Below are positions 1 through 64,000 of a stretch of 64,000 bases of DNA, piece after piece. Under the pieces are notes generated by a model. That model was not told the DNA's origin. It worked only from the letters and a program-made list of their open reading frames with translations, and did not search any database. The stretch's first letter is position 1. The number at the start of each line of letters is the position of its first letter. Made by a program: the position numbers and the translations under genes. This stretch comes from Pegea sp. RAD2-039 (lineage: Eukaryota > Chordata > Thaliacea > Salpida > Salpidae): NCBI GenBank assembly GCA_034620365.1, contig JAQGEQ010000387.1, forward strand, positions 1 to 64,000, in the 5' to 3' direction.

Positions 1-2310
1 AGAGGTTGTATAACCTTGGTAAAGCAAGCAATCATCTCTGAAATATTTTCTGATAATAAATATATATGATTTACAGGATGCATATCTCAATCTTATGATC
101 AGTTAATGGTCTTGGGTTATAATTTGCTTGAAGTTATAATTTGAACTTGGATAACTTTTTATGGAAAATACAATTAGTGAGTAAGTTGAATAAAGTGAAC
201 TTCTATTATTTACAGATAATACGATCAAATTAATTTAGATCAAAACTTTATTTCATTTATCTAAACAGTTCTAGGATAATGTGAAAAAACTTGAAAAGGT
301 TTTCTAGCTTTGAAATACTTACATAAAATTTTATATGGTATCACTAAAATCTGTTTCATATGCAGTTTCATCTGAAACATTATTTCATAAAAATATAAAT
401 AAATAATTTTAAATATTATAACTAGTATGAATATTATATTTATTTTATATAATAACTAAATAATTTATAATAATATAAGAACTTATATGACAGCAAAGTG
501 AATTATTTAAAGGTAGAAAAAAAAACTAATTATAGATTTTTCTTATGAAAATTTTATAACCATAACAATTTATAACCCCAAGAGAAAAAGTTTGACTAAA
601 TATTTTTAACTTTTATATTTTAATCTTGTTGTTTTACCAAAATGTAGAACTTTCTACTACACAGTAAAATTTTATTTTTTATTTTATTCAATGTTTATCT
701 GTTAGTAACAGTTTTTAAAAGTTCAGACGTTTATATTGATTAGAAAAATAAATAAATCATTCAAATTATTGATTTGAAGTTGGTAAAATATATAATATGA
801 TAATTATCTTTGGTTGTAAATAAGCTTTAAGAACAAAAAATCATTTTTTTATTTGAAAGAAGATTGCGGTTTTAGCAAATAATATGCATCCTTCTATCAA
901 TTGACATTTTTAAGAAAATTTTATTGTTAGAGTATTATTCTTATTTCAACTTAAAATTTGTGTGAAATGAACATTTTGTATATTTTAGTCTACAAAATTT
1001 TACTTTTTGTAACAGAAATGTTCTATCCGCTAGAAAGTGCGATATATAGATAGCAAAAATATATTTTGGGGTTTTTCAGCTTGCCAGTCACTAATCAAGT
1101 AGCTTAAGCTAGTAAGATTACGTAAACACAATTATTGAAGTAAAAAGAGCATCAAAAACGTTCAATATAAGCCACAAAAGATGAAAATAATTTATAATAA
1201 TCTATTTCTTGGCAGTAAGAATTGAACTGAGGTAAGATGCTACGGGTCGTGAATAAGATTAGAAAGTGAAAGTAAATAACATCATTAAACAAAAGTTGAA
1301 AAAGTTTCAAACTCAGTTAAGTTTATTTATTATATTTTAATCATGTAAATAATCTCAACTTCTTCATTTAAATTGAAAGTATAAACGTTCTGGATAACTC
1401 AAAGGTCTCTATATAAAGATAAAGAGTTTTAATATTTGTTGAATTTACGATCATCTAGATTTGTGATGAAAACATCAATTAGTTTTATAAAAGATTTGTT
1501 TAAACTATGATAACTTACTAAGTTTGGAGTAAAAGTCAAATAATTTTCAAAATTTTAAATTGTATCGTAAACATAATTTCTTTGACTAATTTCAAATTAT
1601 TGACAATCAAACAACTAATATATTTGTGTGAGGAGTTTTCAAAACATTTCTACTTCAGCGTATATTTGTATTATAAACTAAACATGTCAATAAATACGTT
1701 TTTTATTAAACTACCTTTCTATTTTATTAACAATCAAAGGTTAAACTGAAATGTCACCGATATTCAACTTGTTGGTTTATGTTTTCACAAATTTTATCAC
1801 TGAAATGATGCAGTTATTAACACCTGATATTTTGATATAAAGCAATTTCTAAATCATTTCGTTTCTAAATAAAGATGATTTTCAAAAATTCTTCTTTTAA
1901 TAAATTATTTATTTCAATAGTAACAAGTTTAGATAAAAATTAGATTGTTCATGCTTACCTTTAAGCTAAACGTTTTTAAAATTATTATAACCAAATGACT
2001 TAGATAAGAGATAACAAAAAAAGTTTACAAACTGAAGAAGATTACATTTTTTTCCAAAAACTCTAAACTTTAAATTTCCGTAGAACTTTTTCATCATTTG
2101 TTTAAACACAAAAGGTATTTTTTTCGGTTTTTCATTTTATGTTTTTTTGGTATACTTTACACTTATTAGAATTACATAAACATTGTTACAAGTTTTAAAT
2201 TATTGTAAGTTTGAATATGTATGTAATAATTATTATCAAAGAAAAAGAGATTATTTAATCGTAGATATTTTCTAAAGCCTTTATAACAACTTTAAAAAAG
2301 AATTCGTTTG
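1..2310. other. No gene seen; AT-rich non-coding DNA
   Basis: No open frame above background. Only the CTCF-like site at 1024 and one isolated CTGTTTCA (351-358) stand out. No unit of families A-F recognised. Confidence 0.6.
1024..1042 (+). promoter_or_regulatory. CTCF-like site, one-base insertion
   Basis: TCCGCTAGAAAGTGCGAT: like the 47104 and 51013 sites with an extra A. Isolated; no promoter-like unit within 1 kb. Confidence 0.3.
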
Positions 2311-2429
2311 AACTTGATATCACAAACTCTAGATAGTGACAAAGTAATAAATGATGAAAAACTAACGAAGGATTATTCTGATGTAGTTTGTGTTGAATGA
2401 TATTTTTAGAGTTTAAATATTTTTCAACG
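2311..2429 (-). promoter_or_regulatory. Family A unit 1
   Basis: Core GTTTGTGATATCAA (2314-2327) preceded by CTAGA. The palindrome-like GTTGAAAAATATTTAAAC (2411-2429) ends 102 bp from the core. The TATA-like box has decayed to TTATTAC. Confidence 0.6.
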
Positions 2430-2659
2430 AAATTTTAATTAATAAATCAGTTAAATAAATTGTTACCATTTTTTTATGAGAAATGACATAACAACTTCAA
2501 GTAAAAATTTTATATCGATTTCAAGTACGTTACTTGTATTATTTCATATAAATATAAATAAAAATATGTAATTTTTAATAATATTATTTTGGGTTTGTCG
2601 TTTTACCAAAGTGTTGAAATTAGTATTACAACAACAAAAATTAAATTATTTTTAAATTT

Positions 2660-2960
2660 TTCTATTTAATGGTGATATTAAATGTAGATTTTTTTGATGA
2701 TGAGATTTAATTAAATTTTATTTTAAAGAAAATACAATCTCCGTATTACTTACTTATGAAAACTACTTAGTTGGTAAACAGATGCAAAAGTGAATCTTCC
2801 AAATATTGCATTTATAAATACTGGTTTTGGTATTTCAGTGAAAAAGGAATTTTTAAATGTTATTTATAAGCTGGATATAACCTTATGTTTGTGGTTTCAT
2901 CGAAAATTATTTATACTTTAATCATTTAAAATGATATTCAAAAGATGATTACGATTTTTA
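2660..2960 (+). repeat. Direct copy of 45570-45870 (family B block)
   Basis: GATGATGAGATTTAATTAA, AACAGATGCAAAAGTG, ATTGCATTTATAAATACTGG and TTTGTGGTTTCATCG recur in the same order at 45570-45870. Confidence 0.85.
2780..2905 (+). promoter_or_regulatory. Family B unit 1
   Basis: Imperfect palindrome GATGCAAAAGTGAATC near 2780-2797, TATA-like TTATAAG (2873), core CTTATGTTTGTGGTTTCATC (GTTTGTGG at 2887). Distance 107 bp. Confidence 0.65.
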
Positions 2961-3059
2961 CTAAAGTAATTTTGTTTAATTTATTAATTTAATGATGTAA
3001 AGCTTTTTTTAGTTTTTTTGAAGATCACATTAAATATAGAAATTATAAATGGTTGAGAG

Positions 3060-3290
3060 ATGCAACAACTGTTAGAACTTATATAAAAATTTAAAAATAT
3101 ATTTTGTAGTGAGTTAAAGGAATAGAATTACTATCTAATGAAAAAACAAATTCAAAATGGTTTATTATTTTTCTCTTTTTATTAAATAGAATTTTGTCTT
3201 GCTTGGTGACTACGCAAGAAAAATTAATATTTGTTTTAACTAAATATAAATACTTATGTCTCAGAAAGTTTTTTATTCAATTTCGAAAGT
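3060..3290 (+). repeat. Segment inverted at 8730-8960
   Basis: GTCTTGCTTGGTGACTACGC and AAATACTTATGTCTCAGAAA recur reverse-complemented at 8750-8840. Both hold the CTTGC ... GCAAG palindrome. Confidence 0.8.
3198..3218 (+). promoter_or_regulatory. CTTGC ... GCAAG palindrome
   Basis: CTTGC and GCAAG arms around TTGGTGACTAC. The inverted copy is at 8812-8832, with decayed relatives at 55138 and 28913. It lies about 310 bp downstream of family B unit 1, the place where other family B units have a CTCF-like site. Confidence 0.4.
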
Positions 3291-3299
3291 TAATTTGTG

Positions 3300-4430
3300 G
3301 TAAACTGTATTCAATATTTAAGTAATAAAAATTACATTTGCTTTTAACTATCAAAATATACATGTTGTAAAAGTTATAATTGTTATCCGTAAACATCAGC
3401 TCAAATATTTTATATAAAGTTAAATGTAACTGTTAGAAAATTTTATAGTTATTTTATATTAGCTTAGTTGCTTTCTTATTTGAATTTACTGAAAAAATTA
3501 ATTTTTGATTTTAATAAAAAAAATCAAAATTGTTATTTTAGGTTTAGAGTAACATCATAACAATATTTTTTCAAAAATAATATCAGTAAATTATACATAA
3601 TATTTGAAATACTTTTTTTTTTACAACCATACATAAATATATTTTTGCAAACATTACTTCAAGTTAAAGTCAATAATTTGAAAGTTTCTTTGTTTTATCT
3701 ATTTGATCAAAAAGTCGTGTTATATAACAAAAAGAGGCAAAAAAAACAAAATTTCTAAAGTTGTTAATTTCGTCTTTCGTAAGTCTATAGTAGTAAAATT
3801 ACATTTTAAAAATTATTAAAATTTTATTCTTCTTAAAATCATTTTTTTTCTTATTAATCATACAAACTTAATTGTATATCTGACTTTGCAAATTAAGAAT
3901 AGTTTATTTCTTCTTTGTTAATTATGCAAAATAATAGAATTTAATTGTTTCTTTAAATAAAAATAATTTTTTGATGACAAGCCAAAGGTTAAATAGTAAT
4001 TTTGACATTAAAACTGATACATAATTTATTAAAAAATTAAGATGTAATCAATTTGTTATGCAAACGAAATTAGTTTAAGGTTGTAAGTAGTTGAGATATT
4101 AATCTTGTAAGAAGTTTTATTTGAGTCAGATTTAAAGTGATTTCTACATTAATGCTTCAATAGAAACTTAGTGGTCGTGCTGACAAATAAACATTAAAAG
4201 AAAATCAAGTCAGAAGCCATGTTAGTTTTTTGTTCTTAAACTGCTTATAACAATTATAGACTATATAATCTTTGTTTACATACTCATCAAATATATATTT
4301 TTAGATAATCAAATACTACAAAAAAATCACTTCTTATAATAATAACTAATTTCAGTTGTTTAATCTATTTTCAAGATAAATAATATAATGTTTCGAAATC
4401 ATATTAAGATTGAAATATTTTTTATGTTTG
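3300..4430. other. No gene seen
   Basis: AT-rich sequence with poly-A/poly-T runs; no promoter-like core, no RNA gene and no mobile element recognised. Confidence 0.55.
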
Positions 4431-4431
4431 A

Positions 4432-4448
4432 TAGCGCACTATAGTGGA
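4432..4448 (-). promoter_or_regulatory. CTCF-like site
   Basis: The minus strand reads TCCACTATAGTGCGCTA. Paralogue of 47104 with CCAC for CCGC. Confidence 0.4.
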
Positions 4449-4739
4449 AATGAAAACTTCAAATAGAATTACAGTTTTTAAAAAAAGTTTATCAAATTTT
4501 ATTGAAAATGTTTACAGTTGATCACTAGCAATGATTTTATGTATACTGTAAAGTATATTTACAGTTTTAGAAAATTAAAAGTTTATTTATTTATTTTATT
4601 GCATGTACAAAACTGTTTTCACTTTAGGGTGACATGCTTGAATTCATTTCCACAAAATCAAAGTTGATTCTAAATAAGTAACTTTATTATTATGAATAAA
4701 ATAGATAGTTACCAAAAAATCTTTATTATTAATTTCCTA

Positions 4740-5350
4740 ATCATAAATTAAAATTTGATCTTTTCACTCGTAGCGCCACATAGCGGTTATCGTATTTTGG
4801 TTACAACAACAAATCTTTGAAACTTAATTAGTATTTTATTCAACCACTTAAATGAACTGTACAATTTGTAGATTGGTGCATGTTTTGTGCTACAAAGCAA
4901 ACTAATATTTTTTCCTTATGTTTTTTATTGTTAAAAAATAAATGATAAGGATTTTCTTGTAAATATTTCATATACAGAGTTAAATCGTTAAAAATTTAAT
5001 TTCAATTTAACTAATTATTCCAAATGCCACATAAAAGTTTAAGTAAAAAATAGTTTCCACAGGGGTTTCCCAAATAGTCCATAGTTAACACAATTTCTAA
5101 TAAGAGTGCAAAAAAATTTTTGGTTAAGTGATATAATTCTATTTGTAGATTACAAGATTGCTTTAAATTTATTTAAATAAATAATCACAGAAACAAGATA
5201 TATGGTATTATAAACGTATAATTGGTAATTTATTAAATATAAATTTTAATTTTGCTGCTTATTTATCTATTTTAACTAGAATTACTTGTTTATTATGTGT
5301 TTAGAAATACTAATTTTGGTCACAGAAAAGTTTTTATTGATTACTTTGAA
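4740..5350 (+). repeat. Direct copy of 60040-60600
   Basis: Same strand as 60040-60600: a GC-rich motif, GTAGATTGGTGCATGTTTTG, ATAATTCTATTTGTAGATTA and TTTTAACTAGAATT in the same order. The first third is also present inverted at 45940-46080. Confidence 0.82.
4771..4788 (-). promoter_or_regulatory. CTCF-like site
   Basis: The minus strand reads AACCGCTATGTGGCGCTA: close to the consensus except one centre base. Paralogue of 46058 and 60058. Confidence 0.5.
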
Positions 5351-5916
5351 TATTATATATATATTTTAATGTAATTGATAAATTCTTTTAAAAATATTTC
5401 TTGAAGTCAAATGTAGATTTATTTATAATAACTAAATATATAAAAACTAAAAAAGATTGAAAAATATAACCTAATTGTATTCACATTATATGAATAAAAG
5501 AAATATTTTGACTATAGTTTCAAAAAAATTGCTTGAAAAGCTAGACGGTTAATTATGAAAAAGAAAATACAACTCGTAATAAATAGTTTTTATTTTTACT
5601 TTTCAAAAAAACTTTTCTGAAACTATTTCCAGAAATATTTTGAAGATCAAACCAACAGAATTTCTAAACCTTATAATACTCACAATTTTTAGTAAGTAAA
5701 TTGTACTTAGTTTTTCAAAAACCTAAAATTGTAACAATCGCGACAAATAAATTTCTTTTAAAGCATCAAAGTAACTTTAAATTAAATTAAACTTCGTAAC
5801 AAACTTACTTTTAATCTATTTATAATCTTAACCTACTTTAGTTTACTACGAAAATAGATTTATAGTCAAATTTTCTTATCAACTTAAAAATCGATTTTTC
5901 TATTTCAGCATTATCT

Positions 5917-6084
5917 GTCAACAAGAAGTTTATTATTGAAACTAGAAAATTTTAATCGTTTGAACTTGATCCCACAAACACTAGATTTCAGAAAAGTTTA
6001 TAAATAATATAAAGTACATTCAAACTGGACGCTACAGTCGTGTGAGAATCATTTTGAAATTTGGAGTTGAATTACCTTTCAACG
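5917..6084 (-). promoter_or_regulatory. Family A unit 2
   Basis: Palindrome CGTTGAAAGGTAATTCAAC (6066-6084), TATA-like TTATAAAC (5996-6003), core CTAGTGTTTGTGGGATCAAG, then CTTCTTGTTGACA about 54 bp downstream. Palindrome-to-core distance 105 bp. Confidence 0.68.
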
Positions 6085-7367
6085 ATATATTAATTAAGTA
6101 GAATAACTTGAGTTTCTATTCTTTACAACAAACAACAACAAAATAATTTAGTTCAAAGCTCTTGTAAACATCGATACTGACAACGTGATAGAATGTTTAG
6201 AAATACAAAACTTTTATTTCAGCAAAATTAGTATTTCTACTTCTACTTTAGATTAAAAAATAAAATTAATCAGCAAGTACATCTGAAGAAAAAATCAGAC
6301 TTTAATGATTTTAACTATTTTCTATTTTTAAAAATGTTCTTTTACAACCTTACACTTTAAAACATACAGTAATTCCATCAAACTTGAAATATTCATAAAA
6401 TTCTATTCAAATTGAAGACTAAATTAAAATCAAATTAAATAGAATACTTTACAAGTTGTAAATTTTTGTTTTATTTTTCTAATACTAAAATAAATTTTAA
6501 AAAGATGACATCAGTAAACGTTTTGATAATTTTTGGTTTTTAGAGGTGAAGTCATCAGATGATGCTTTTCAGCAAGTAATCAGAAGACATTTAAGTTGTT
6601 TTCTGGCTAAAATTAAGAATCATAATAAGTAAGGCTTCCAGTAATAGATTTATTAAATTAGATTTAAGGCAAGTTGATTTAAAGTAACCAAAAATTTAGA
6701 TGTCTAATACTAAGCAGTTTAATAATTAATTAATATTAGGAAGATTCTTCAAGTTAGAGTTTTAGTGATACAAATATCCTTGAAACATTGAGTTATGAAG
6801 AATTATGAATTTTATTTTCTAATTTAAACTAATATTTTCTGAGTAAATAAAAAAAGTAAATAAATAAAAAGAAAATTAATATTAAAAAGCAGAATTTTAA
6901 ATTATCAAAGAATCTCAGTAAAAGCAAATTGTTATTATTTCTTATTTTGAAAAATACCTTTTTGATAAACAGATGCAAAATAAAGTAAAAGTAGCAAAAC
7001 AACTGATTTATTCAATCATAAAAATTAAAATTACTGAAGTTATTTCTTTTAGTGTTAATTTTAGATTTTTATTATAATATATTATTCATTAATATAAGTT
7101 TTTATTTAAAGTAATTACCAAATTAAGAATAGTTATAGGTTTTAAGGTTAATTATTTTTATTAAAAAGAAAAGAAATTTCAAATAAAACTCAATATGAAG
7201 CAGATATTAGTGATGCTATAAATAATTTTTTTTGATTAACTGAAAGTTAACTTTTTTGAACGTCCTACCTCATTATCAGATAAGTCTTTACAAAAGTAAA
7301 TGAAATTATTTTTATGTCGTTTTTTCTACATAATAGATACTGAAGTTCTCTTTAGTGATATAATTTT

Positions 7368-7532
7368 CGTTGAACAATATGTCAACTCCAAATAAGGTTT
7401 CAAAAGACCATTTATAACTAGCTTAGCATTTTTTTTAATTTCCTTATTTATCACTCTGTCGTAATCTAGAGTTTGTGGGGTCAATCTTAAACAAATTTGT
7501 TTTTACAATTTTAATATTAATTTGTTGTTGAT
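7368..7532 (+). promoter_or_regulatory. Family A unit 3
   Basis: Palindrome CGTTGAACAATATGTCAAC (7368-7386), core AATCTAGAGTTTGTGGGGTC with GTTTGTGG at 7471, and TTTGTTGTTGAT at +50. Distance 103 bp. The TATA-like box is weak (CTTATTTATC). Confidence 0.65.
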
Positions 7533-8299
7533 AAAAAAAGTTTTTTTGTAAAGATTTAAATAAATTTTTTGATAACGTTGAGATTAGTGAAATAAAAGTA
7601 ATTAAGGTATAATTATGAAATGTAGAAATAATATAGTAACTTGATAAATAAAATTGAGTTCTGGATTACTGAATACTGTTTCTTCTCATGTTTTATCTGC
7701 AGTTTATTTGCAGATAAATACAGAGAAAATTGTAATTAGATAATTTAATAAAATACAAATTAAAAATGGCTCAATCAGGCTTTTCAATATCCAAATTCGT
7801 CGATCTTAGAACAAAAAGTCGATTTTTTATTATTCCAATTAATTTTTATTAAAACTAAAATCCATAAAAAAACAGAACATGAAAAGTCTTACACATAAAA
7901 TACTTTACAAACAATTAATTTAAATATTTTGTTGCAAAATCTTTTTCTGCTCTGTTATATAAACAAGTTTCTTCAAAATATTTTTGCTTTACTAAAAGAT
8001 TCAACATTTTAGAGGTTGTATCAAACAAGTCGTTTATTGAAGATTTTAAAATTATTTTAAAATATTTAAACTTACGAAAAAGTTACTACAAAAAACTTGC
8101 TTTTTAAGACTAATGTAAATAAACTGTTCATAAATGTTTATAAATAATTTGACTTTTCTTATATTGTTTGTAAAACATAAACAAAATAAAATGAACTAAA
8201 AAGTTGCTTGAAAAAACAGAAGTTTAAAATTCAAGCTAATAAATAAAAGAATATAAAAATTTTTAGATTTCTTACTATTACAAGTAATTGTAAAATAAA

Positions 8300-8370
8300 T
8301 AGATGTAAGAGTGCATCTTGCATAATTCGTAGTGATAATAGCTTTTTATATAATTCAATTAATAGAAGAA
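8300..8370 (+). promoter_or_regulatory. Family B palindrome with TATA-like box, core lost
   Basis: AGATGTAAGAGTGCATCTTG (8301-8320) and TTTTATATAATTCAATT (8344) but no GTTTGTGG-type core. The same state is seen at 55862. Confidence 0.4.
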
Positions 8371-8436
8371 GTATATTGATATATCTATGATTTTCGTAAA
8401 AAATAGAAGTTATTCAAATTATTTTCTAATTGATTC

Positions 8437-8562
8437 TTGTTTAAAAGTATTTGGACTCCAAGTTAAATTTTAAATAGCCACTGATTATTGTTAAAATAAA
8501 CAACGTGAATTTTTGATTATTTATTACTTTGTCGCAATCTAGAGTTCAGTTGGTATCAATTT
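8437..8562 (+). promoter_or_regulatory. Family A unit 4, variant core
   Basis: CAATCTAGAGTTCAGTTGG replaces the usual core; the same variant occurs at 56147. The upstream element is degenerate (TTTAAAAGTATTTGG), 107 bp away. Confidence 0.55.
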
Positions 8563-8729
8563 CAGACAAATTCTTTCTTAAATTTGTTATAAGATTTTCA
8601 AAAACTTTTCACAATTAATTAATTTCTTTATTCTTTCATAAAATTAATACAAACAGATTCAAACGAAAAATAGTCTAAAAGTTGTAACAATATTTATGTA
8701 AATCTAATAAAAGTATTAGATACGTAAAA

Positions 8730-9300
8730 CTTAATCGATTTAGAAATTTAATAAAAAACTTTCTGAGACATAAGTATTTATATTTATTTTAAACAAAGCT
8801 TAATTTTTTCTTGCGTAGTCACCAAGCAAGACATTCATCTATTTAATAGAAATAGAAAAACATTTAACTATTTAAAAAAATTCTTTCATTGTATAATAAT
8901 TTTATTCAATTTACTCACTAGAAAATATATTTAAATATCTTTAAAAGAATTTAAAATTAAATTTAGTTTAATCTCATCATCAAATAATCTACATTTAATT
9001 TCACCATTAAATATCATGAAGTTTGTTAAAGTTGTAAATTAACTCTGAGGAATACAAAAGTTCCTAGTTCAGTGTAAACGATTAATCGTAATTAAATAAA
9101 TCGTTATAAGGCAAATATAAACACAAATTTAACGAATATAAATTTTATATATAATATTCAAGCTAATGTTTACTAATATTAATTTTAACTATTGCAGAAT
9201 ATATTTTTCTATAGTTAAAAGCAAATGTAATTTTGATAATATGAATAGTATATGCAGGTTAAATTAAATATTTTAAATTAATTAAAAACCCATTTATTAT
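8730..9300 (-). repeat. Composite of inverted copies of 3060-3290 and 45240-45610
   Basis: 8730-8960 is the reverse complement of 3060-3290. 8960-9300 is the reverse complement of 45240-45610 (CATGATATTTAATGGTGAAA and ATTATCAAAATTACATTTG on the minus strand). Confidence 0.75.
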
Positions 9301-10140
9301 AACTTTTTGCTTTTATCGTTTGCGTTCTCTAGCAAATAGAATATCTTGGCTAATAACAAATATCTAATAATTTAGTAGCCGCTGATTAAATTGCTTTAAT
9401 GGTTTGTATGATTTTTAAATTATTTTGAAGATCAAACGAAAATAATCCGTGAGTCTTAAAAAAGTCTCATTTTTAAAAACAAAAATTCACATGGTTTTGA
9501 TTTAATTTTTTATCGTCAGTACGATTGATCATTTTTAATTTTAATCATCGAAGTAGAATAAATTTAAATCTGAATTAAACAAAACTTCATAAGGAAAATA
9601 AAACTAATTTTATTTCTATAATAGTAAACTTATAAAAAATTTCTTATCAACTTTAAAATCAAATTTTCAATTTGAACAAAATTTGTCAACCAATTGCTTA
9701 TCAAAAAATTATAAAATTAATTTTATTTGAGTTTGATCCTATACACAATTTGGTGGCGCTGATAAATGAAGACTTTGTAAATTAAGTCAAAAGCCATTTG
9801 AATGTTTTGTTTTTAAATTGTGAATACTAACCGACTAGAAAGCTTATTTATATTTATAAATAAAAATTTCTTGTTTTTTCAAAAGTTTAACAATATTATT
9901 TAATATTTACATAGTTAATAAATAAACACAATGTATATAAGATATTTTTTTTTATGATTTCAACACAGATCTTTTAACTCACCAAATACATAAATTAATC
10001 AATTATGGTAAAAAATTAATTCAAGAAAATTAACGTTAAAAAAATTAAACATTATTCTACAAATATACAAATTATTAAACTAATCTATCCCATGAACGTT
10101 GAAAGTTTATTTATTTGTTTTTGAAGCCGAATTATTATAT

Positions 10141-10157
10141 CCGTTTGGTGACGCAAA
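10141..10157 (+). promoter_or_regulatory. GC-containing element TTGGTGACGCAAAC
   Basis: Conserved in the inverted partner at 29683-29699. Contains TGACGCAA, a CREB/C-EBP-like half site; also loosely like the CTCF-type motif. Confidence 0.35.
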
Positions 10158-11652
10158 CTGTAAGAAAGGTAATAAATTTGAACTTTTTAAACAATTTATT
10201 CAAATTTAATTTCCTGTATGCCCTACACACTATTTAAATTCTAAAATAACTTTTACTTTTGAATACCAAAAAATAAATGCGGTAATAGTTAACCTTTGTA
10301 AGAGTAAATATCATCTCGAGTATCATTTATACAGTTAAATGTAAAGGTTTAAAAATTTTATACTTTTCTTTAAGAATGAAACACTTTCTTATAATTCAAA
10401 TAGAATAATTCAATGTCTGTTTTTTAAATCCAATTAAAAAGGTTAAGTTTCGTTTTAAAACAAAAAATGAAAATAATTATAATACTAATAATCCAATTTA
10501 AAATCAGACCAAGTAAAGCATTTTATAATAATAATTCCAGTAACAATATCAATAAATTGAAGCAAGCATGATAATTTGATCAAATCAAAATATACAAGTT
10601 TTTACATCTTTTGTATATCCGCAGATATTTATAACTTTGGAAACATTTCTTCAAGTTATAATCAATAATGCTTTTTCATATTCACTTATTCATAAAAATT
10701 TTGTTATATATGGAAAAGAGACAAAATAAACAATTTAAAAAAATTTTGTATCCATTGTTTTGTAATTGTTTAATTTCGGAAATACACTTTAAAAATAATC
10801 AATTTTTTTATTTTGGTTTTGAAAAATTCTCCTATTTTATTAGTAATACAAATTTAATCGTATATTTAAACTTGTAAATATGAAAATTATAATTTATAAT
10901 TCGTCGTGATTATGCAAGACAAAAATTGTAAAATTCATTTTAATTTCCTGATATTAAATAAACGCTTAATACTAATAAAATATTCAAATTAGGGATTAGA
11001 TTTTGTTTTGTAAATCTTTTATTTTTATTAGATTAGTTTTTTCAATTTGTTTTATTAAAGAAATGAAAATCAAGAAAGCAGTTCATTTTTATTTAATAAA
11101 AACCACAATGTGTTTTGTTGCAAATTGTATAAACGTTTCTACAAATCCATAAATAAATTTATCAAATGATTATAATTAATAATGAAAAGATGTGAAATAC
11201 ATGACTTACTAATAAATTCTACCCAACATATAGCAGGAATTATTAATCTTAAAGTAACCTGGTTCATTATATTTGTTATCCTTTAATAAAAAAAGGATTT
11301 TCAAGAAATATTTATTTTGACAAAAAATAAGGATTTAACTCAAAGAAGATAGATTAAAATGTTGTTAAACCTTTTTGAAAATTATTTTAAAGATCAAACG
11401 AAAAACATTCTGAGTCTTATAGTACTCTCAATTTTCTATTTTAAAAACAAAAAGTCACATGGCTTTTGACTTAATTTAAATTTGTCAAAACGATGGATAA
11501 TTTTTAAAATTATTCATTGAAGTGGAAATAACTTTAAATCTAAATTAAATAAAACTTCATAAGAAAAATTAAACTAATTTGGTTTGTATAATAGTAAACT
11601 TGTAAAAAATTTTCTTATCGACTTTAAAATCAAATTTTCTATTTGAACAATA

Positions 11653-11804
11653 TTTGTCAACAAAATGTTTATCAAAAAAATTATAAAATTAATTTCATTT
11701 GAACTTGATCCCATACACTTCAGATTGCAACAACGTTTATAATAAATGAAAAGTTAAATAAAACTCAATCTTTCGTAAAGAATTTTTTTTCGTACTTTAC
11801 AACG
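11653..11804 (-). promoter_or_regulatory. Family A unit 5, upstream element partly deleted
   Basis: TTATAAACGTTGTTG then AATCTGAAGTGTATGGGATC, with TTTGTTGACAAA 54 bp after the core (11653-11664). Compared with 22048 and 28009, about 20 bp are missing between palindrome and TATA. Confidence 0.6.
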
Positions 11805-12219
11805 AAACTTTAAATAATAAATAATAGGTAATATGACAGATTTTTTACTAATTGAAAACTTTTCATTCAACAAAACTATTATTTTTCTTTTTATTATCAT
11901 CTATTCGAAATCATTAAATATCAGCTCGGCAATCTGTATTTATCTATCATGAGATAAAATATCAAATAGTATAAATTTGTTTCTAAAATTTTAAACATTG
12001 TAAATTGTTGCCTTCGATATTATCAATTTACAAAAAGTAAAAATTACTTTTATGAATGGAAATTTTATGAATTACTAACCTTTTCTACATTCGTAAAAAA
12101 CCAAATATTTTAAATGTATTATTTAATATCTTCTGTAAACTAAAAGTAATACCAAAAAAATATTAAAATTATATAAAATCATATATTTTTGTAAGTGTTT
12201 TTTTGATAACTAACCGTCT

Positions 12220-12237
12220 AGCGCCAAGTAGCGGAAG
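12220..12237 (-). promoter_or_regulatory. CTCF-like site
   Basis: The minus strand reads TTCCGCTACTTGGCGCTA. Two mismatches to CCRSYAGRKGGCRSY. Downstream of family B unit 2 by about 300 bp. Confidence 0.45.
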
Positions 12238-12498
12238 AGGGAATAGTTTATTTGGTTTTTGTAGTATTATCTTTTAGTCTTGATTTGTTTACACTTTTTT
12301 GCACTATCTAAAACAATAAAGATTTTAAATTGTCACCGTAACCAACGTACTATTAATTTTTAATTTATAAAATACTTAATATTTGAGTTAAACCAAGAAA
12401 TAAAATAACTGTTTTTGATGGAAGGTCAGTTTAATGATACTTAAATTTAATTTAAACTAATGTATCATTATAAAAAGAATATCAACAATAACTTTATC

Positions 12499-12652
12499 GA
12501 TTAATTAAAGCCATCGAAAAATTTACCGATACCACAAACATAAGATTGAATGAAAATAATATATAACCATAAAGCTTAAGGAGAAATGAAATCGTTTTAT
12601 CTCGTAATTTGAAATTAAGATAATATTTTGGAAGATGCACTTTTGCATATGG
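12499..12652 (-). promoter_or_regulatory. Family B unit 2
   Basis: ATATGCAAAAGTGCATCTTC (12632-12651), GGTTATATATT box, core AATCTTATGTTTGTGGTATC (CCACAAAC at 12532-12539 on plus), then a CTTTAATTAATCGATAAAG block about 28 bp downstream. Distance 110 bp. A CTCF-like site lies about 300 bp downstream. Confidence 0.7.
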
Positions 12653-13547
12653 TTATCAAATAAATTTTTTCCAAGGTAAAAATAAGATTTTTTGAGATTG
12701 TGTGATGTTTACAAATTCCTTGTAAAAAAGTATAACTTAAATTTTCTTTTAATCTTTTGTTATGCATTTAAGTCAATATTTTAAACAAACAACCGTTTTT
12801 TTTGCCCAAAATCTATCGAACAAACTAATATTGTTTTTCATAAGAACATCAGGATTGAGCATTTTCTCTAAATTGCTCGAAGGTTTTAAAATTCTGTTTG
12901 CTGTTAGTAATTTTCTTTTTAATTTCTTTTAAATATTTTAAAATTCATCACATATTAATTTTCTTACTTTCTTCATTGAGTATTTTATGCTATCTAAACA
13001 ATTTTTATACAAACAATATGTTTTAAATTCTTCATAATCAGTAAGAAACAACTAAAATCTTAATTTGACGTTTTTAAAGACTGTTTCATCATAAATCTTT
13101 TCTTTGAATCAAAATCAAAAATTGAAAATGCGAGTTATAATTTCAACAACTCTTAAATATCTCTATAATAATAAATAGATATAAAATCCGTGAACTACAT
13201 TAAAACTACTGCGTGTCGGTCAAAAATAATCAAAATATTATTCCATTTATTCCAAAAGTATAAAATTAGTTCCCTAATGACTTTTAATTTCCTTAATCTT
13301 TTGATCAGAAGATGTATTTATCTCAATATATGTGTTATCTCACGATACCATCTTATAAGTAAAATCTTATTGTAAATAATGAAAACTGAAGATATTAAAC
13401 TCTTTGATAAATGAAGCTTGTTGAAAAAATATAATGATTTTGATTAAACGATATGAAAAGGAAATAACTTTAAACTAATCAAGTGCTTTATCAATCTTTT
13501 AGAAAATAGGAACTTAAAATTTTCTACTGATTCATTGAATGAAGTTT

Positions 13548-13715
13548 CGTTGGAAAGTATTTCAACTCAAAATTATGTAAACGATTTGTTGTCAGGAAGA
13601 AATGTTTGAAAGATATACTTTTCATTACTTATAAACGTTGTTGCCATCTAAAGTTTGTGTGATCTAAAATAAGATATTTTTTCCTAATTTTAATAACAAA
13701 CTATTTGTTCAAAAA
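13548..13715 (+). promoter_or_regulatory. Family A unit 6
   Basis: Palindrome CGTTGGAAAGTATTTCAAC (13548-13566), TTATAAACGTTGTTG, core ATCTAAAGTTTGTGTGATC (GTTTGTGT at 13653) and CTATTTGTTCAAAAATAAT at +50. Distance 105 bp. Inverted partner of the unit at 26051. Confidence 0.68.
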
Positions 13716-14109
13716 TAATACCTATACAGAAAATTTGAATTAAATGTAAAAAACAATTTTTAAGATGCTTGCATATCTCTATTAAATAGCGAAAAACTGC
13801 TGTTAGAACTACAAATACGTTTCACTAATATTTATAAGAAGTTGAATCTTCATGATAACTCCAAAGTTAAAAAAAGTAGAGAATAAAAAAATGTTATTTA
13901 GATAAAATAAAAAATATATTAAGATAGAAAGAATAAATCGAAACAACTTTCGAAAAAGTCATATTGGCTGTGCACTCAAGTGGAAAATTTCAACACGGAG
14001 CTTTTAAAGTTTACCCCAAGTAATAATTGTTATAAATTTATCGAAATGTAAATGTTATATTAAGAAACTTTGTTTTTAGTGATGCTGTAAATAATTTTAC
14101 TTAATTATT

Positions 14110-14570
14110 TGAAAGTTAGATACTTTTTCAAATAATATGTCACTTATCAGTAAGGTTTAAAGAAAATGAAAATAAACTTTTTACCTAAATTAGTTTTACT
14201 TCATTTTTTGTATAAAAGGTAAATCAAGTGACTTAACTCAGTTATTCAACTTTATTTTAAATAACAGATTCGTTGAAAAATTATTTCAACTCCAAAATTC
14301 CAAACTAGGCTTGCTGTTTGACTAGTCTACTAGAAGTAGTAGTCGAAATTATTAATTTACTTTTGACTATTTATAACTTTGTGGTAATCTAGAGTTTGTG
14401 GGATCAAATTAAAATTTTAATGGTAATTTTTGTTTATAAATAATGCTCTCTTTGTCAAGTTTAAAATAAAACTATATATATCAAATATTTGTTTATTTAT
14501 TAAAAAATTTATAAGTTGAAAACTGTTAAAAAATAATTATTATTATATTATTATAATATTATTATTATTA
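14110..14570 (+). repeat. Segment inverted at the right end of the window
   Basis: Reverse complement of 63590-64000, including the rare string GACTAGTCTACTAGAAGTAG and the family A unit. The palindrome-to-core spacing of 123 bp, longer than usual, is the same in both copies. Similarity still runs at base 64000, so the array continues beyond the window. Confidence 0.85.
14271..14410 (+). promoter_or_regulatory. Family A unit 7, long-spaced
   Basis: Palindrome CGTTGAAAAATTATTTCAAC (14271-14290), TTATAAC box, core AATCTAGAGTTTGTGGGATC (GTTTGTGG at 14394). Distance 123 bp, one of two long-spaced copies. Confidence 0.68.
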
Positions 14571-14582
14571 AAAATAATAGTT
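14518..14582 (+). repeat. ATT-rich simple repeat
   Basis: Run of TTA/ATT units with small interruptions between the family A unit at 14271 and the family D unit at 14646. Confidence 0.7.
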
Positions 14583-14645
14583 ACTTTTAATTGAATTTTT
14601 ATCATTAATTTTTTAATTAGTTTAAAAACCTTTAACTAGTTAGAT

Positions 14646-14700
14646 TCGTAGCACCATAAACAACAGACTTTAAGCATTTTTACAAATTTATTTTATAAAT
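14646..14700 (-). promoter_or_regulatory. Family D core 1
   Basis: The minus strand reads ATTTATAAAATAAATTTG, then TTAAAGTCTGTTGTTTATGG and TGC. GTTTATGG replaces GTTTGTGG. Confidence 0.5.
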
Positions 14701-14829
14701 AATAACCTTAAAATTTCCTTATTAGTTTTTAACAGAAAAGAAGTTTTAAAAATGTCATTATAAATTAAAAATAATTTTAACGCAAACGAATAAAGATTTT
14801 TTTTCATTTTTACTCCGTTTTTGAATCTG

Positions 14830-15290
14830 CATTAGAAAAACATATTTAATTTAAGAAATAAACAAGTCCACAGCATTCTTCATATCGTTATATATCGGAG
14901 ATCTTTTTGTTAAATGCAAATTACACTATCAGTTTTCTAAATCAGTAATTAAAGAAATTTTGCAAAAAAATTTGTTAATCTGGTGATCAATTGAATGCCT
15001 TATATAACAACATACTTTCCCTTGTGTTTGTGAGTTTATGTCAAACACTTTTTTAATGTTTTCACACAAGTTTTAATCTATAAATTTATTTAAGAAATCT
15101 TAATAGAAGAGTATTCCTGGTTTGAAATTAAATGTTTATATTATATATTAAAAAAAAAACTATGATAAGAATGAAATGTATTATTGAAACTATTTACTTT
15201 ATTTAAACTACATTTGACAAATGATCTTGCTTCAAAATAAGATCCGCTATTGTCAGCGTATCTATGGAGGCCAACTAATATTGAGTTTAA
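14830..15290 (+). repeat. First of two tandem family C blocks
   Basis: Similar in order to 15720-16200 (about 890 bp spacing) and to 35220-35560: AGATCTTTT, ATGCAA, ATCAGTTTTC, TATATAA, then CTTGCTTCAAAATAAGATCC at the end. Confidence 0.8.
14896..15040 (+). promoter_or_regulatory. Family C unit 1
   Basis: Block AGATCTTTTTGTTAAATGCA and CTATCAGTTTTC about 115 bp upstream, TATATAA (15001-15007), core CTTGTGTTTGTGAGTTTA (GTTTGTGA at 15025). Confidence 0.65.
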
Positions 15291-15454
15291 TTAGCAAGCT
15301 AAAGGTTATTTTTTTTGAGCGTATAGAATTAATTTTTACAAGTGAATTTTTATCTTAGTTTATTGCTGTTTTTATAATTATTTATCAAATTGTCTGGTGC
15401 AGTATTTATTTTCTATATTTAAGAACAGTAGTTTTATTTTAATTTATACTTAAA

Positions 15455-15600
15455 TGGTCCATTAGTTTTGCCAAGCAGTTATGATACCTGCCTAGCAAGC
15501 AGGGGGCCTTGTTCCGGTTGCAAATGAACACATGTTAATTACAAAGAAAATTCAAAATATACAAACAAGTAAATGGCCATTGAGTCAATATTACAACTCA
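15455..15600 (+). mobile_element. SINE-like repeat with tRNA-Ala-like head
   Basis: A perfect anticodon-arm-like stem-loop, CCTGC-CTAGCAA-GCAGG (15487-15503), gives anticodon AGC in tRNA numbering. A degenerate B box (GGTTGCAAATG) follows at the expected distance. The body (TTCAAAATAT, ACAAGTAAA) is shared with 34681-34800. The head resembles that of the SINE at 29935 (AAGC.GTTA, CTAGC loop), so both may derive from one tRNA. No LINE-like tail is visible here. Confidence 0.65.
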
Positions 15601-15719
15601 TAAGAGAACCAAAACTAGAAATTCGAAGACATAATGAGATCTGATGAACAACTAAAAATGTTTTAGTTATTTTGAAGCCACAATTGCTCAATTAAGCTTG
15701 TTAACTTATAATAGCGTCA

Positions 15720-16200
15720 TTTAGAGTTTAATAACCAACAGTTGGTGCAAAAATAAAAGAACAAGTTTACAGTATTCTTTTATATCATGGAATGATAGAG
15801 ATCTTTTCGTAAAATGCAACAGTATCAGTTTTCAAAATTCCCAGCTTTACAATTGCTAACTGAAAGGTTATAGAACCTAATTGATATCGTTAAAAATTCA
15901 ATATTTTATATAATAACACTATGCTTTGTTTTTGTGAGCTCAACTAAAACACTTTTTGAATGGTTTCTACGCAAAGGTTGAACTATAAATATGTTAAGAC
16001 ATTTTCATAGAAGAATTTTGTTTCTTTGAAATTTTATAAAAAAGTTTTTTGTTTAAATAAGAATTTAGAAATTTATAAAATAAATCTTCATGAAACTAAT
16101 TACTTTATTTAAATTTCTTTTATTAAATGACCTTACTTCAAAATAAGATCCATTATTTGTAGGTTATGTATGAAAGTCAACTAAAAATTCTTTGAATATT
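15720..16200 (+). repeat. Second tandem family C block
   Basis: Direct repeat of the preceding block, with the SINE-like element (15455-15600) between them. The arrangement SINE-then-block recurs at 34681-35560. Confidence 0.8.
15796..15942 (+). promoter_or_regulatory. Family C unit 2
   Basis: AGATCTTTTCGTAAAATGCA and GTATCAGTTTTCAAAATTC upstream, TTATATAATAAC box (15906), altered core GTTTTTGTGAG (15928). Tandem copy of unit 1. Confidence 0.58.
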
Positions 16201-18960
16201 ATTTAAAGCTAGATTTGTTATGATTTACTGTAAGTCTGACTGATAAATAAATAACTCCACAAAGCTTCTTACAGCTTAAGAAATTACTTTAATTAGCAAA
16301 TTTACAATCTTTAATCTTAATCTTCTATCGTTTACTAAGTAAGTTCAAATAAATATTTTTTCTGCATTGCTTTGAATAGTGTTTGAACATTACAAGCACT
16401 AAATGTTTAAAACAGTTTTAACTGCAACATTGTTTTTATAACATTAGAACAAAACTTTTTCCTAGAATAGAATATAATAAAAAATGAGATACCTGACAAC
16501 TTAAGAAATATTATAAAATTTAGGAAGCAAAACTCATAAAATTGATGTAGTTTTGAATTTCTTACAATAAAATAAAAAGAAAAAAAAAAGTCAACTAACG
16601 AGAGATTCTCAACAAGAAACTATATTTATACTAAAAATGTAATTATTGATGTAATATTCAAAAATGCAATCTTTCATTAAAATATTTATAGATAATTTGT
16701 TGTAGTTATACTAATGATTATTTCATACTACAAAAATTTAAACTTTGAAATTAAGTTAAGAAATTGTTATCGAATGGTTATGTTTAGTGCCAATCAAAAG
16801 AATAAGAAAATTTTTTTTCAAATTTTTAGAAATATATAAATTTTTAGTGAAAATCTAATAAAAAAAAGTTAATTTTATATGAATGCCAGAAAATTTGACG
16901 TTTTTTCAAATAAAATTTTAAAACATTTTCAACCCACAAACACAAGATGAGTAGTTGGTTATATAAAGCAATTTTGCTGAAACTTTCACGAGTAATATAA
17001 TCTACTAAAATTTTGTATTTTGGAAACTGATAGAATAAGTTGATGTAACCAAGTAAAACGCAAGATTTTTTATCAAGTTGAGATTCAACAAAATGTGATT
17101 TTCTACATACCTTATAAAAATTTCAAGAAAAACTTGTTTATATCAACTTCAGTCATTCAACAAAGTTCTTTCTGTACATCTTTATTTATTATATACTGTT
17201 GTTGGTTCTGTAGAATTTTTTAAACTGTTTTACAAATCCAAAAAAATATATTTTTAGATTTAAAAACACACTGTTTAGTTAGCAAATTAAACTTAAGTGA
17301 ATATATTATATTATATAATGAGTCCAATGAAAATTACTAGTGAAAAAAAACACTATACTTCCTAATTTTGGTAAATAAAAAATTGTAAAATATAGTTTAA
17401 AGTGTATCATGAAAAGTTTTTATGAACTTAAATTAATTTTTTGAAATTGATTATATCGTGTTTTAGTAAAATAAAACTTTTAATGTCTTCATGAATGATT
17501 GAGCTTCTTTTAATATTAAATATCAAATAATTTACTAAAGTTATAATTTTTAAAGTTCACAGCCTGCCGTACTACGATAGGTAGTATCTAGAAATTATTT
17601 TACTCAAAAATACAAAAATTATGTTTTAGTTGTAAACGAAAATAAGAAAAATTTCATATAGATAGTGTTACAAGAATAATCTATTCGATTCTAAGATTTC
17701 AAAATTGTAACAAAAATACGTAATTTTTAAAAAGGCTACACATTAAAACTTGATATAAACCAAACAATACCTATTCTTGCGTAAATATTTCTAACAAATT
17801 TGTTTAAATTATTTTTTTTGTTTATTGAAAACTAATATAAAATTAACATTAAATTTTAATTCTTGAAATACAAAATAATCGAAAAATGTTTGTAGAATGA
17901 AAGATTTGATTGGAGGAAATTGGAGATTAATTCCGAATTAACTAACAGTTATCGATTTTTTATTTTTTTACCAATTTTACTTTTTTATTTCGAAATGAAT
18001 GCAAAGAACAAACACATTATTTTTCTACAAAATATAAAATAAAATATTTAATAAAATAATATACAGAAATAAAAAAACTTTATACTCAGTGGAAATAATT
18101 AAACAATTTCATATCTCTTTATGGAATGTTGTAAGTACAATTCTATTATTTCTTTTAACATTTCCCTTTTTAGAGCCTTTTTTTGCAGTTTAATATTGTA
18201 TGTCAGTGAAACTTGAGTCTACAAATACGCTTTTTTCTTTACTTTTTTAATTCACAAGATAAAAAAAACACAAAAAAACAAAATAATGCAACATTTCAAA
18301 TTCAACCTGATTATTGATAATTGTCTTATAGAAATGTTTTATTTAAAACATAATAGTAATAACATTAAATATCATAATATATAATAATTATTATCAATAA
18401 ATGAATAGGTAATGTCACATTTATTATCTCGACAGAAATGAGTTGATTTTTAAATATTTTAATAAAAAAAAGTTTGTGTTACAGTAAATTTGTTCTCTGT
18501 TTTTATAAACTAATAAATTCTAAAATTTTATTTATAATTTGTATTTAAGAAAAGTATGTTTTATATTTCGTGTTAATATTCCTTCTGCATGGATATTGAG
18601 AATCTCTCAAATACCTTGAAATTTTGTATTTTTACTATAAATTAGTCCAAAATAAGTCCATAAATTAAAAACTTTTCGAAAAGACTTTTTGAGAACAATT
18701 TTAGAAAGATCTTAAAACTATGTTGTGAAAAAGTTTGACGTCATCAGCTTTGATAGAAAAGAAGAAAAATTAGGCTAAAATGTGATTCTATAAGTAATTA
18801 CTAGAAATATATTTTTTATGTTTATTTTGTGAACTTTCATCTATTTATAAATTTATATTTATTTACAAAATCTCATTATGGTATGTTTTATTGAATCTTC
18901 TAAGCTGCTCTCCAGTTTTTTTTTTCCACAAAAATGTTAATTTCTATAAAAAAATACAAG
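16200..18960. other. No gene seen, apart from family C unit 4
   Basis: I see no ORF, SINE/LINE or duplicated segment except the minus-strand family C unit (16931-17075). Confidence 0.55.
16931..17075 (-). promoter_or_regulatory. Family C unit 4
   Basis: The minus strand reads ATCTTGCGTTTTACTTGG, CTATCAGTTTCCAAAAT, then TATATAACCAACT and core CTTGTGTTTGTGGGTT (16934-16941 on plus). The only family C copy on this strand. Confidence 0.6.
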
Positions 18961-19041
18961 TAGCTTCGAAATAAGAAATTTAAATTGACGACAAAATTGA
19001 AGGTTTAAACCTTCGTCAACATTAATATTATTTTATGAATT

Positions 19042-19160
19042 GTTGAAATTTATTCAACTCCAAAATGTATTCTATTCTTACAGATTTATAGAAGTGCAAG
19101 TTTTCAATTGTTTAATCAGTATTTGTAAAGTTGTTTCAGTCTAAAGTTTGTGGCGTACAG
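19042..19160 (+). promoter_or_regulatory. Family A unit 8
   Basis: Palindrome GTTGAAATTTATTCAAC (19042-19058) and core AGTCTAAAGTTTGTGGCG (GTTTGTGG at 19146), 104 bp apart. The TATA-like box is poor (TTGTAAAG). Confidence 0.6.
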
Positions 19161-19518
19161 AATAAATTTAAATTACAAACATATGGCAATATGCCCGGCA
19201 TTTTTTTATTAATGAAAAAAAATCAAAACAAATTACTTTTGTTTTTGGTTTGACACATAAAACTGTTTAGTTAAGAAATATTTATGAGGCTTCATTAGTT
19301 TAAGGAAAATAGATCTACTCGAAACACTTTGACCTAGCCTATTTATTATAAAATAATTTTTTTATATACTTTACCTAATTGTTAATTTTCTATTTCTTTC
19401 TGTTGTTTTTTGTTAATGTTTAGTTTTTGAAAGATCTAGGCATAAGAACTAATTAGTAAAAATAATTAAGTCTGCTGACTAGTTGTATAATTTTCTTTCT
19501 TATTTAACAAATATTATT

Positions 19519-19575
19519 TGTGAGAATGTGTGTTGGTAGAAGGTGCTTACTCTGGCACCTTACTTCACATTTATT
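19519..19575 (+). mobile_element. LINE/SINE 3' tail remnant
   Basis: A solitary copy of the 57-nt LINE/SINE 3' end, reading TGTGAGAATGTGTGTTGG and then a hairpin AAGGTGC / GCACCTT. Its seven-pair stem carries a paired change relative to the LINE (G-C to A-T), so the fold is kept while the sequence differs. It ends in ACATTTATT without a long AAAT tail. Confidence 0.7.
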
Positions 19576-19579
19576 GAAA

Positions 19580-21120
19580 CAAAAAAAGAACAGATTCAAA
19601 CTATTTAAAAAATGTAAAATCTATATTTTCATTTTTTTTTATTGAAGAAAAAAGTTTATGAAAATTAAGAATAAAACGTTTTTGTATTAAGATTAAACAA
19701 AAATCAATTAAAACCACTGGCTACTTTTACAATATTAAACAACTTGCTTAATTATATCGTTATACAGTTAGAATGCTAGGAGTTTTTAAAATATATCTTC
19801 ACTAATTAAATGTAGATAAAAATAAAGTTTAGTATTTTCGGTTATCACAATAATAAGTAAAATATATTAAAGACGATGTTTTATTCACAGATACATTTAA
19901 TTGATTAAATTAAATAATTTTGCTGTGTATAATAATGAAGTTTTAGCTTGATAGAATTACACTTTCAAATTACTAAAGTAAAAGATTATTAAAAAACGAA
20001 ACAGAATCTAGCAAAAGTTATTTTACGAATTACAGACTACCATGATAACAAATACTTTAATATTAGTGAAGGTTACATCGACACTTAGTCGACTTCAAAT
20101 TAGATTTTACGCAAAAATTGGTTTGCAAGACAATTAGATTTAGCGCTAACAATTGCTTATTAAAAAGGATTTTTATTCTAGTGTTTGTGGGTTAAACACT
20201 GATTTATCATCGTAAGGAGAAAAGCACTAAACCAAGATTCAATTTAATTTTGTTTAGGTTGAAAAAACATAAAAATCTCTTTCTCTATGAATTCTTTTTC
20301 TAATGATTATCCAAAACGAAAATGTGTTAACTTTAGATTAGTTTTGTCAAAAACTCGTACAAATCTCCACAGTGTTCAAAAATCAAATAACAGTTTTAGA
20401 ACTAAAAAGCCGATAATTATAGAGACAATCAAAAAGTTTTATTTTTTTAATCTTATAACTAAAAGAAGTTCACTGAACTATTGATCTAATTAAAATGATA
20501 ATTGATAAAGTTCAATGGTTTTCATCTTTTGCAAATACAAAAAACTTGTATATTAATATCAAAGCAACTTTTAGATTATGGATCTAAAATTGGTGAAATG
20601 TTTCCAAACAATAATTGACTTTGATTCCAAATAAACTGTAAAAACTGGTAAGTCTGTAGTTTCACTAAATTAAAAGAAAGCATCAATTAATTGAGTTAAA
20701 TGAAAATATTTTTGTTAAAATATTATTCTCAGTCCTATTCTAAATCTGATAATTAACTTTATCCATCGTCATAAGAGTTAAAATACAATTTTTTTGATTT
20801 TTTTAAGAAAAGAAAATATTTTCGAAAAAAGATTTCTTATATTAAAAGATTTAAAAATTAGATAAAAATAGGAGAAGCAGGTTATTTTATTTTTATTGTC
20901 TCAAACAATTTCTTGGGTTAAACTTATTAGTATGTGATGTATTTCACAATTTTTTCTCATTACAAAATTTAGTAATCTTATTAATATGTCCTAACAGCAA
21001 TTAAAATAATTCAATTTTTCAAACAAAGGGCATTACTGGAAATCTTCTGATAGCTTATAGAGAATATCTGAAAAACTTTATGAAATACACAAAAAAGTTG
21101 ATAATTATTGTTGACGTCGT
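19580..21120. other. No gene seen, apart from the family F unit
   Basis: Contains the family F unit (20077-20200) and diverged remnants of family B/E downstream blocks near 20570-20700. A 65-codon open frame at 20287-20484 has no recognisable motif and its length is within chance for this composition. Confidence 0.5.
20077..20200 (+). promoter_or_regulatory. Family F unit (TCGAC palindrome)
   Basis: Palindrome TCGAC-ACTTA-GTCGA (20079-20093) lies 104 bp upstream of core TAGTGTTTGTGGGTTAAA (GTTTGTGG at 20183), the same distance as in families A and B although the palindrome is unrelated. The TATA-like box is weak (TTTTTATTC). Confidence 0.52.
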
Positions 21121-21130
21121 ATAACAATAT

Positions 21131-21281
21131 CAATTGATTAAAGCACACGCAAAATTTAACGATACCACAAACATAAGATTGTTTGAACAAGTTATATAAC
21201 AGTATAGATTTCAATAAAGCGTTTTTCATACCTGCTTTCATTCTTCTAATGATTTATTTGGAAGATGCACTTTTGCATCTA
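21131..21281 (-). promoter_or_regulatory. Family B unit 3
   Basis: Perfect palindrome AGATGCAAAAGTGCATCT (21263-21280), GTTATATAAC box, core CAATCTTATGTTTGTGGTAT. Distance 108 bp. The sequence between palindrome and box differs from the other family B copies. Confidence 0.7.
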
Positions 21282-21594
21282 ATTATAAAATAGGTTTTCC
21301 TTCATAGTCAACCCATTCAGTTTTGGAAAATATTTATTTTGTAAAAATATTCAGTTGAAGTTAATACAGCAAGATAAAGAAATTTATAATACTAACTATA
21401 TCAAGATTCAACTTTCAGATTATCGAATAGTCTTGATATTTTCACAGATACTTATTTCACCAAATTAAATAATTAATACTAACAGTAAATATAAACTAAT
21501 CTACAAACTATACAAATCATTTAATTAATTTACAATGTTGTTATTTCAGATTTTAGATATTTGTTATATTAGCAAATGTTGTACAATATTGTTC

Positions 21595-21885
21595 AATAGA
21601 GTAGCACATGATATATTTGAAGATGATCGCTCAGAAAATAAGCGTCTTCTAAAAGTGGCGAAAAACTGAAATCAGACTGATATTAAATATAAAGTTTGAG
21701 GTCCACCATGGGATTTGAGATTTTTCGAGAATATTCAAAAAACGGAAGTGGCAAATAACCACTGGTTCCCCTAATTTATTTAACATTTTCTCTGTATACA
21801 ATTGTGAATACCATCCTTTAAGACCAAGATATTAGTTCACAGAAGCGTCTAATCAAATCTCAAAAGCGTCAAAATGAAATTTCTT
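21595..21885 (+). mobile_element. Fossil LINE fragment: ORF1 C-terminus and ORF1-ORF2 junction
   Basis: This stretch matches the LINE at 39740-40045 (on the opposite strand there) at nucleotide level, for example GAAGATGATCGCT, AATAAGCGTCTTCTAAA, TCCACCATGGG/TTCACCATGGG and AAAAAACGGAAGTG followed by ATAACCACTGG. Similarity runs past the ORF1 stop into the linker (CACAGAAGC). It is internal, lacking both ends, and full of stops. It sits immediately upstream of the minus-strand family A unit at 21927 and interrupts that duplicated segment. Confidence 0.8.
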
Positions 21886-21926
21886 ACAAAACTAAAATTT
21901 ATAGAAAAACATGTATTTCATTATAC

Positions 21927-22117
21927 AACTTGATCCCATACACTTCAGATTGCAACAACGTTTATAAGAAATGAAAAGTAAAATAAAACTCAATCTTTCG
22001 TAAAGGATTGCAAAGTTTTAAAATTTGGAGCTAACGTACTTTACAACGAAACTTTAAATAATAAATAAGTTTAATAACTTGAGTTATTATTCATCACAAA
22101 ATATGTTTGTAAACATG
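21927..22117 (-). promoter_or_regulatory. Family A unit 9, with forkhead-like palindrome
   Basis: ATGTTTACAAACAT element (22103-22116) 173 bp upstream, palindrome-like CGTTGTAAAGTACGTTAGC (22030-22048), TTATAAACGTTGTTG, and core variant GAAGTGTATGGGATCAAG. The downstream block is replaced by the LINE fossil. Confidence 0.65.
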
Positions 22118-22519
22118 TTATTAGTAATATGACAGATTTTTTACTAATTGAAAACTTTTCATTCAACAAAATTAGTATTTTTCTTTTTATTATTATCTAT
22201 TCGAAATCATTAAATATCAGCTCGGCAATTCTGTTTTTTTTCTATCATGAAATAACATATCAAATAGTATAAATTTGTTTCTAAAATTTTAAAAGTTGTA
22301 AATTGTTGCCTTCGATATTATCAATTTACAAAAAGTAAAATTTACTTTTATGAATGGAAATTTTATAAATTACTAACATTTTCTAGATTCTTAATAAAAT
22401 ACAAATCTAGTTAAATGAATTATTTAATATCTTCTGTAAACTGAAAGTAATACCAAAAAAATATTAAAATTAAAATAAATGATGTATTTTTGTAAGTATT
22501 TTTTTGATAACAGACCGTC

Positions 22520-22537
22520 TAGCGCCAAGTAGCGGAA
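22520..22537 (-). promoter_or_regulatory. CTCF-like site
   Basis: Identical 18-mer to 12220 in a copy of the segment that has lost the family B core; the flanks carry several differences. Confidence 0.45.
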
Positions 22538-22839
22538 AAGGAAACAGTTGATTTGGTTTTTTGTAGGTTTATCTTTTAGTCTGTATTTGTTTACACTTTT
22601 TTGCAATATCTAGAAAATAAAGATTTTAAATAGTCACAGTAACCAACGTACTATTAATTTTTAATTTATAAAATACTTAAAAATTGAGTTAAGCCAAGAA
22701 ATAAAATAATTGTTTTTGATAGAATCTCAGTTTATTGATACTGAAATTTAAATTTAACTAATAACATCTTTTTAACAATATTATCAACAATAACTTTATC
22801 GATTGATTAAAGCCATCGAAAAAAGAAGCCCTTTAAATG

Positions 22840-23785
22840 ACATTATTATGATTTATAAAATTTATAGGAATTTAGAAATCAAGTTAAAGGAAATCTTTTT
22901 ATTTATTTTTAATATATCTTCATATTTTTATTATTTTACAGTAATTTCTTAAGCATATAACAAGCAGTCAGTTTAAACCATGAAAAGTAAAAAAATAAAC
23001 AAATTAAACTTTTTTTCATTAAAAGTTTATGTCATTAAGCTAACACATAACAATCACTTACAGCAATCTTCTTATATAACCGCATCCAATGAGCTACCTT
23101 AGAATGAAAGTTGTTTTTAAAGAAGTATTTTTAGTATTAAAATTAGTATATAAAATTTAAAATGAATTTTAATGTTTGTTTTCATTTACCAAATCCAAAA
23201 TTGATAATTTTCTGATTTTATTTTATACACTCTCTAGCTGTTAAAATATCTTGATTAGAATAACATAAATCTGAATCTAAAACAATTGTTTACTAAGTGA
23301 CCTTAATGAATTCAATTTTTTGGATATTGCTGCAGGTTTTTTGAAGCGAATCAAGATAACTGTTTTTTTAGTGTATTTTTTAAAGGATAATTGATTACAG
23401 TAGTTTTGTAAATATTTTTTAAACTGAGTTACACAGTTCACAATAGAGTTTCATTGTAACAAATTATTTCAAATACCACATAAAACTTTATAGAAATTAT
23501 AGAGTCCATAATAAACTAAGATTTCATGATTTCATGATTTTTAATTTTTATTTTATAAGAAATCAAATTAGCTTTCTTACCATTTAAATAAATTTATAAA
23601 ATTTCATAAAACTAATATCTCTAAATGATATATCTCTTTAAAAGTTTGCATTTTAAACCAAATTAAGACAATCTGCTTTATCAAAAGCAAAAAAAAAGTT
23701 AAAAACCTTTGGCGATTACTTGAAGTTGTTTTATACACTAATTACATTTTACTTAATAAAAAAAACAGCTTTAATTACTTTATAT
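22840..23785. other. No gene seen
   Basis: The sequence right of the break in the duplicated segment (22825) has no recognisable unit until family D at 23788. A short tandem repeat (ATTTCATG units, 23519-23540) is present. Confidence 0.55.
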
Positions 23786-23787
23786 TT

Positions 23788-23905
23788 GTAGCACCACAAA
23801 CAACAGACTTTAACTATTTTTATATATCCCGATTTTTCCCTTCCAGAAACGTTTATTTAGTAAAGACGGACAATCTATTTAATTTTGAAACCGCTAAGTA
23901 GTGGT
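23788..23905 (-). promoter_or_regulatory. Family D unit 2
   Basis: The minus strand has ACCACTACTTAGCGGT (palindrome-like, 23889-23904) about 104 bp upstream, TATATAAAAATAG, then AAGTCTGTTGTTTGTGGTGC (core 23794-23801). The upstream element resembles the CTCF-like sites. Confidence 0.58.
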
Positions 23906-24169
23906 TGATTAATTTATAAACGAATTAATAATTTGTTGAATACTTGTATTTAATTGCCTTTTTATTTAGAATATTTAATTTAAAAGAATAATATAGAAAA
24001 AGCTAACCAACTACCAAATTTTAAAGCTAATTTTTGTAAACACTGTAGTGATCTAAACAAATAATTTTTTTGTTTTTACTTATTTTATAATTAACTAATT
24101 ATTATTTAATAATTTTGTATACCGATTTCATTGTACTTTCTTAAAAAATGTTAAACTCGTTTAAATTTC

Positions 24170-24215
24170 TAGCACCATAAACAACAGACTTTAAACATTT
24201 TTTTAATTTTCCGAT
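24170..24215 (-). promoter_or_regulatory. Family D core 3
   Basis: TTTAAAGTCTGTTGTTTATGG and TGCTAG on the minus strand; the box is only A+T-rich. Confidence 0.45.
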
Positions 24216-24419
24216 ATTAAGCTTTTAGTAATATCCTGTTAACAAGTACCTTCACAATTTAAATAATTTAGAAACGAATGACCAATTTCAAAACAAATAC
24301 ATTTTGTAAAAAAAAATACTCATTAAAAATGCCAAATTGTAATATTAGTTTCTGAATAGCCAAAAATACTCAATTAAGAAAATAAGGAATAATAAACCCA
24401 AAAATTAAAAAAAAAAATT

Positions 24420-24830
24420 ACAAAGAAAATTACTAATGGAAAACAGATTTTAACGATTTTAAGCAATTTATAGAAAACGTTCAATCTTGATATTCTTATG
24501 AAAAATAATCTTTGTTTGTGGTAACGATAGATTTTGTGTAGGTAAACTGTTGTTCTTAAAAAATGTTGACTTAAATGAATAAATCAATGATTAAAAAGTA
24601 AAAGAAAAATGTAACTAAAAAACATTTGATAATCAGATGCAAGAGTGCATCTTCCAAATTAGTATTTTTAATCTAGATGAGTAATAAAATTATTTCACTT
24701 CTACGTAAGCTTTACGGTTATATATTATCTTCATACAATCTTATGTTTGTGGTATCGGTAAATTTTTCGATTGCTTTAATCAATCAATAATGTTATTGAA
24801 AATATCATTTTTAACTGAACTTCTATCTTA
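24420..24830 (+). repeat. Direct copy of 26850-27300 (family B block)
   Basis: AAAGAAAATTACTAA, AACGTTCAATCTTGAT, TGTTGACTTAAATG and the whole family B unit are collinear with 26850-27300. Confidence 0.85.
24634..24790 (+). promoter_or_regulatory. Family B unit 4
   Basis: AGATGCAAGAGTGCATCTTC (24635-24654), TACGGTTATATATT, core CAATCTTATGTTTGTGGTAT (GTTTGTGG at 24745). Distance 110 bp. A palindromic AACTGC ... GCAGTT site follows at 25021. Confidence 0.7.
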
Positions 24831-25189
24831 ACGGTTATTTTATTTCCTTATTCTTCTCAATAAATTATTTTTTTGTTTTTATTTATTGTTATATAATATT
24901 AAGTTTTAATTAAAACTGAAAATTAAACAATTTTATAGTGTAAATAGTATTTCATAAAATAGAAATTAATGGTACATTGGTCAGTGTGATTCTATAAAAA
25001 CCTTTATTCTTTTGATTTTTAACTGCCAAGTAGCAGTTGAATGACTTAAAAACAAATTAATTATTATTATTTTATTATTATAAATTATTTAAATATATAA
25101 ATGATTTGTTGAACAATTGTTGCTAATCGAATCAAAATTTTCATTTGTAAAATCTTATTTAAAAATAATATACAAACAGTTTACTAATA

Positions 25190-25470
25190 ACTAGAGAAAA
25201 GGTTTAATAGCGTCAAACTGTTTTAACTAATCCTAAAATGAAATTAAAGAACTGAAATTATTTAGAAATTTAACTCAAAGAGTGTCTAACAAAACTAATT
25301 GAGCCTAATTGTTGAGTCTAACCATCAATTTGGTAATCAACTGCTGATTGACATCAGCAATTATTAGCAGTCTACAGATGGTAACCTAAACAAAACCCTC
25401 GAATAAAAATTTAAAAAAGTTGCTAAATACAATTAAAAATTTTAAAAAAGTTTTTATTGCTAATTTTTTA
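25190..25470 (+). repeat. Direct copy of 48260-48560
   Basis: GCGTCAAACTGTT, AACTAATCC, GCCATCAATTTG-like and CAGTCTACA strings recur in order at 48260-48560. This copy has a perfect 18-bp palindrome that is decayed in the other. Confidence 0.75.
25342..25359 (+). promoter_or_regulatory. 18-bp palindrome, MARE-like
   Basis: TGCTGAT-TGAC-ATCAGCA, a perfect palindrome whose outer halves equal Maf recognition half sites (TGCTGA). The copy at 48455 is broken. Confidence 0.35.
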
Positions 25471-25501
25471 AATTTTATATTTTTAAAAAATAAACCTCTT
25501 T

Positions 25502-25517
25502 TGCGCCAAGTAGCGTA
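25502..25517 (-). promoter_or_regulatory. CTCF-like site, degenerate
   Basis: The minus strand reads TTACGCTACTTGGCGC; the first consensus bases are lost. Confidence 0.35.
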
Positions 25518-25801
25518 AAAAAAATGTTGAATAACTACTCTTTTTAAATTCATTTTTGCTAAAATATAGAAAATAGAAAGTTTTATAATTATCCAGACTG
25601 AAGACTGTGTTTAAAATGTCTGTTTTAAGATTACTAATTTTGCTAAAACATTTTATTTCGTAAAAATTTGTAAACATTCGGTCATTTTATCAGTTACATG
25701 CTTTTACGTCAAAAAGTGAATGTTAAACATAAATTACTTTTATGTTGCTAATTGTTGCGAATTGAAACTCAAGGTAGTCTTAGTACTTATTAATTAATTT
25801 T

Positions 25802-25916
25802 CGTTAAAAGTCATTCAAATTCAAACCAATAATAACAGGTTTTGTACACTACAATGGATTTAACAACCTTTTGATTTATCAGTAATTGGTTACAATTTAG
25901 AGTTTGTGGGATCAAT
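25802..25916 (+). promoter_or_regulatory. Family A unit 10
   Basis: Core TTTAGAGTTTGTGGGATCAA (GTTTGTGG at 25902) with a decayed upstream element CGTTAAAAGTCATTCAA 100 bp away. It faces the minus-strand unit at 26051 head-on, the two cores being about 200 bp apart. Confidence 0.6.
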
Positions 25917-26050
25917 TTTAAACTAATAAATTTTGGTAAATCATGTAATGTTACAATTTTATACTAATTTTGTTTGTACCAATAATAAAGTTGCAATAAA
26001 AATTATTTTTCACCTTTAAGTCAAACTTTCTGTGTAAGCATTACTTGCCA

Positions 26051-26214
26051 ACAAATAGTTTATTATTAAAGTTATAAAAAATATCGTACTCTAGCTTGAT
26101 CCCACAAACTCTAGATTGCAACAACGTTTATAAGTAATAAAAAGTACATCATTCAAACATTTCTTTCTGATAACAAATCGTATACATAATTTTGAGTTGA
26201 AATACTTTTCAACG
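26051..26214 (-). promoter_or_regulatory. Family A unit 11, near consensus
   Basis: Palindrome CGTTGAAAAGTATTTCAAC (26196-26214), TTATAAACGTTGTTG, core CAATCTAGAGTTTGTGGGAT, and AATAAACTATTTGTTGGC at +50. Distance 105 bp. Confidence 0.72.
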
Positions 26215-27120
26215 AAACTTCATTCAGTGAATCAGTAGAAAATCTTAAGTTTGTATTTTCTAAAAAATTGACAAACAACTTGGTTAGTTTAAGGTTATTT
26301 CCTTTTCATATCGTTTAATAAAAATCATTATATTTCTTCTACAAGCTTCATTTATCAAAAAGTTTAATATCTTCCGTATTCATTCTGTCCAATAAGATTT
26401 GACTTATAAGATGGTATCGTGAGATAACGCATATATTGATATAAAAACATCTTCTGATCAAAAGATTAAGGAAATTAAAAGTCATTAGGGAACTAATTTT
26501 ATGTTTTTGAAATAATTGGAAGAATATTTTAATTATTTTTGACCGACACGCAGTAGTTTTAATGTTGTTCACGGATTTTGGATCTATTTATTATCATAGA
26601 GAGATTTAAGAGTTGTTGAAATTATAACTCGCATTTTCAATTTTTCATTTTGATTCAAAGAAAAGCTTTTTGATGAAACAGTCTTTAAAAACGTCAAATT
26701 ATGGTTTTAGTTGTTTCTTACTGAACATGAAGAATTTAAAACATATTGTTTGTATAAAAAATTGTTTAGATAGCATAAAATACTCAATGAAGAAAGTAAG
26801 AAATTTAATATATGATGAATCCTAAAATATTTAAAAGAAATTAAAAAGAAAATTACTAACAGCAAACAGAATTTAGAAACCTTCGAGTAATTTAGAGAAA
26901 ACGCTCAATCCTGATGTTCTAAGGAAAAACAATATTAGCTTGTTTCATCAATAGATATTGGGCATAAAAAAACGGTTGTTTGTTAAAAAATGTTGACTTA
27001 AATGCATAAAAAAAAAGATTAAAAGAAAATTCAAGTTATACTTTTTTACAAGGAATTTGTAAACATCAAACAATCTCATAAAATCTTATTTTTACCTTGG
27101 AAAGAATTTATTTGATAACC

Positions 27121-27290
27121 AGATGCAGAAGTGCATCTTCCAAATTATTATCTTAATTTCAAATTACGAGATAAAACGATTTCATTTCTCCGTAAGCTTT
27201 ACGGGTATATATTATTTTCATTCAATCTTATGTTTGTGGTATCGTAAATTCTTCGATGGCTTTAATTAATCGATAAAGTTATTGTTCATA
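27121..27290 (+). promoter_or_regulatory. Family B unit 5
   Basis: AGATGCAGAAGTGCATCTTC (27121-27140), ACGGGTATATATT, core CAATCTTATGTTTGTGGTAT (GTTTGTGG at 27232), CTTTAATTAATCGATAAAG at 27260. Distance 111 bp. A CTCF-like site lies 293 bp downstream in the same relative orientation as for unit 2. Confidence 0.72.
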
Positions 27291-27524
27291 TTATTTTTAT
27301 AATGATACATTAGTTTAAATTAAATTTAAGTATCATTAAACTGACCTTCCATCAAAAACAATTATTTTATTTCTTGGTTTAACTCAAATATTAAGTATTT
27401 TATAAATTAAAAATTAAAAGTACGTTGGTTATTGTGACTATTTAAAATCTTTATTGTTTTAGATAATGTAAACAAATCAGGAAAAAAATATAAACATACA
27501 AAAACCAAATAAACTGTTCCCTTT

Positions 27525-27541
27525 TTCGCTACTTGGCGCTA
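27525..27541 (+). promoter_or_regulatory. CTCF-like site
   Basis: TTCGCTACTTGGCGCTA, inverted partner of 12220, 293 bp downstream of the family B unit 5 core. Confidence 0.42.
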
Positions 27542-27940
27542 GACGGTTAGTTATCAAAAAAACACTTACAAAAATATATCATTTTTATAATTTTAATATT
27601 TTTTTGGTATTACCTTCAGTTTACAGAAAATATTAAATAATACATTTAAAATATTTGCTTTTTTTAAGAATCTAGAAAAGGTTAGTAATTCATAAAATTT
27701 CCATTCATAAAAGTTAATTTTACTTTCTGTAAATTGATAATATCGAAGGCAACAATTTACAATGTTTAAAATTTTAGAAACAAAGTTATATTATTTGATA
27801 TTTTATCTCATGATAGAAAAAAACAGAATTGCTGAGCTGATATATAATGATTTCGATTAAATGATAATAAAAAGCAATATATTAATTTTATTGAATGAAA
27901 AGTTTTCAATTGCTAAAAAATCTGTGATGTTACTAATAAC

Positions 27941-28178
27941 ATGTTTACAAACATATTTTGTGATGAATAAAAACTCAAGTTATTAAACTTATTTATTATT
28001 TAAAGTTTCATTGTAAAGTACTTTAGCTCCAAATTTTAAAACTTTGCAATCCTTTACGAAAGATTGAGTTTTATTTTACTTTTTATTTCTTATAAACGTT
28101 GTTGCAATCTGAAGTGTATGGGATCAAGCTCAAATGAAACTTATTATATAATTTTATTGATAAACATTTTGTTGACAA
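27941..28178 (+). promoter_or_regulatory. Family A unit 12, with forkhead-like palindrome
   Basis: ATGTTTACAAACAT (27941-27954) 173 bp upstream, CATTGTAAAGTACTTTAGC (28009-28027), TTATAAACGTTGTTG, core variant GTGTATGGGATCAAG (28114), TTTTGTTGACAATTATT at +53. Confidence 0.68.
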
Positions 28179-29934
28179 TTATTTTTCAAATAGAAAATTT
28201 GATTTTAAAGTTGATAAGAAAGTTTTTTACAAGTTTACTATTATACAAACCAAATTAGTTTAGTTTTTCTTATGAAGTTTTATTTAATTTAGATTTAAAG
28301 TTATTTCTACTTCAATGAATAAGATTAAAAATTATCCGTCGTTTTGACAAATTTAAATTAAGTCAAAAGCCATGTGACTTTTTGTTTTTAAAATAGTTAA
28401 TTGAGAGTACTATAAGACTCAGAATTTTTTTCGTTTGATCTTTAAAATAATTTTCAAACAGGTTTAACAACATCCTAATCTATCTTCTATGAGTTAAATC
28501 CTCATTTTTTTTTAAATAAATATTTCTTGAAAATTCTTTTTTTATTAAAGGATAACAAATATTATGAACCAGGTTACTTTAAGATTAATAATTCCTGCTA
28601 TATGTTGGGTAAAAATTATTAGTAAGTCATTTATTTCACATCTTTTCATTATTAATTATAATCATTTGATAAATTTATGGATATGTAGAAACGTTTATAC
28701 AATTTGCAACAAAACACATTGTGGTCTTTATTAAACAAAAATGAACTGCTTTCTTGATTTTCATTTCTCTAACAAAACAAATTGAATAAACAAAACTAAT
28801 AAATATAAAAGATTTACAAACCAAAATTTAATCCAAAATTTAATTTGAATATTTTATTAGTATTAAGAATTTATTTAATATCAGGAAATTAAAATGAATT
28901 TTACAATTTTTGTGTTGCGTAATCACCAAGAAATATAAATTATAATTTTCATATTTATAAGGTTAAATATACGATTAAATTTGTATTACTAATAAAAAGG
29001 AAAATTTTTCAAAACCAAAATAAAAAAATTGATTATTTTTTAAGTGTAATCCCGAAATTAAACAATTATAAAACATAGGATACACAATTTTTGAAAATTA
29101 TTTATTTTGTCTGTTCTCCATATATAATAAAACTTTTTTGAATAGGTGAATATAAAAAAGCATCTTTCAAATTATTGATTATAATTAGAAGAAATGTTTC
29201 CAAAGTTATAAATATCTGTGGATATACAAAAGCTGTAAAAACTTGTATATTGAGATTTGATCAAATTATCATGCGTGCTTAAATCAATTAATATTGTTAT
29301 TGGAACTTTTATTATAAAATGCTTTACTTGGTCTGATTTCAAATTGGATTATTAGTATTATAATTATTTTCACTTTTTGTTTTAAAAAGAAACTTAACCT
29401 TTTTATTGGATTTGAAAAACAAATATTGAACTATTTTATTTGAAATATAAGAAAGTGTTTCATTCTAAAAGAAAAGTATAAAATTTTTAAACCTTTACAT
29501 TTAACTGTAATAATGATATTCGAGATGATATTTACTCATATAAAGGTTAACTATTACCGCATATATTTTTTGATATTCAAAAGTTAAAGTTATTTTATAA
29601 TTTAAATAGTGTATAAGGCTTACAGGAAATTAAATTTTAATAAATTGTTTAAAAAGTTCAAATTTATGACCTTTCTTACTGTTTGCGTCACCAAACGGAT
29701 GAAATAATTTGGCTACAAAAACAAATAAATAAACTTTCAACATTCATGGGATAGATTAGTTTAATAATTTGTATATTTGTAGAATAATGTTGAAATTTTT
29801 TTAACGTTAATTTTCTCGAATTAAATTTTACCATAATTGATTAACTTATGTATTTGGTGAGGTGAAACATCTGTGTTGAAATCATAAAGAAAAATATCTT
29901 ATATACATTGTGTTTATTTATTAACTATGTAAAT

Positions 29935-30136
29935 GTCCTGCTTAGTGGCGAAGCGGTTACTACACCTACTTTCTAGCTAGGAAGTACCGGGTTCGACCCC
30001 AGGTGGAGACATATTTATAAAACTCCTGAGAAAAACCATAAGACTCGTGAGAATGTGTGTTAGTGAGATGTGCTCTCTTTAGGCACCCTCCTTCGCATTT
30101 ATATATATAAATAAATAAATAAATAAATAAATAAAT
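29935..30136 (+). mobile_element. tRNA-derived SINE with LINE-matching tail
   Basis: The tRNA-like head has an A box (TAGTGGCGAAG, 29943-29953) and a perfect B box (GGTTCGACCCC, 29990-30000), so it can be read by RNA polymerase III. A short body follows, then a 57-nt tail (30046-30102) that matches the LINE 3' end at 52 of 57 positions, then AAAT repeats. The flanking AAAT copies (29931-29934 and 30133-30136) look like a minimal target duplication. The opposite arm of the inverted repeat has the unoccupied target at 9904/9905. Confidence 0.9.
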
Positions 30137-30137
30137 A
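30105..30137 (+). repeat. AAAT microsatellite at the SINE end
   Basis: Uninterrupted AAAT units close the SINE, as expected for target-primed reverse transcription by a CR1/L2-like enzyme. Confidence 0.85.
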
Positions 30138-30164
30138 TTAAATGATATTATTTAAATTTTGAAA

Positions 30165-30905
30165 AAACAAGAAATTTTTATTTATAATTATAAATAAGCT
30201 TTCCAGTCTGTTAGTACTCACAATTTAAAAATAAAACATTCAAATGGCTTTTGACTTAATTTCTAAAAGTCTTCATTTATCAGCGCCACCAAACTTTTTT
30301 AAATTATCAAATATGTTATTAATATACAACAATTTTAATTCAAACTTGAGAAATATGAATTTATTTATAAACAAATATTTTCTTTAAAAGTACAAAAAGT
30401 AATTCGTTTAAACTTGACCCCCACAAACTCTAGATTAAAACAAAATTATAAATACTGAGAAATTCTGAAAAGTATCAAGGTTATTATAGTTTCCACAGAT
30501 GATATTTTTGGAGTTGAAATACTTTTCAACAAAACTTTAATTTAAAGTTAAATAAATTTAGTTTGTATTTTGTACAAAAAATAAAGTAAAAACAATTGAT
30601 GTCTAATTTCTTTTACTTGTTTTGAAACATGTTACTAATAATGTAAATAAAAGTTTACAAAAAGAAAACTTTTCTTTCAGCAAAAATAGTATTTCTACTT
30701 AAACTTCAACTTAAAAGGAAATTAAGGAACGGAAATCTTTATTTCTATTTTGTTTTTTAATATTACTAAAATAAGTTAATTGAATATCATTTCGACAAAT
30801 ATACTTTTAATGCTGTTAATACTTTAATGCAGTAGAAAATTATTTGAAAAGATTTTAATTCTTAAAGTTTTAATTTCTTAGTCTTCCAAGTAATATTACA
30901 ATAAG
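30165..30905 (+). repeat. Segment inverted at 48770-49506
   Basis: Reverse complement of 48770-49506. Both hold a family A unit (cores near 30425 and 49247), an AACATGTTACTAATAATG or ATTATTAGTAATATGTTT element, and a shared TTTAATGCAGTAGAAAAT. The first part overlaps the end of the right arm, so 49383-49506 is a third copy of the GGTGGCGCTGATAAATG end. Confidence 0.8.
30371..30530 (-). promoter_or_regulatory. Family A unit 13
   Basis: Palindrome GTTGAAAAGTATTTCAAC (30513-30530), TTATAATTTTG box, core TAATCTAGAGTTTGTGGGGG, 102 bp apart; AAATATTTGTTTATAAAT at +50. Confidence 0.66.
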
Positions 30906-30909
30906 ATTT

Positions 30910-33075
30910 TATATGTTAAAAATATTTTTATTCAAATAAGTTTATAATTATAAATACAATCAAACAAATAGATTTCTATATATACAATTATAAGTTATTC
31001 AATGAATTATTGAATTAGTTATTTTATTAATTAAATTTACAGTTTAAAAATTATCAGAAAAAAAGTAACCAACAGGAAAATTTAATCTATTATTGTAGAG
31101 AATCTATTTTATTGCAAATTTGGAATTTAATTTTTCTAATGAAATTTCAAGTAGTAAATAAATTAAAAAGCTTAAGTTTAGATTCTTTACAAATAATAAT
31201 AGAAATAATTTAGGTCAAAAGTTTTTCTTATAGTTCTAAACATGTCACTGATAATGTGAGCAAATTTAGTTGTGTGAGTTTAAATAAAAATTATATAAAT
31301 ATTAAAAAAATAATGTTTTGTAAGTTCAAACATTTTGATCTATTTATCTAACAAATGTATGGTTACAACATTTGAAATTTTATAAAATATGAAAATAATA
31401 CTATAATAGGAATATTTTGTTGTTGGAAAACAAATATTAAAATGCTAAATTCTAGATTTTTTAGTATTTTACATTCTACTAAAATAAATTCCAATAAAAG
31501 TCAGACAAACTGCAAATAATTTGTTGAATTCTGTTTTTCTCTGACTGCTAATAAATTTACATGGTAGAAAATGTTGGAAAACTATTCTCTTTATTCTTAC
31601 TAATGTTATTCTAAACTTATTTAAGTATTGTACAAAAACCAGTTTATTAAAATTAATCTCATAGTTATTATATATAAATGCAAATATATTGAAAAAATTA
31701 CTGTATTTTATTTTACAATATTGCTGTGAATCATAGCTTACGATCATTGGTTACTTGAGGCATAATGTTTGTTTGATTATGAAACACATAATGTTTTCAA
31801 ACATAGAATTTGTTGTAATGATTTTATGAAACTTGATCAAGCTTCGAATTTTAGTAATGGAGAATTGTCTTTAAGTATAAATAAAGAAACCAAAATATTT
31901 TTATCACGGAGACTATCAGTTGAAACAAAAGAATTCAGTTTAAAATCACTTAAACGTATTCATTATGAGAACATGCAATAATGAAATAATCAAAAAAATA
32001 TTTTTCAGTTCAATGACTTGAAAAGTTGTTTTTCAATTTTTCCAAACTGTAAGTTTAGTTAAGAAACTAATCTGAAACCAATTTCTATACTTTTAAAGGT
32101 TTTTTAATTCAGTAAAAAACTGTATTAGCTAATTTTGATCAACTTAAACTGTTTATCAGAACTGAAATAAAAAAGCATTGGGATATCAAAAGTACTGGTG
32201 ATGTAATATCTAATATAGGACTTTCACTTCTGCAGACATCTTAGATAGAGATCTCATCTTAATACTTTTTTTTTTAGTTTAGTAAATTTACTGAGTTGGA
32301 AAAATTTACAAAAACATAGCCTGAAGCAATGTAAGGTTTTAAAAACTATTTATCATCAGCGACGTCTAGCGTCAACTTTTTCGACTAAAAAATAAAAAAA
32401 TCAAAAATGTTTATATATGTATTCCTAATTTTATATAAAAACGTTTTTAGTTACACAAAAAAATAATTTTATTTTATAGTAAAGTTTATTTTATTTTAGA
32501 TCAACTTTAATATTTTCTTAAAATAGCCTAACCTAAAATGAAAGCAATAAATGTTGTCGAAATGACGAATTTCTATTTATTAAAGTTATGACAGTAATAG
32601 AAAACATTTTGTTGTCAACTAAGATTAGTAATCTGTGGAAAGTTGTTTAAACTCATATTTTAAGCAACAAAAAGTTCAGTTTCAAATTTGATTTTATAAC
32701 CAATTGAATAAATGTTAATTAACAAAAATCAAATAATAAATATTGAATTTATACTTTTGCAAATTGATCTAAAAAAAGTATAATTTTTTTGGCCTCTTGA
32801 AGCTTAAGTATTTTGAATATTTTTCTTTTGTATTTTAAATGTATAATTTTGTTTCTTTGTTCTAAATTCAAAAAATGTATATTGAAAAATGTGAGGGATA
32901 CTTATTCTACGAATTATTTACAAAAGAGATTAAACAGGAATTTATAAACAAATTTTTAAATATTTCAGGAAGTAATCCTTTAAATAAATAACAACTTCAA
33001 TAAAATTAAATCTTTCGTTTAAAATTCATTATTTGTTTGTATAAAATTTAACAAAATTTCATGAGTTTGAAATGA
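30910..33075. other. Apparently single-copy gap in the array; no recognised gene
   Basis: I could not match this stretch to another part of the window. It has a 92-codon minus-strand frame (31747-31469, hydrophobic/basic) and a 70-codon plus-strand frame (31769-31981, ending RRLSVETKEFSLKSLKR and six more residues). Both are about the longest expected by chance at this composition and neither shows a known domain. The plus-strand one has the more protein-like composition and is the better candidate if anything here is coding. Confidence 0.45.
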
Positions 33076-33106
33076 TTGATAATGAGAAAGTTGTAGTTAC
33101 CGATTT

Positions 33107-33129
33107 CGCTAACACACAATCTCACAAAT
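33107..33129 (-). mobile_element. Truncated LINE/SINE tail in the inverted duplicate
   Basis: The minus strand reads TATTTGTGAGATTGTGTGTT, the first part of the tail found at 19510-19535. It lies in the inverted copy of that region (33080-33710), so the insertion predates the duplication and the rest was lost here. Confidence 0.5.
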
Positions 33130-33501
33130 AATATCTGTTGAATCAGAAAGAAAGTTATGCAGTCAGTCAGCGGAAATAATTTATTTTCTAACTATTTACA
33201 TTTTATACCTGGATCCTTTACAAACTAAATTAAATTTAAAACTTAACAAAAAAACAACAGAAAAAATTAAATTTTAACATTCATGTAAAGTGTATAAAAA
33301 ATGCATTTTTTATAATAAATAGGCTCGGTCAAAGTGCTTCGGGTAGATCTATTTTTCTTAAACTAATGAAGCCTCATAAATATTTCTTAATTAAACAGAT
33401 TTATGTGTCAAACCAAAATCAAAAGTAATTTGTTTTGATTTTCTTTCATTAATAAATAAATGCCGGGCATTGTGGCAAACGTTTGTAATTTGAACTTTTT
33501 A

Positions 33502-33622
33502 TGTACGCCACAAACTTTAGATTGAAACAACTTTATAAAGACTGATAAGACTATTAGCAAATCGTGGTCCAATAAGTGATATAGTTATATAGAATACATT
33601 TTGGAGTTGAATAAATTTCAAC
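33502..33622 (-). promoter_or_regulatory. Family A unit 14
   Basis: Palindrome GTTGAAATTTATTCAAC (33606-33622), TTATAAAGTTGTTTC, core CTAAAGTTTGTGGCGT. Distance 107 bp. Inverted partner of unit 8, with a better TATA-like box. Confidence 0.63.
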
Positions 33623-33714
33623 AAATAGTGAAGAAATATTAATGTTGACGAAGGCAGTTTTGACATTCAACTTTGTCGTCAGTTTAAATCTCTTATTCCG
33701 AAGCTACTTGTATT

Positions 33715-34680
33715 TAACTAATGAAGTCTATAATTTTGTAGCTTAAAACTGGAATACAGTTTTCAAATTTATATTCAATTTTCAATGACAGGTTATATAT
33801 TCAACACAAAAATTTTTGAAATCTTTAAATTTTTGAGCTTCCATATTTCGTAATGTTATTAAAAAGAATATTCATTTAAGTTTTGAAAAAGCAAAACAAT
33901 TTTTTAAACTGTTTTTAGAATATGATGATTCTATATTTATTATTTATTCTGATTCATACTTTTACATTAAAGATTTTATTTTTATTGTTATTTAAGAAAA
34001 ATATTTTTTTAAACTTTAATTCTGGTAGAGCTCTTCACAATGTTTTAAGAAACTTGTAGAAGCAGTTTAACAATCTTTTTCAAACAATTATTTTAAAATT
34101 TTGTTTTAGTTTAACGTTGAAGCTATTACATTCAATTAGAATTTTAATATATAACTAAGAAAATATTCTGCATTTTGTATTAATTCATATTGAAATATAA
34201 AAACTTTAATTAAAGTATCGTGTACTATGTAAGAATTCATCAGATGAATATTTGGAACCGATGTGTTCACTGATATTTTTAAACAGTTTCTGAAAACTTT
34301 GTATCTTAAAACAGTTGAGAAATTGGTTTAAAGTAAATGAATAATTCTGAACAAGTAATTTTTTTGGTGAACTTCTTTTAAATTGTGAAAGATAGAGAGT
34401 CCTTTGATGACCAGACAACAAGAAATTTCATTTGTTTAGTTAAAATTCAGATGATGTTTGATTAATATTTTCGGTTTACTTATTGACAGTTAGAAATAAT
34501 TTGTTGATACTAACTTCTATTTGGCGAAAAAATTAAAATAGTCGGGTACTTATAAAACATTAGAAATAATTTACTCTAAATTTTCTTAGATGAAAATCAA
34601 CTTTACAGATATCAATAAACAAACTGTTTGTAAACGAGTGAAAAATTCTTATCAAACTTTGAATGACGATGATGAATGAT
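33715..34680. other. No recognised gene
   Basis: A 71-codon minus-strand frame (34421-34206) has no motif I recognise. A possible acceptor followed by a short open stretch ending NDDDE (34610-34670, plus) is similar in flavour to the candidate exon at 41313 but too short to call. Confidence 0.4.
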
Positions 34681-34800
34681 CAAGCAGTGATGATACTTAC
34701 CCAGCAAGCAAGGGGGCGTTGTTGCGGTTGCAAATAAACACATATTACTTACTAAAAAAACTCAAAATATTTAAACAGGTAAAGGGTTATTGATTCCTGC
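34681..34800 (+). mobile_element. Second copy of the tRNA-like SINE repeat
   Basis: CAAGCAGTGATGATACTTAC, CAGCAAGCAAGGGGG and GCGGTTGCAAATAAACACAT match 15475-15535 with scattered changes that destroy the anticodon-like stem. It is followed directly by the LINE fossil at 34815. Confidence 0.62.
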
Positions 34801-34814
34801 AAAATGACAACATT

Positions 34815-35125
34815 CCTACGTTATATGTTTGTAGAGAGATTTATTGAAAGGGTCTACTTTAGTTTGTTTGTATAGGAGACTTTTCAAATGTCGTTAATTC
34901 TTTAAATATTTGGGCAAATGCAGTTTTTTGTTGAGTTTATAAAAAGATATGAAATTTTTGATTAGCTCTGTAAATGATAATAAACCTTGACTAAATAGTA
35001 TCGATGTCTTCGAAGAGTTGAAAACAGAAAACCAGTCAAAACCTGATAGAAACTTGTTTATACCATTATAATTTTCACAGTAACAATTCCCTTTGCTTAA
35101 AGCTTTAAAACTTTTTTTCATAAAA
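34815..35125 (-). mobile_element. Fossil LINE fragment: endonuclease-RT linker region
   Basis: Minus-strand translation gives NYNGINKFLSGFDW, then HLPKYLKN and HLKSLLYKQTK, aligning to the ORF2 linker of the 36.9-40.9 kb LINE (VDWISFFN, HLPRYLRN, HLKNLLYKQTK). A 75-codon open frame (35121-34894) survives, and the similarity continues to about 34815 past a stop. It directly abuts a SINE-like repeat at 34681-34800. Confidence 0.78.
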
Positions 35126-35219
35126 ATCTTTGCTAAGTCAAATAAGATTAAGTACTTCTTTAAAGTAGTATGATGGCATCAACACAACGAAAACAGAAAA
35201 AATTATGGAAATTTTTAAA

Positions 35220-35560
35220 TGAATCATTCTGCATATTTGTTTACTGAAGACAGTGTCATTTAGAATTTACGTAACAAAAGAATGACACAAAATATGAAAG
35301 AAAAGATCAAGCTCATTGCATTCTTTTATATCATTGAATACAATAAATCTTGTTGTTAAGTGCAACTGACAGTATCAGTTTTCAAAATTCTCAATATTAT
35401 TTCTACTGTTAAATTCATAGACGGATAAGATTGTAATAAATTATATGCTTTATATAACAACGTGCTTGCCTCGTGTTTGTGAGCTCATTTTATATAATTT
35501 CTTATGGTTCTAACGCAAATCTTAAATTATAATAATGTTTAAGACCTTTTTCACTCAAAC
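35220..35560 (+). repeat. Third family C block
   Basis: Direct copy of the 15720 block (GTGTCATTTAGAATTTA, TTCTTTTATATCATTGAATA, AGTATCAGTTTTCAAAATTC). A LINE fossil separates it from its SINE-like neighbour. Confidence 0.78.
35347..35490 (+). promoter_or_regulatory. Family C unit 3
   Basis: GTTGTTAAGTGCAAC and GTATCAGTTTTCAAAATTC upstream, TATATAACAACGTGC, core CGTGTTTGTGAGCTC (GTTTGTGA at 35475). Confidence 0.63.
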
Positions 35561-35564
35561 TTGA

Positions 35565-36895
35565 TGCTTTGAAAGTAAATATAATTTTTCAGGGAATTAT
35601 GTTTTAGTGTTTTTTTGAGTTTATGTCAGATTTATTTTGTTTTTTGTTTCAAAAATAGTTTTATTTTTCTGAATGTAAGTTTTTTTATCGTTTCAAAAGT
35701 TCAATAGTTTTGAATCAGTGATTTTTAACTGATTGATTTTCTCACATTTGTTAAACGTTTTTAATATAACATCTTAACTTTATTTTTAAAACCATTTCAA
35801 AAATCATGAAACTAAACTAATTTTATTTCTTAATAAAATAATTATATCTAAATTGATAAAATTAAAAACTTTAAAATTCTTACAGATTTAAGAAAATCTG
35901 CAACTAAATATCTAGATACCAAAACAAATTGAATGTTTTTTCTCTGATTTTAATTTATTTTAATAATTTTTCTTTTTAACTTTATCATAAACAAGTTTAT
36001 ATCATATTTTTGATTAAAAATATTTAAATTTAAATTTTTTAATTTAATAAAATTGTTTGATAGAATACAAAAACGATATTTGAATATTTTTAAATTATCT
36101 TTATAATTAGTTTTACTTTAAAATTAAACTTATTTATAAGCTGGATAACAATTTTATTAAAACATTTTTGTTAAGAAGTCTATTTTCTGCTGCATTTTAT
36201 GTCGTTTATTAGTTCATAACTTATGTAAGTCTAAATCAACAAAAATAAAATTGTTTAATCACAGAGATTAACTGTTGAAAAAATATGTTTCAACAAATTT
36301 ATGTCTTAGTTAAAATTTTTCGTAAGATAACGCTTTTGATTAAATAAGAAAATAAAATTAGATTTTAATAAATTCAAAACAAGTGAATCAGTGACTTTTA
36401 ACTGGTTGATATTTTCAGTTTTATTAAATATCCATAATATAACATTTAACTTTATATTTAAAAGCATTTTAAAAATTTTGAAATTAAACTGATTTTAATT
36501 CTTATTAAAATTATAATATTTAAAGTTATAAAATTGAAAATTAATAAAATTATAAAATCATTTTTATAATAAATTTGAAAGAGAAAGCATTTTCTTTATT
36601 AAATTATAGTATTGTAAAATTTTTATTGAAACAATACTACATTAATAAAGTTTAAAATGAATTTAAATTGTTTATACTTTGTAATGTCGACTTTTAAACA
36701 AAAACAATTGAGCTATTGACAAATTATTTATAGAGGCTGACTAAAAATATGAAATAAAAAAGATTTCAAATAAACTTCTATTATTTTTTTGTAGGTAGGT
36801 ACTGAGGATATGTTAAAGATATATTAAAAAAAGTCTTTTAAACTAAGTAAAATAGCAACTCATTTTATCTTTCAGCTTTTTATTTTTAATAGTAA
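35565..36895. other. Non-coding flank of the LINE
   Basis: Holds the 660-bp tandem direct repeat and no family A-F units. It marks the left edge of the array-free island. Confidence 0.5.
35690..36540 (+). repeat. Tandem direct repeat, about 660 bp period
   Basis: 35700-35880 and 36370-36540 share GAATCAGTGA.TTTTAACTG, AATATAACAT..TTAACTTTAT and AAACTAAACTAATTTT-like strings. No promoter-like core is present in either unit. Confidence 0.7.
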
Positions 36896-36924
36896 GTTAT
36901 TTATTTATTTATTTATTTATTACA

Positions 36925-36982
36925 ATAAATGTGAAGGAGGGTGCCTAAAGAGAGCACCTCTCGCTAACACAGATTCTCACAA
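36925..36982 (-). other. LINE 3' terminal hairpin and recognition region
   Basis: On the minus strand the last 57 nt before the AAAT repeats contain a stem GGTGC / GCACC with a short loop and a few extra outer pairs. In CR1/L2-like LINEs such 3' structures are recognised by the reverse transcriptase. The same segment occurs at 30046-30102, 19519-19575 and 41434-41495, and in part at 33107-33129. Confidence 0.75.
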
Positions 36983-37065
36983 TTTAGATTTATTTGACGT
37001 GTAAAGGAAAAAGCATATGGCAATGACGAATTGCACAGAATCATAGTATTGTAAAAGAGAAAAAT

Positions 37066-39805
37066 TCACAGTTTAGAAATGGCAATGTTGGCGATATTAT
37101 AACAATTCAGCTTTTTCTGGAACAGCATAAGTGATTTTGACATGACAATCTCTGATGGCAGATTGTTCCATGTACTGATTGTGCGGTATGAGAAAAAACT
37201 TAATCTGGTTAACGTAGCTGGTGGAGTGGGCTTATTAAGATGTAATTTATGTCTTCTAAGTTGATATAACTTGAGGGAGGGACTAATGGAGAAAAAGTCA
37301 TCAAACTGAAGATCAATTAGGTTGTGAATAATTTTAAAAATCAGAATAAGGTAGTATTTTATTCTTCGGATTTCCAAAGTATCTAGATTGAAGAAGCTGA
37401 GACTATGCTTATAACTCTCGTATTTGATATTAAGTTTCCTGCAAACCAATCTCGTAAATGTTGCATGAACAGATTCGATTTTTCTGATATCACCAACTTG
37501 ATATGGGATCAATGCACTGACATTGTATTCAAGAATAGGGCGTATGTACAGTTTGAAAAGGTTGACGAAAAACCATGGATCTTTAGAATTAAAAGTCTTT
37601 ATGATGAGGTGAACAAGCTTGATAGATTTTCCAAAGATTCTGGAAACATAACTGTGCCATTTGAAGTCAGATGTCAGAGTAATGCCGAGGTCTATGACTG
37701 AGGATACTCGTTCAAGAATAGATCCATTGATGTAGTATTGGTTGCTGAAGTTGGCAGCTGGCTTACGGGAGAATGTTATAACTTCAGACTTTGTTGGCTG
37801 GATTTTAAGTTGCCAATTCGCAGACCAGTTTTCTACAATATTTAGTGCAGTTTGGAGTTTTGAGTGAGAACCAGATAATAGCTTGATGTCGTCTGCATAC
37901 ACAAACACACTGACATTTTCTACTGTTATTAGTCTTCTGATGAGGTCTTCAATGAAAATCAAAAAGAGAAGTGGACCAAGGACGGAACCTCGAGGAACGC
38001 CACTGGTGACTTTACTAGGAGTACATAAAGATCTTTCTACACAGGTTCGTTGGGTTCTACCTGAGAAGAAATCTTTAATCCATTTTAAGATAGAGTTGCT
38101 GATTTTTATGTTTTTCAATACAGTAATGAGCCTGTTGTGTGGAACAGAATCAAAAGCTTTAGCAAAATCAAGGTATATGATGTCACATGGAGTATTACTT
38201 TCGTAATGAGCTGTAAGCTCATTGAAAAAAGTGAGATGTTGAGTCTAAGAAGATCTTTGCTTAACAAAACCATGCTGGACATCAGATATTAGATGATGCT
38301 CCGTCAAATGGCTAGATATATGGTTGTGAATGATATGTTCTTGAGTTCTGCAGATGACCAAAGTCAGCAAAACTGGTCTGTAGTTAAGTGCAGTGTTTCT
38401 GGGACCCTTCTTATAAATTGGAGTAATAATAGCATTCTTCCAAATTAGTGGAAGTCTTCCCCGCTTAAGAGTCATGTTAAAGAGTAACGATAAGGGTAGC
38501 GCTAAAGAAGAAGTGCTTTTTCTTAAAAATAAAGCTGGGATTTGATCTGGGGTGTTGGAAACTGTTGATTTTAGAGAAGAAATAGCCTTAGATACTATAT
38601 CAACTGTTATGTCTAGATCTACCATCTCAGAGATATTTGAAAGGATGTTGGAGTAGGAAATAGTAGGAGTATTGCCATCATTGGTTATAAAAACCTTTTC
38701 AAATTGTTTGTTTAGCAATTCAGCTTTATTCTTTGGTTCCATCACCAGCTGATTAGCGTTATCAAGCAAGGGAGGTAGATGAGATCTCGCCTTAAGCTTG
38801 TGATTAATGAAGCCAAAAAACGTTTTCTTGCTAGGTGAAGATAAGATTGCACTTTCTTTTCCTAAATAGAAGCTATAAACTGATTTCTTGTAGACTAGAC
38901 AAAGATCTTTGTATAGAGGTTTGATGGAAGGATCTGCTTTAGTTTGTTTGTATAAGAGGTTTTTCAAATGCTGTAAATTCCTTAAATATCTTGGTAAGTG
39001 TGGTTTTTGGTTGACTCTATATAAAGGTATAAACTTTATGATTGACTCATTAACAGTGTTAGTAAACCTCGAGTAGATATCATTGATGTCTTCGGTAGAG
39101 TTGAAAAAAGAAATCCAGTCAACACCTTATAAAAACAAATGTTTATACTGTTATAATTTCCATGATAAAAGTTCCGTATGCTTGGAGTTCTAACGTTCGA
39201 GGAAGTTTACAAAGACATCACTCAGATTGGCTAAATTAGTTTTGTCTCCATTCAAATTAAACATTTTTCCATTGAATGCTAAATTTGGGTTATTCCAATC
39301 AATTCTACTAAAATTAAAATCCCCGAGAATATACATCTCAGGACAAACAAGGCTTTTCAGAACCTTCAATAAGGCCTTAATAGTAACCTTAACTTTAGAC
39401 GGTGGTAGGTAGGTACATATAAAGCGGGAAAACTTAGACTTTGTGTAATGAAAATTGAAAGCAATAATCTCAAATCCTGGGCAATCAATGGTATTTATCT
39501 TAATTCTTGAAATCATGGGTGCCAGTGATGTTTTATAGATTACACAAGCACCGCCGCCTCTATCAAACAGTCTATCACAGCGCAAAGCACGAAAAAGATC
39601 ACTGTCGTCCTGAAAGGAGTCAGGATAAAAGGGTTTCAACCAAGTTTCGGTAATGAAAACAAATGTAAAATCTTGAGAAAGCAAAAGAGCTTTCAATTCG
39701 AAAATTTTGTTAACGATTGACCGTGCGTTGAAAAACATACCTAATATAATAGAAAAATTGTCTTTTTGACACTTGTAAGATTTGGTGGTAGGCTTCTGTG
39801 TACTG
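37066..39805 (-). pseudogene. LINE ORF2, endonuclease plus reverse transcriptase, broken by stops
   Basis: The reading frame opens after a TAA near 39805. The endonuclease part (to 39190) shows FFNARS, ITETWL, a GGG turn and LGDFNFSRIDW, with its C-terminal region apparently missing. Between 39190 and about 39125 the frame is lost; a conserved GNYNSIN stretch there reads in another frame, so two compensating indels are likely. The reverse transcriptase then reads in the original frame: NYRP region, QHGF block, an in-frame TAG at 38245-38247, YLDFAKAFDSVPH (motif A), SGVPRGSVLGP, and YADD at about 37899-37888 intact. The C-terminal tail with WNNLPSEIV is typical of CR1/jockey-like elements. 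The frame ends at 37066. Confidence 0.9.
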
Positions 39806-39881
39806 GTATCTTAGGCTGGAAGCATAGTATTAATAATTTTGTGCGAAGAGAGGTTGAATAAGGATGATGTGGGTCCAGTGG

Positions 39882-40876
39882 TTATTTTGCACTTCCGTTT
39901 TTTGAAAAGACCTTCACAATCTTTAAAGCCCATGGTGAACCTCGAACTTTGTATTTGAAATCAGTTGGTTGCTCTTTCTGATTTCGGCTGTACGCCTCGT
40001 TTAGAAGACGCTTATTTTCTAAGCGATCATCTTCACACATATCATATGCTACTCTGACGCCCTGGAACTTTTCTTCCTGCTTAAGCTTATACAGCTTAGC
40101 AAGAAACTTACGTTTGTCCCATCTTTCCTGAAAGGAGACTTTTAACGGTCTTTTATGATTTGATTTTTTTGCCCCGAGTCTGGTTATTGAAACTTTTGAA
40201 GCGTCCACAAAACCAAGGCTTTGAGTGCACATTTGATTAAAAGTCTTGATGTCATCGTCTCTATCAGTCTCAGAGACACCAAAGATGATGACATTGTTTT
40301 CTCTATCCTCCCGGTTCAGAGTAAGTTTTTTGTGCGTGTCAGTAACCTTCTTGGCAAGAAGTTGCACCACGCTAGTATTTTTTAGGATCCAGAATTACCA
40401 ACAACTGAGGCCCATGTGAGAGGCTTCTTTGTGGAGGCATCCAGTTCATCCATAGATTTGGATAAGATAGAAATCTTTTCATTGTTTTTGGCAACATCGT
40501 TGCCAATTTCGGATTTAAATTTGGCCAATTCAGTGGATATGGTGTTGCTGATGTTGGACAATAGACTTTTATTAGTGTTAGACGAGGTAGTTGTTTTGTC
40601 CATAGATCTACATTTAATGCAGGACCAACAAAATCCCACTTGCTGCATTTTATTATTTTCAAATATATCATAAAATTTTTTACTCACATCACTACAAGTA
40701 AGGTGAAACCTAGAGAGGCATTTGATGCAATCTATTGCCAGATCTTCACCAAAGCAAATTTTGTTACAAGCTTGGCAATTGCCATTGCAAGCTTGTTTTG
40801 AAGAACTTGGTTTGCTTGGGTTTTTTGGAGCTTTTGACCGCAAGGTCCTGCCATTTGTATCTACCATAGTTTCCAT
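39882..40876 (-). pseudogene. LINE ORF1, PHD-finger nucleic-acid-binding protein, frameshifted
   Basis: The ATG is at 40876. The first frame (164 codons, to 40382) has a Cys4-His-Cys3 PHD finger: C34, C37, C50, C53, H58, C61, C83 and C86 by residue. A Ser/Thr/Asn-rich linker and a likely helical stretch follow. A frameshift close to 40380 moves the rest into another frame, open to 39882. That part carries ENNVIIFGV and a basic/aromatic region ending in a short Lys-rich tail, matching the conserved C-terminal half of CR1-like ORF1 proteins. No stop interrupts the second frame at the shift, so one small indel explains the break. ORF1 proteins of this kind bind the element RNA. Confidence 0.85.
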
Positions 40877-41312
40877 GATAGATTTTTAGTAACACCCACC
40901 AAAGTATAAAATTTATAAGTCAGATAAATGTATGTGATATGTATGTAAATAAATATATAAATAAATATACCAAGTTAACTAAATACCATAAATAATAATA
41001 AGTAAATATATAAATAAATACACCACAAAAGTTAATCACAACTTATTAGCAGTTATTCAAATAGAGTATATAGAAATTGAAGATGATAAAAAGTCCAAAT
41101 TGATTTCTAATCCAGATATAATCAAAAAAAATATACAAATTATTTACTGAAAACAGTTTTATCAAAGCTTAAAAGTAATATCAGAATAAATTTGTTATTC
41201 TGATAACCTATAACCTTATTCAGAAACCTTATTCAAAAATATTAGCATAATGTTTCGAAACAAGTTTTCGAATTTCTAATCAAAGATTAATTGCTCTAAT
41301 CTAGCATTGCAG

Positions 41313-41382
41313 AAGCTACCAGAATGACACTGAATACAATGATGAACAGCCTATTCCGGCTCCAATTCCATCTTCAAATTAG
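41313..41382 (+). CDS. Possible terminal exon of an unknown plus-strand gene
   Basis: A good acceptor (ATTGCAG ending 41312) is followed by a 70-nt open stretch in one phase, reading SYQNDTEYNDEQ and then PIPAPIPSSN before a TAG. It is much richer in G+C than its surroundings and acidic/proline-rich like a disordered tail. A degenerate LINE/SINE tail lies 50 nt downstream, so it could instead belong to a mobile element body. No upstream exon was found. Confidence 0.22.
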
Positions 41383-41433
41383 GAGTTTTGGATCTACAAA
41401 TCTCGTATAAAATGTTATTTTTCAGAATGTAGT

Positions 41434-41495
41434 TTAAGGAGAGGTGCTCTTTTTATGAAGCCTCTTTTGCGTTTATTGCAATAAATAAAGAAATA
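41434..41495 (+). mobile_element. Degenerate LINE/SINE 3' tail with AAAT-type repeats
   Basis: GGAGAGGTGCTCTTTTTAT followed by GCCTCTTTTGCGTTTATT and AATAAATAAAGAAATAAAT matches the LINE 3' end with decay of the second hairpin arm. The sequence upstream (41300-41430) does not match the resident LINE, so this may be the end of a different element. Confidence 0.6.
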
Positions 41496-41499
41496 AATA

Positions 41500-42185
41500 T
41501 AATTAAAGCATCAGTTAACTTGTGTAATTAAAAATAAAAATAATAACAAAGTTTCCACTCTTTTTTGTTACATCATTTTTTCTGCATGTTTTGTTAACTA
41601 ATTTTATTTCAAAAATCAATTCTTAACCATGATTTTGTTGCTACTAAATAGAGCATTTTTGACTTTATAATATTAAGGACATAATTACTTCTACACCTGA
41701 ACAAAATATTTCTTATCTTGTTAAGCTTTCCATCTATTTTACAAAACTACTTCTTAAACATGTCTTTAATATTTCTTTATCCATTAGTTATGCATATTCT
41801 TATTAAAAAAGTTTTTTTAGGTCCTAATACAGCAAATGAAAAAACTCTCCTAAGCTGACGACGAACTCTTCCTATTTATAGCTTCTGTTTTATTTCAACA
41901 ATAAACAATTTGATAAAATTTTTAATTCCTCATTTACACAAAAATTTATTTTTCTAATGTAAATTAAATTTTTTAGTGCTTATTCAGCCAATCTACAATA
42001 TTCATTTGATTCAACTACTTAAGCTACAAACAAACTTTTAAGCTTGTTAATAAATAATATTAATAATATTATATATATATATTTCTAGAATAGTCTAGAA
42101 ATAAATATTTGTATAAGCTTTTCTCTAGTAAAATTGTACTAATAAGAATATTTATTCGAATATAAATACAATTTTCAATAAAAAA
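41500..42185. other. Between LINE/SINE tail and HP1-like gene; nothing recognised
   Basis: AT-rich, with a short TA microsatellite (42063-42081). Probably intergenic, downstream of the HP1-like gene. Confidence 0.5.
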
Positions 42186-42190
42186 AACTT

Positions 42191-42196
42191 ATTTAT
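42191..42196 (-). terminator. Polyadenylation signal AATAAA of the HP1-like gene
   Basis: AATAAA on the minus strand lies about 62 nt after the HP1-like stop codon and is followed by a T-rich stretch. This is a usual 3' UTR length for a compact gene, but the hexamer is common in sequence this AT-rich. Confidence 0.35.
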
Positions 42197-42257
42197 TCAC
42201 AATTTTTAAAAAAAGTTCCATTTTGATGTTAAACAATAAAAGTTACAATCAAAAGCT

Positions 42258-43072
42258 CTAACCAAAACAAAGTCTTTCTTCATAATATTTGATGACTAAA
42301 TCAGGAAAAAACAACTTTGCTTCTTTGATTGGAACTATATACAAACCATTTGATTCATTGCTGAAGATTATGTAAAAAAATTAAATTTAAAATTTATAAA
42401 AACAATAACAAACCAAGAAAATAGCAAATCAGTGACTGTATTCTTATCCCCAACCATAGATTCAATCTGCTTAGCTGAAAGGTTTTCAGGAAAAACTCTC
42501 CCATTTTCACCTGGTTCATAAACTATAAACTCAGCTTCATCAAGGACAGATTTTAGAGATCTGTAACAAGTTTAGTAAATATGATTTCATTTTATAAAAA
42601 GGAACAATGGTAGATCCATCATTTAAAATCTAGAATATATTAATTATTTATAATATATTCTCAATTTTTACTTTTTATTTATCTTTTTTGTTTTTTCAGA
42701 AAGTTTGCCTGAATTAGATTCTGAGAATTTTTCTTTTTTAGCTTTTTTCAACTTCTTAGATGAATGTTCTTTTTTTGAAGTGTTAGCTGCAAACTAAATG
42801 TAATATATTTAAATAATAACAATTATATACAAAGTAATATAAAAAACTATTAAAATTAAATATTGAAAAATATAATTCTAAAACTTATGATTTGTGAATA
42901 TTTTATAATTTATTAAAAAGAATCAAATATTATTTTTCATCTTAAAATTAATTAGACTAGAAAAATTAAAAAACTATATTAAAATAAAATATACCTTCAA
43001 AAATAAAGTCCTTGGCCTTAAGTTTCTCATAATAAATAGTTAAATTTGTAGAAAGTAACCAAATATTAAAAG
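42258..43072 (-). CDS. HP1-like chromobox protein, C-terminal four exons (partial gene)
   Basis: HP1 proteins bind methylated H3K9 through a chromodomain and dimerise through a chromo shadow domain in heterochromatin. Four minus-strand exons join in phase at all three junctions: 43072-42995, 42786-42672, 42560-42414 and 42360-42258, giving 146 residues and a TAG stop. Exon one gives the end of a chromodomain (FNIW, five residues later NL, then EKLKAKDFIFE). Exon two is a Lys/Ser-rich hinge. Exons three and four give a chromo shadow domain ending PDLVIKYYEERL, which matches the usual PQIVIAFYEERL; 12 of the last 22 residues agree with a typical domain by my alignment. The tryptophan usual in the middle of the domain is replaced by a Cys at the last junction. 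Introns are GT-AG, 208, 111 and 53 nt. The first acceptor (43073) has a poor pyrimidine tract and is the least certain boundary. I did not find the start codon or the chromodomain N-terminal half; they may lie upstream of the repeat blocks or be lost. Confidence 0.72.
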
Positions 43073-43074
43073 CT

Positions 43075-43540
43075 TCATGAAAATTTTATAGAACACTAGT
43101 TGTGACATAAATATTTAATAAACTTAACCAACTAATACTATTTGTACAAATATGGCCTTTTATTATCAAAACAAAATGCATACAAAATGTTTTTTACAAG
43201 TTTAAATTATATATTTATGATTGTTTATATAAACATATCAAATTTTTCACTTTACTATTTTTTTGCAAATAAAAATACTTAATTGTTAATATAGAAAAAA
43301 AAAAAAAATCGAATGTCAAAATTCAGAATATTTCTTCTCTTTAAACTTTTTAAACAAAACTTTAAGTAAAAACGTTTTTATTTAAGTGAATATTAACATT
43401 AAAACGGAAATATATTTAAACAAATTATTTTCAATATATAAACAAGACTTTAAAATTAGAATTCTTTTTGAGGTTCATACAGCACTTTGAAGTAGATATA
43501 GGAGATACATAAAAGTAACAAAAACTTCTTAAGGAGATTT
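43075..43540. other. Upstream of the first recognised HP1-like exon; no exon found
   Basis: Searched on the minus strand for the chromodomain N-terminal half (aromatic residues and a KW-type motif) without success. An open minus-strand stretch at 43559-43440 has no chromodomain features. Confidence 0.4.
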
Positions 43541-44356
43541 CAGGTTCAACAAAAAAGTGATTTATCAGATTGTGATTCTCTTATCATTATTTAAATAGTA
43601 ACTAAAAAAAAAGATTTTAAAGTGATCAAATTCGCTAACCACTGATATCGAATCATATTTTAAAACAAAGATTCCTTGAATCAAATTTAAGATATAAAAA
43701 CTAAAATTTATAGAAAAATATGTATTTCAATATACATCTATATCAACAATAAACAATTTCGATTAAGTTTTTTTTTCAAATAGTTAATTGCTGAAAAGAT
43801 ACAATTAAATTTATATAAAAATTAATATTTTATTTAGATTGTAGAATTGAAAAAAAAACCATTCAGAAAATTTATTTTGATTTTTAATCATTAAGCAGCA
43901 AATTTTGTATTTTTTTGTATCTGGTAATATCTAAATACAAGCTAATATAATCTTTTATGAGACATTATTATTATACTATTATGCATTTGACACAAATAAC
44001 TAATTATATAAATATCCGTTGTTATATAGAATTTATAAAATATAAAAAAATTTAAAATAAAATTACGTAATTAAAATTACACCAGTCCTAAAAGTAAGTT
44101 TTTTATATTTGATTTATCCTAATTGTTAGCCTTGCGAAATATATTTTACATCTACTGTAAACAACTCGTATGTAATATATTTACTTAAATACTTTTTCTT
44201 AATTTCAAATTATGAAACATTCTGGTGAATAACCTACTTTTCGAAGATTATTTACTAAGAAACAGGTCTATTTTTAATCTTTAAGATAGTTTAAAGCAAT
44301 TGACTAAAAAGATTATTTAAGTTTCAGATATTTATTATTTTAGCAAACTTAATCTA

Positions 44357-44372
44357 TCCGCTAGATGGCACA
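44357..44372 (+). promoter_or_regulatory. CTCF-like site
   Basis: TCCGCTAGATGGCACA matches CCRSYAGRKGGCRSY at all but the last position. Confidence 0.52.
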
Positions 44373-44641
44373 AACAGTCAAAACAACTAATTATAATTTT
44401 TGCATTTTAGTAATGAATCAAGCAATAAAACCTAAATTTATTCTAAACTATATGAGATTACAACTTTTAAAACTGTAGAAGCAAAACAGTCATTTCTGAT
44501 ATTTCATCTAATAATAGAAAATAAACAGAATTGCCGAGGTGATATTTCATGATTTCGATTAAATGATAATAAAATCTATGTTTGTCATTTGTTGAAAGAA
44601 AATTTTTCAATTAGTAAAAAATCTGTGATATTACCAATAAC

Positions 44642-44886
44642 ATGTTTACAAACATATTTTGTGCTGAATAATAACTCAAGTTAATAAACTTATTTATTAT
44701 TTACAGTTTCGTTGTAATATACTTTAACTCCAAATTAAAAAGCTTCGTAATCCTTTAAGAAAGATTGAGCTTTATATTATTTTACTTTTCATTTCTTATA
44801 TACGTTGTTGCAATCTGAAGTGTATGGGATCAAGTTCAAATAAAATTAATTTTATAATTTTCTTGATAAGCATTTTGTTGACGAAT
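44642..44886 (+). promoter_or_regulatory. Family A unit 15, with forkhead-like palindrome
   Basis: ATGTTTACAAACAT (44642-44655) 178 bp upstream, CGTTGTAATATACTTTAAC (44710-44728), CTTATATACGTTGTTG, core variant GTGTATGGGATCAAG (44820), TTTTGTTGACGAAT at +54. Confidence 0.65.
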
Positions 44887-45569
44887 ATTGTTCAAATAGA
44901 AAATTTGATTTGAAAGTTAATAAGAAAATTTATTATAAGTATACTATTTTACAAACCAAATTAGTTTAATTTATCTTATAAGGTTTTATTTAGTTTAGAT
45001 TTAAATTTATTTCTACTTCGATGACTAAAATTAAAAATGATCAATCGTACTGACGATAAAAAATTAAATCAAAAACTATGTGACTTTTTGTTTTTAAAAA
45101 TAAAAACACTATAAGACTCTTTTTTATAATAAGATTTTTAATTAATTTCGTTTAATTTTCAAAATAAATTACAAATCATCAAAATAATTTTTGCAGAGAC
45201 TATTAAAGTATTAGATATTTGTTATTAGCCAAAATATTCTATTTGCTAGAGAATGCAAACGATAAAATCAAAAAGTTATAATTAATGGGTTTTTAACTAT
45301 TTTAAAGATTTAATTTAACTTGTTTTCGCTATTCATATTATCAAAATTACATTTGGTTTTAACTTTTGAAAAATATATTCATTAACAGTTACAATTTATT
45401 GTAGTAAATATTTGCTCGAATATTATATATACAATTTATAATTGTTAAATTTGTGTTTATAGTTGCTTTATTACGATTTATTTAATTACGATTAATCGTT
45501 TACACTGAACTAGGAACTTTTGTATTCCTCATAGTTAATTTACAACTTTCTTTAACAAACTTCATGATA

Positions 45570-45870
45570 TTTAATGGTGAAATTAAGTCTAGATTATTTG
45601 ATGATGGGATTTAATTAAGTTTTATTTTAAAGAAAATAGAAACTCTGTATTTCTTACTAATGAAAAATACTTAGTTGATAAACAGATGCAAAAGTGCATC
45701 TTCCAAATATTGCATTTATAAATACTGGATTTGGTATTTCACTGGAAAAGGATTTGTAAATCTTATATATAAACTGCCTAAGACCTTAAGTTTGTGGTTT
45801 CATCGTATATTATGTATACTTTAATCATTTTAAATAAAATTCAAAAAAATAATTACAAAAATTTTTTTAA
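45570..45870 (+). repeat. Direct copy of 2660-2960 (family B block)
   Basis: Partner of the above; here the palindrome is perfect, whereas the earlier copy has one substitution (GAATC for GCATC). Confidence 0.85.
45684..45840 (+). promoter_or_regulatory. Family B unit 6
   Basis: Perfect AGATGCAAAAGTGCATCT (45684-45701), TATATATAAA box (45764), core CCTTAAGTTTGTGGTTTC (GTTTGTGG at 45790). Distance 106 bp. A CTCF-like site lies about 270 bp downstream. Confidence 0.7.
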
Positions 45871-46057
45871 AAGAGTTGAAAAAATATTTACTAAAAAAAT
45901 TTAAACAATTCTTTTTTAACAATAAAATGAAAAAAAAACAATAATATGCTTTGTTGCACGAAACATGCACCAATCTACACATTGTACAATTCATTAAAGT
46001 GGTTCAATAAAATACTAATTAAGTTTTAAATATTTGTTGTTGTAACCAAAATACGAT

Positions 46058-46076
46058 AACTGCTAGGTGGCGCAAA
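46058..46076 (+). promoter_or_regulatory. CTCF-like site
   Basis: AACTGCTAGGTGGCGCAAA, about 270 bp downstream of family B unit 6. Confidence 0.5.
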
Positions 46077-46377
46077 CAACCAAGAAGAGAAAATTATACA
46101 TTTTGGAATAGGTAATTGATAATAAAAATTTTTTGGTAACTATCAAAGCTTACTAATTTTGATGCAACTTTGGTTTTGGGGATATGAATACAAAAATGTC
46201 ACTAAAAAGTGAAAACAGTTTTTGTACATGCAATAAAATAAATAATTTTATTAAATAACATACCACATCAAAGTAAGAAACAAATTATTCATTTCAGAAA
46301 ACATATCAAATCTGTTGTCTCGTAGACGTTAAATACATTAATTTTTAGAAATTTAAAAATTAGTGGCAGGTGTCATC

Positions 46378-46395
46378 GACATTTAGTCGATTCCA
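46378..46395 (+). promoter_or_regulatory. TCGAC palindrome
   Basis: ATCGACATTTAGTCGATT: arms TCGAC / GTCGA with five-base spacer, as at 20079. No GTTTGTGG core at the expected distance. Confidence 0.4.
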
Positions 46396-46599
46396 AATTA
46401 CCTTTATTCAAAAATAAAAATTTTAATTCATCTACTTTTGTAAAATTATTTAGTAAAATGTATTTTAAAACAAGTATTTTTTTAACTGCTATAAATATAA
46501 ACATCATATCTCATATTGTATATAAAGTGTGAGGATAAAACCTTTTTGAAAAACTATTTAGAAAAATGAATACCATGATTTTTTGTATGTAAGCGTTTT

Positions 46600-46740
46600 T
46601 TATTTGTTGCTTATTTCTATAATTCATATATTCGATCATATAAATATTAAGCTATATAATTAAGTTGTAAAAACAGCTATGTTTGCAGTTTTACTAAATA
46701 TTATGAATACTTCAATTAATTGATAATATTATTGTTGTTA
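46600..46740 (+). repeat. Direct copy of 49690-49840 (family E block)
   Basis: AAAAACAGCTATGTTTGCAG, TACTAAATA and CTTCAATTAATTGATAATAT-like strings are collinear in both. Confidence 0.82.
46620..46733 (+). promoter_or_regulatory. Family E unit 1 (family B variant)
   Basis: TATATAAT box (46653), AAACAGCTATGTTTGCAG with core GTTTGCAG at 46681, and CTTCAATTAATTGATAATAT downstream, which corresponds to the downstream block of family B. Confidence 0.55.
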
Positions 46741-47103
46741 TCTAATAACATCTTCTTCGTTGGTATTCTAAATCTTCGTTCAATTCTTAATCTGATTGTC
46801 ATTAAAAATCTAAGAATTTTTAAAAGTTTACTATTTATGTGACAAGAATATTAAATGAATTTCAACAAAAAAAATATTATGCATGAAACAAATTTGTATT
46901 AAATATTTGAAATGATGATTAAAAATTAAAATCAAATTAAGTGGCAAGATTTACCTTTACAAGGAATTTGTAAACATCAAACAATCTCAAGAAAACGCAA
47001 AACCTTATTTCCTCTAATGAAAAATACTTGTTAGGTAAACATTCACAAATAAGTCAAACACTTTGAAGTTTTGAAATAAATATTATTTTGTTTTTATATT
47101 TGA

Positions 47104-47120
47104 TAGCGCACTCTAGCGGA
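47104..47120 (-). promoter_or_regulatory. CTCF-like site
   Basis: The minus strand reads TCCGCTAGAGTGCGCTA; 14 of 15 consensus positions. Confidence 0.5.
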
Positions 47121-48209
47121 AATAAAAGCTTCAAAGATAAAATGAGATTTTAACAACATTTTATTTAGTGTCTTCAGAAAATCTTACTATTGAAATTTAA
47201 CAAGAACATTTTAATAATGCAGAATAGATATGAATTATTTTATAGTATCCTCAAAGTTATTAAAATTTAAAACTTTTAATGTAAACTTTTTAGAAAAATG
47301 TAGAACATCGCTTAACTGTAAACTTTAAAGTCTAACTTTACAAATAAAAGATACTAAAATTATCAACATCTTCATCATAAGCTAAAAAATCCTATTTCTT
47401 GTTTAACATCAAATTAAAAGTAATTTTAAAATTGACCTAATACAAATTTTTAAACACTTTTCTAATTGTTTAGTTCAATCATATCTTTTGAATGAAAAAA
47501 AAAGTATTTTTACAATATCTGTAGACTTTTTAAATTTCATTTAAAATTGATTTCTATTCGTAGTAATGTATAAGTCGAAACTTTTAATAATACTAATAAA
47601 AGTCTAAGCAAATTAGGAAAACAAAATACAAAATATAATTATAATTTTAATAGAATACATTACAAGCTCTCAGCTTTAATTTCAATGTTAAGAAATTGAA
47701 AAATATTTCAAAATTATTTTTCTGCTTAATCACTAAGAGAGACAGTCACCAGTTTATTTTTGCAAATTAACATATAATGCTAAATTTGTATAAATTTTAT
47801 TACAAACAAAAACTAATGTTTGAAAGAGTAATAAATCATTTTTAAATAGTTAAAAATTTGAAAATTTATATTTCAAGGATTTAAAAATATATATTCTAAA
47901 AGGTTTCAAAAAATATTTAATATTTCAATTTTTCTAATAAAAACAAGCAGTTAAATGACTACTTTGTTTTTTTTTTAATTAAAACAAACCTTTACGTTAT
48001 TCATTGGATATTTAAAACAAACAGAGACTACTAACTTATTTAAAAAAGAATATCAAGCAATTTAATATAACTTGAATTATATAAAACATTCAAACTGATA
48101 TTTACTTACATAATGTTTAACTATTATTGCATTATAATGAAAACTATAAATCTCTGAAAATACTTAATTAGATTTTGTTAAAATCTCATTTTATATTTGT
48201 AGTTTCCAT

Positions 48210-48224
48210 TTCCGCTGGAGTAGG
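48210..48224 (+). promoter_or_regulatory. CTCF-like half site
   Basis: TTCCGCTGGAGTAGG keeps the first half only. Confidence 0.3.
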
Positions 48225-48259
48225 TTATCAAATATAAAAACAAAACGATTTTCAACTTT

Positions 48260-48560
48260 TGAAAAGTTTTCAAGGCGTCAAACTGTTGGAACTAATCCCG
48301 AAAAGAAATAAAATGACTAAAATAGAAAAAATTAAAACTGAACTACTTTGTACATAAATTTAAAATGAATTTGAAAAATTGAAAAATATAAAACAGTTAG
48401 TTGTTTAGTCAAAGAAGATATTGTTGAGCTTAGCCATCAATTTGATAACCAAGTGCTTATTGACATCAACAATCAACAACAGTCTACAAATTATATTATA
48501 AAATAAACTCGCTAAAAAAATTTAGAAGTTGTTAGATACAATTCAAAAAACAAGTTCCGT
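48260..48560 (+). repeat. Direct copy of 25190-25470
   Basis: Partner of the above; the palindrome is reduced to GCTTATTGACATCAACAATC. Confidence 0.75.
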
Positions 48561-48769
48561 TTTTTTTGCAAGGATATTGACATATTTATTAATCGTAATT
48601 AGAATGTGAATAAGGAATATCTAGTTTATAACTTATAATTATGAAAATTATACATTTACTACAATAACAAATATCAAACCAACTAATAGTCCTTAAATAA
48701 TTCACTTAAAGATTTGTAAAATTTGTAATAATTTAGTTTATGTTTAATGTTTCGGTTAATAAATATTAC

Positions 48770-49506
48770 TAGGGAGACTAAAAAATTAAAAGATTAGAAA
48801 TTGAAAAGTTGCCAAATAATTTTCTACTGCATTAAAGTATTTACAGCATTGAAAGTAGGTTTTTTGAAATGATTTTTAATTAATTCAATTTTAGCAATGT
48901 AAAAAATAAATAAAATAACGATTTTTTTACCTTAAATTCATTTTCATTTTCAGTTGAAGTTTAATTACAAATACTCTTCTTGCTGAAAGGAAAGTTTTCT
49001 ATTTGTAAAACTTTTGTCACATTATTAGTAATATGTTTAAAAACAAGAAAACGAAATTCTGACATCAATTGTTTTTACCTCAGTATTTTTACAAAATACA
49101 AACTAAAATTACTCTTAAATAAATTTACTTTTAAATAAAATTTCATTGAAAAGTTATTCAACTCCAAAAATAGCTGCCATGAGAACATTAAGCGATAGCA
49201 TTTTTCAAAATTTGTCAGTATTTATAATTTTGTTTTATTCTAGAGTTTGTGTGGTCAAGTTTAAACCAGAAAACTTTTGTTACTTTTAGATAAAAATATT
49301 TGTTTGTAAGTAATCTCATTTTTTTCAAGTTTGAATTGAATCTTTGTATATTAATAACAGATTTGATAGTTCAAAAAAAATTAGTGGCGCTGATAAATGA
49401 AGACTTTTAGAAATTAAGTCAAAAGCCATTTGAATGTTTTGTTTTTAAATTGTGAATACTAACCGATTGGGAAGCTTATATATATTTATAAAGAAAATCT
49501 CTTGTT
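48770..49506 (-). repeat. Inverted copy of 30165-30905
   Basis: Partner of the preceding segment. Similarity stops abruptly after TCTCTTGTTTTGGGACT near 49506, where the other copies continue with a different sequence. Confidence 0.8.
49144..49262 (+). promoter_or_regulatory. Family A unit 16
   Basis: Palindrome-like CATTGAAAAGTTATTCAAC (49144-49162), TTATAATTTTG box, core TCTAGAGTTTGTGTGGTC (GTTTGTGT at 49245). Distance 101 bp. Confidence 0.64.
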
Positions 49507-49715
49507 TTGGGACTTTGGGCTTATCATGCAAATACTATTCTTTTTTTACGACATTACAACTTGATCTAAAACTTGATATATTTAATATTTATTAACTGTA
49601 ATTAAATATTTATACAGATCTATCAAAAATAAAATGGATTTAAAAAAAATCTATTTAGAAATATGAATAGAGCGCTTTTCGGTATATTAGTGTTTTCATA
49701 AGTTAGCTTTTTCCA

Positions 49716-49830
49716 TAATTCATATTTTCGGTTGTAGAAATATAAGGATATATAAATTAGCTATAAAAACAGCTATGTTTGCAGTCTTACTAAATACTAT
49801 GTATGCTTCAATCAATTGATAATATTATTG
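49716..49830 (+). promoter_or_regulatory. Family E unit 2
   Basis: TATATAAATTAGC box (49749), core GCTATGTTTGCAGTC (GTTTGCAG at 49777), CTTCAATCAATTGATAATAT downstream. Confidence 0.55.
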
Positions 49831-49849
49831 AAAATATTATTGTTTTTAT

Positions 49850-52800
49850 GTTATTATTTGATCAATTCTAAATCTGAATATCTATAAAATAACTGTTGTG
49901 TTTTCTTTTCAAAAGCAATATTAAAATTTTTTCTTAGATTTATTAAACTTAATTTTATTTATTAATTTACTACATTATTTCCATATTTTATTACTATTGC
50001 TTAATTACTTTTATTTCAGTAAGTTTAACTTAAAAAAAACATTTGTCACTCTAAAATGAGATAATAGCATAGATAATAGTAATGAAATGTAACACTACAA
50101 TATAAAATTTAAATAAAACTATTCCAAAGTATTTTTGGGTACTGGACACTACTTCTTATTAAAGCAACACTTAAAATTATAATTCAATTTCAATTAATTT
50201 TTCATAAGAAGATTTCAATCAATAAAAACGTTACAACTTTTAATTCAAAAAAAATTTACAATATCAAAGTTAAATGCTAAATAGTAAAGCTGTATTATTT
50301 TTTACAGTAAAATCCAATTCAAATTAAATTAAAATTATGTTTTATATATTAACAAAAATTGTTTGATCAGAGTTTTATCAAAATTAAAATCTTATATTTA
50401 ATTAAGATTGGAACTAACTTAACTTTAAATAAATCATTAATTTTGTTTCGCAAATCTCTACCCGAAAAAAGCAACTATCAAATTTGTTGCTACTATTCAA
50501 AATATAAATTAGTCTATAAATAAAAATTGATTTATAATTATAATTATATAATTATAAATTTTCAAATTTAAATACCTCTTTAATTTGATATTATTTTTGA
50601 AGGAGATAACCAGCAGAAAATGAATTTGCAAAAATTTAGAGAGTTGATTTAAGATGATGAATTTTTAGTTCCATAATCTTTTGATTGGAATGTTTTTAAA
50701 GAAAAATATCTGTTATTTTCACTACATCATTTTTTAAGTGAAATATTATTGTAATTATATCAAAGTTAGTGAATGAGATAAGAATATATTTTTATATCAC
50801 TACAAAGTCGAAAGCATTTATTAGTTTACTCTTGCAATCAAATTAAAAATTAATATTCTAAAAAGGCTAAACAATTGTTATCAATAAAGGAATCTTTTTT
50901 TAACTCTAATTCCTACAAGACTTCTTCAGTTTTGTAGAAATCAATACTAAGGATATGCAGAAACACGAAATAAGAATTTGTATGAAGTTCTTTTCATCTC
51001 TTTAGCTTTGTTTTCCGCTAGAGCGCGCTCAAAGATATAAGAACAAAACAATGATAATTTTAAAGCATTAAACTAATAATTCAAACAATTTAGATTATTG
51101 CTGAAGAAGAAAGTTGAACGAATTTAGACAAAAATATATTTTTGTTTAAAGCACACGCTAAATTTCTACAACATGCATAATTTGATAGTTATAAGCAAAT
51201 GTGATTTTTATTACTTGAGTTGTGAATACAGTTTACCATAAATTTATTTTTGAAAGGTTGATCTAAAAAGATAACAATTATGAACTTTTTTATTTTATAT
51301 GCTACCAAGCATATAAAATATCTTGTCTAGGATAACAAATAAATAATTTCGGTATACACTAAATCAACTATATTAAAGCAAAATTTTATAATTTGTTAAT
51401 AAAATAATTTATTTTTTGAACTCATTTTCTAAAAACACCATAGTTTTATTTTTGGTGATTACTTTCCACAATTGTTTGCAGTTTAGAACGTCAAGTATAT
51501 ATAATTAAAATAAATAAAATTCAATTATTATCGATTTTACATGTTTAAAGTTTGCATGTTGAGAGTTTAAGGCTAAGTATAAAAAATTTGTTCAAAAACT
51601 TTCTTTTATCTTTCTTTTTATTTTTTAAAAGATTCCTGCCAAAGGGGAAATTTACAAAAAATGCCAGTTAAGTATTATAATAAAAAATATTAAGATAAAA
51701 TAAATTCTTTCAAACAACTTTCAAAAGGCGTCAATTTTAGTTACTATTAAGGTGGTACATTTTGAAAAGATTTTTCAAAGTTTACCTTAAGTAATAAATG
51801 TTAAAAACATAAAAAAATGTCAATCGTATTTAAAAAAATTGTTTTTAAACCAACTTTAAGTTTTTAAATAGGACTACTTTTTTTCAGCTATACTTTTGGT
51901 AGAACGTTTATTAATAAATATTAAATTAACTAACCAATATCGAAAATTTATCTCTTTGATCAATTTATTTCTTTGTTTTTTTTCTAAGTATAACTATAAC
52001 AAAAGTTCAGTAATTACATATTCTGTTACATGAATATAAAAATTACAATTTCACTGATATTTCTATTTAATAGTTTATTAGTTTTCAATTTTTTTTTGGT
52101 TTTAAACAACGTGGAGATTATACAACTTATTAACTATTTCCAGAAAAAAAGATGAAGTTGAAGTTTTTATTCATTTTACACTAGAATATAAAAAACAATA
52201 CAATCCATGAAAGAAAACTACGAAGAAGAATATTTTTTGTTTTCATTTGAAACTCACTACAAGAAAATTATGCATCTGGGTGTTTATCTCCTTAGATTAG
52301 TAAATGATTTTAATAAAAATAAGCAATTTGTTGAGTAAAACATATGAGTATGTGATGTAATTTAGAATTTTTCATTACATTAAAAAAATAGTAATGTTAA
52401 CTTGTTGGTGTTGTTAAACAATGTTTGGATAAAAATACAAAACATAGATAATATATTACTATTATATTATTTGTTATATTTTTATTTTATAATTTGATAA
52501 TCTATATTTAACGATAGGTTTCCTTGTCAATCAAAAGCACACTTTCATCAAGGTTCGAAAGTTTTCATCAAAATATAAAAAGTAACTTTTTAAATTTCAA
52601 TTATTTTTTAAAACATTAGTTGCTAATTATTGATGAATATAAAAAGAATTTTATTATTCGCTTCAAGTTTAAAATTAAATTTAAAAAATAATTGTCAATT
52701 AATTCTTAATAAAAAATTTGAAGTTTAAAGCCTTGATATAATTTCTTCATCATCAGCAAAACATTCATATATTTATCATCCGCCAAACTACCTAATTTTC

Positions 52801-53185
52801 AATCAATTTATATCAAATTATTTTCTAATAAAAGAATATTTTTTAAATCTCTAAAAAGCTTTTAACTGCACTAAACTAGTTAGAGGACTAAAATATAATT
52901 ATCCAACTAATATTAAATGGTTTCGATTAAAAAATATCAAAAAAATTTATAAAATACGAATTTTGTTGCTTAGTTTCTTATAAACTGAATTAAAAGTAAA
53001 AATGATTTTGAAAGAAAAGTGTTTATTTGTAAACATTCTGTCATATTATCAGAAACATATTTACAATAATTAAATGAACTTTTGACGAATTAAAAAATTT
53101 TATTTTATTATATTTACTTCACTATTTGTATCTCATCATTTGCATATATAGGAAATTCAAGCAATTCTTGTTATTTAAAAATTGA
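49850..53185. other. No gene seen, apart from the CTCF-like site at 51013
   Basis: A long interval without recognised units. No ORF, RNA gene or mobile element could be supported. Confidence 0.5.
51013..51030 (+). promoter_or_regulatory. CTCF-like site
   Basis: TTCCGCTAGAGCGCGCTC, related to 47104; stands in otherwise featureless DNA. Confidence 0.45.
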
Positions 53186-53190
53186 AATTT

Positions 53191-53368
53191 GTTGAAAATT
53201 CATTCAACTTCAAATTTGTTATTCAACAGATGGAACCAGCTTTCAAAATCGAATTTCGTTGTTCAAAGTTTCATAGTTTATAATTTTGTTGCAGTTTAGC
53301 GTTTGTGGGACCAAATTTAAATAAATCAATTTATGTATTTTTAATAACAAATCTTTTGTTGAAAATTT
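53191..53368 (+). promoter_or_regulatory. Family A unit 17
   Basis: Palindrome GTTGAAAATTCATTCAAC (53191-53208), TTATAATTTTGTTGC, core TTAGCGTTTGTGGGACC (GTTTGTGG at 53301), CTTTTGTTGAAAATTT at +52. Distance 110 bp. Confidence 0.64.
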
Positions 53369-54023
53369 ATGTCAGTAGTCATCATTTGGAATGTTTAAGT
53401 CTTATTTTATTCAATCTTCTTTTAGTTTTTTTTTGGTTAGTACTTTGTAATTCTCTATTTATTCCAGGAAATTTATTTTTTTGAGCAAATGAAAAAGAAC
53501 CACTAAGTAATTAAACTACGATTATTACCTTGATTTCATTCAACCATCAGAAATAAAGTACTTTGCAGATTTATTTGATTTAATATTAATTAGATTAAAT
53601 TTTTATGTGTGGAATTTTAAAAGTAAATCGTTTGAATTTAAGTAATGTTTTAAATTTTCATAGAAAAAAGACAAAATAGTAGATAAGTAGTTTATACATT
53701 TTGAAAATATTTTAAAACATAAACAATTATGCATTCTTAACTAAAATGAACTTTATAAGAAGCACAAGTCAAAATACTTTGAATTTCCAATCAAATTAAA
53801 CAAAAAGTATTGAGTCTCTTTGTTTCTTAAAAATCATTAATAATTATGAAAAACTGCTATATGCTCCAAAATTATTTTATTAAATTACTGAAAACTTTAA
53901 TCAACATTTAAGAGAAAATTTAAATTTAATTTTGAATTTGTAGAAGAAATTTGTAAACATCAAGCAATCTCGCCAAAACGAAGAAACTTGTTATTTTTAC
54001 TATAATATAAACCTTTTTTAATT

Positions 54024-54190
54024 AGATGCAAAGGTGCATCTTCTAAAATTTATAGTTTATGTACTTATCAGATCTTACGGATCCTGTTTATTCGAAATCT
54101 ATACGGTTATATATTAACTATATACAATCTTACGTTTGTGGTATCGTTAAATTTTTCATGCGCCTTAATCGACTAATAAGGTTATTGAAA
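54024..54190 (+). promoter_or_regulatory. Family B unit 7
   Basis: AGATGCAAAGGTGCATCTTC (54024-54043), ACGGTTATATATT, core CAATCTTACGTTTGTGGTAT (GTTTGTGG at 54134). Distance 110 bp. Box and core are kept although the DNA between palindrome and box has diverged. Confidence 0.68.
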
Positions 54191-54491
54191 ATATTATTGT
54201 TATAATAATATTATCGGTTCAACTGTATATCAAGTAACAGTAAAATAATTACTTTGGTTTTCTTAGTTCTGAAAATAAATTTAAAAAATTACATCTGATT
54301 ACTTAATAAAATAATAATGTTGATTATACTGAATCATGGTTATAAAGCAATAGGTTTATAGTCAACACAATATCAACATTGATGGTTAAAAGTAAATATG
54401 CTAATAAGCAATAAAAGTAATAAATATTATGTTTTATTTATTTTTTGTTGACATAGAGCTCAATATAAAAACTAGGAAAGTTATTTCGTTA

Positions 54492-54577
54492 GAACTTGAT
54501 CTTTTATGCTCTAGACAATAACAAATCGTGAGAAAATAATTGAAGGGTTAACTTTAGAGGTGAAATAATTTCCAACG
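54492..54577 (-). promoter_or_regulatory. Decayed family A unit 18
   Basis: CTAGAGCATAAAAGATCAAG in place of the core, with an upstream CGTTGGAAATTATTTCAC only 68 bp away. Probably a dead or shortened copy. Confidence 0.35.
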
Positions 54578-54669
54578 AAAATTCAATTAGCAACCTGAGT
54601 TTCAGTTCTCTACAGATAGAAACATAAAAGTAATTTAAATTGAAATTTCATTATATTGGTGTAATGAGT

Positions 54670-54960
54670 AGAAAAATTACTTTTTAAAACTATTGTAAAT
54701 AAACTGTTTATAAATGTTTACAAATATATTGAGTTTTCTTATATTATTTGTAAAACATAAACAAAATAAAATGAACCAAAATAAGTTGTTTGAAAAAACA
54801 GAAGTTTAAAATTCGAGCTAAAAATTAAAAGAACTGTAAAAATTTTATATTTCTTACTATTATAAATAATTGTTTAATAAATAGATACAAGAGGGCATCT
54901 TGCAAAGTACTTAGTGATAATAGGTTTTTATACAATTCTATTAATAGGAGAAATATACTT
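54670..54960 (+). repeat. Third, shorter copy of the 8090-8370 block
   Basis: Matches 8090-8370 and 55650-55910 (AAACTGTTTATAAATGTTTA, AAAACAGAAGTTTAAAATTC) and ends after the decayed palindrome ATACAAGAGGGCATCTTGC. Confidence 0.8.
54882..54906 (+). promoter_or_regulatory. Decayed family B palindrome
   Basis: AGATACAAGAGGGCATCTTG, two arm mismatches; no core downstream. Confidence 0.35.
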
Positions 54961-55861
54961 ATTATAAATATACATTAAAGCTTACTGCAAATTCAAACTT
55001 TTAAAAATAATTATAAAAATCTAATAAAAGTGAAGAAAACAAAAAATAAATTTCATTAATAGTTTAATAGAATACATTACAAGTTGTAAGCGTTTACTTC
55101 AATCTTGGGAAAATAAATAAAAATTAAAAACTTTTTCTTGCGTAATCATTTAGCAAGAAAATAATTTATTTAATATTTGCAAATTATTTCATAATATTGA
55201 AATCGTATAAATATTATCAAACAAGAGAAAAATGTTGTTTTAAAAAAATAAAATAACTTTTTAAAAATTGAAAACATTTTAAAGAGTGCTTAAAAAGATT
55301 TCAAAAATATTCAAAAAGTTTTTTGAAAATCTCAAGTTTTTTTTTTTTTTGTAAAAAACAACAATTTGGTTTAATAGTTGTATAAACGCATCTTTAGAAT
55401 TGTGAATCTGTAATTGGTGAAATATGTACTAGATCATGTTTATATATGGCTTGTATATATTAATTTACAAACAATTAATTTAAATACTTTGTGGCAAAGT
55501 CTTTTTCTGCTCTGTTATATAAACAAGTTTCTTCAAAATATTTGTGCTTTACTAAAAGATTCAACATTTTAGTGGTTGTATCAAACAAATCGTTTATTGA
55601 AGATTTTAAAACCATTTAAAATTTTTAAAATATATGAAAACGTTATTACAAAAAAGTTACTTTTTTAGACTAATGTAAATAAACTGTTTATAAATGTTTA
55701 TAAATATTTTGACTTTTCTTATATTATTTGTAAAAAGTAAACAAAATAAAATGAACTAAAAAAATTGTTTGAAAAAACAGAAGTTTAAAATTCAAGCTAA
55801 TAATTAAAATAACTGTAGAAATTTTAGATTTCCTAGTATTATAAGTAATTGTTTAATAAAT

Positions 55862-55881
55862 AGATGTAAGAGTGCATCTTG
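55862..55881 (+). promoter_or_regulatory. Family B palindrome without core
   Basis: AGATGTAAGAGTGCATCTTG, identical to the copy at 8301 within this 20-mer. Confidence 0.4.
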
Positions 55882-56040
55882 CAAAATACTTAGTGATAAT
55901 AGTTTTTTAAACAATTCAATTAATAAATGAAATCTATTAATTTATTTATGCTTGCATATATAAAATGTCTAAATATATATATATAATTTCAGTAAAAAAT
56001 TGAAATTCAAGTTATTCAAATTATTTACTTATTGAATTTT

Positions 56041-56163
56041 CGTTTAAAAGTATTTGGACTCCAAGTTAAATTTTAAGTAGCCACTGATTATTATTAAAAT
56101 AAACAAAGTGAGTTTTTGATTATTTATTACTTTGTCGCAATCTAGAGTTCAGTTGGTATCAAT
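56041..56163 (+). promoter_or_regulatory. Family A unit 19, variant core
   Basis: CAATCTAGAGTTCAGTTGG core (56147) with CGTTTAAAAGTATTTGG 106 bp upstream. Direct partner of unit 4. Confidence 0.55.
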
Positions 56164-56660
56164 TTCAGACGAATTCTTTCTTAAGTTTGTTATAAGATTT
56201 TCAAAAACGTTTGACAATTATTTAATTTCTTTATTCTTTCATAAAATTACGGCATTCATACATAAAAACATTAATTTTTACTTTTGCTTTTATCGTTTGC
56301 CTTCGCTAGCAAAAAGAATATCTTGGCTTAGAAAAAATATCTAGAACATTAATAGTCTCTGGAAAAATTACTTTTATGGTTTGTATGATTTGCAAATTAT
56401 TTTGAAGATCAAATAAAAATCATTTCTGAGTTTTATAGTAATCTCATTTTTAAAAATAAAAAGTCACATAGCTTTTGATTTAATTTTTTATGGTCAGTAC
56501 GATTGATCATTTTTAATTTTAGTCATCGAAGTAGAATAAATTTAAATTTGAATTAAATAAAACTTGATAAGAAAAATTAAGCTAATTTGGTTTGTATAAT
56601 AGTAAACTTATAATAAATTTTCTTATCAACTTTAAAATCAAATTTTCTATTTGAACAATA

Positions 56661-56899
56661 TTTGTCAACAAAATGCTTATCGATAAAATTATAACATTAG
56701 TTTCATTTGAACTTAATCCTATACACTTCAGATGGCAACAACGTTTATAAGAAATGAAAAGTAAAATAAAACTCAATCTTTCGTAAAGGATTGCAAAGTT
56801 TTCAAATTTGGAGTTAAAGTACTTTACAACGAAACTTTAAATAGTAAATAAGTTTAATAACTTGAGTTATTATTCATCACAAAATATGTTTGTAAACAT
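56661..56899 (-). promoter_or_regulatory. Family A unit 20, with forkhead-like palindrome
   Basis: ATGTTTACAAACAT (56886-56899) 173 bp upstream, CGTTGTAAAGTACTTTAAC (56813-56831), TTATAAACGTTGTTGCC, core variant GTGTATAGGATTAAG, TTTGTTGACAAA (56661-56672) at +54. Confidence 0.66.
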
Positions 56900-57164
56900 G
56901 TTATTGGTAATATGACAGATTATTTACTAATTGATAACCTTTCTTTCAGCAAAATTAGTAATTTGATTTTTTTTTATCATTTGATCGAAATCATTAAATA
57001 ACAGTTCGGCAATTCTGTTTTCTCTCATGAGATGAAATATCAAACAAAATTGGTTTGCTTTTACAGTCTTAAAAATTCATATTTTATACAGTTTAGAATA
57101 TATTGAATTTTTATTCTTTGATTAATTACAAAAATGCAAAATTATAATTTTTTGTTTAGACTGC

Positions 57165-57181
57165 TTGCGCCATCTAGCGGA
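57165..57181 (-). promoter_or_regulatory. CTCF-like site
   Basis: The minus strand reads TCCGCTAGATGGCGCAA, 14 of 15 consensus positions. Inverted partner of 44357, where GGCGC has become GGCAC. Confidence 0.55.
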
Positions 57182-58348
57182 TAGATTAAGTTTGCTACAA
57201 TAATAAATATCTAAAACTTAAATAATCACTTTAATCAATTGCTTTAAACTATCTTGAGGATTAAAATTAGACCTGTTTTTTAGTAAATAGTCTTCAAAAT
57301 GTAAGTTAAGCACCAGAAGGTTTCATAGTCTGAAATTAAAAAGAAGTATTTGAGTGAAAATTTTACACAGAAGTTGTTTACAGTAGATGTAAAAGATATT
57401 TCGCTAGGCGAAAAATTAGGATAAATCTAATATAAAAAACTTACTTTTAAGACTGGTGTAAATTTAATTACGTAATTTTTCATTTTAACTTTTTTTATAA
57501 TTTATAAATTCTATATAAAAACATATATTTAAAAAATTAGTCATTTGTGTCAAATGCATAATAGTATAATAGTAAAGTCTCATAAAAGATTATCTAAGTT
57601 TGTATTTAGATATTACCAGATACAAAAAAATACAAATTTTGCTGTTTAATGTTAAAAAATCGAAATAACTATTCTTCATGGTTTTCTTTTTTTTTCATTT
57701 CTAAAAGTTAAGTAAAAATAATAATTTTGCTAAAAATCTATACGTATCTTCTCAGCAATTAACCGTTTAGAATAAACTTTGAAAAAATTTAATCAAAATT
57801 GTTTATTGTTGATTTAGATGTATATTGAAATAAATATTTTTCTATAAATTTTAGTTTTTATATCTTATATTTGATTCAAAAAATTTTGGTTAAAAATATT
57901 ATTCGATATCAGTGGTTACGGAATTTGATCATTTTAAAATCTTTTTCTAGTTACTATTTAAAAAATGATAAGAGAGTCATAATCAGATAAATTTTTTTGT
58001 TGTTGCAAATACTTCATATTACATTAAGTTTAACTTTTTGCAAATTATATTTTTAACATAAGAAATTTAGAATTTTTGCAATCAAGAAACGAACAAATAT
58101 TTTTGATTTTTTATCTGATGAATGAATAATTGTAACTTTCTTGAAATTAGTCAGCTGCGTTTAGCTTTCCAGAGGACTAAAAATAGAATTGTCGAAATGA
58201 TATTTAATGATTTAATGATATAAAAAATATGGATATTTGTTAATGTTTTTTGTTTTCTTATTCTGAACTCTAAATAGAAATACAAAAATTTAATTTCTAG
58301 GAAACTTAAAATATTTAAATATAATCAAGATTTTCTACTTTTGATTTC

Positions 58349-58442
58349 TCATAAGTTTAGTGCAATCTAGTGTTTGTAGGATTAAATTTAAAAGATTTAT
58401 TTTTTTGTTATTTTAAGTATAAACCTTTTGTTGAAAAATAAT
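58349..58442 (+). promoter_or_regulatory. Family A unit 21, no upstream palindrome seen
   Basis: CATAAGTTTAGTGCAATC box region, core CTAGTGTTTGTAGGATTAAA (58372) and CTTTTGTTGAAAAATAATT at +54. The usual upstream palindrome is not recognisable. Confidence 0.5.
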
Positions 58443-58612
58443 TCACTTCTTATCAAGTTTCAAAAAAAGTTTCAATTTTTAAACATTCTGTAACAATATT
58501 AACAATATGTTTATAACATCGAAATAAATTTTTGACCTAAATTAATTTTATCTTATCTTTTGTATAAACCTGAAGCTCAAGTTACTGAACTTATTTACTA
58601 ATTGATTATTCT

Positions 58613-58785
58613 CGTTGAAAAGTATTTCAACTCAAAAATGGTATATACAACAACAGTTGAGTACACTTTATAGTTTTTTTTTAATATCCTTATTTATCTC
58701 TTTATCGTAATCTAGAGTTTGTGGCATCAGTTTAAAACAAAAAATTATTCTAGTTTTAATTATAACTTATTGCTGACAAAAACAA
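58613..58785 (+). promoter_or_regulatory. Family A unit 22
   Basis: Consensus palindrome CGTTGAAAAGTATTTCAAC (58613-58631), core AATCTAGAGTTTGTGGCATC (GTTTGTGG at 58717), TATTGCTGACAAA at +52. Distance 104 bp. Same strand as unit 21, 345 bp downstream. Confidence 0.68.
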
Positions 58786-59818
58786 ATTTAAAGTAAAACA
58801 TTAAAAGTCATAAGAAACTTATCTTTTATTTGTATAGTTAGACTTTATAATATACAGTTAAGCGATGTTCTACATTTTTCTAAAAAAATTACAATAAAAA
58901 TTTTAACTTTTAGATAACTTTGTAGGATATTATAAAATAATTCAAATCTGTTCTGCATTAATTTATTCTTCAAATTTTAATTTGTCATTTTGTAAATAAA
59001 ACACTAATTAAATATAATAATCAGCTAAGCACTAGTAAAGTTTAATGTAAAAGTTTACATCTTGATTAACTCAACGAATTTGGTTGAATAAATATTTTTT
59101 ATATATTTTTTATGAATATTTTTTTATATTTGAATGGAACAAAATTGAAAGTATATAAACATTCTAAAAATAAATAAAGCCTTGTAAGAACTTTGTTTCA
59201 AAATGGTTTTAGCCTCATAATTTATTTACAATATCAAATATTAACAATTTTTCACTTCAAGTTTTCTCTGTCATACTTTTCCAAAATTTAAAACGAAATT
59301 TTTTACTTTAGATATAAAACTACTAATATATTATCAAATCGTTCTTTTCCTAATTTTCAGATTATATAAATATACAATTTGAGTTTTTATGTGAGGTAAT
59401 AAAAATGGAAATTACATTGTGTAAGTTTGAAGACTTAAAGAAAAAGTTATAAAAGTGATGAAAAACTAAAAATAAACTTTTAAATAATTGTTATATTATG
59501 TTAGAATAATTTTATTTGCAAAATAATACTAAGGTTCCTTAGAAAAGATTCTGAATCTTCTTGCATTTAAATATTTTAATTGAGAAAATACTTTATAACT
59601 GACGTCATAATTGTTTGTACAAATTCATAACATCAAATATTTTAAAGGAAAGTTGGTAGTTTAAAAATGAATGTTATTATTAGAAATTTTATTTTCATAC
59701 TTTTTACGAATTTAAATTTTTATTACTTTAAAAAATTGTTGATTTAATTTATATTTTAGTAAACAAATTTACAAAAGTAATAAATTAAAATTTCAACTTT
59801 TGAAAGAAGATATTTTGG

Positions 59819-59838
59819 AATCGACTAAATGTCGATGA
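59819..59838 (-). promoter_or_regulatory. TCGAC palindrome, inverted copy
   Basis: TCGACATTTAGTCGA on the minus strand, conserved with 46378 although both flanks have diverged. Confidence 0.4.
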
Positions 59839-60039
59839 CAACTTTTACTATTTTTTGAATATCTAAACATTAATGCATTTAAGTCTCAGAAACAACAGCT
59901 TTGATGTGTTTTCTAAAATGAATGATTTGTTTCTTACTTTGATCGAAGTTGCTTCTAAATAAATTACTTTTTTATTATGAATAACTTAGATAGTTAACAA
60001 AAATTCATTGTTATTAAATTCTTATACAAAAAATTAAAT

Positions 60040-60600
60040 TTTTTTCTTTTTACTCTTTGCGCCACCTAGCGGTTATCGTGTTTTGTTTAAAATAACAAAT
60101 ATTATAAACTTGATTAGCATTTTATTGAAGCACTTTAATGAATTGTACAATTTGTAGATTGGTGCATGTTTTGTGCAGCAAAGCAATTTAATACTTTATT
60201 TTACTTTATCTTTTTTATTGTTAAGGATTAGTTGATTAAACTTTTTTCTGTAAATATTTTTCAACAGGGTTAAATCGTTAAAATCAAAATTTAAATTAAC
60301 TACTTATTTCAAATAATTAAAAATTTTATATAAAACTTAGTTTCCATAATGAACAGATTTTTTTTTTGCTAGGTGCTATAGAATTTTTGTGAAATAATAT
60401 AATTCTATTTGTAGATTACAACATTGCTTTAAATTTATTCTGATCAATAATTACAGAAACAAATTATATGGTTTTATAAACGTGTAATTAGTAATTTATT
60501 AATTATTAAAATTAAATTTGCTGCTTAATTCTTTATTTTAACTAGAATTCTGAGTAGAAATACTTATTTTGCTCAAAGAAAAGTTTGTTTTCCTAATTAT
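60040..60600 (+). repeat. Direct copy of 4740-5350
   Basis: Collinear partner of the above. No complete promoter-like unit was recognised inside either copy. Confidence 0.82.
60058..60076 (-). promoter_or_regulatory. CTCF-like site, best match
   Basis: The minus strand reads TAACCGCTAGGTGGCGCAA, 14 of 15 consensus positions including the full AGGTGGCGC centre. Confidence 0.58.
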
Positions 60601-60706
60601 CAAACACAATAATATTAGAAGGTTTACAACAATACAGTTTTTGTATGTCCACTACTGTGAAAAATAAAAACTCAAGATATTCAACTTACTTAATAAATGA
60701 AGTTTT

Positions 60707-60885
60707 GTTGATTAACAATTTAAATCCAAATTTATAATCAGCTAAAAACCTTAAATGCTGATTGAAATATTTTTTTACTTTTCATTTCTTATCAGTTTGT
60801 TGCAATCTAGAGTTTTTGAATCAAGTTTAGGAGAATGTTTTCCTATAATTTTATTGAACAAACTTTTGTTGACAAGAAAATTATT
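60707..60885 (+). promoter_or_regulatory. Family A unit 23
   Basis: GTTGATTAACAATTTAAAT upstream, core CAATCTAGAGTTTTTGAATC (60812), CTTTTGTTGACAAG at +52. Distance 105 bp. Core and palindrome are both altered. Confidence 0.52.
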
Positions 60886-60889
60886 TTGA

Positions 60890-63020
60890 AAAATACATTT
60901 GAAAAATGTGTTTATATATTTAACAACTCAACAAGTTTTTTGTACTCCGAAGAAAAATTTTAAATATTAAAAACACTATAAAAAAAATATTTAAAAATCT
61001 TTAATATCAAAAGAAGCACTCTTAAAAATTTTGTCTATTTTTTAAAAATCGAATTACTAACTCTCAAACAGTGTTTTTCTGATAATATTTTTACAAATTA
61101 AATCTTGCTAGTAAATTTCTAAAACTTTATTTGGTCTTTTATTTCTAATTAATTATGCAAGGAAACAATTGTAGAAATATGTTTATCTAGTTTACAATTA
61201 TGATTTTTTCTTTCTTCTTCACTTCAATTTGTTAAAATATTTTTGCAAATTTTATATTACCGTAAGTTTTAATGGGTAAGATTTAAGTAAGATTTCTAAA
61301 TTAAAAAAAATAAAATTCAGTAAAATCCAAAAACTACTACTGAAGTACTTCTCATAAATAAAAAACCAGAATTTTCTGATAATCATTTTAAAGATAGTTA
61401 ATTAGTTCTTGAACTCTTCTTAAATTCTTCAATATTTTGATAAAACTATGTTTTTTGTCACTAAAAGGTCAGTTTGTTGTTAGATTTGTCTGCAAAACTT
61501 TAAACAGTTAAAATATTAAATCCAATATTTTGCTTTTAATAGAGGAAAAGTATTTTGACTTCAATATTTTCAAAACATTTAAAAACTTTTGTTGAAGATC
61601 AATAATAAGAATATCTGAAAATACTAAATCATGCTCTTGTTCTCTTCGAAGATTTCATTTCTTTTTGAGTGCACTCTCGAATAAAATGAAAAAGCAAAAC
61701 GATGTTTAATCTTTAAAATAATTTCAAAGTATTAAATTGTTGGCAATACTGGTAAACAAAGAAATTGATAAAAATTAGAAGAAAGAGATTTTTACATACA
61801 CAAAGTTGAACAATACTACAAAAATAAGATTGTTTACAGATAGTATATAACCGCGTAGTTCTGTGCTTACCAGTCTTTGATGGAATTTTTAATTTAAAAG
61901 ATTCATTTTCTTATTTGTTTATTTTTCAAAGGAAGAAAATTAGGTTGTGTGTTTTTTTCAGACTGCTTGTTTTTTACAAACTCCGTATAAAAATGAGATT
62001 TCTTACCAAAGTTGCTTTTTACTTTTAGTCAATTTTTCCAAATATTCAACCGAAATTTTTCAACAAAATAGTTTTTTCTGCGTTGAAAATATTTTGTATT
62101 CTTGTCAAATAAATTGTAAAGTTTTAATAATTCTATGTCAAATGATTTTAAACCTAAAACTAATTGAATAAAATTAAGTGAGACATTACTGATTTCAATA
62201 CCATAATTTAAAATCTCTTTTAATTTTTAATCATTATTTTGAAATATTTATCATAAATTTTTTTCATTCAAAATATGTTTTTAATGAAATTCTTGAAACG
62301 TTTTTTTGTCAGTTGAATTGTAAATTTTCTATAATTCTAAGACTTTTTAAAATTGAACTTTGAATAAATGTTTTCTTTTAATTAGAACTCCAAACTTTAG
62401 AAAGTTACATTTTCATATCATTTAAAAAATCTTTAAATAATCCTTTGAAAACTATTGTTAACTACTTCATAAATATTTGAAATTAAAATATTTTTCCACA
62501 AAAAAGAATTAAACCAATAAAATTTGAATCTAAATTTTCTACAAATTATAGAAAAAACATTTTCAAATCTAGATAGTTTTCAAAAACTAAAGGATTGCCG
62601 AGAAGACTTTAATTAAAAATGGAAATTTTGAGTTTAAAATTGGAAAAAAAATTTCAAAGATTCTATTTGTTTCTTCAACAAATTGATACAAAGCATTAAA
62701 AAAATATAATTTCTAAAAACTTTTCAGCTGCTTTAAACTAACTAGAGGATTAAAGATAAATTTGTCGAGCTGATATTTATTGATTTCGATTAATTTATAT
62801 CAGAAGGAAATTAGGAAATACCAATTTTGCTACATAATTTTAATTTGTTTAATTGAATTCTATGTAAAAGTACTAATTTTGATGATAGAAAATTCTTCTA
62901 TTATCTACGGTGTCTGTAACCTATCTAAATTAATAAAATAAACTTTTGGACGTAAAGTATGTTTACAGAATAGTTTTTAGAGAATTGAATATCTAGTTAT
63001 TCAAGTTATTTAAAAGTCAA
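60890..63020. other. No gene seen, apart from the family B-like core at 61811
   Basis: A 74-codon plus-strand frame at 61947-62171 is Phe/Cys/Asn-rich and looks like chance. GAGTGCACTC (61657-61666) is a short palindrome without a neighbour unit. Confidence 0.5.
61811..61870 (-). promoter_or_regulatory. Family B-like core without palindrome
   Basis: GCGGTTATATACT followed by CAATCTTATTTTTGTAGTAT. Box and core spacing match family B, but no palindrome is seen 110 bp upstream. Confidence 0.45.
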
Positions 63021-63025
63021 GATTT

Positions 63026-63200
63026 CGTTGAAAAGCATTTCCACTACAAAATTCATTTATAAACTATCTTATTATTAATAAACGAAATCTAGAGGTACTT
63101 TCCCTTATTTATAAACTTTGCTGCAATCTAGAGTTTGTGGGATCATGCTAAATTACGATAATTTTTCTAATTATAGTAATAAACTATTTGTTGACAAATA
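63026..63200 (+). promoter_or_regulatory. Family A unit 24
   Basis: CGTTGAAAAGCATTTCCAC (63026-63044), TTATAAACTTTGCTG, core CAATCTAGAGTTTGTGGGAT (GTTTGTGG at 63132), CTATTTGTTGACAAATAATT at +53. Distance 106 bp. One of the best-preserved complete units. Confidence 0.72.
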
Positions 63201-63551
63201 ATTCTCAAATAAACAGAAAATCTTAAATAGAAAGTTTGTCTTAAAGGTGAAAAACAATTTTTATTATAAATTAATTATTGGTAAGGACAAAATTAGTATA
63301 ACATTGTAATTAGTTCAAAAAAAAAATTTCTTACGGAGTTTTGTTTATGTCAGTTTTACATTTATTTTTACTTTGATAATTAAATTGGAAATTGATTAGT
63401 CGTTTAATAAAACTATAGTCGACAGAACTTTAAAACTAAATATTTAAACTAAATAAACTAATAGATAATACAATATAATAAATATTATCTTTCACTTATT
63501 ATTTTTATCTAAGTAAAGTTTAGCATATACATTTACGAAAATTTATTGGTT

Positions 63552-63593
63552 TAAACTTGTTCCCACAAACTCTATATTGCAACAAGGTAATAA
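63552..63593 (-). promoter_or_regulatory. Family A core 25, no upstream palindrome seen
   Basis: CAATATAGAGTTTGTGGGAA with TTACCTTGTTG in the box position. It converges on unit 24, cores about 430 bp apart. Confidence 0.5.
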
Positions 63594-64000
63594 TAAATTA
63601 AAAATTTATTAAATTATAAATATTTTAATAAATAAACAAATATTTGATATACATAGTTTTATTTTAAACTTGACAAAGAGAGCATTATTTATAAACAAAA
63701 ATTACCATTAAAATTTTAATTTGATCCCACAAACTCTAGATTACCACAACGTTATAAATAGTCAAAAGTAAATAAATAATTTCGACTACTACTTCTAGTA
63801 GACTAGTCAAACAGTAAGCCTAGTTTAGAATTTTGGAGTTGGAATAATTTTTCAACGAATCTTTTATTTAAAAAAAAGTTGAGTAACTGAGTTAAGTCAC
63901 TTGAATTACTTTTTATACAGAAAATGAAGTAAAACTAATTTAGGTAAAAAGTTTATTTCATTTTTTTAAAACCTTACTGATAAGTGACATATTATTTGAA
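63590..64000 (-). repeat. Inverted copy of 14110-14570, running off the window
   Basis: Matches 14110-14570 in reverse complement through GTTGAGTAACTGAGTTAAGT and AGTAAAACTAATTTAGGTAA up to the last base. Confidence 0.85.
63719..63857 (-). promoter_or_regulatory. Family A unit 26, long-spaced
   Basis: Palindrome CGTTGAAAAATTATTCCAAC (63838-63857), TTATAACGTTGTGG, core AATCTAGAGTTTGTGGGATC. Distance 123 bp, as in its inverted partner unit 7. Confidence 0.68.

Follow-up and report, generated by a model that had tools for sequence, protein, structure and literature searches.

The array in the window

The window, i.e. the whole stretch of 64,000 nucleotides analysed here, carries 36 short units in which a proximal sequence element (PSE, see below) and a TATA-like box stand at a near-constant distance from one another (Table 1). 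It also holds a decayed non-LTR retrotransposon, at 37066–40885. The type of this element, the histone set and a Piwi gene of the genome suggest an animal; an 18S sequence was recovered too, and no COX1. A first version of a profile combining box and core recovered 35 units above 10 bits, versus none in one shuffled strand; a second one, with the threshold set above 12 bits, recovered the 36 units, versus none in three shuffled windows. An earlier note, made from the sequence alone, had counted about 45 units: the array is real, yet that figure is reached only by adding weaker copies with three or four mismatches, while shuffles also yield 20–45 such matches per round. Except for the direction (see below), the rest of that description holds. 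The geometry of the box and of the CAATCTnnnGTTTGTGG core is nearly fixed, both strands carry units (in the transcript direction, 15 on the plus and 21 on the minus strand), and box and core are common to families whose flanks cannot be aligned.

Genome-wide, a single pattern comprising PSE and TATA gives 958 matches, versus 11 for the reversed control pattern, and we estimate the total at about 1,000–1,400 units. Segmental duplications, large and often inverted, carry the copies along together with the flanks. Retroposed units do not share flanks in this way, and an origin as MITE or SINE was rejected for this reason.

Table 1. Units of the window: position, strand of the predicted transcript and predicted features
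Position	Strand	Features	Remark
2319..2428	+	PSE, TATA, 5′ arm, Sm site, hairpin GTTTAAA/TTTCAAC	
2780..2895	-	PSE, TATA, arm, Sm site, hairpin AGATTCA/TGCATCT	
5971..6083	+	G+C-richer arm, Sm site, hairpin GTTGAA/TTCAAC	
7322..7479	-	PSE+TATA, Sm site, imperfect hairpin	tail score 8.5, under cut-off
8395..8552	-	diverged PSE+TATA, tail unrecognised	
11710..11867	+	PSE variant CCCATACACTTCAG, TATA, damaged tail	
12531..12650	+	family B: hairpin AGATGCA/TGCATAT	
13549..13661	-	family A: hairpin GTTGAAA/TTCCAAC	
14272..14402	-	family A: hairpin GTTGAAA/TTTCAAC	
16933..17041	+	PSE, TATA, Sm site ATTTTGGA, weak hairpin	
19042..19154	-	family C: Sm site, hairpin GTTGAA/TTCAAC	
20077..20191	-	Sm site, hairpin GTCGAC/GTCGAT; TATA off usual place	
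21164..21280	+	family B: hairpin AGATGCA/TGCATCT	
21935..22092	+	PSE variant, TATA, Sm site, damaged hairpin	
23793..23905	+	Sm site, hairpin AACCGCT/AGTGGTT	
24635..24753	-	family B: hairpin AGATGCA/TGCATCT	
25795..25910	-	PSE+TATA, doubtful tail	tail score 9.6, barely over cut-off
26101..26213	+	family A: hairpin GTTGAAA/TTTCAAC	genome-search query
27121..27240	-	family B: hairpin AGATGCA/TGCATCT	
27965..28122	-	PSE variant, TATA, damaged hairpin	
30420..30530	+	family A: Sm ATTTTTGGAG, hairpin GTTGAAA/TTTCAAC	
33507..33622	+	family C: hairpin GTTGAA/TTCAAC	
44671..44828	-	PSE variant, TATA, Sm site, imperfect hairpin	
45684..45798	-	weak PSE, Sm site, hairpin AGATGCA/TGCATCT	
49145..49253	-	family A: hairpin GTTGAAT/TTTCAAT	
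53191..53309	-	family A: Sm AATTTGAA, hairpin GTTGAAT/TTTCAAC	
54024..54142	-	family B: hairpin AGATGCA/TGCATCT	
55998..56155	-	diverged PSE+TATA, tail unrecognised	
56718..56875	+	PSE variant, TATA, damaged hairpin	
58223..58380	-	PSE, no TATA match at usual place, tail unrecognised	
58614..58725	-	family A: hairpin GTTGAAA/TTTCAAC	
60663..60820	-	PSE, no TATA match at usual place, tail unrecognised	
61815..61972	+	weak PSE, TATA, tail unrecognised	
63027..63141	-	family A: hairpin GTGGAAA/TTTCAAC	
63562..63719	+	PSE, tail unrecognised	
63726..63856	+	family A: hairpin GTTGGAA/TTTCAAC	

Promoter and direction of transcription

Read on the opposite strand, the core CAATCTnnnGTTTGTGG is CCCACAAACnCTAGATTG. 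Elements of the latter type are found about 55–64 nucleotides upstream of this genome's own U2, U5 and U6, ahead of a TATA box: CCCACAAACACTAAACTT at −64 in U6, CCCACAAACACTAAGCTT at −58 in U2 and CCCACAAAY at about −55 (counted by hand) in U5. To judge from this placement, CCCACAAACnCTAGATTG is the PSE of snRNA genes. Eight promoters (from four of 12 U6 loci, three of eight U2 loci and one U2 next to a U6) score between 9.5 and 24.3 with the unit profile. Of up to 3,000 random 100-nt windows taken from five other loci, the highest reaches 15.4; seven of the eight promoters score above it, while the U6 promoter L058, at 9.5, falls under it. The distance from PSE to TATA, counted by hand, is 29 in U2 and 34 in U6, and the spacing of the units, mostly 26–30, is that of U2. 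When the best TATAWA match is located over the 60 bases that follow the first PSE base, with ties allowed and without preference for any position, 31 of the 36 units have it at 26–30, the other five having no best match there; a perfect TATAWA is present in 21 units, and in 19 of these it occupies that interval.

Since U2, U5 and U6 carry the reversed core upstream of their TATA, we infer that transcription of the units runs opposite to the direction proposed in the earlier note, and the sequence placed there downstream would be upstream of the transcribed part. By extension from U2, the start should lie about 58 nucleotides past the PSE start (first C of CCCACAAAC), where a purine is favoured, mildly only, and not at GTTTGTGG. 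Next to a human PSE the TATA box directs Pol III, according to PMC6004067. In the present genome U2, elsewhere a Pol II gene, has a TATA as well, so that the box does not tell one polymerase from the other; Pol II would be the presumed enzyme of the units.

The predicted transcript: a free arm, an Sm site and a hairpin

Beyond the predicted start the units share a layout: a free 5′ arm, mostly 25–46 nt long, an Sm site of the spliceosomal type (ATTTTGGA/ATTTTTGGA and variants), then a hairpin of about 18 nt. The tail made of Sm site and hairpin was found in 24 of the 36 window units, versus 3.1 in shuffles and 2 when each stretch is read as its reverse complement. Not all units are intact: in 12 no tail could be recognised and one of the 24 tails is doubtful, so that some of the units may be dead. 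A strict form of the tail is present in 30 of 54 non-redundant units (2.2 and 2.0 in shuffles and reverse complement, respectively). On contigs C92, C134, C59 and C91 the tail is kept in 13 of 20 units, some of them near copies of one another, versus 2.5 expected, and new stems appear there, CCCGT/ACGGG and AACTGAA/TTCAGTT.

The stem is rewritten between families with its pairing kept. In a set of 44 distinct hairpins, pairing holds in 279 of 308 cells, versus 24–50% in slid controls, and changes on both sides occur at all seven pairs, the finder favouring pairing and thus biasing these counts toward structure. MAFFT misaligned the two main types of hairpin by one column; pairs were therefore counted gapless by script, which omitted the hairpins of 17 and 19 nt.

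Comparison of 43 independent recent pairs allowed us to follow constraint along the unit. The substitution rate is 0.031 in the PSE (p = 0.004) and 0.037 in Sm site and hairpin (p = 0.008), versus 0.051–0.063 in the flanks. The arm, at 0.063 (p = 0.22), drifts at the flank rate, and the TATA stretch shows no significant constraint between recent pairs (0.047, p = 0.52). Constraint is thus seen in the PSE and in the tail, and not in the arm; the tests made detected no constraint of the arms' own. Family averages (in family B, 0.700 identity in the arm against 0.773–0.840 in the flanks; in family H, 0.870 against 0.693–0.932) had hinted at arms evolving faster than their flanks, an idea that was rejected because the independent pairs did not confirm it.

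Coding potential

That no unit leads into a convincing open reading frame, as had been noticed at the outset, is borne out: none of the open frames of at least 110 amino acids belongs to a unit, all six falling inside the retrotransposon. A Pfam scan of 14 of the 45 frames of at least 65 amino acids gave matches at E<0.001 for two retrotransposon frames only. Two related frames, of 72 and 84 amino acids, span units at 28040–28258 and 56582–56836, in the direction of the earlier note. They retrieve nothing from Pfam at E<0.3, and in an alignment judged by eye at least two further copies from that family have the frame interrupted by a stop or shifted. A family of micro-exons or peptide genes was rejected because the aligned copies have no frame common to all and because, among the 14 frames scanned, only the two of the retrotransposon reached E<0.001 in Pfam.

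Identity of the units and competing explanations

In all likelihood, given their sequence features, the units are a greatly expanded family of Sm-class snRNA-like genes of about 60 nt, laid out as U7 with a spliceosomal-type Sm site. As in Sm-class snRNA genes with SNAPc-type promoters, the PSE is common to the snRNA genes of the genome, the PSE–TATA spacing is U2-like, and the Sm site is followed by a 3′ hairpin that covaries. The earlier note had already thought of short non-coding transcription units forming an expanded family, with parts of the promoter under constraint; this idea is thereby retained, with the core displaced from the start. U7 snRNA (RF00066) is likewise about 60 nt long, with a 5′ arm free to pair, an Sm site and a terminal hairpin, and a U7 candidate of the same genome (L094, on contig C59; E 2.6e-5, with 31.8 bits where the gathering score is 34) has PSE and TATA as in the units. 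However, U7 is a single RNA that acts in histone processing, and its Sm site is of a special kind, AAUUUGUCUAG in the RF00066 consensus, which the units do not carry; their arms, moreover, are many and different. No Rfam family, U7 included, matches the window up to E 1. The SmY RNAs of nematodes are small Sm-class RNAs present in several copies, and Rfam holds a model for them, which the units again do not match in that search.

A start at GTTTGTGG, with TATA promoters facing the other way, would account for the spacing of about 25 bp between TATA and core, and the 72- and 84-residue frames do cross units in that direction. It was rejected, and we hold it hardly credible, because the U2, U5 and U6 promoters have this core, reversed, as their PSE and the tails lie mainly on the opposite strand. 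Spliced-leader RNA genes with many leaders deserve mention, as SL RNAs also have snRNA promoters, Sm sites and hairpins, and are multicopy, trans-splicing being known in many animals. Among 69 distinct arms GT is slightly in excess (61, versus 53.7, sd 3.3, in shuffles). Beyond GT, however, there is no 5′ splice donor (AGGT in none, 3.9 expected; GGT in seven, 11.5 expected; GTA/GTG in 33, 32.5 expected), nor do the arms hold any common leader, and this explanation is very improbable.

Less improbable, albeit still unlikely, would be genes of the piRNA type, where snRNA promoters had been co-opted for very many short RNAs and the arm is trimmed to a piRNA. The Ruby-motif (type I) piRNA genes of nematodes are very many short clustered units with SNAPc-type promoters, and their motifs derive from the SNAPc/snRNA motif, as stated in excerpts of PMC6436959. 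The roughly 1,000 or more clustered units with freely drifting arms fit this picture, as does the Piwi gene expected of such a system and present in the genome (E 4.9e-21 to Piwi-like protein 1, versus about 4e-7 to argonaute-2). But the nematode precursors measure about 28 nt, no Sm site or hairpin being described for them in the same excerpts (PMC6436959), and a piRNA precursor would not need the constrained Sm site and hairpin found beyond the arm. Furthermore, the profile of the PSE, CCCACAAACnnTAGATTG, is without the GTTTC-type site of the Ruby motif as described in PMC6436959. In 0.72 of 69 distinct arms the fourth base is a T; as judged by eye, this is carried by two related families, and the 5′-T of piRNAs is not claimed from it. 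Finally, the units might mostly be dead or merely tolerated, a functionless snRNA-derived family spread by segmental duplication. Their spread together with flanks in often inverted duplications, the tail missing from a third of the window units (12/36) and the drift of the arms all agree with this, and it is rather unlikely, as the PSE and the Sm site with its hairpin are constrained even between recent pairs, and stem changes keep pairing.

A possible function

If the units are, as we prefer, Sm-class snRNA-like genes, the PSE CCCACAAACnCTAGATTG would presumably be bound by SNAPc, with the TATA about 28 nt and the start of transcription about 58 nt from its first base. The product, some 60 nt of RNA, would consist of the variable arm, the Sm site and the terminal hairpin, and an Sm ring could assemble on it. 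Somewhat short of an even chance, in our view, these would be short Sm-class snRNPs with an exposed arm that pairs with target RNAs. Engineered U7 SmOPT carriers, described in excerpts of PMC5333040, join an antisense arm, a spliceosomal Sm site and a hairpin; they are man-made, whereas the units would be a natural counterpart, on the supposition that their arms pair. One genome search with a G+C-rich arm, at up to three mismatches, gave only five copies of itself, all on cluster contigs, and the 25 longest of 378 filtered antisense matches in the available sequence were family copies only.

More tentatively still, we propose a library of about 1,000 or more natural antisense snRNPs, with a conserved chassis of promoter, Sm site and hairpin, and freely drifting arms guiding it to transcripts of transposons or genes, perhaps a stage between snRNA genes and piRNA genes driven by SNAPc. 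Known Sm-class RNAs are usually of few kinds, each strictly conserved, and our literature search, which covered open-licence papers, brought up no paper describing such a family. Were the proposal true, a fixed chassis with free 5′ arms in 1,000 or more units would make a guide-RNA system built on snRNPs, and it would bear on how the piRNA genes of nematodes came under snRNA promoters.

Promoter and direction of transcription

In snRNA genes of the same genome the upstream element (CCCACAAACACTAAACTT at -64 in U6 and CCCACAAACACTAAGCTT at -58 in U2, each followed by TATA; CCCACAAAY at about -55, plus TATA, in U5) is the reverse complement of the core shared by the units, CAATCTnnnGTTTGTGG, which the earlier note had placed at the start site, downstream of a TATA box. 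This placement does not hold: we infer that the core is a proximal sequence element (PSE), upstream of TATA, and that the units are transcribed in the direction opposite to that first supposed. The unit profile itself recovered one U2 copy (locus L064), and eight U2 and U6 promoters (four of the 12 fetched U6 loci, three of the eight U2 loci, plus the U2 of L064) score 9.5-24.3 with it; random 100-nt windows, up to 3,000 of them drawn from five other loci, score 15.4 at most. The U6 copy L058, at 9.5, lies under that maximum. In 31 of the 36 window units the best TATA match stands 26-30 bases past the first PSE base; counted on the sequences, this distance is 29 in U2 and 34 in U6, so that the spacing of the units is that of U2. 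Elsewhere, U2 is a Pol II gene.

Both U2 and U6 of this genome (L065-L072, L053-L064) carry a TATA, with different PSE spacing. Family A has a TTATTTGTCAACAAA-like conserved element about 45-60 nt upstream of the PSE (e.g. window 5911-5925), perhaps a distal element, which is not clearly common to family B.

Number and spread of the units

That the box-and-core unit is real is borne out by two profiles, the first giving 35 units above 10 bits in the window versus none in one shuffled strand, the second 36 versus none in three shuffled windows. The window has a G+C content of 22.7% (base counts); a tRNA search of it found none, and an Rfam search gave no match there at the gathering score, nor any when E values up to 1 were admitted, so that by Rfam the units are neither U7 nor SmY. 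All six open frames of at least 110 aa belong to a decayed non-LTR retrotransposon, in keeping with the claim that no unit leads into a convincing ORF.

The exact core has 216 matches in the genome, versus none for the reversed pattern, on at least 13 of 387 contigs among the 100 matches listed. The PSE and TATA pattern, with up to three mismatches, has 958 matches genome-wide against 11 for its reversed control. As this pattern recovers 24 of the 36 window units, the genome can be put, roughly and at most, at some 1,400 units, among them a few real snRNA genes. Segmental duplication enlarges the array, as in the pair 9905-13762 and 29934-25997 (90%).

The predicted RNA

With the start set at 58 nt, a distance borrowed from U2, the predicted RNA would open with a 5' arm of free sequence (18-58 nt; 25-46 nt in 120 of 126 tail-bearing units), followed by a tail, namely an Sm site of the spliceosomal type (ATTTTGGA or a variant of it) and, directly 3' of this site, a hairpin of 16-19 nt (18 nt in 16 of 24 window units); the median from predicted start to hairpin end is 60 nt. 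At cut-off 9.5 the tail appears in 24 of the 36 window units, versus 3.1 in shuffled sequence and 2 on the reverse complement, and at 11.5 in 14, versus 0.18 and 0. The looser cut-off of 9 finds it in 126 of 147 distinct units (21.7 shuffled, 16 reversed) and a strict pattern in 30 of 54 non-redundant units (2.2 and 2.0), both sets taking in one true U2 gene (L064). Twenty further units from the PSE and TATA match list (16 on contig C92, two on C134, one each on C59 and C91), some of them near copies of one another, yielded 13 tails against 2.5 expected, and two more stems, CCCGT/ACGGG and AACTGAA/TTCAGTT.

Stems differ between units: GTTGAAA/TTTCAAC in family A, AGATGCA/TGCATCT in family B, AACCGCT/AGTGGTT and GTCGAC/GTCGAT in others. 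The hairpin covaries. Among 44 distinct 18-nt stretches, hairpins of 17 and 19 nt being excluded, two-sided changes occur at each of the seven stem pairs, and 279 of 308 cells are paired versus 24-50% with slid partners, a figure biased upwards because the hairpin finder rewards pairing. Substitution rates were compared within 43 independent pairs of recent copies, taken from 105 units that have both tail and flanks: the PSE stands at 0.031 (p=0.004 versus flanks), Sm site and hairpin at 0.037 (p=0.008), and the arm at 0.063 against 0.051-0.063 for the flanks (p=0.22), the arm exceeding its own flank in 17 pairs; thus PSE and tail are held while the arm drifts. In these pairs the TATA stretch shows no significant constraint (0.047, p=0.52). 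Faster arm evolution, hinted at by family averages, is unsupported by the independent pairs and by a sliding profile.

In family A, a AATAACTTGAGTT-like conserved stretch about 20-35 nt 3' of the hairpin may be a 3' box; TTATAACTT(G/C) occurs in the 3' flank of one or two of the eight U2 genes read.

Possible function

SNAPc and TBP would recruit Pol II to the unit; its RNA would be capped, with an Sm ring assembling on the T-rich site and the hairpin closing the molecule, which would leave the arm exposed. A human PSE with adjacent TATA calls Pol III (PMC6004067); Pol III transcription of the units is less likely, given their U2-type spacing and, presumably, the T run in the Sm site before the hairpin. 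Antisense guiding is the job that we tentatively put ahead of any other, because the engineered antisense carriers known as U7 SmOPT have the same layout (PMC5333040). Arm targets were not found among the longest 25 of 378 filtered matches, nor in a genome search with one G+C-rich arm. It is conceivable, if rather improbable, that the units have no function for the organism, the reading which we rank second. That they are piRNA precursors comes third and seems unlikely. By their motif the units are not Ruby-motif piRNA genes, although the genome has a Piwi gene and the promoters of nematode piRNA genes are considered to descend from those of snRNA genes (PMC6436959).

Spliced-leader genes are unlikely as well, no fuller splice donor being enriched in 69 distinct arms, where GT is in slight excess (61 arms versus 53.7 expected). 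A U7 snRNA candidate, L094 (G000:C59:134704-135004; 31.8 bits, gathering score 34), with PSE and TATA as in the units, is likely the U7 of this genome; its arm would be only a few nt if the start lies 58 nt past the PSE start.

Other features of the window

Further features of the window
Feature	Positions	Strand	Remark
Decayed non-LTR retrotransposon	37066-40885	minus	endonuclease and reverse transcriptase
Fragments like this retrotransposon	about 21598-21882; about 34825-35098		
67-aa open frame	42368-42571	minus	resembles real coding exon, SLKSVLDEAEFIVYEPGENGRVFPENLSAKQIESMVGDKN; no Pfam match up to E 1
72-aa open frame, related to the next	28040-28258	plus	crosses units, against their predicted direction; no Pfam match below E 0.3
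84-aa open frame	56582-56836	minus	as for the 72-aa frame

Read by eye, the alignment shows the frame of 72 or 84 aa disrupted in two or more of the other copies; also by eye, the ORF upstream in the retrotransposon has a PHD-like stretch rich in cysteine.
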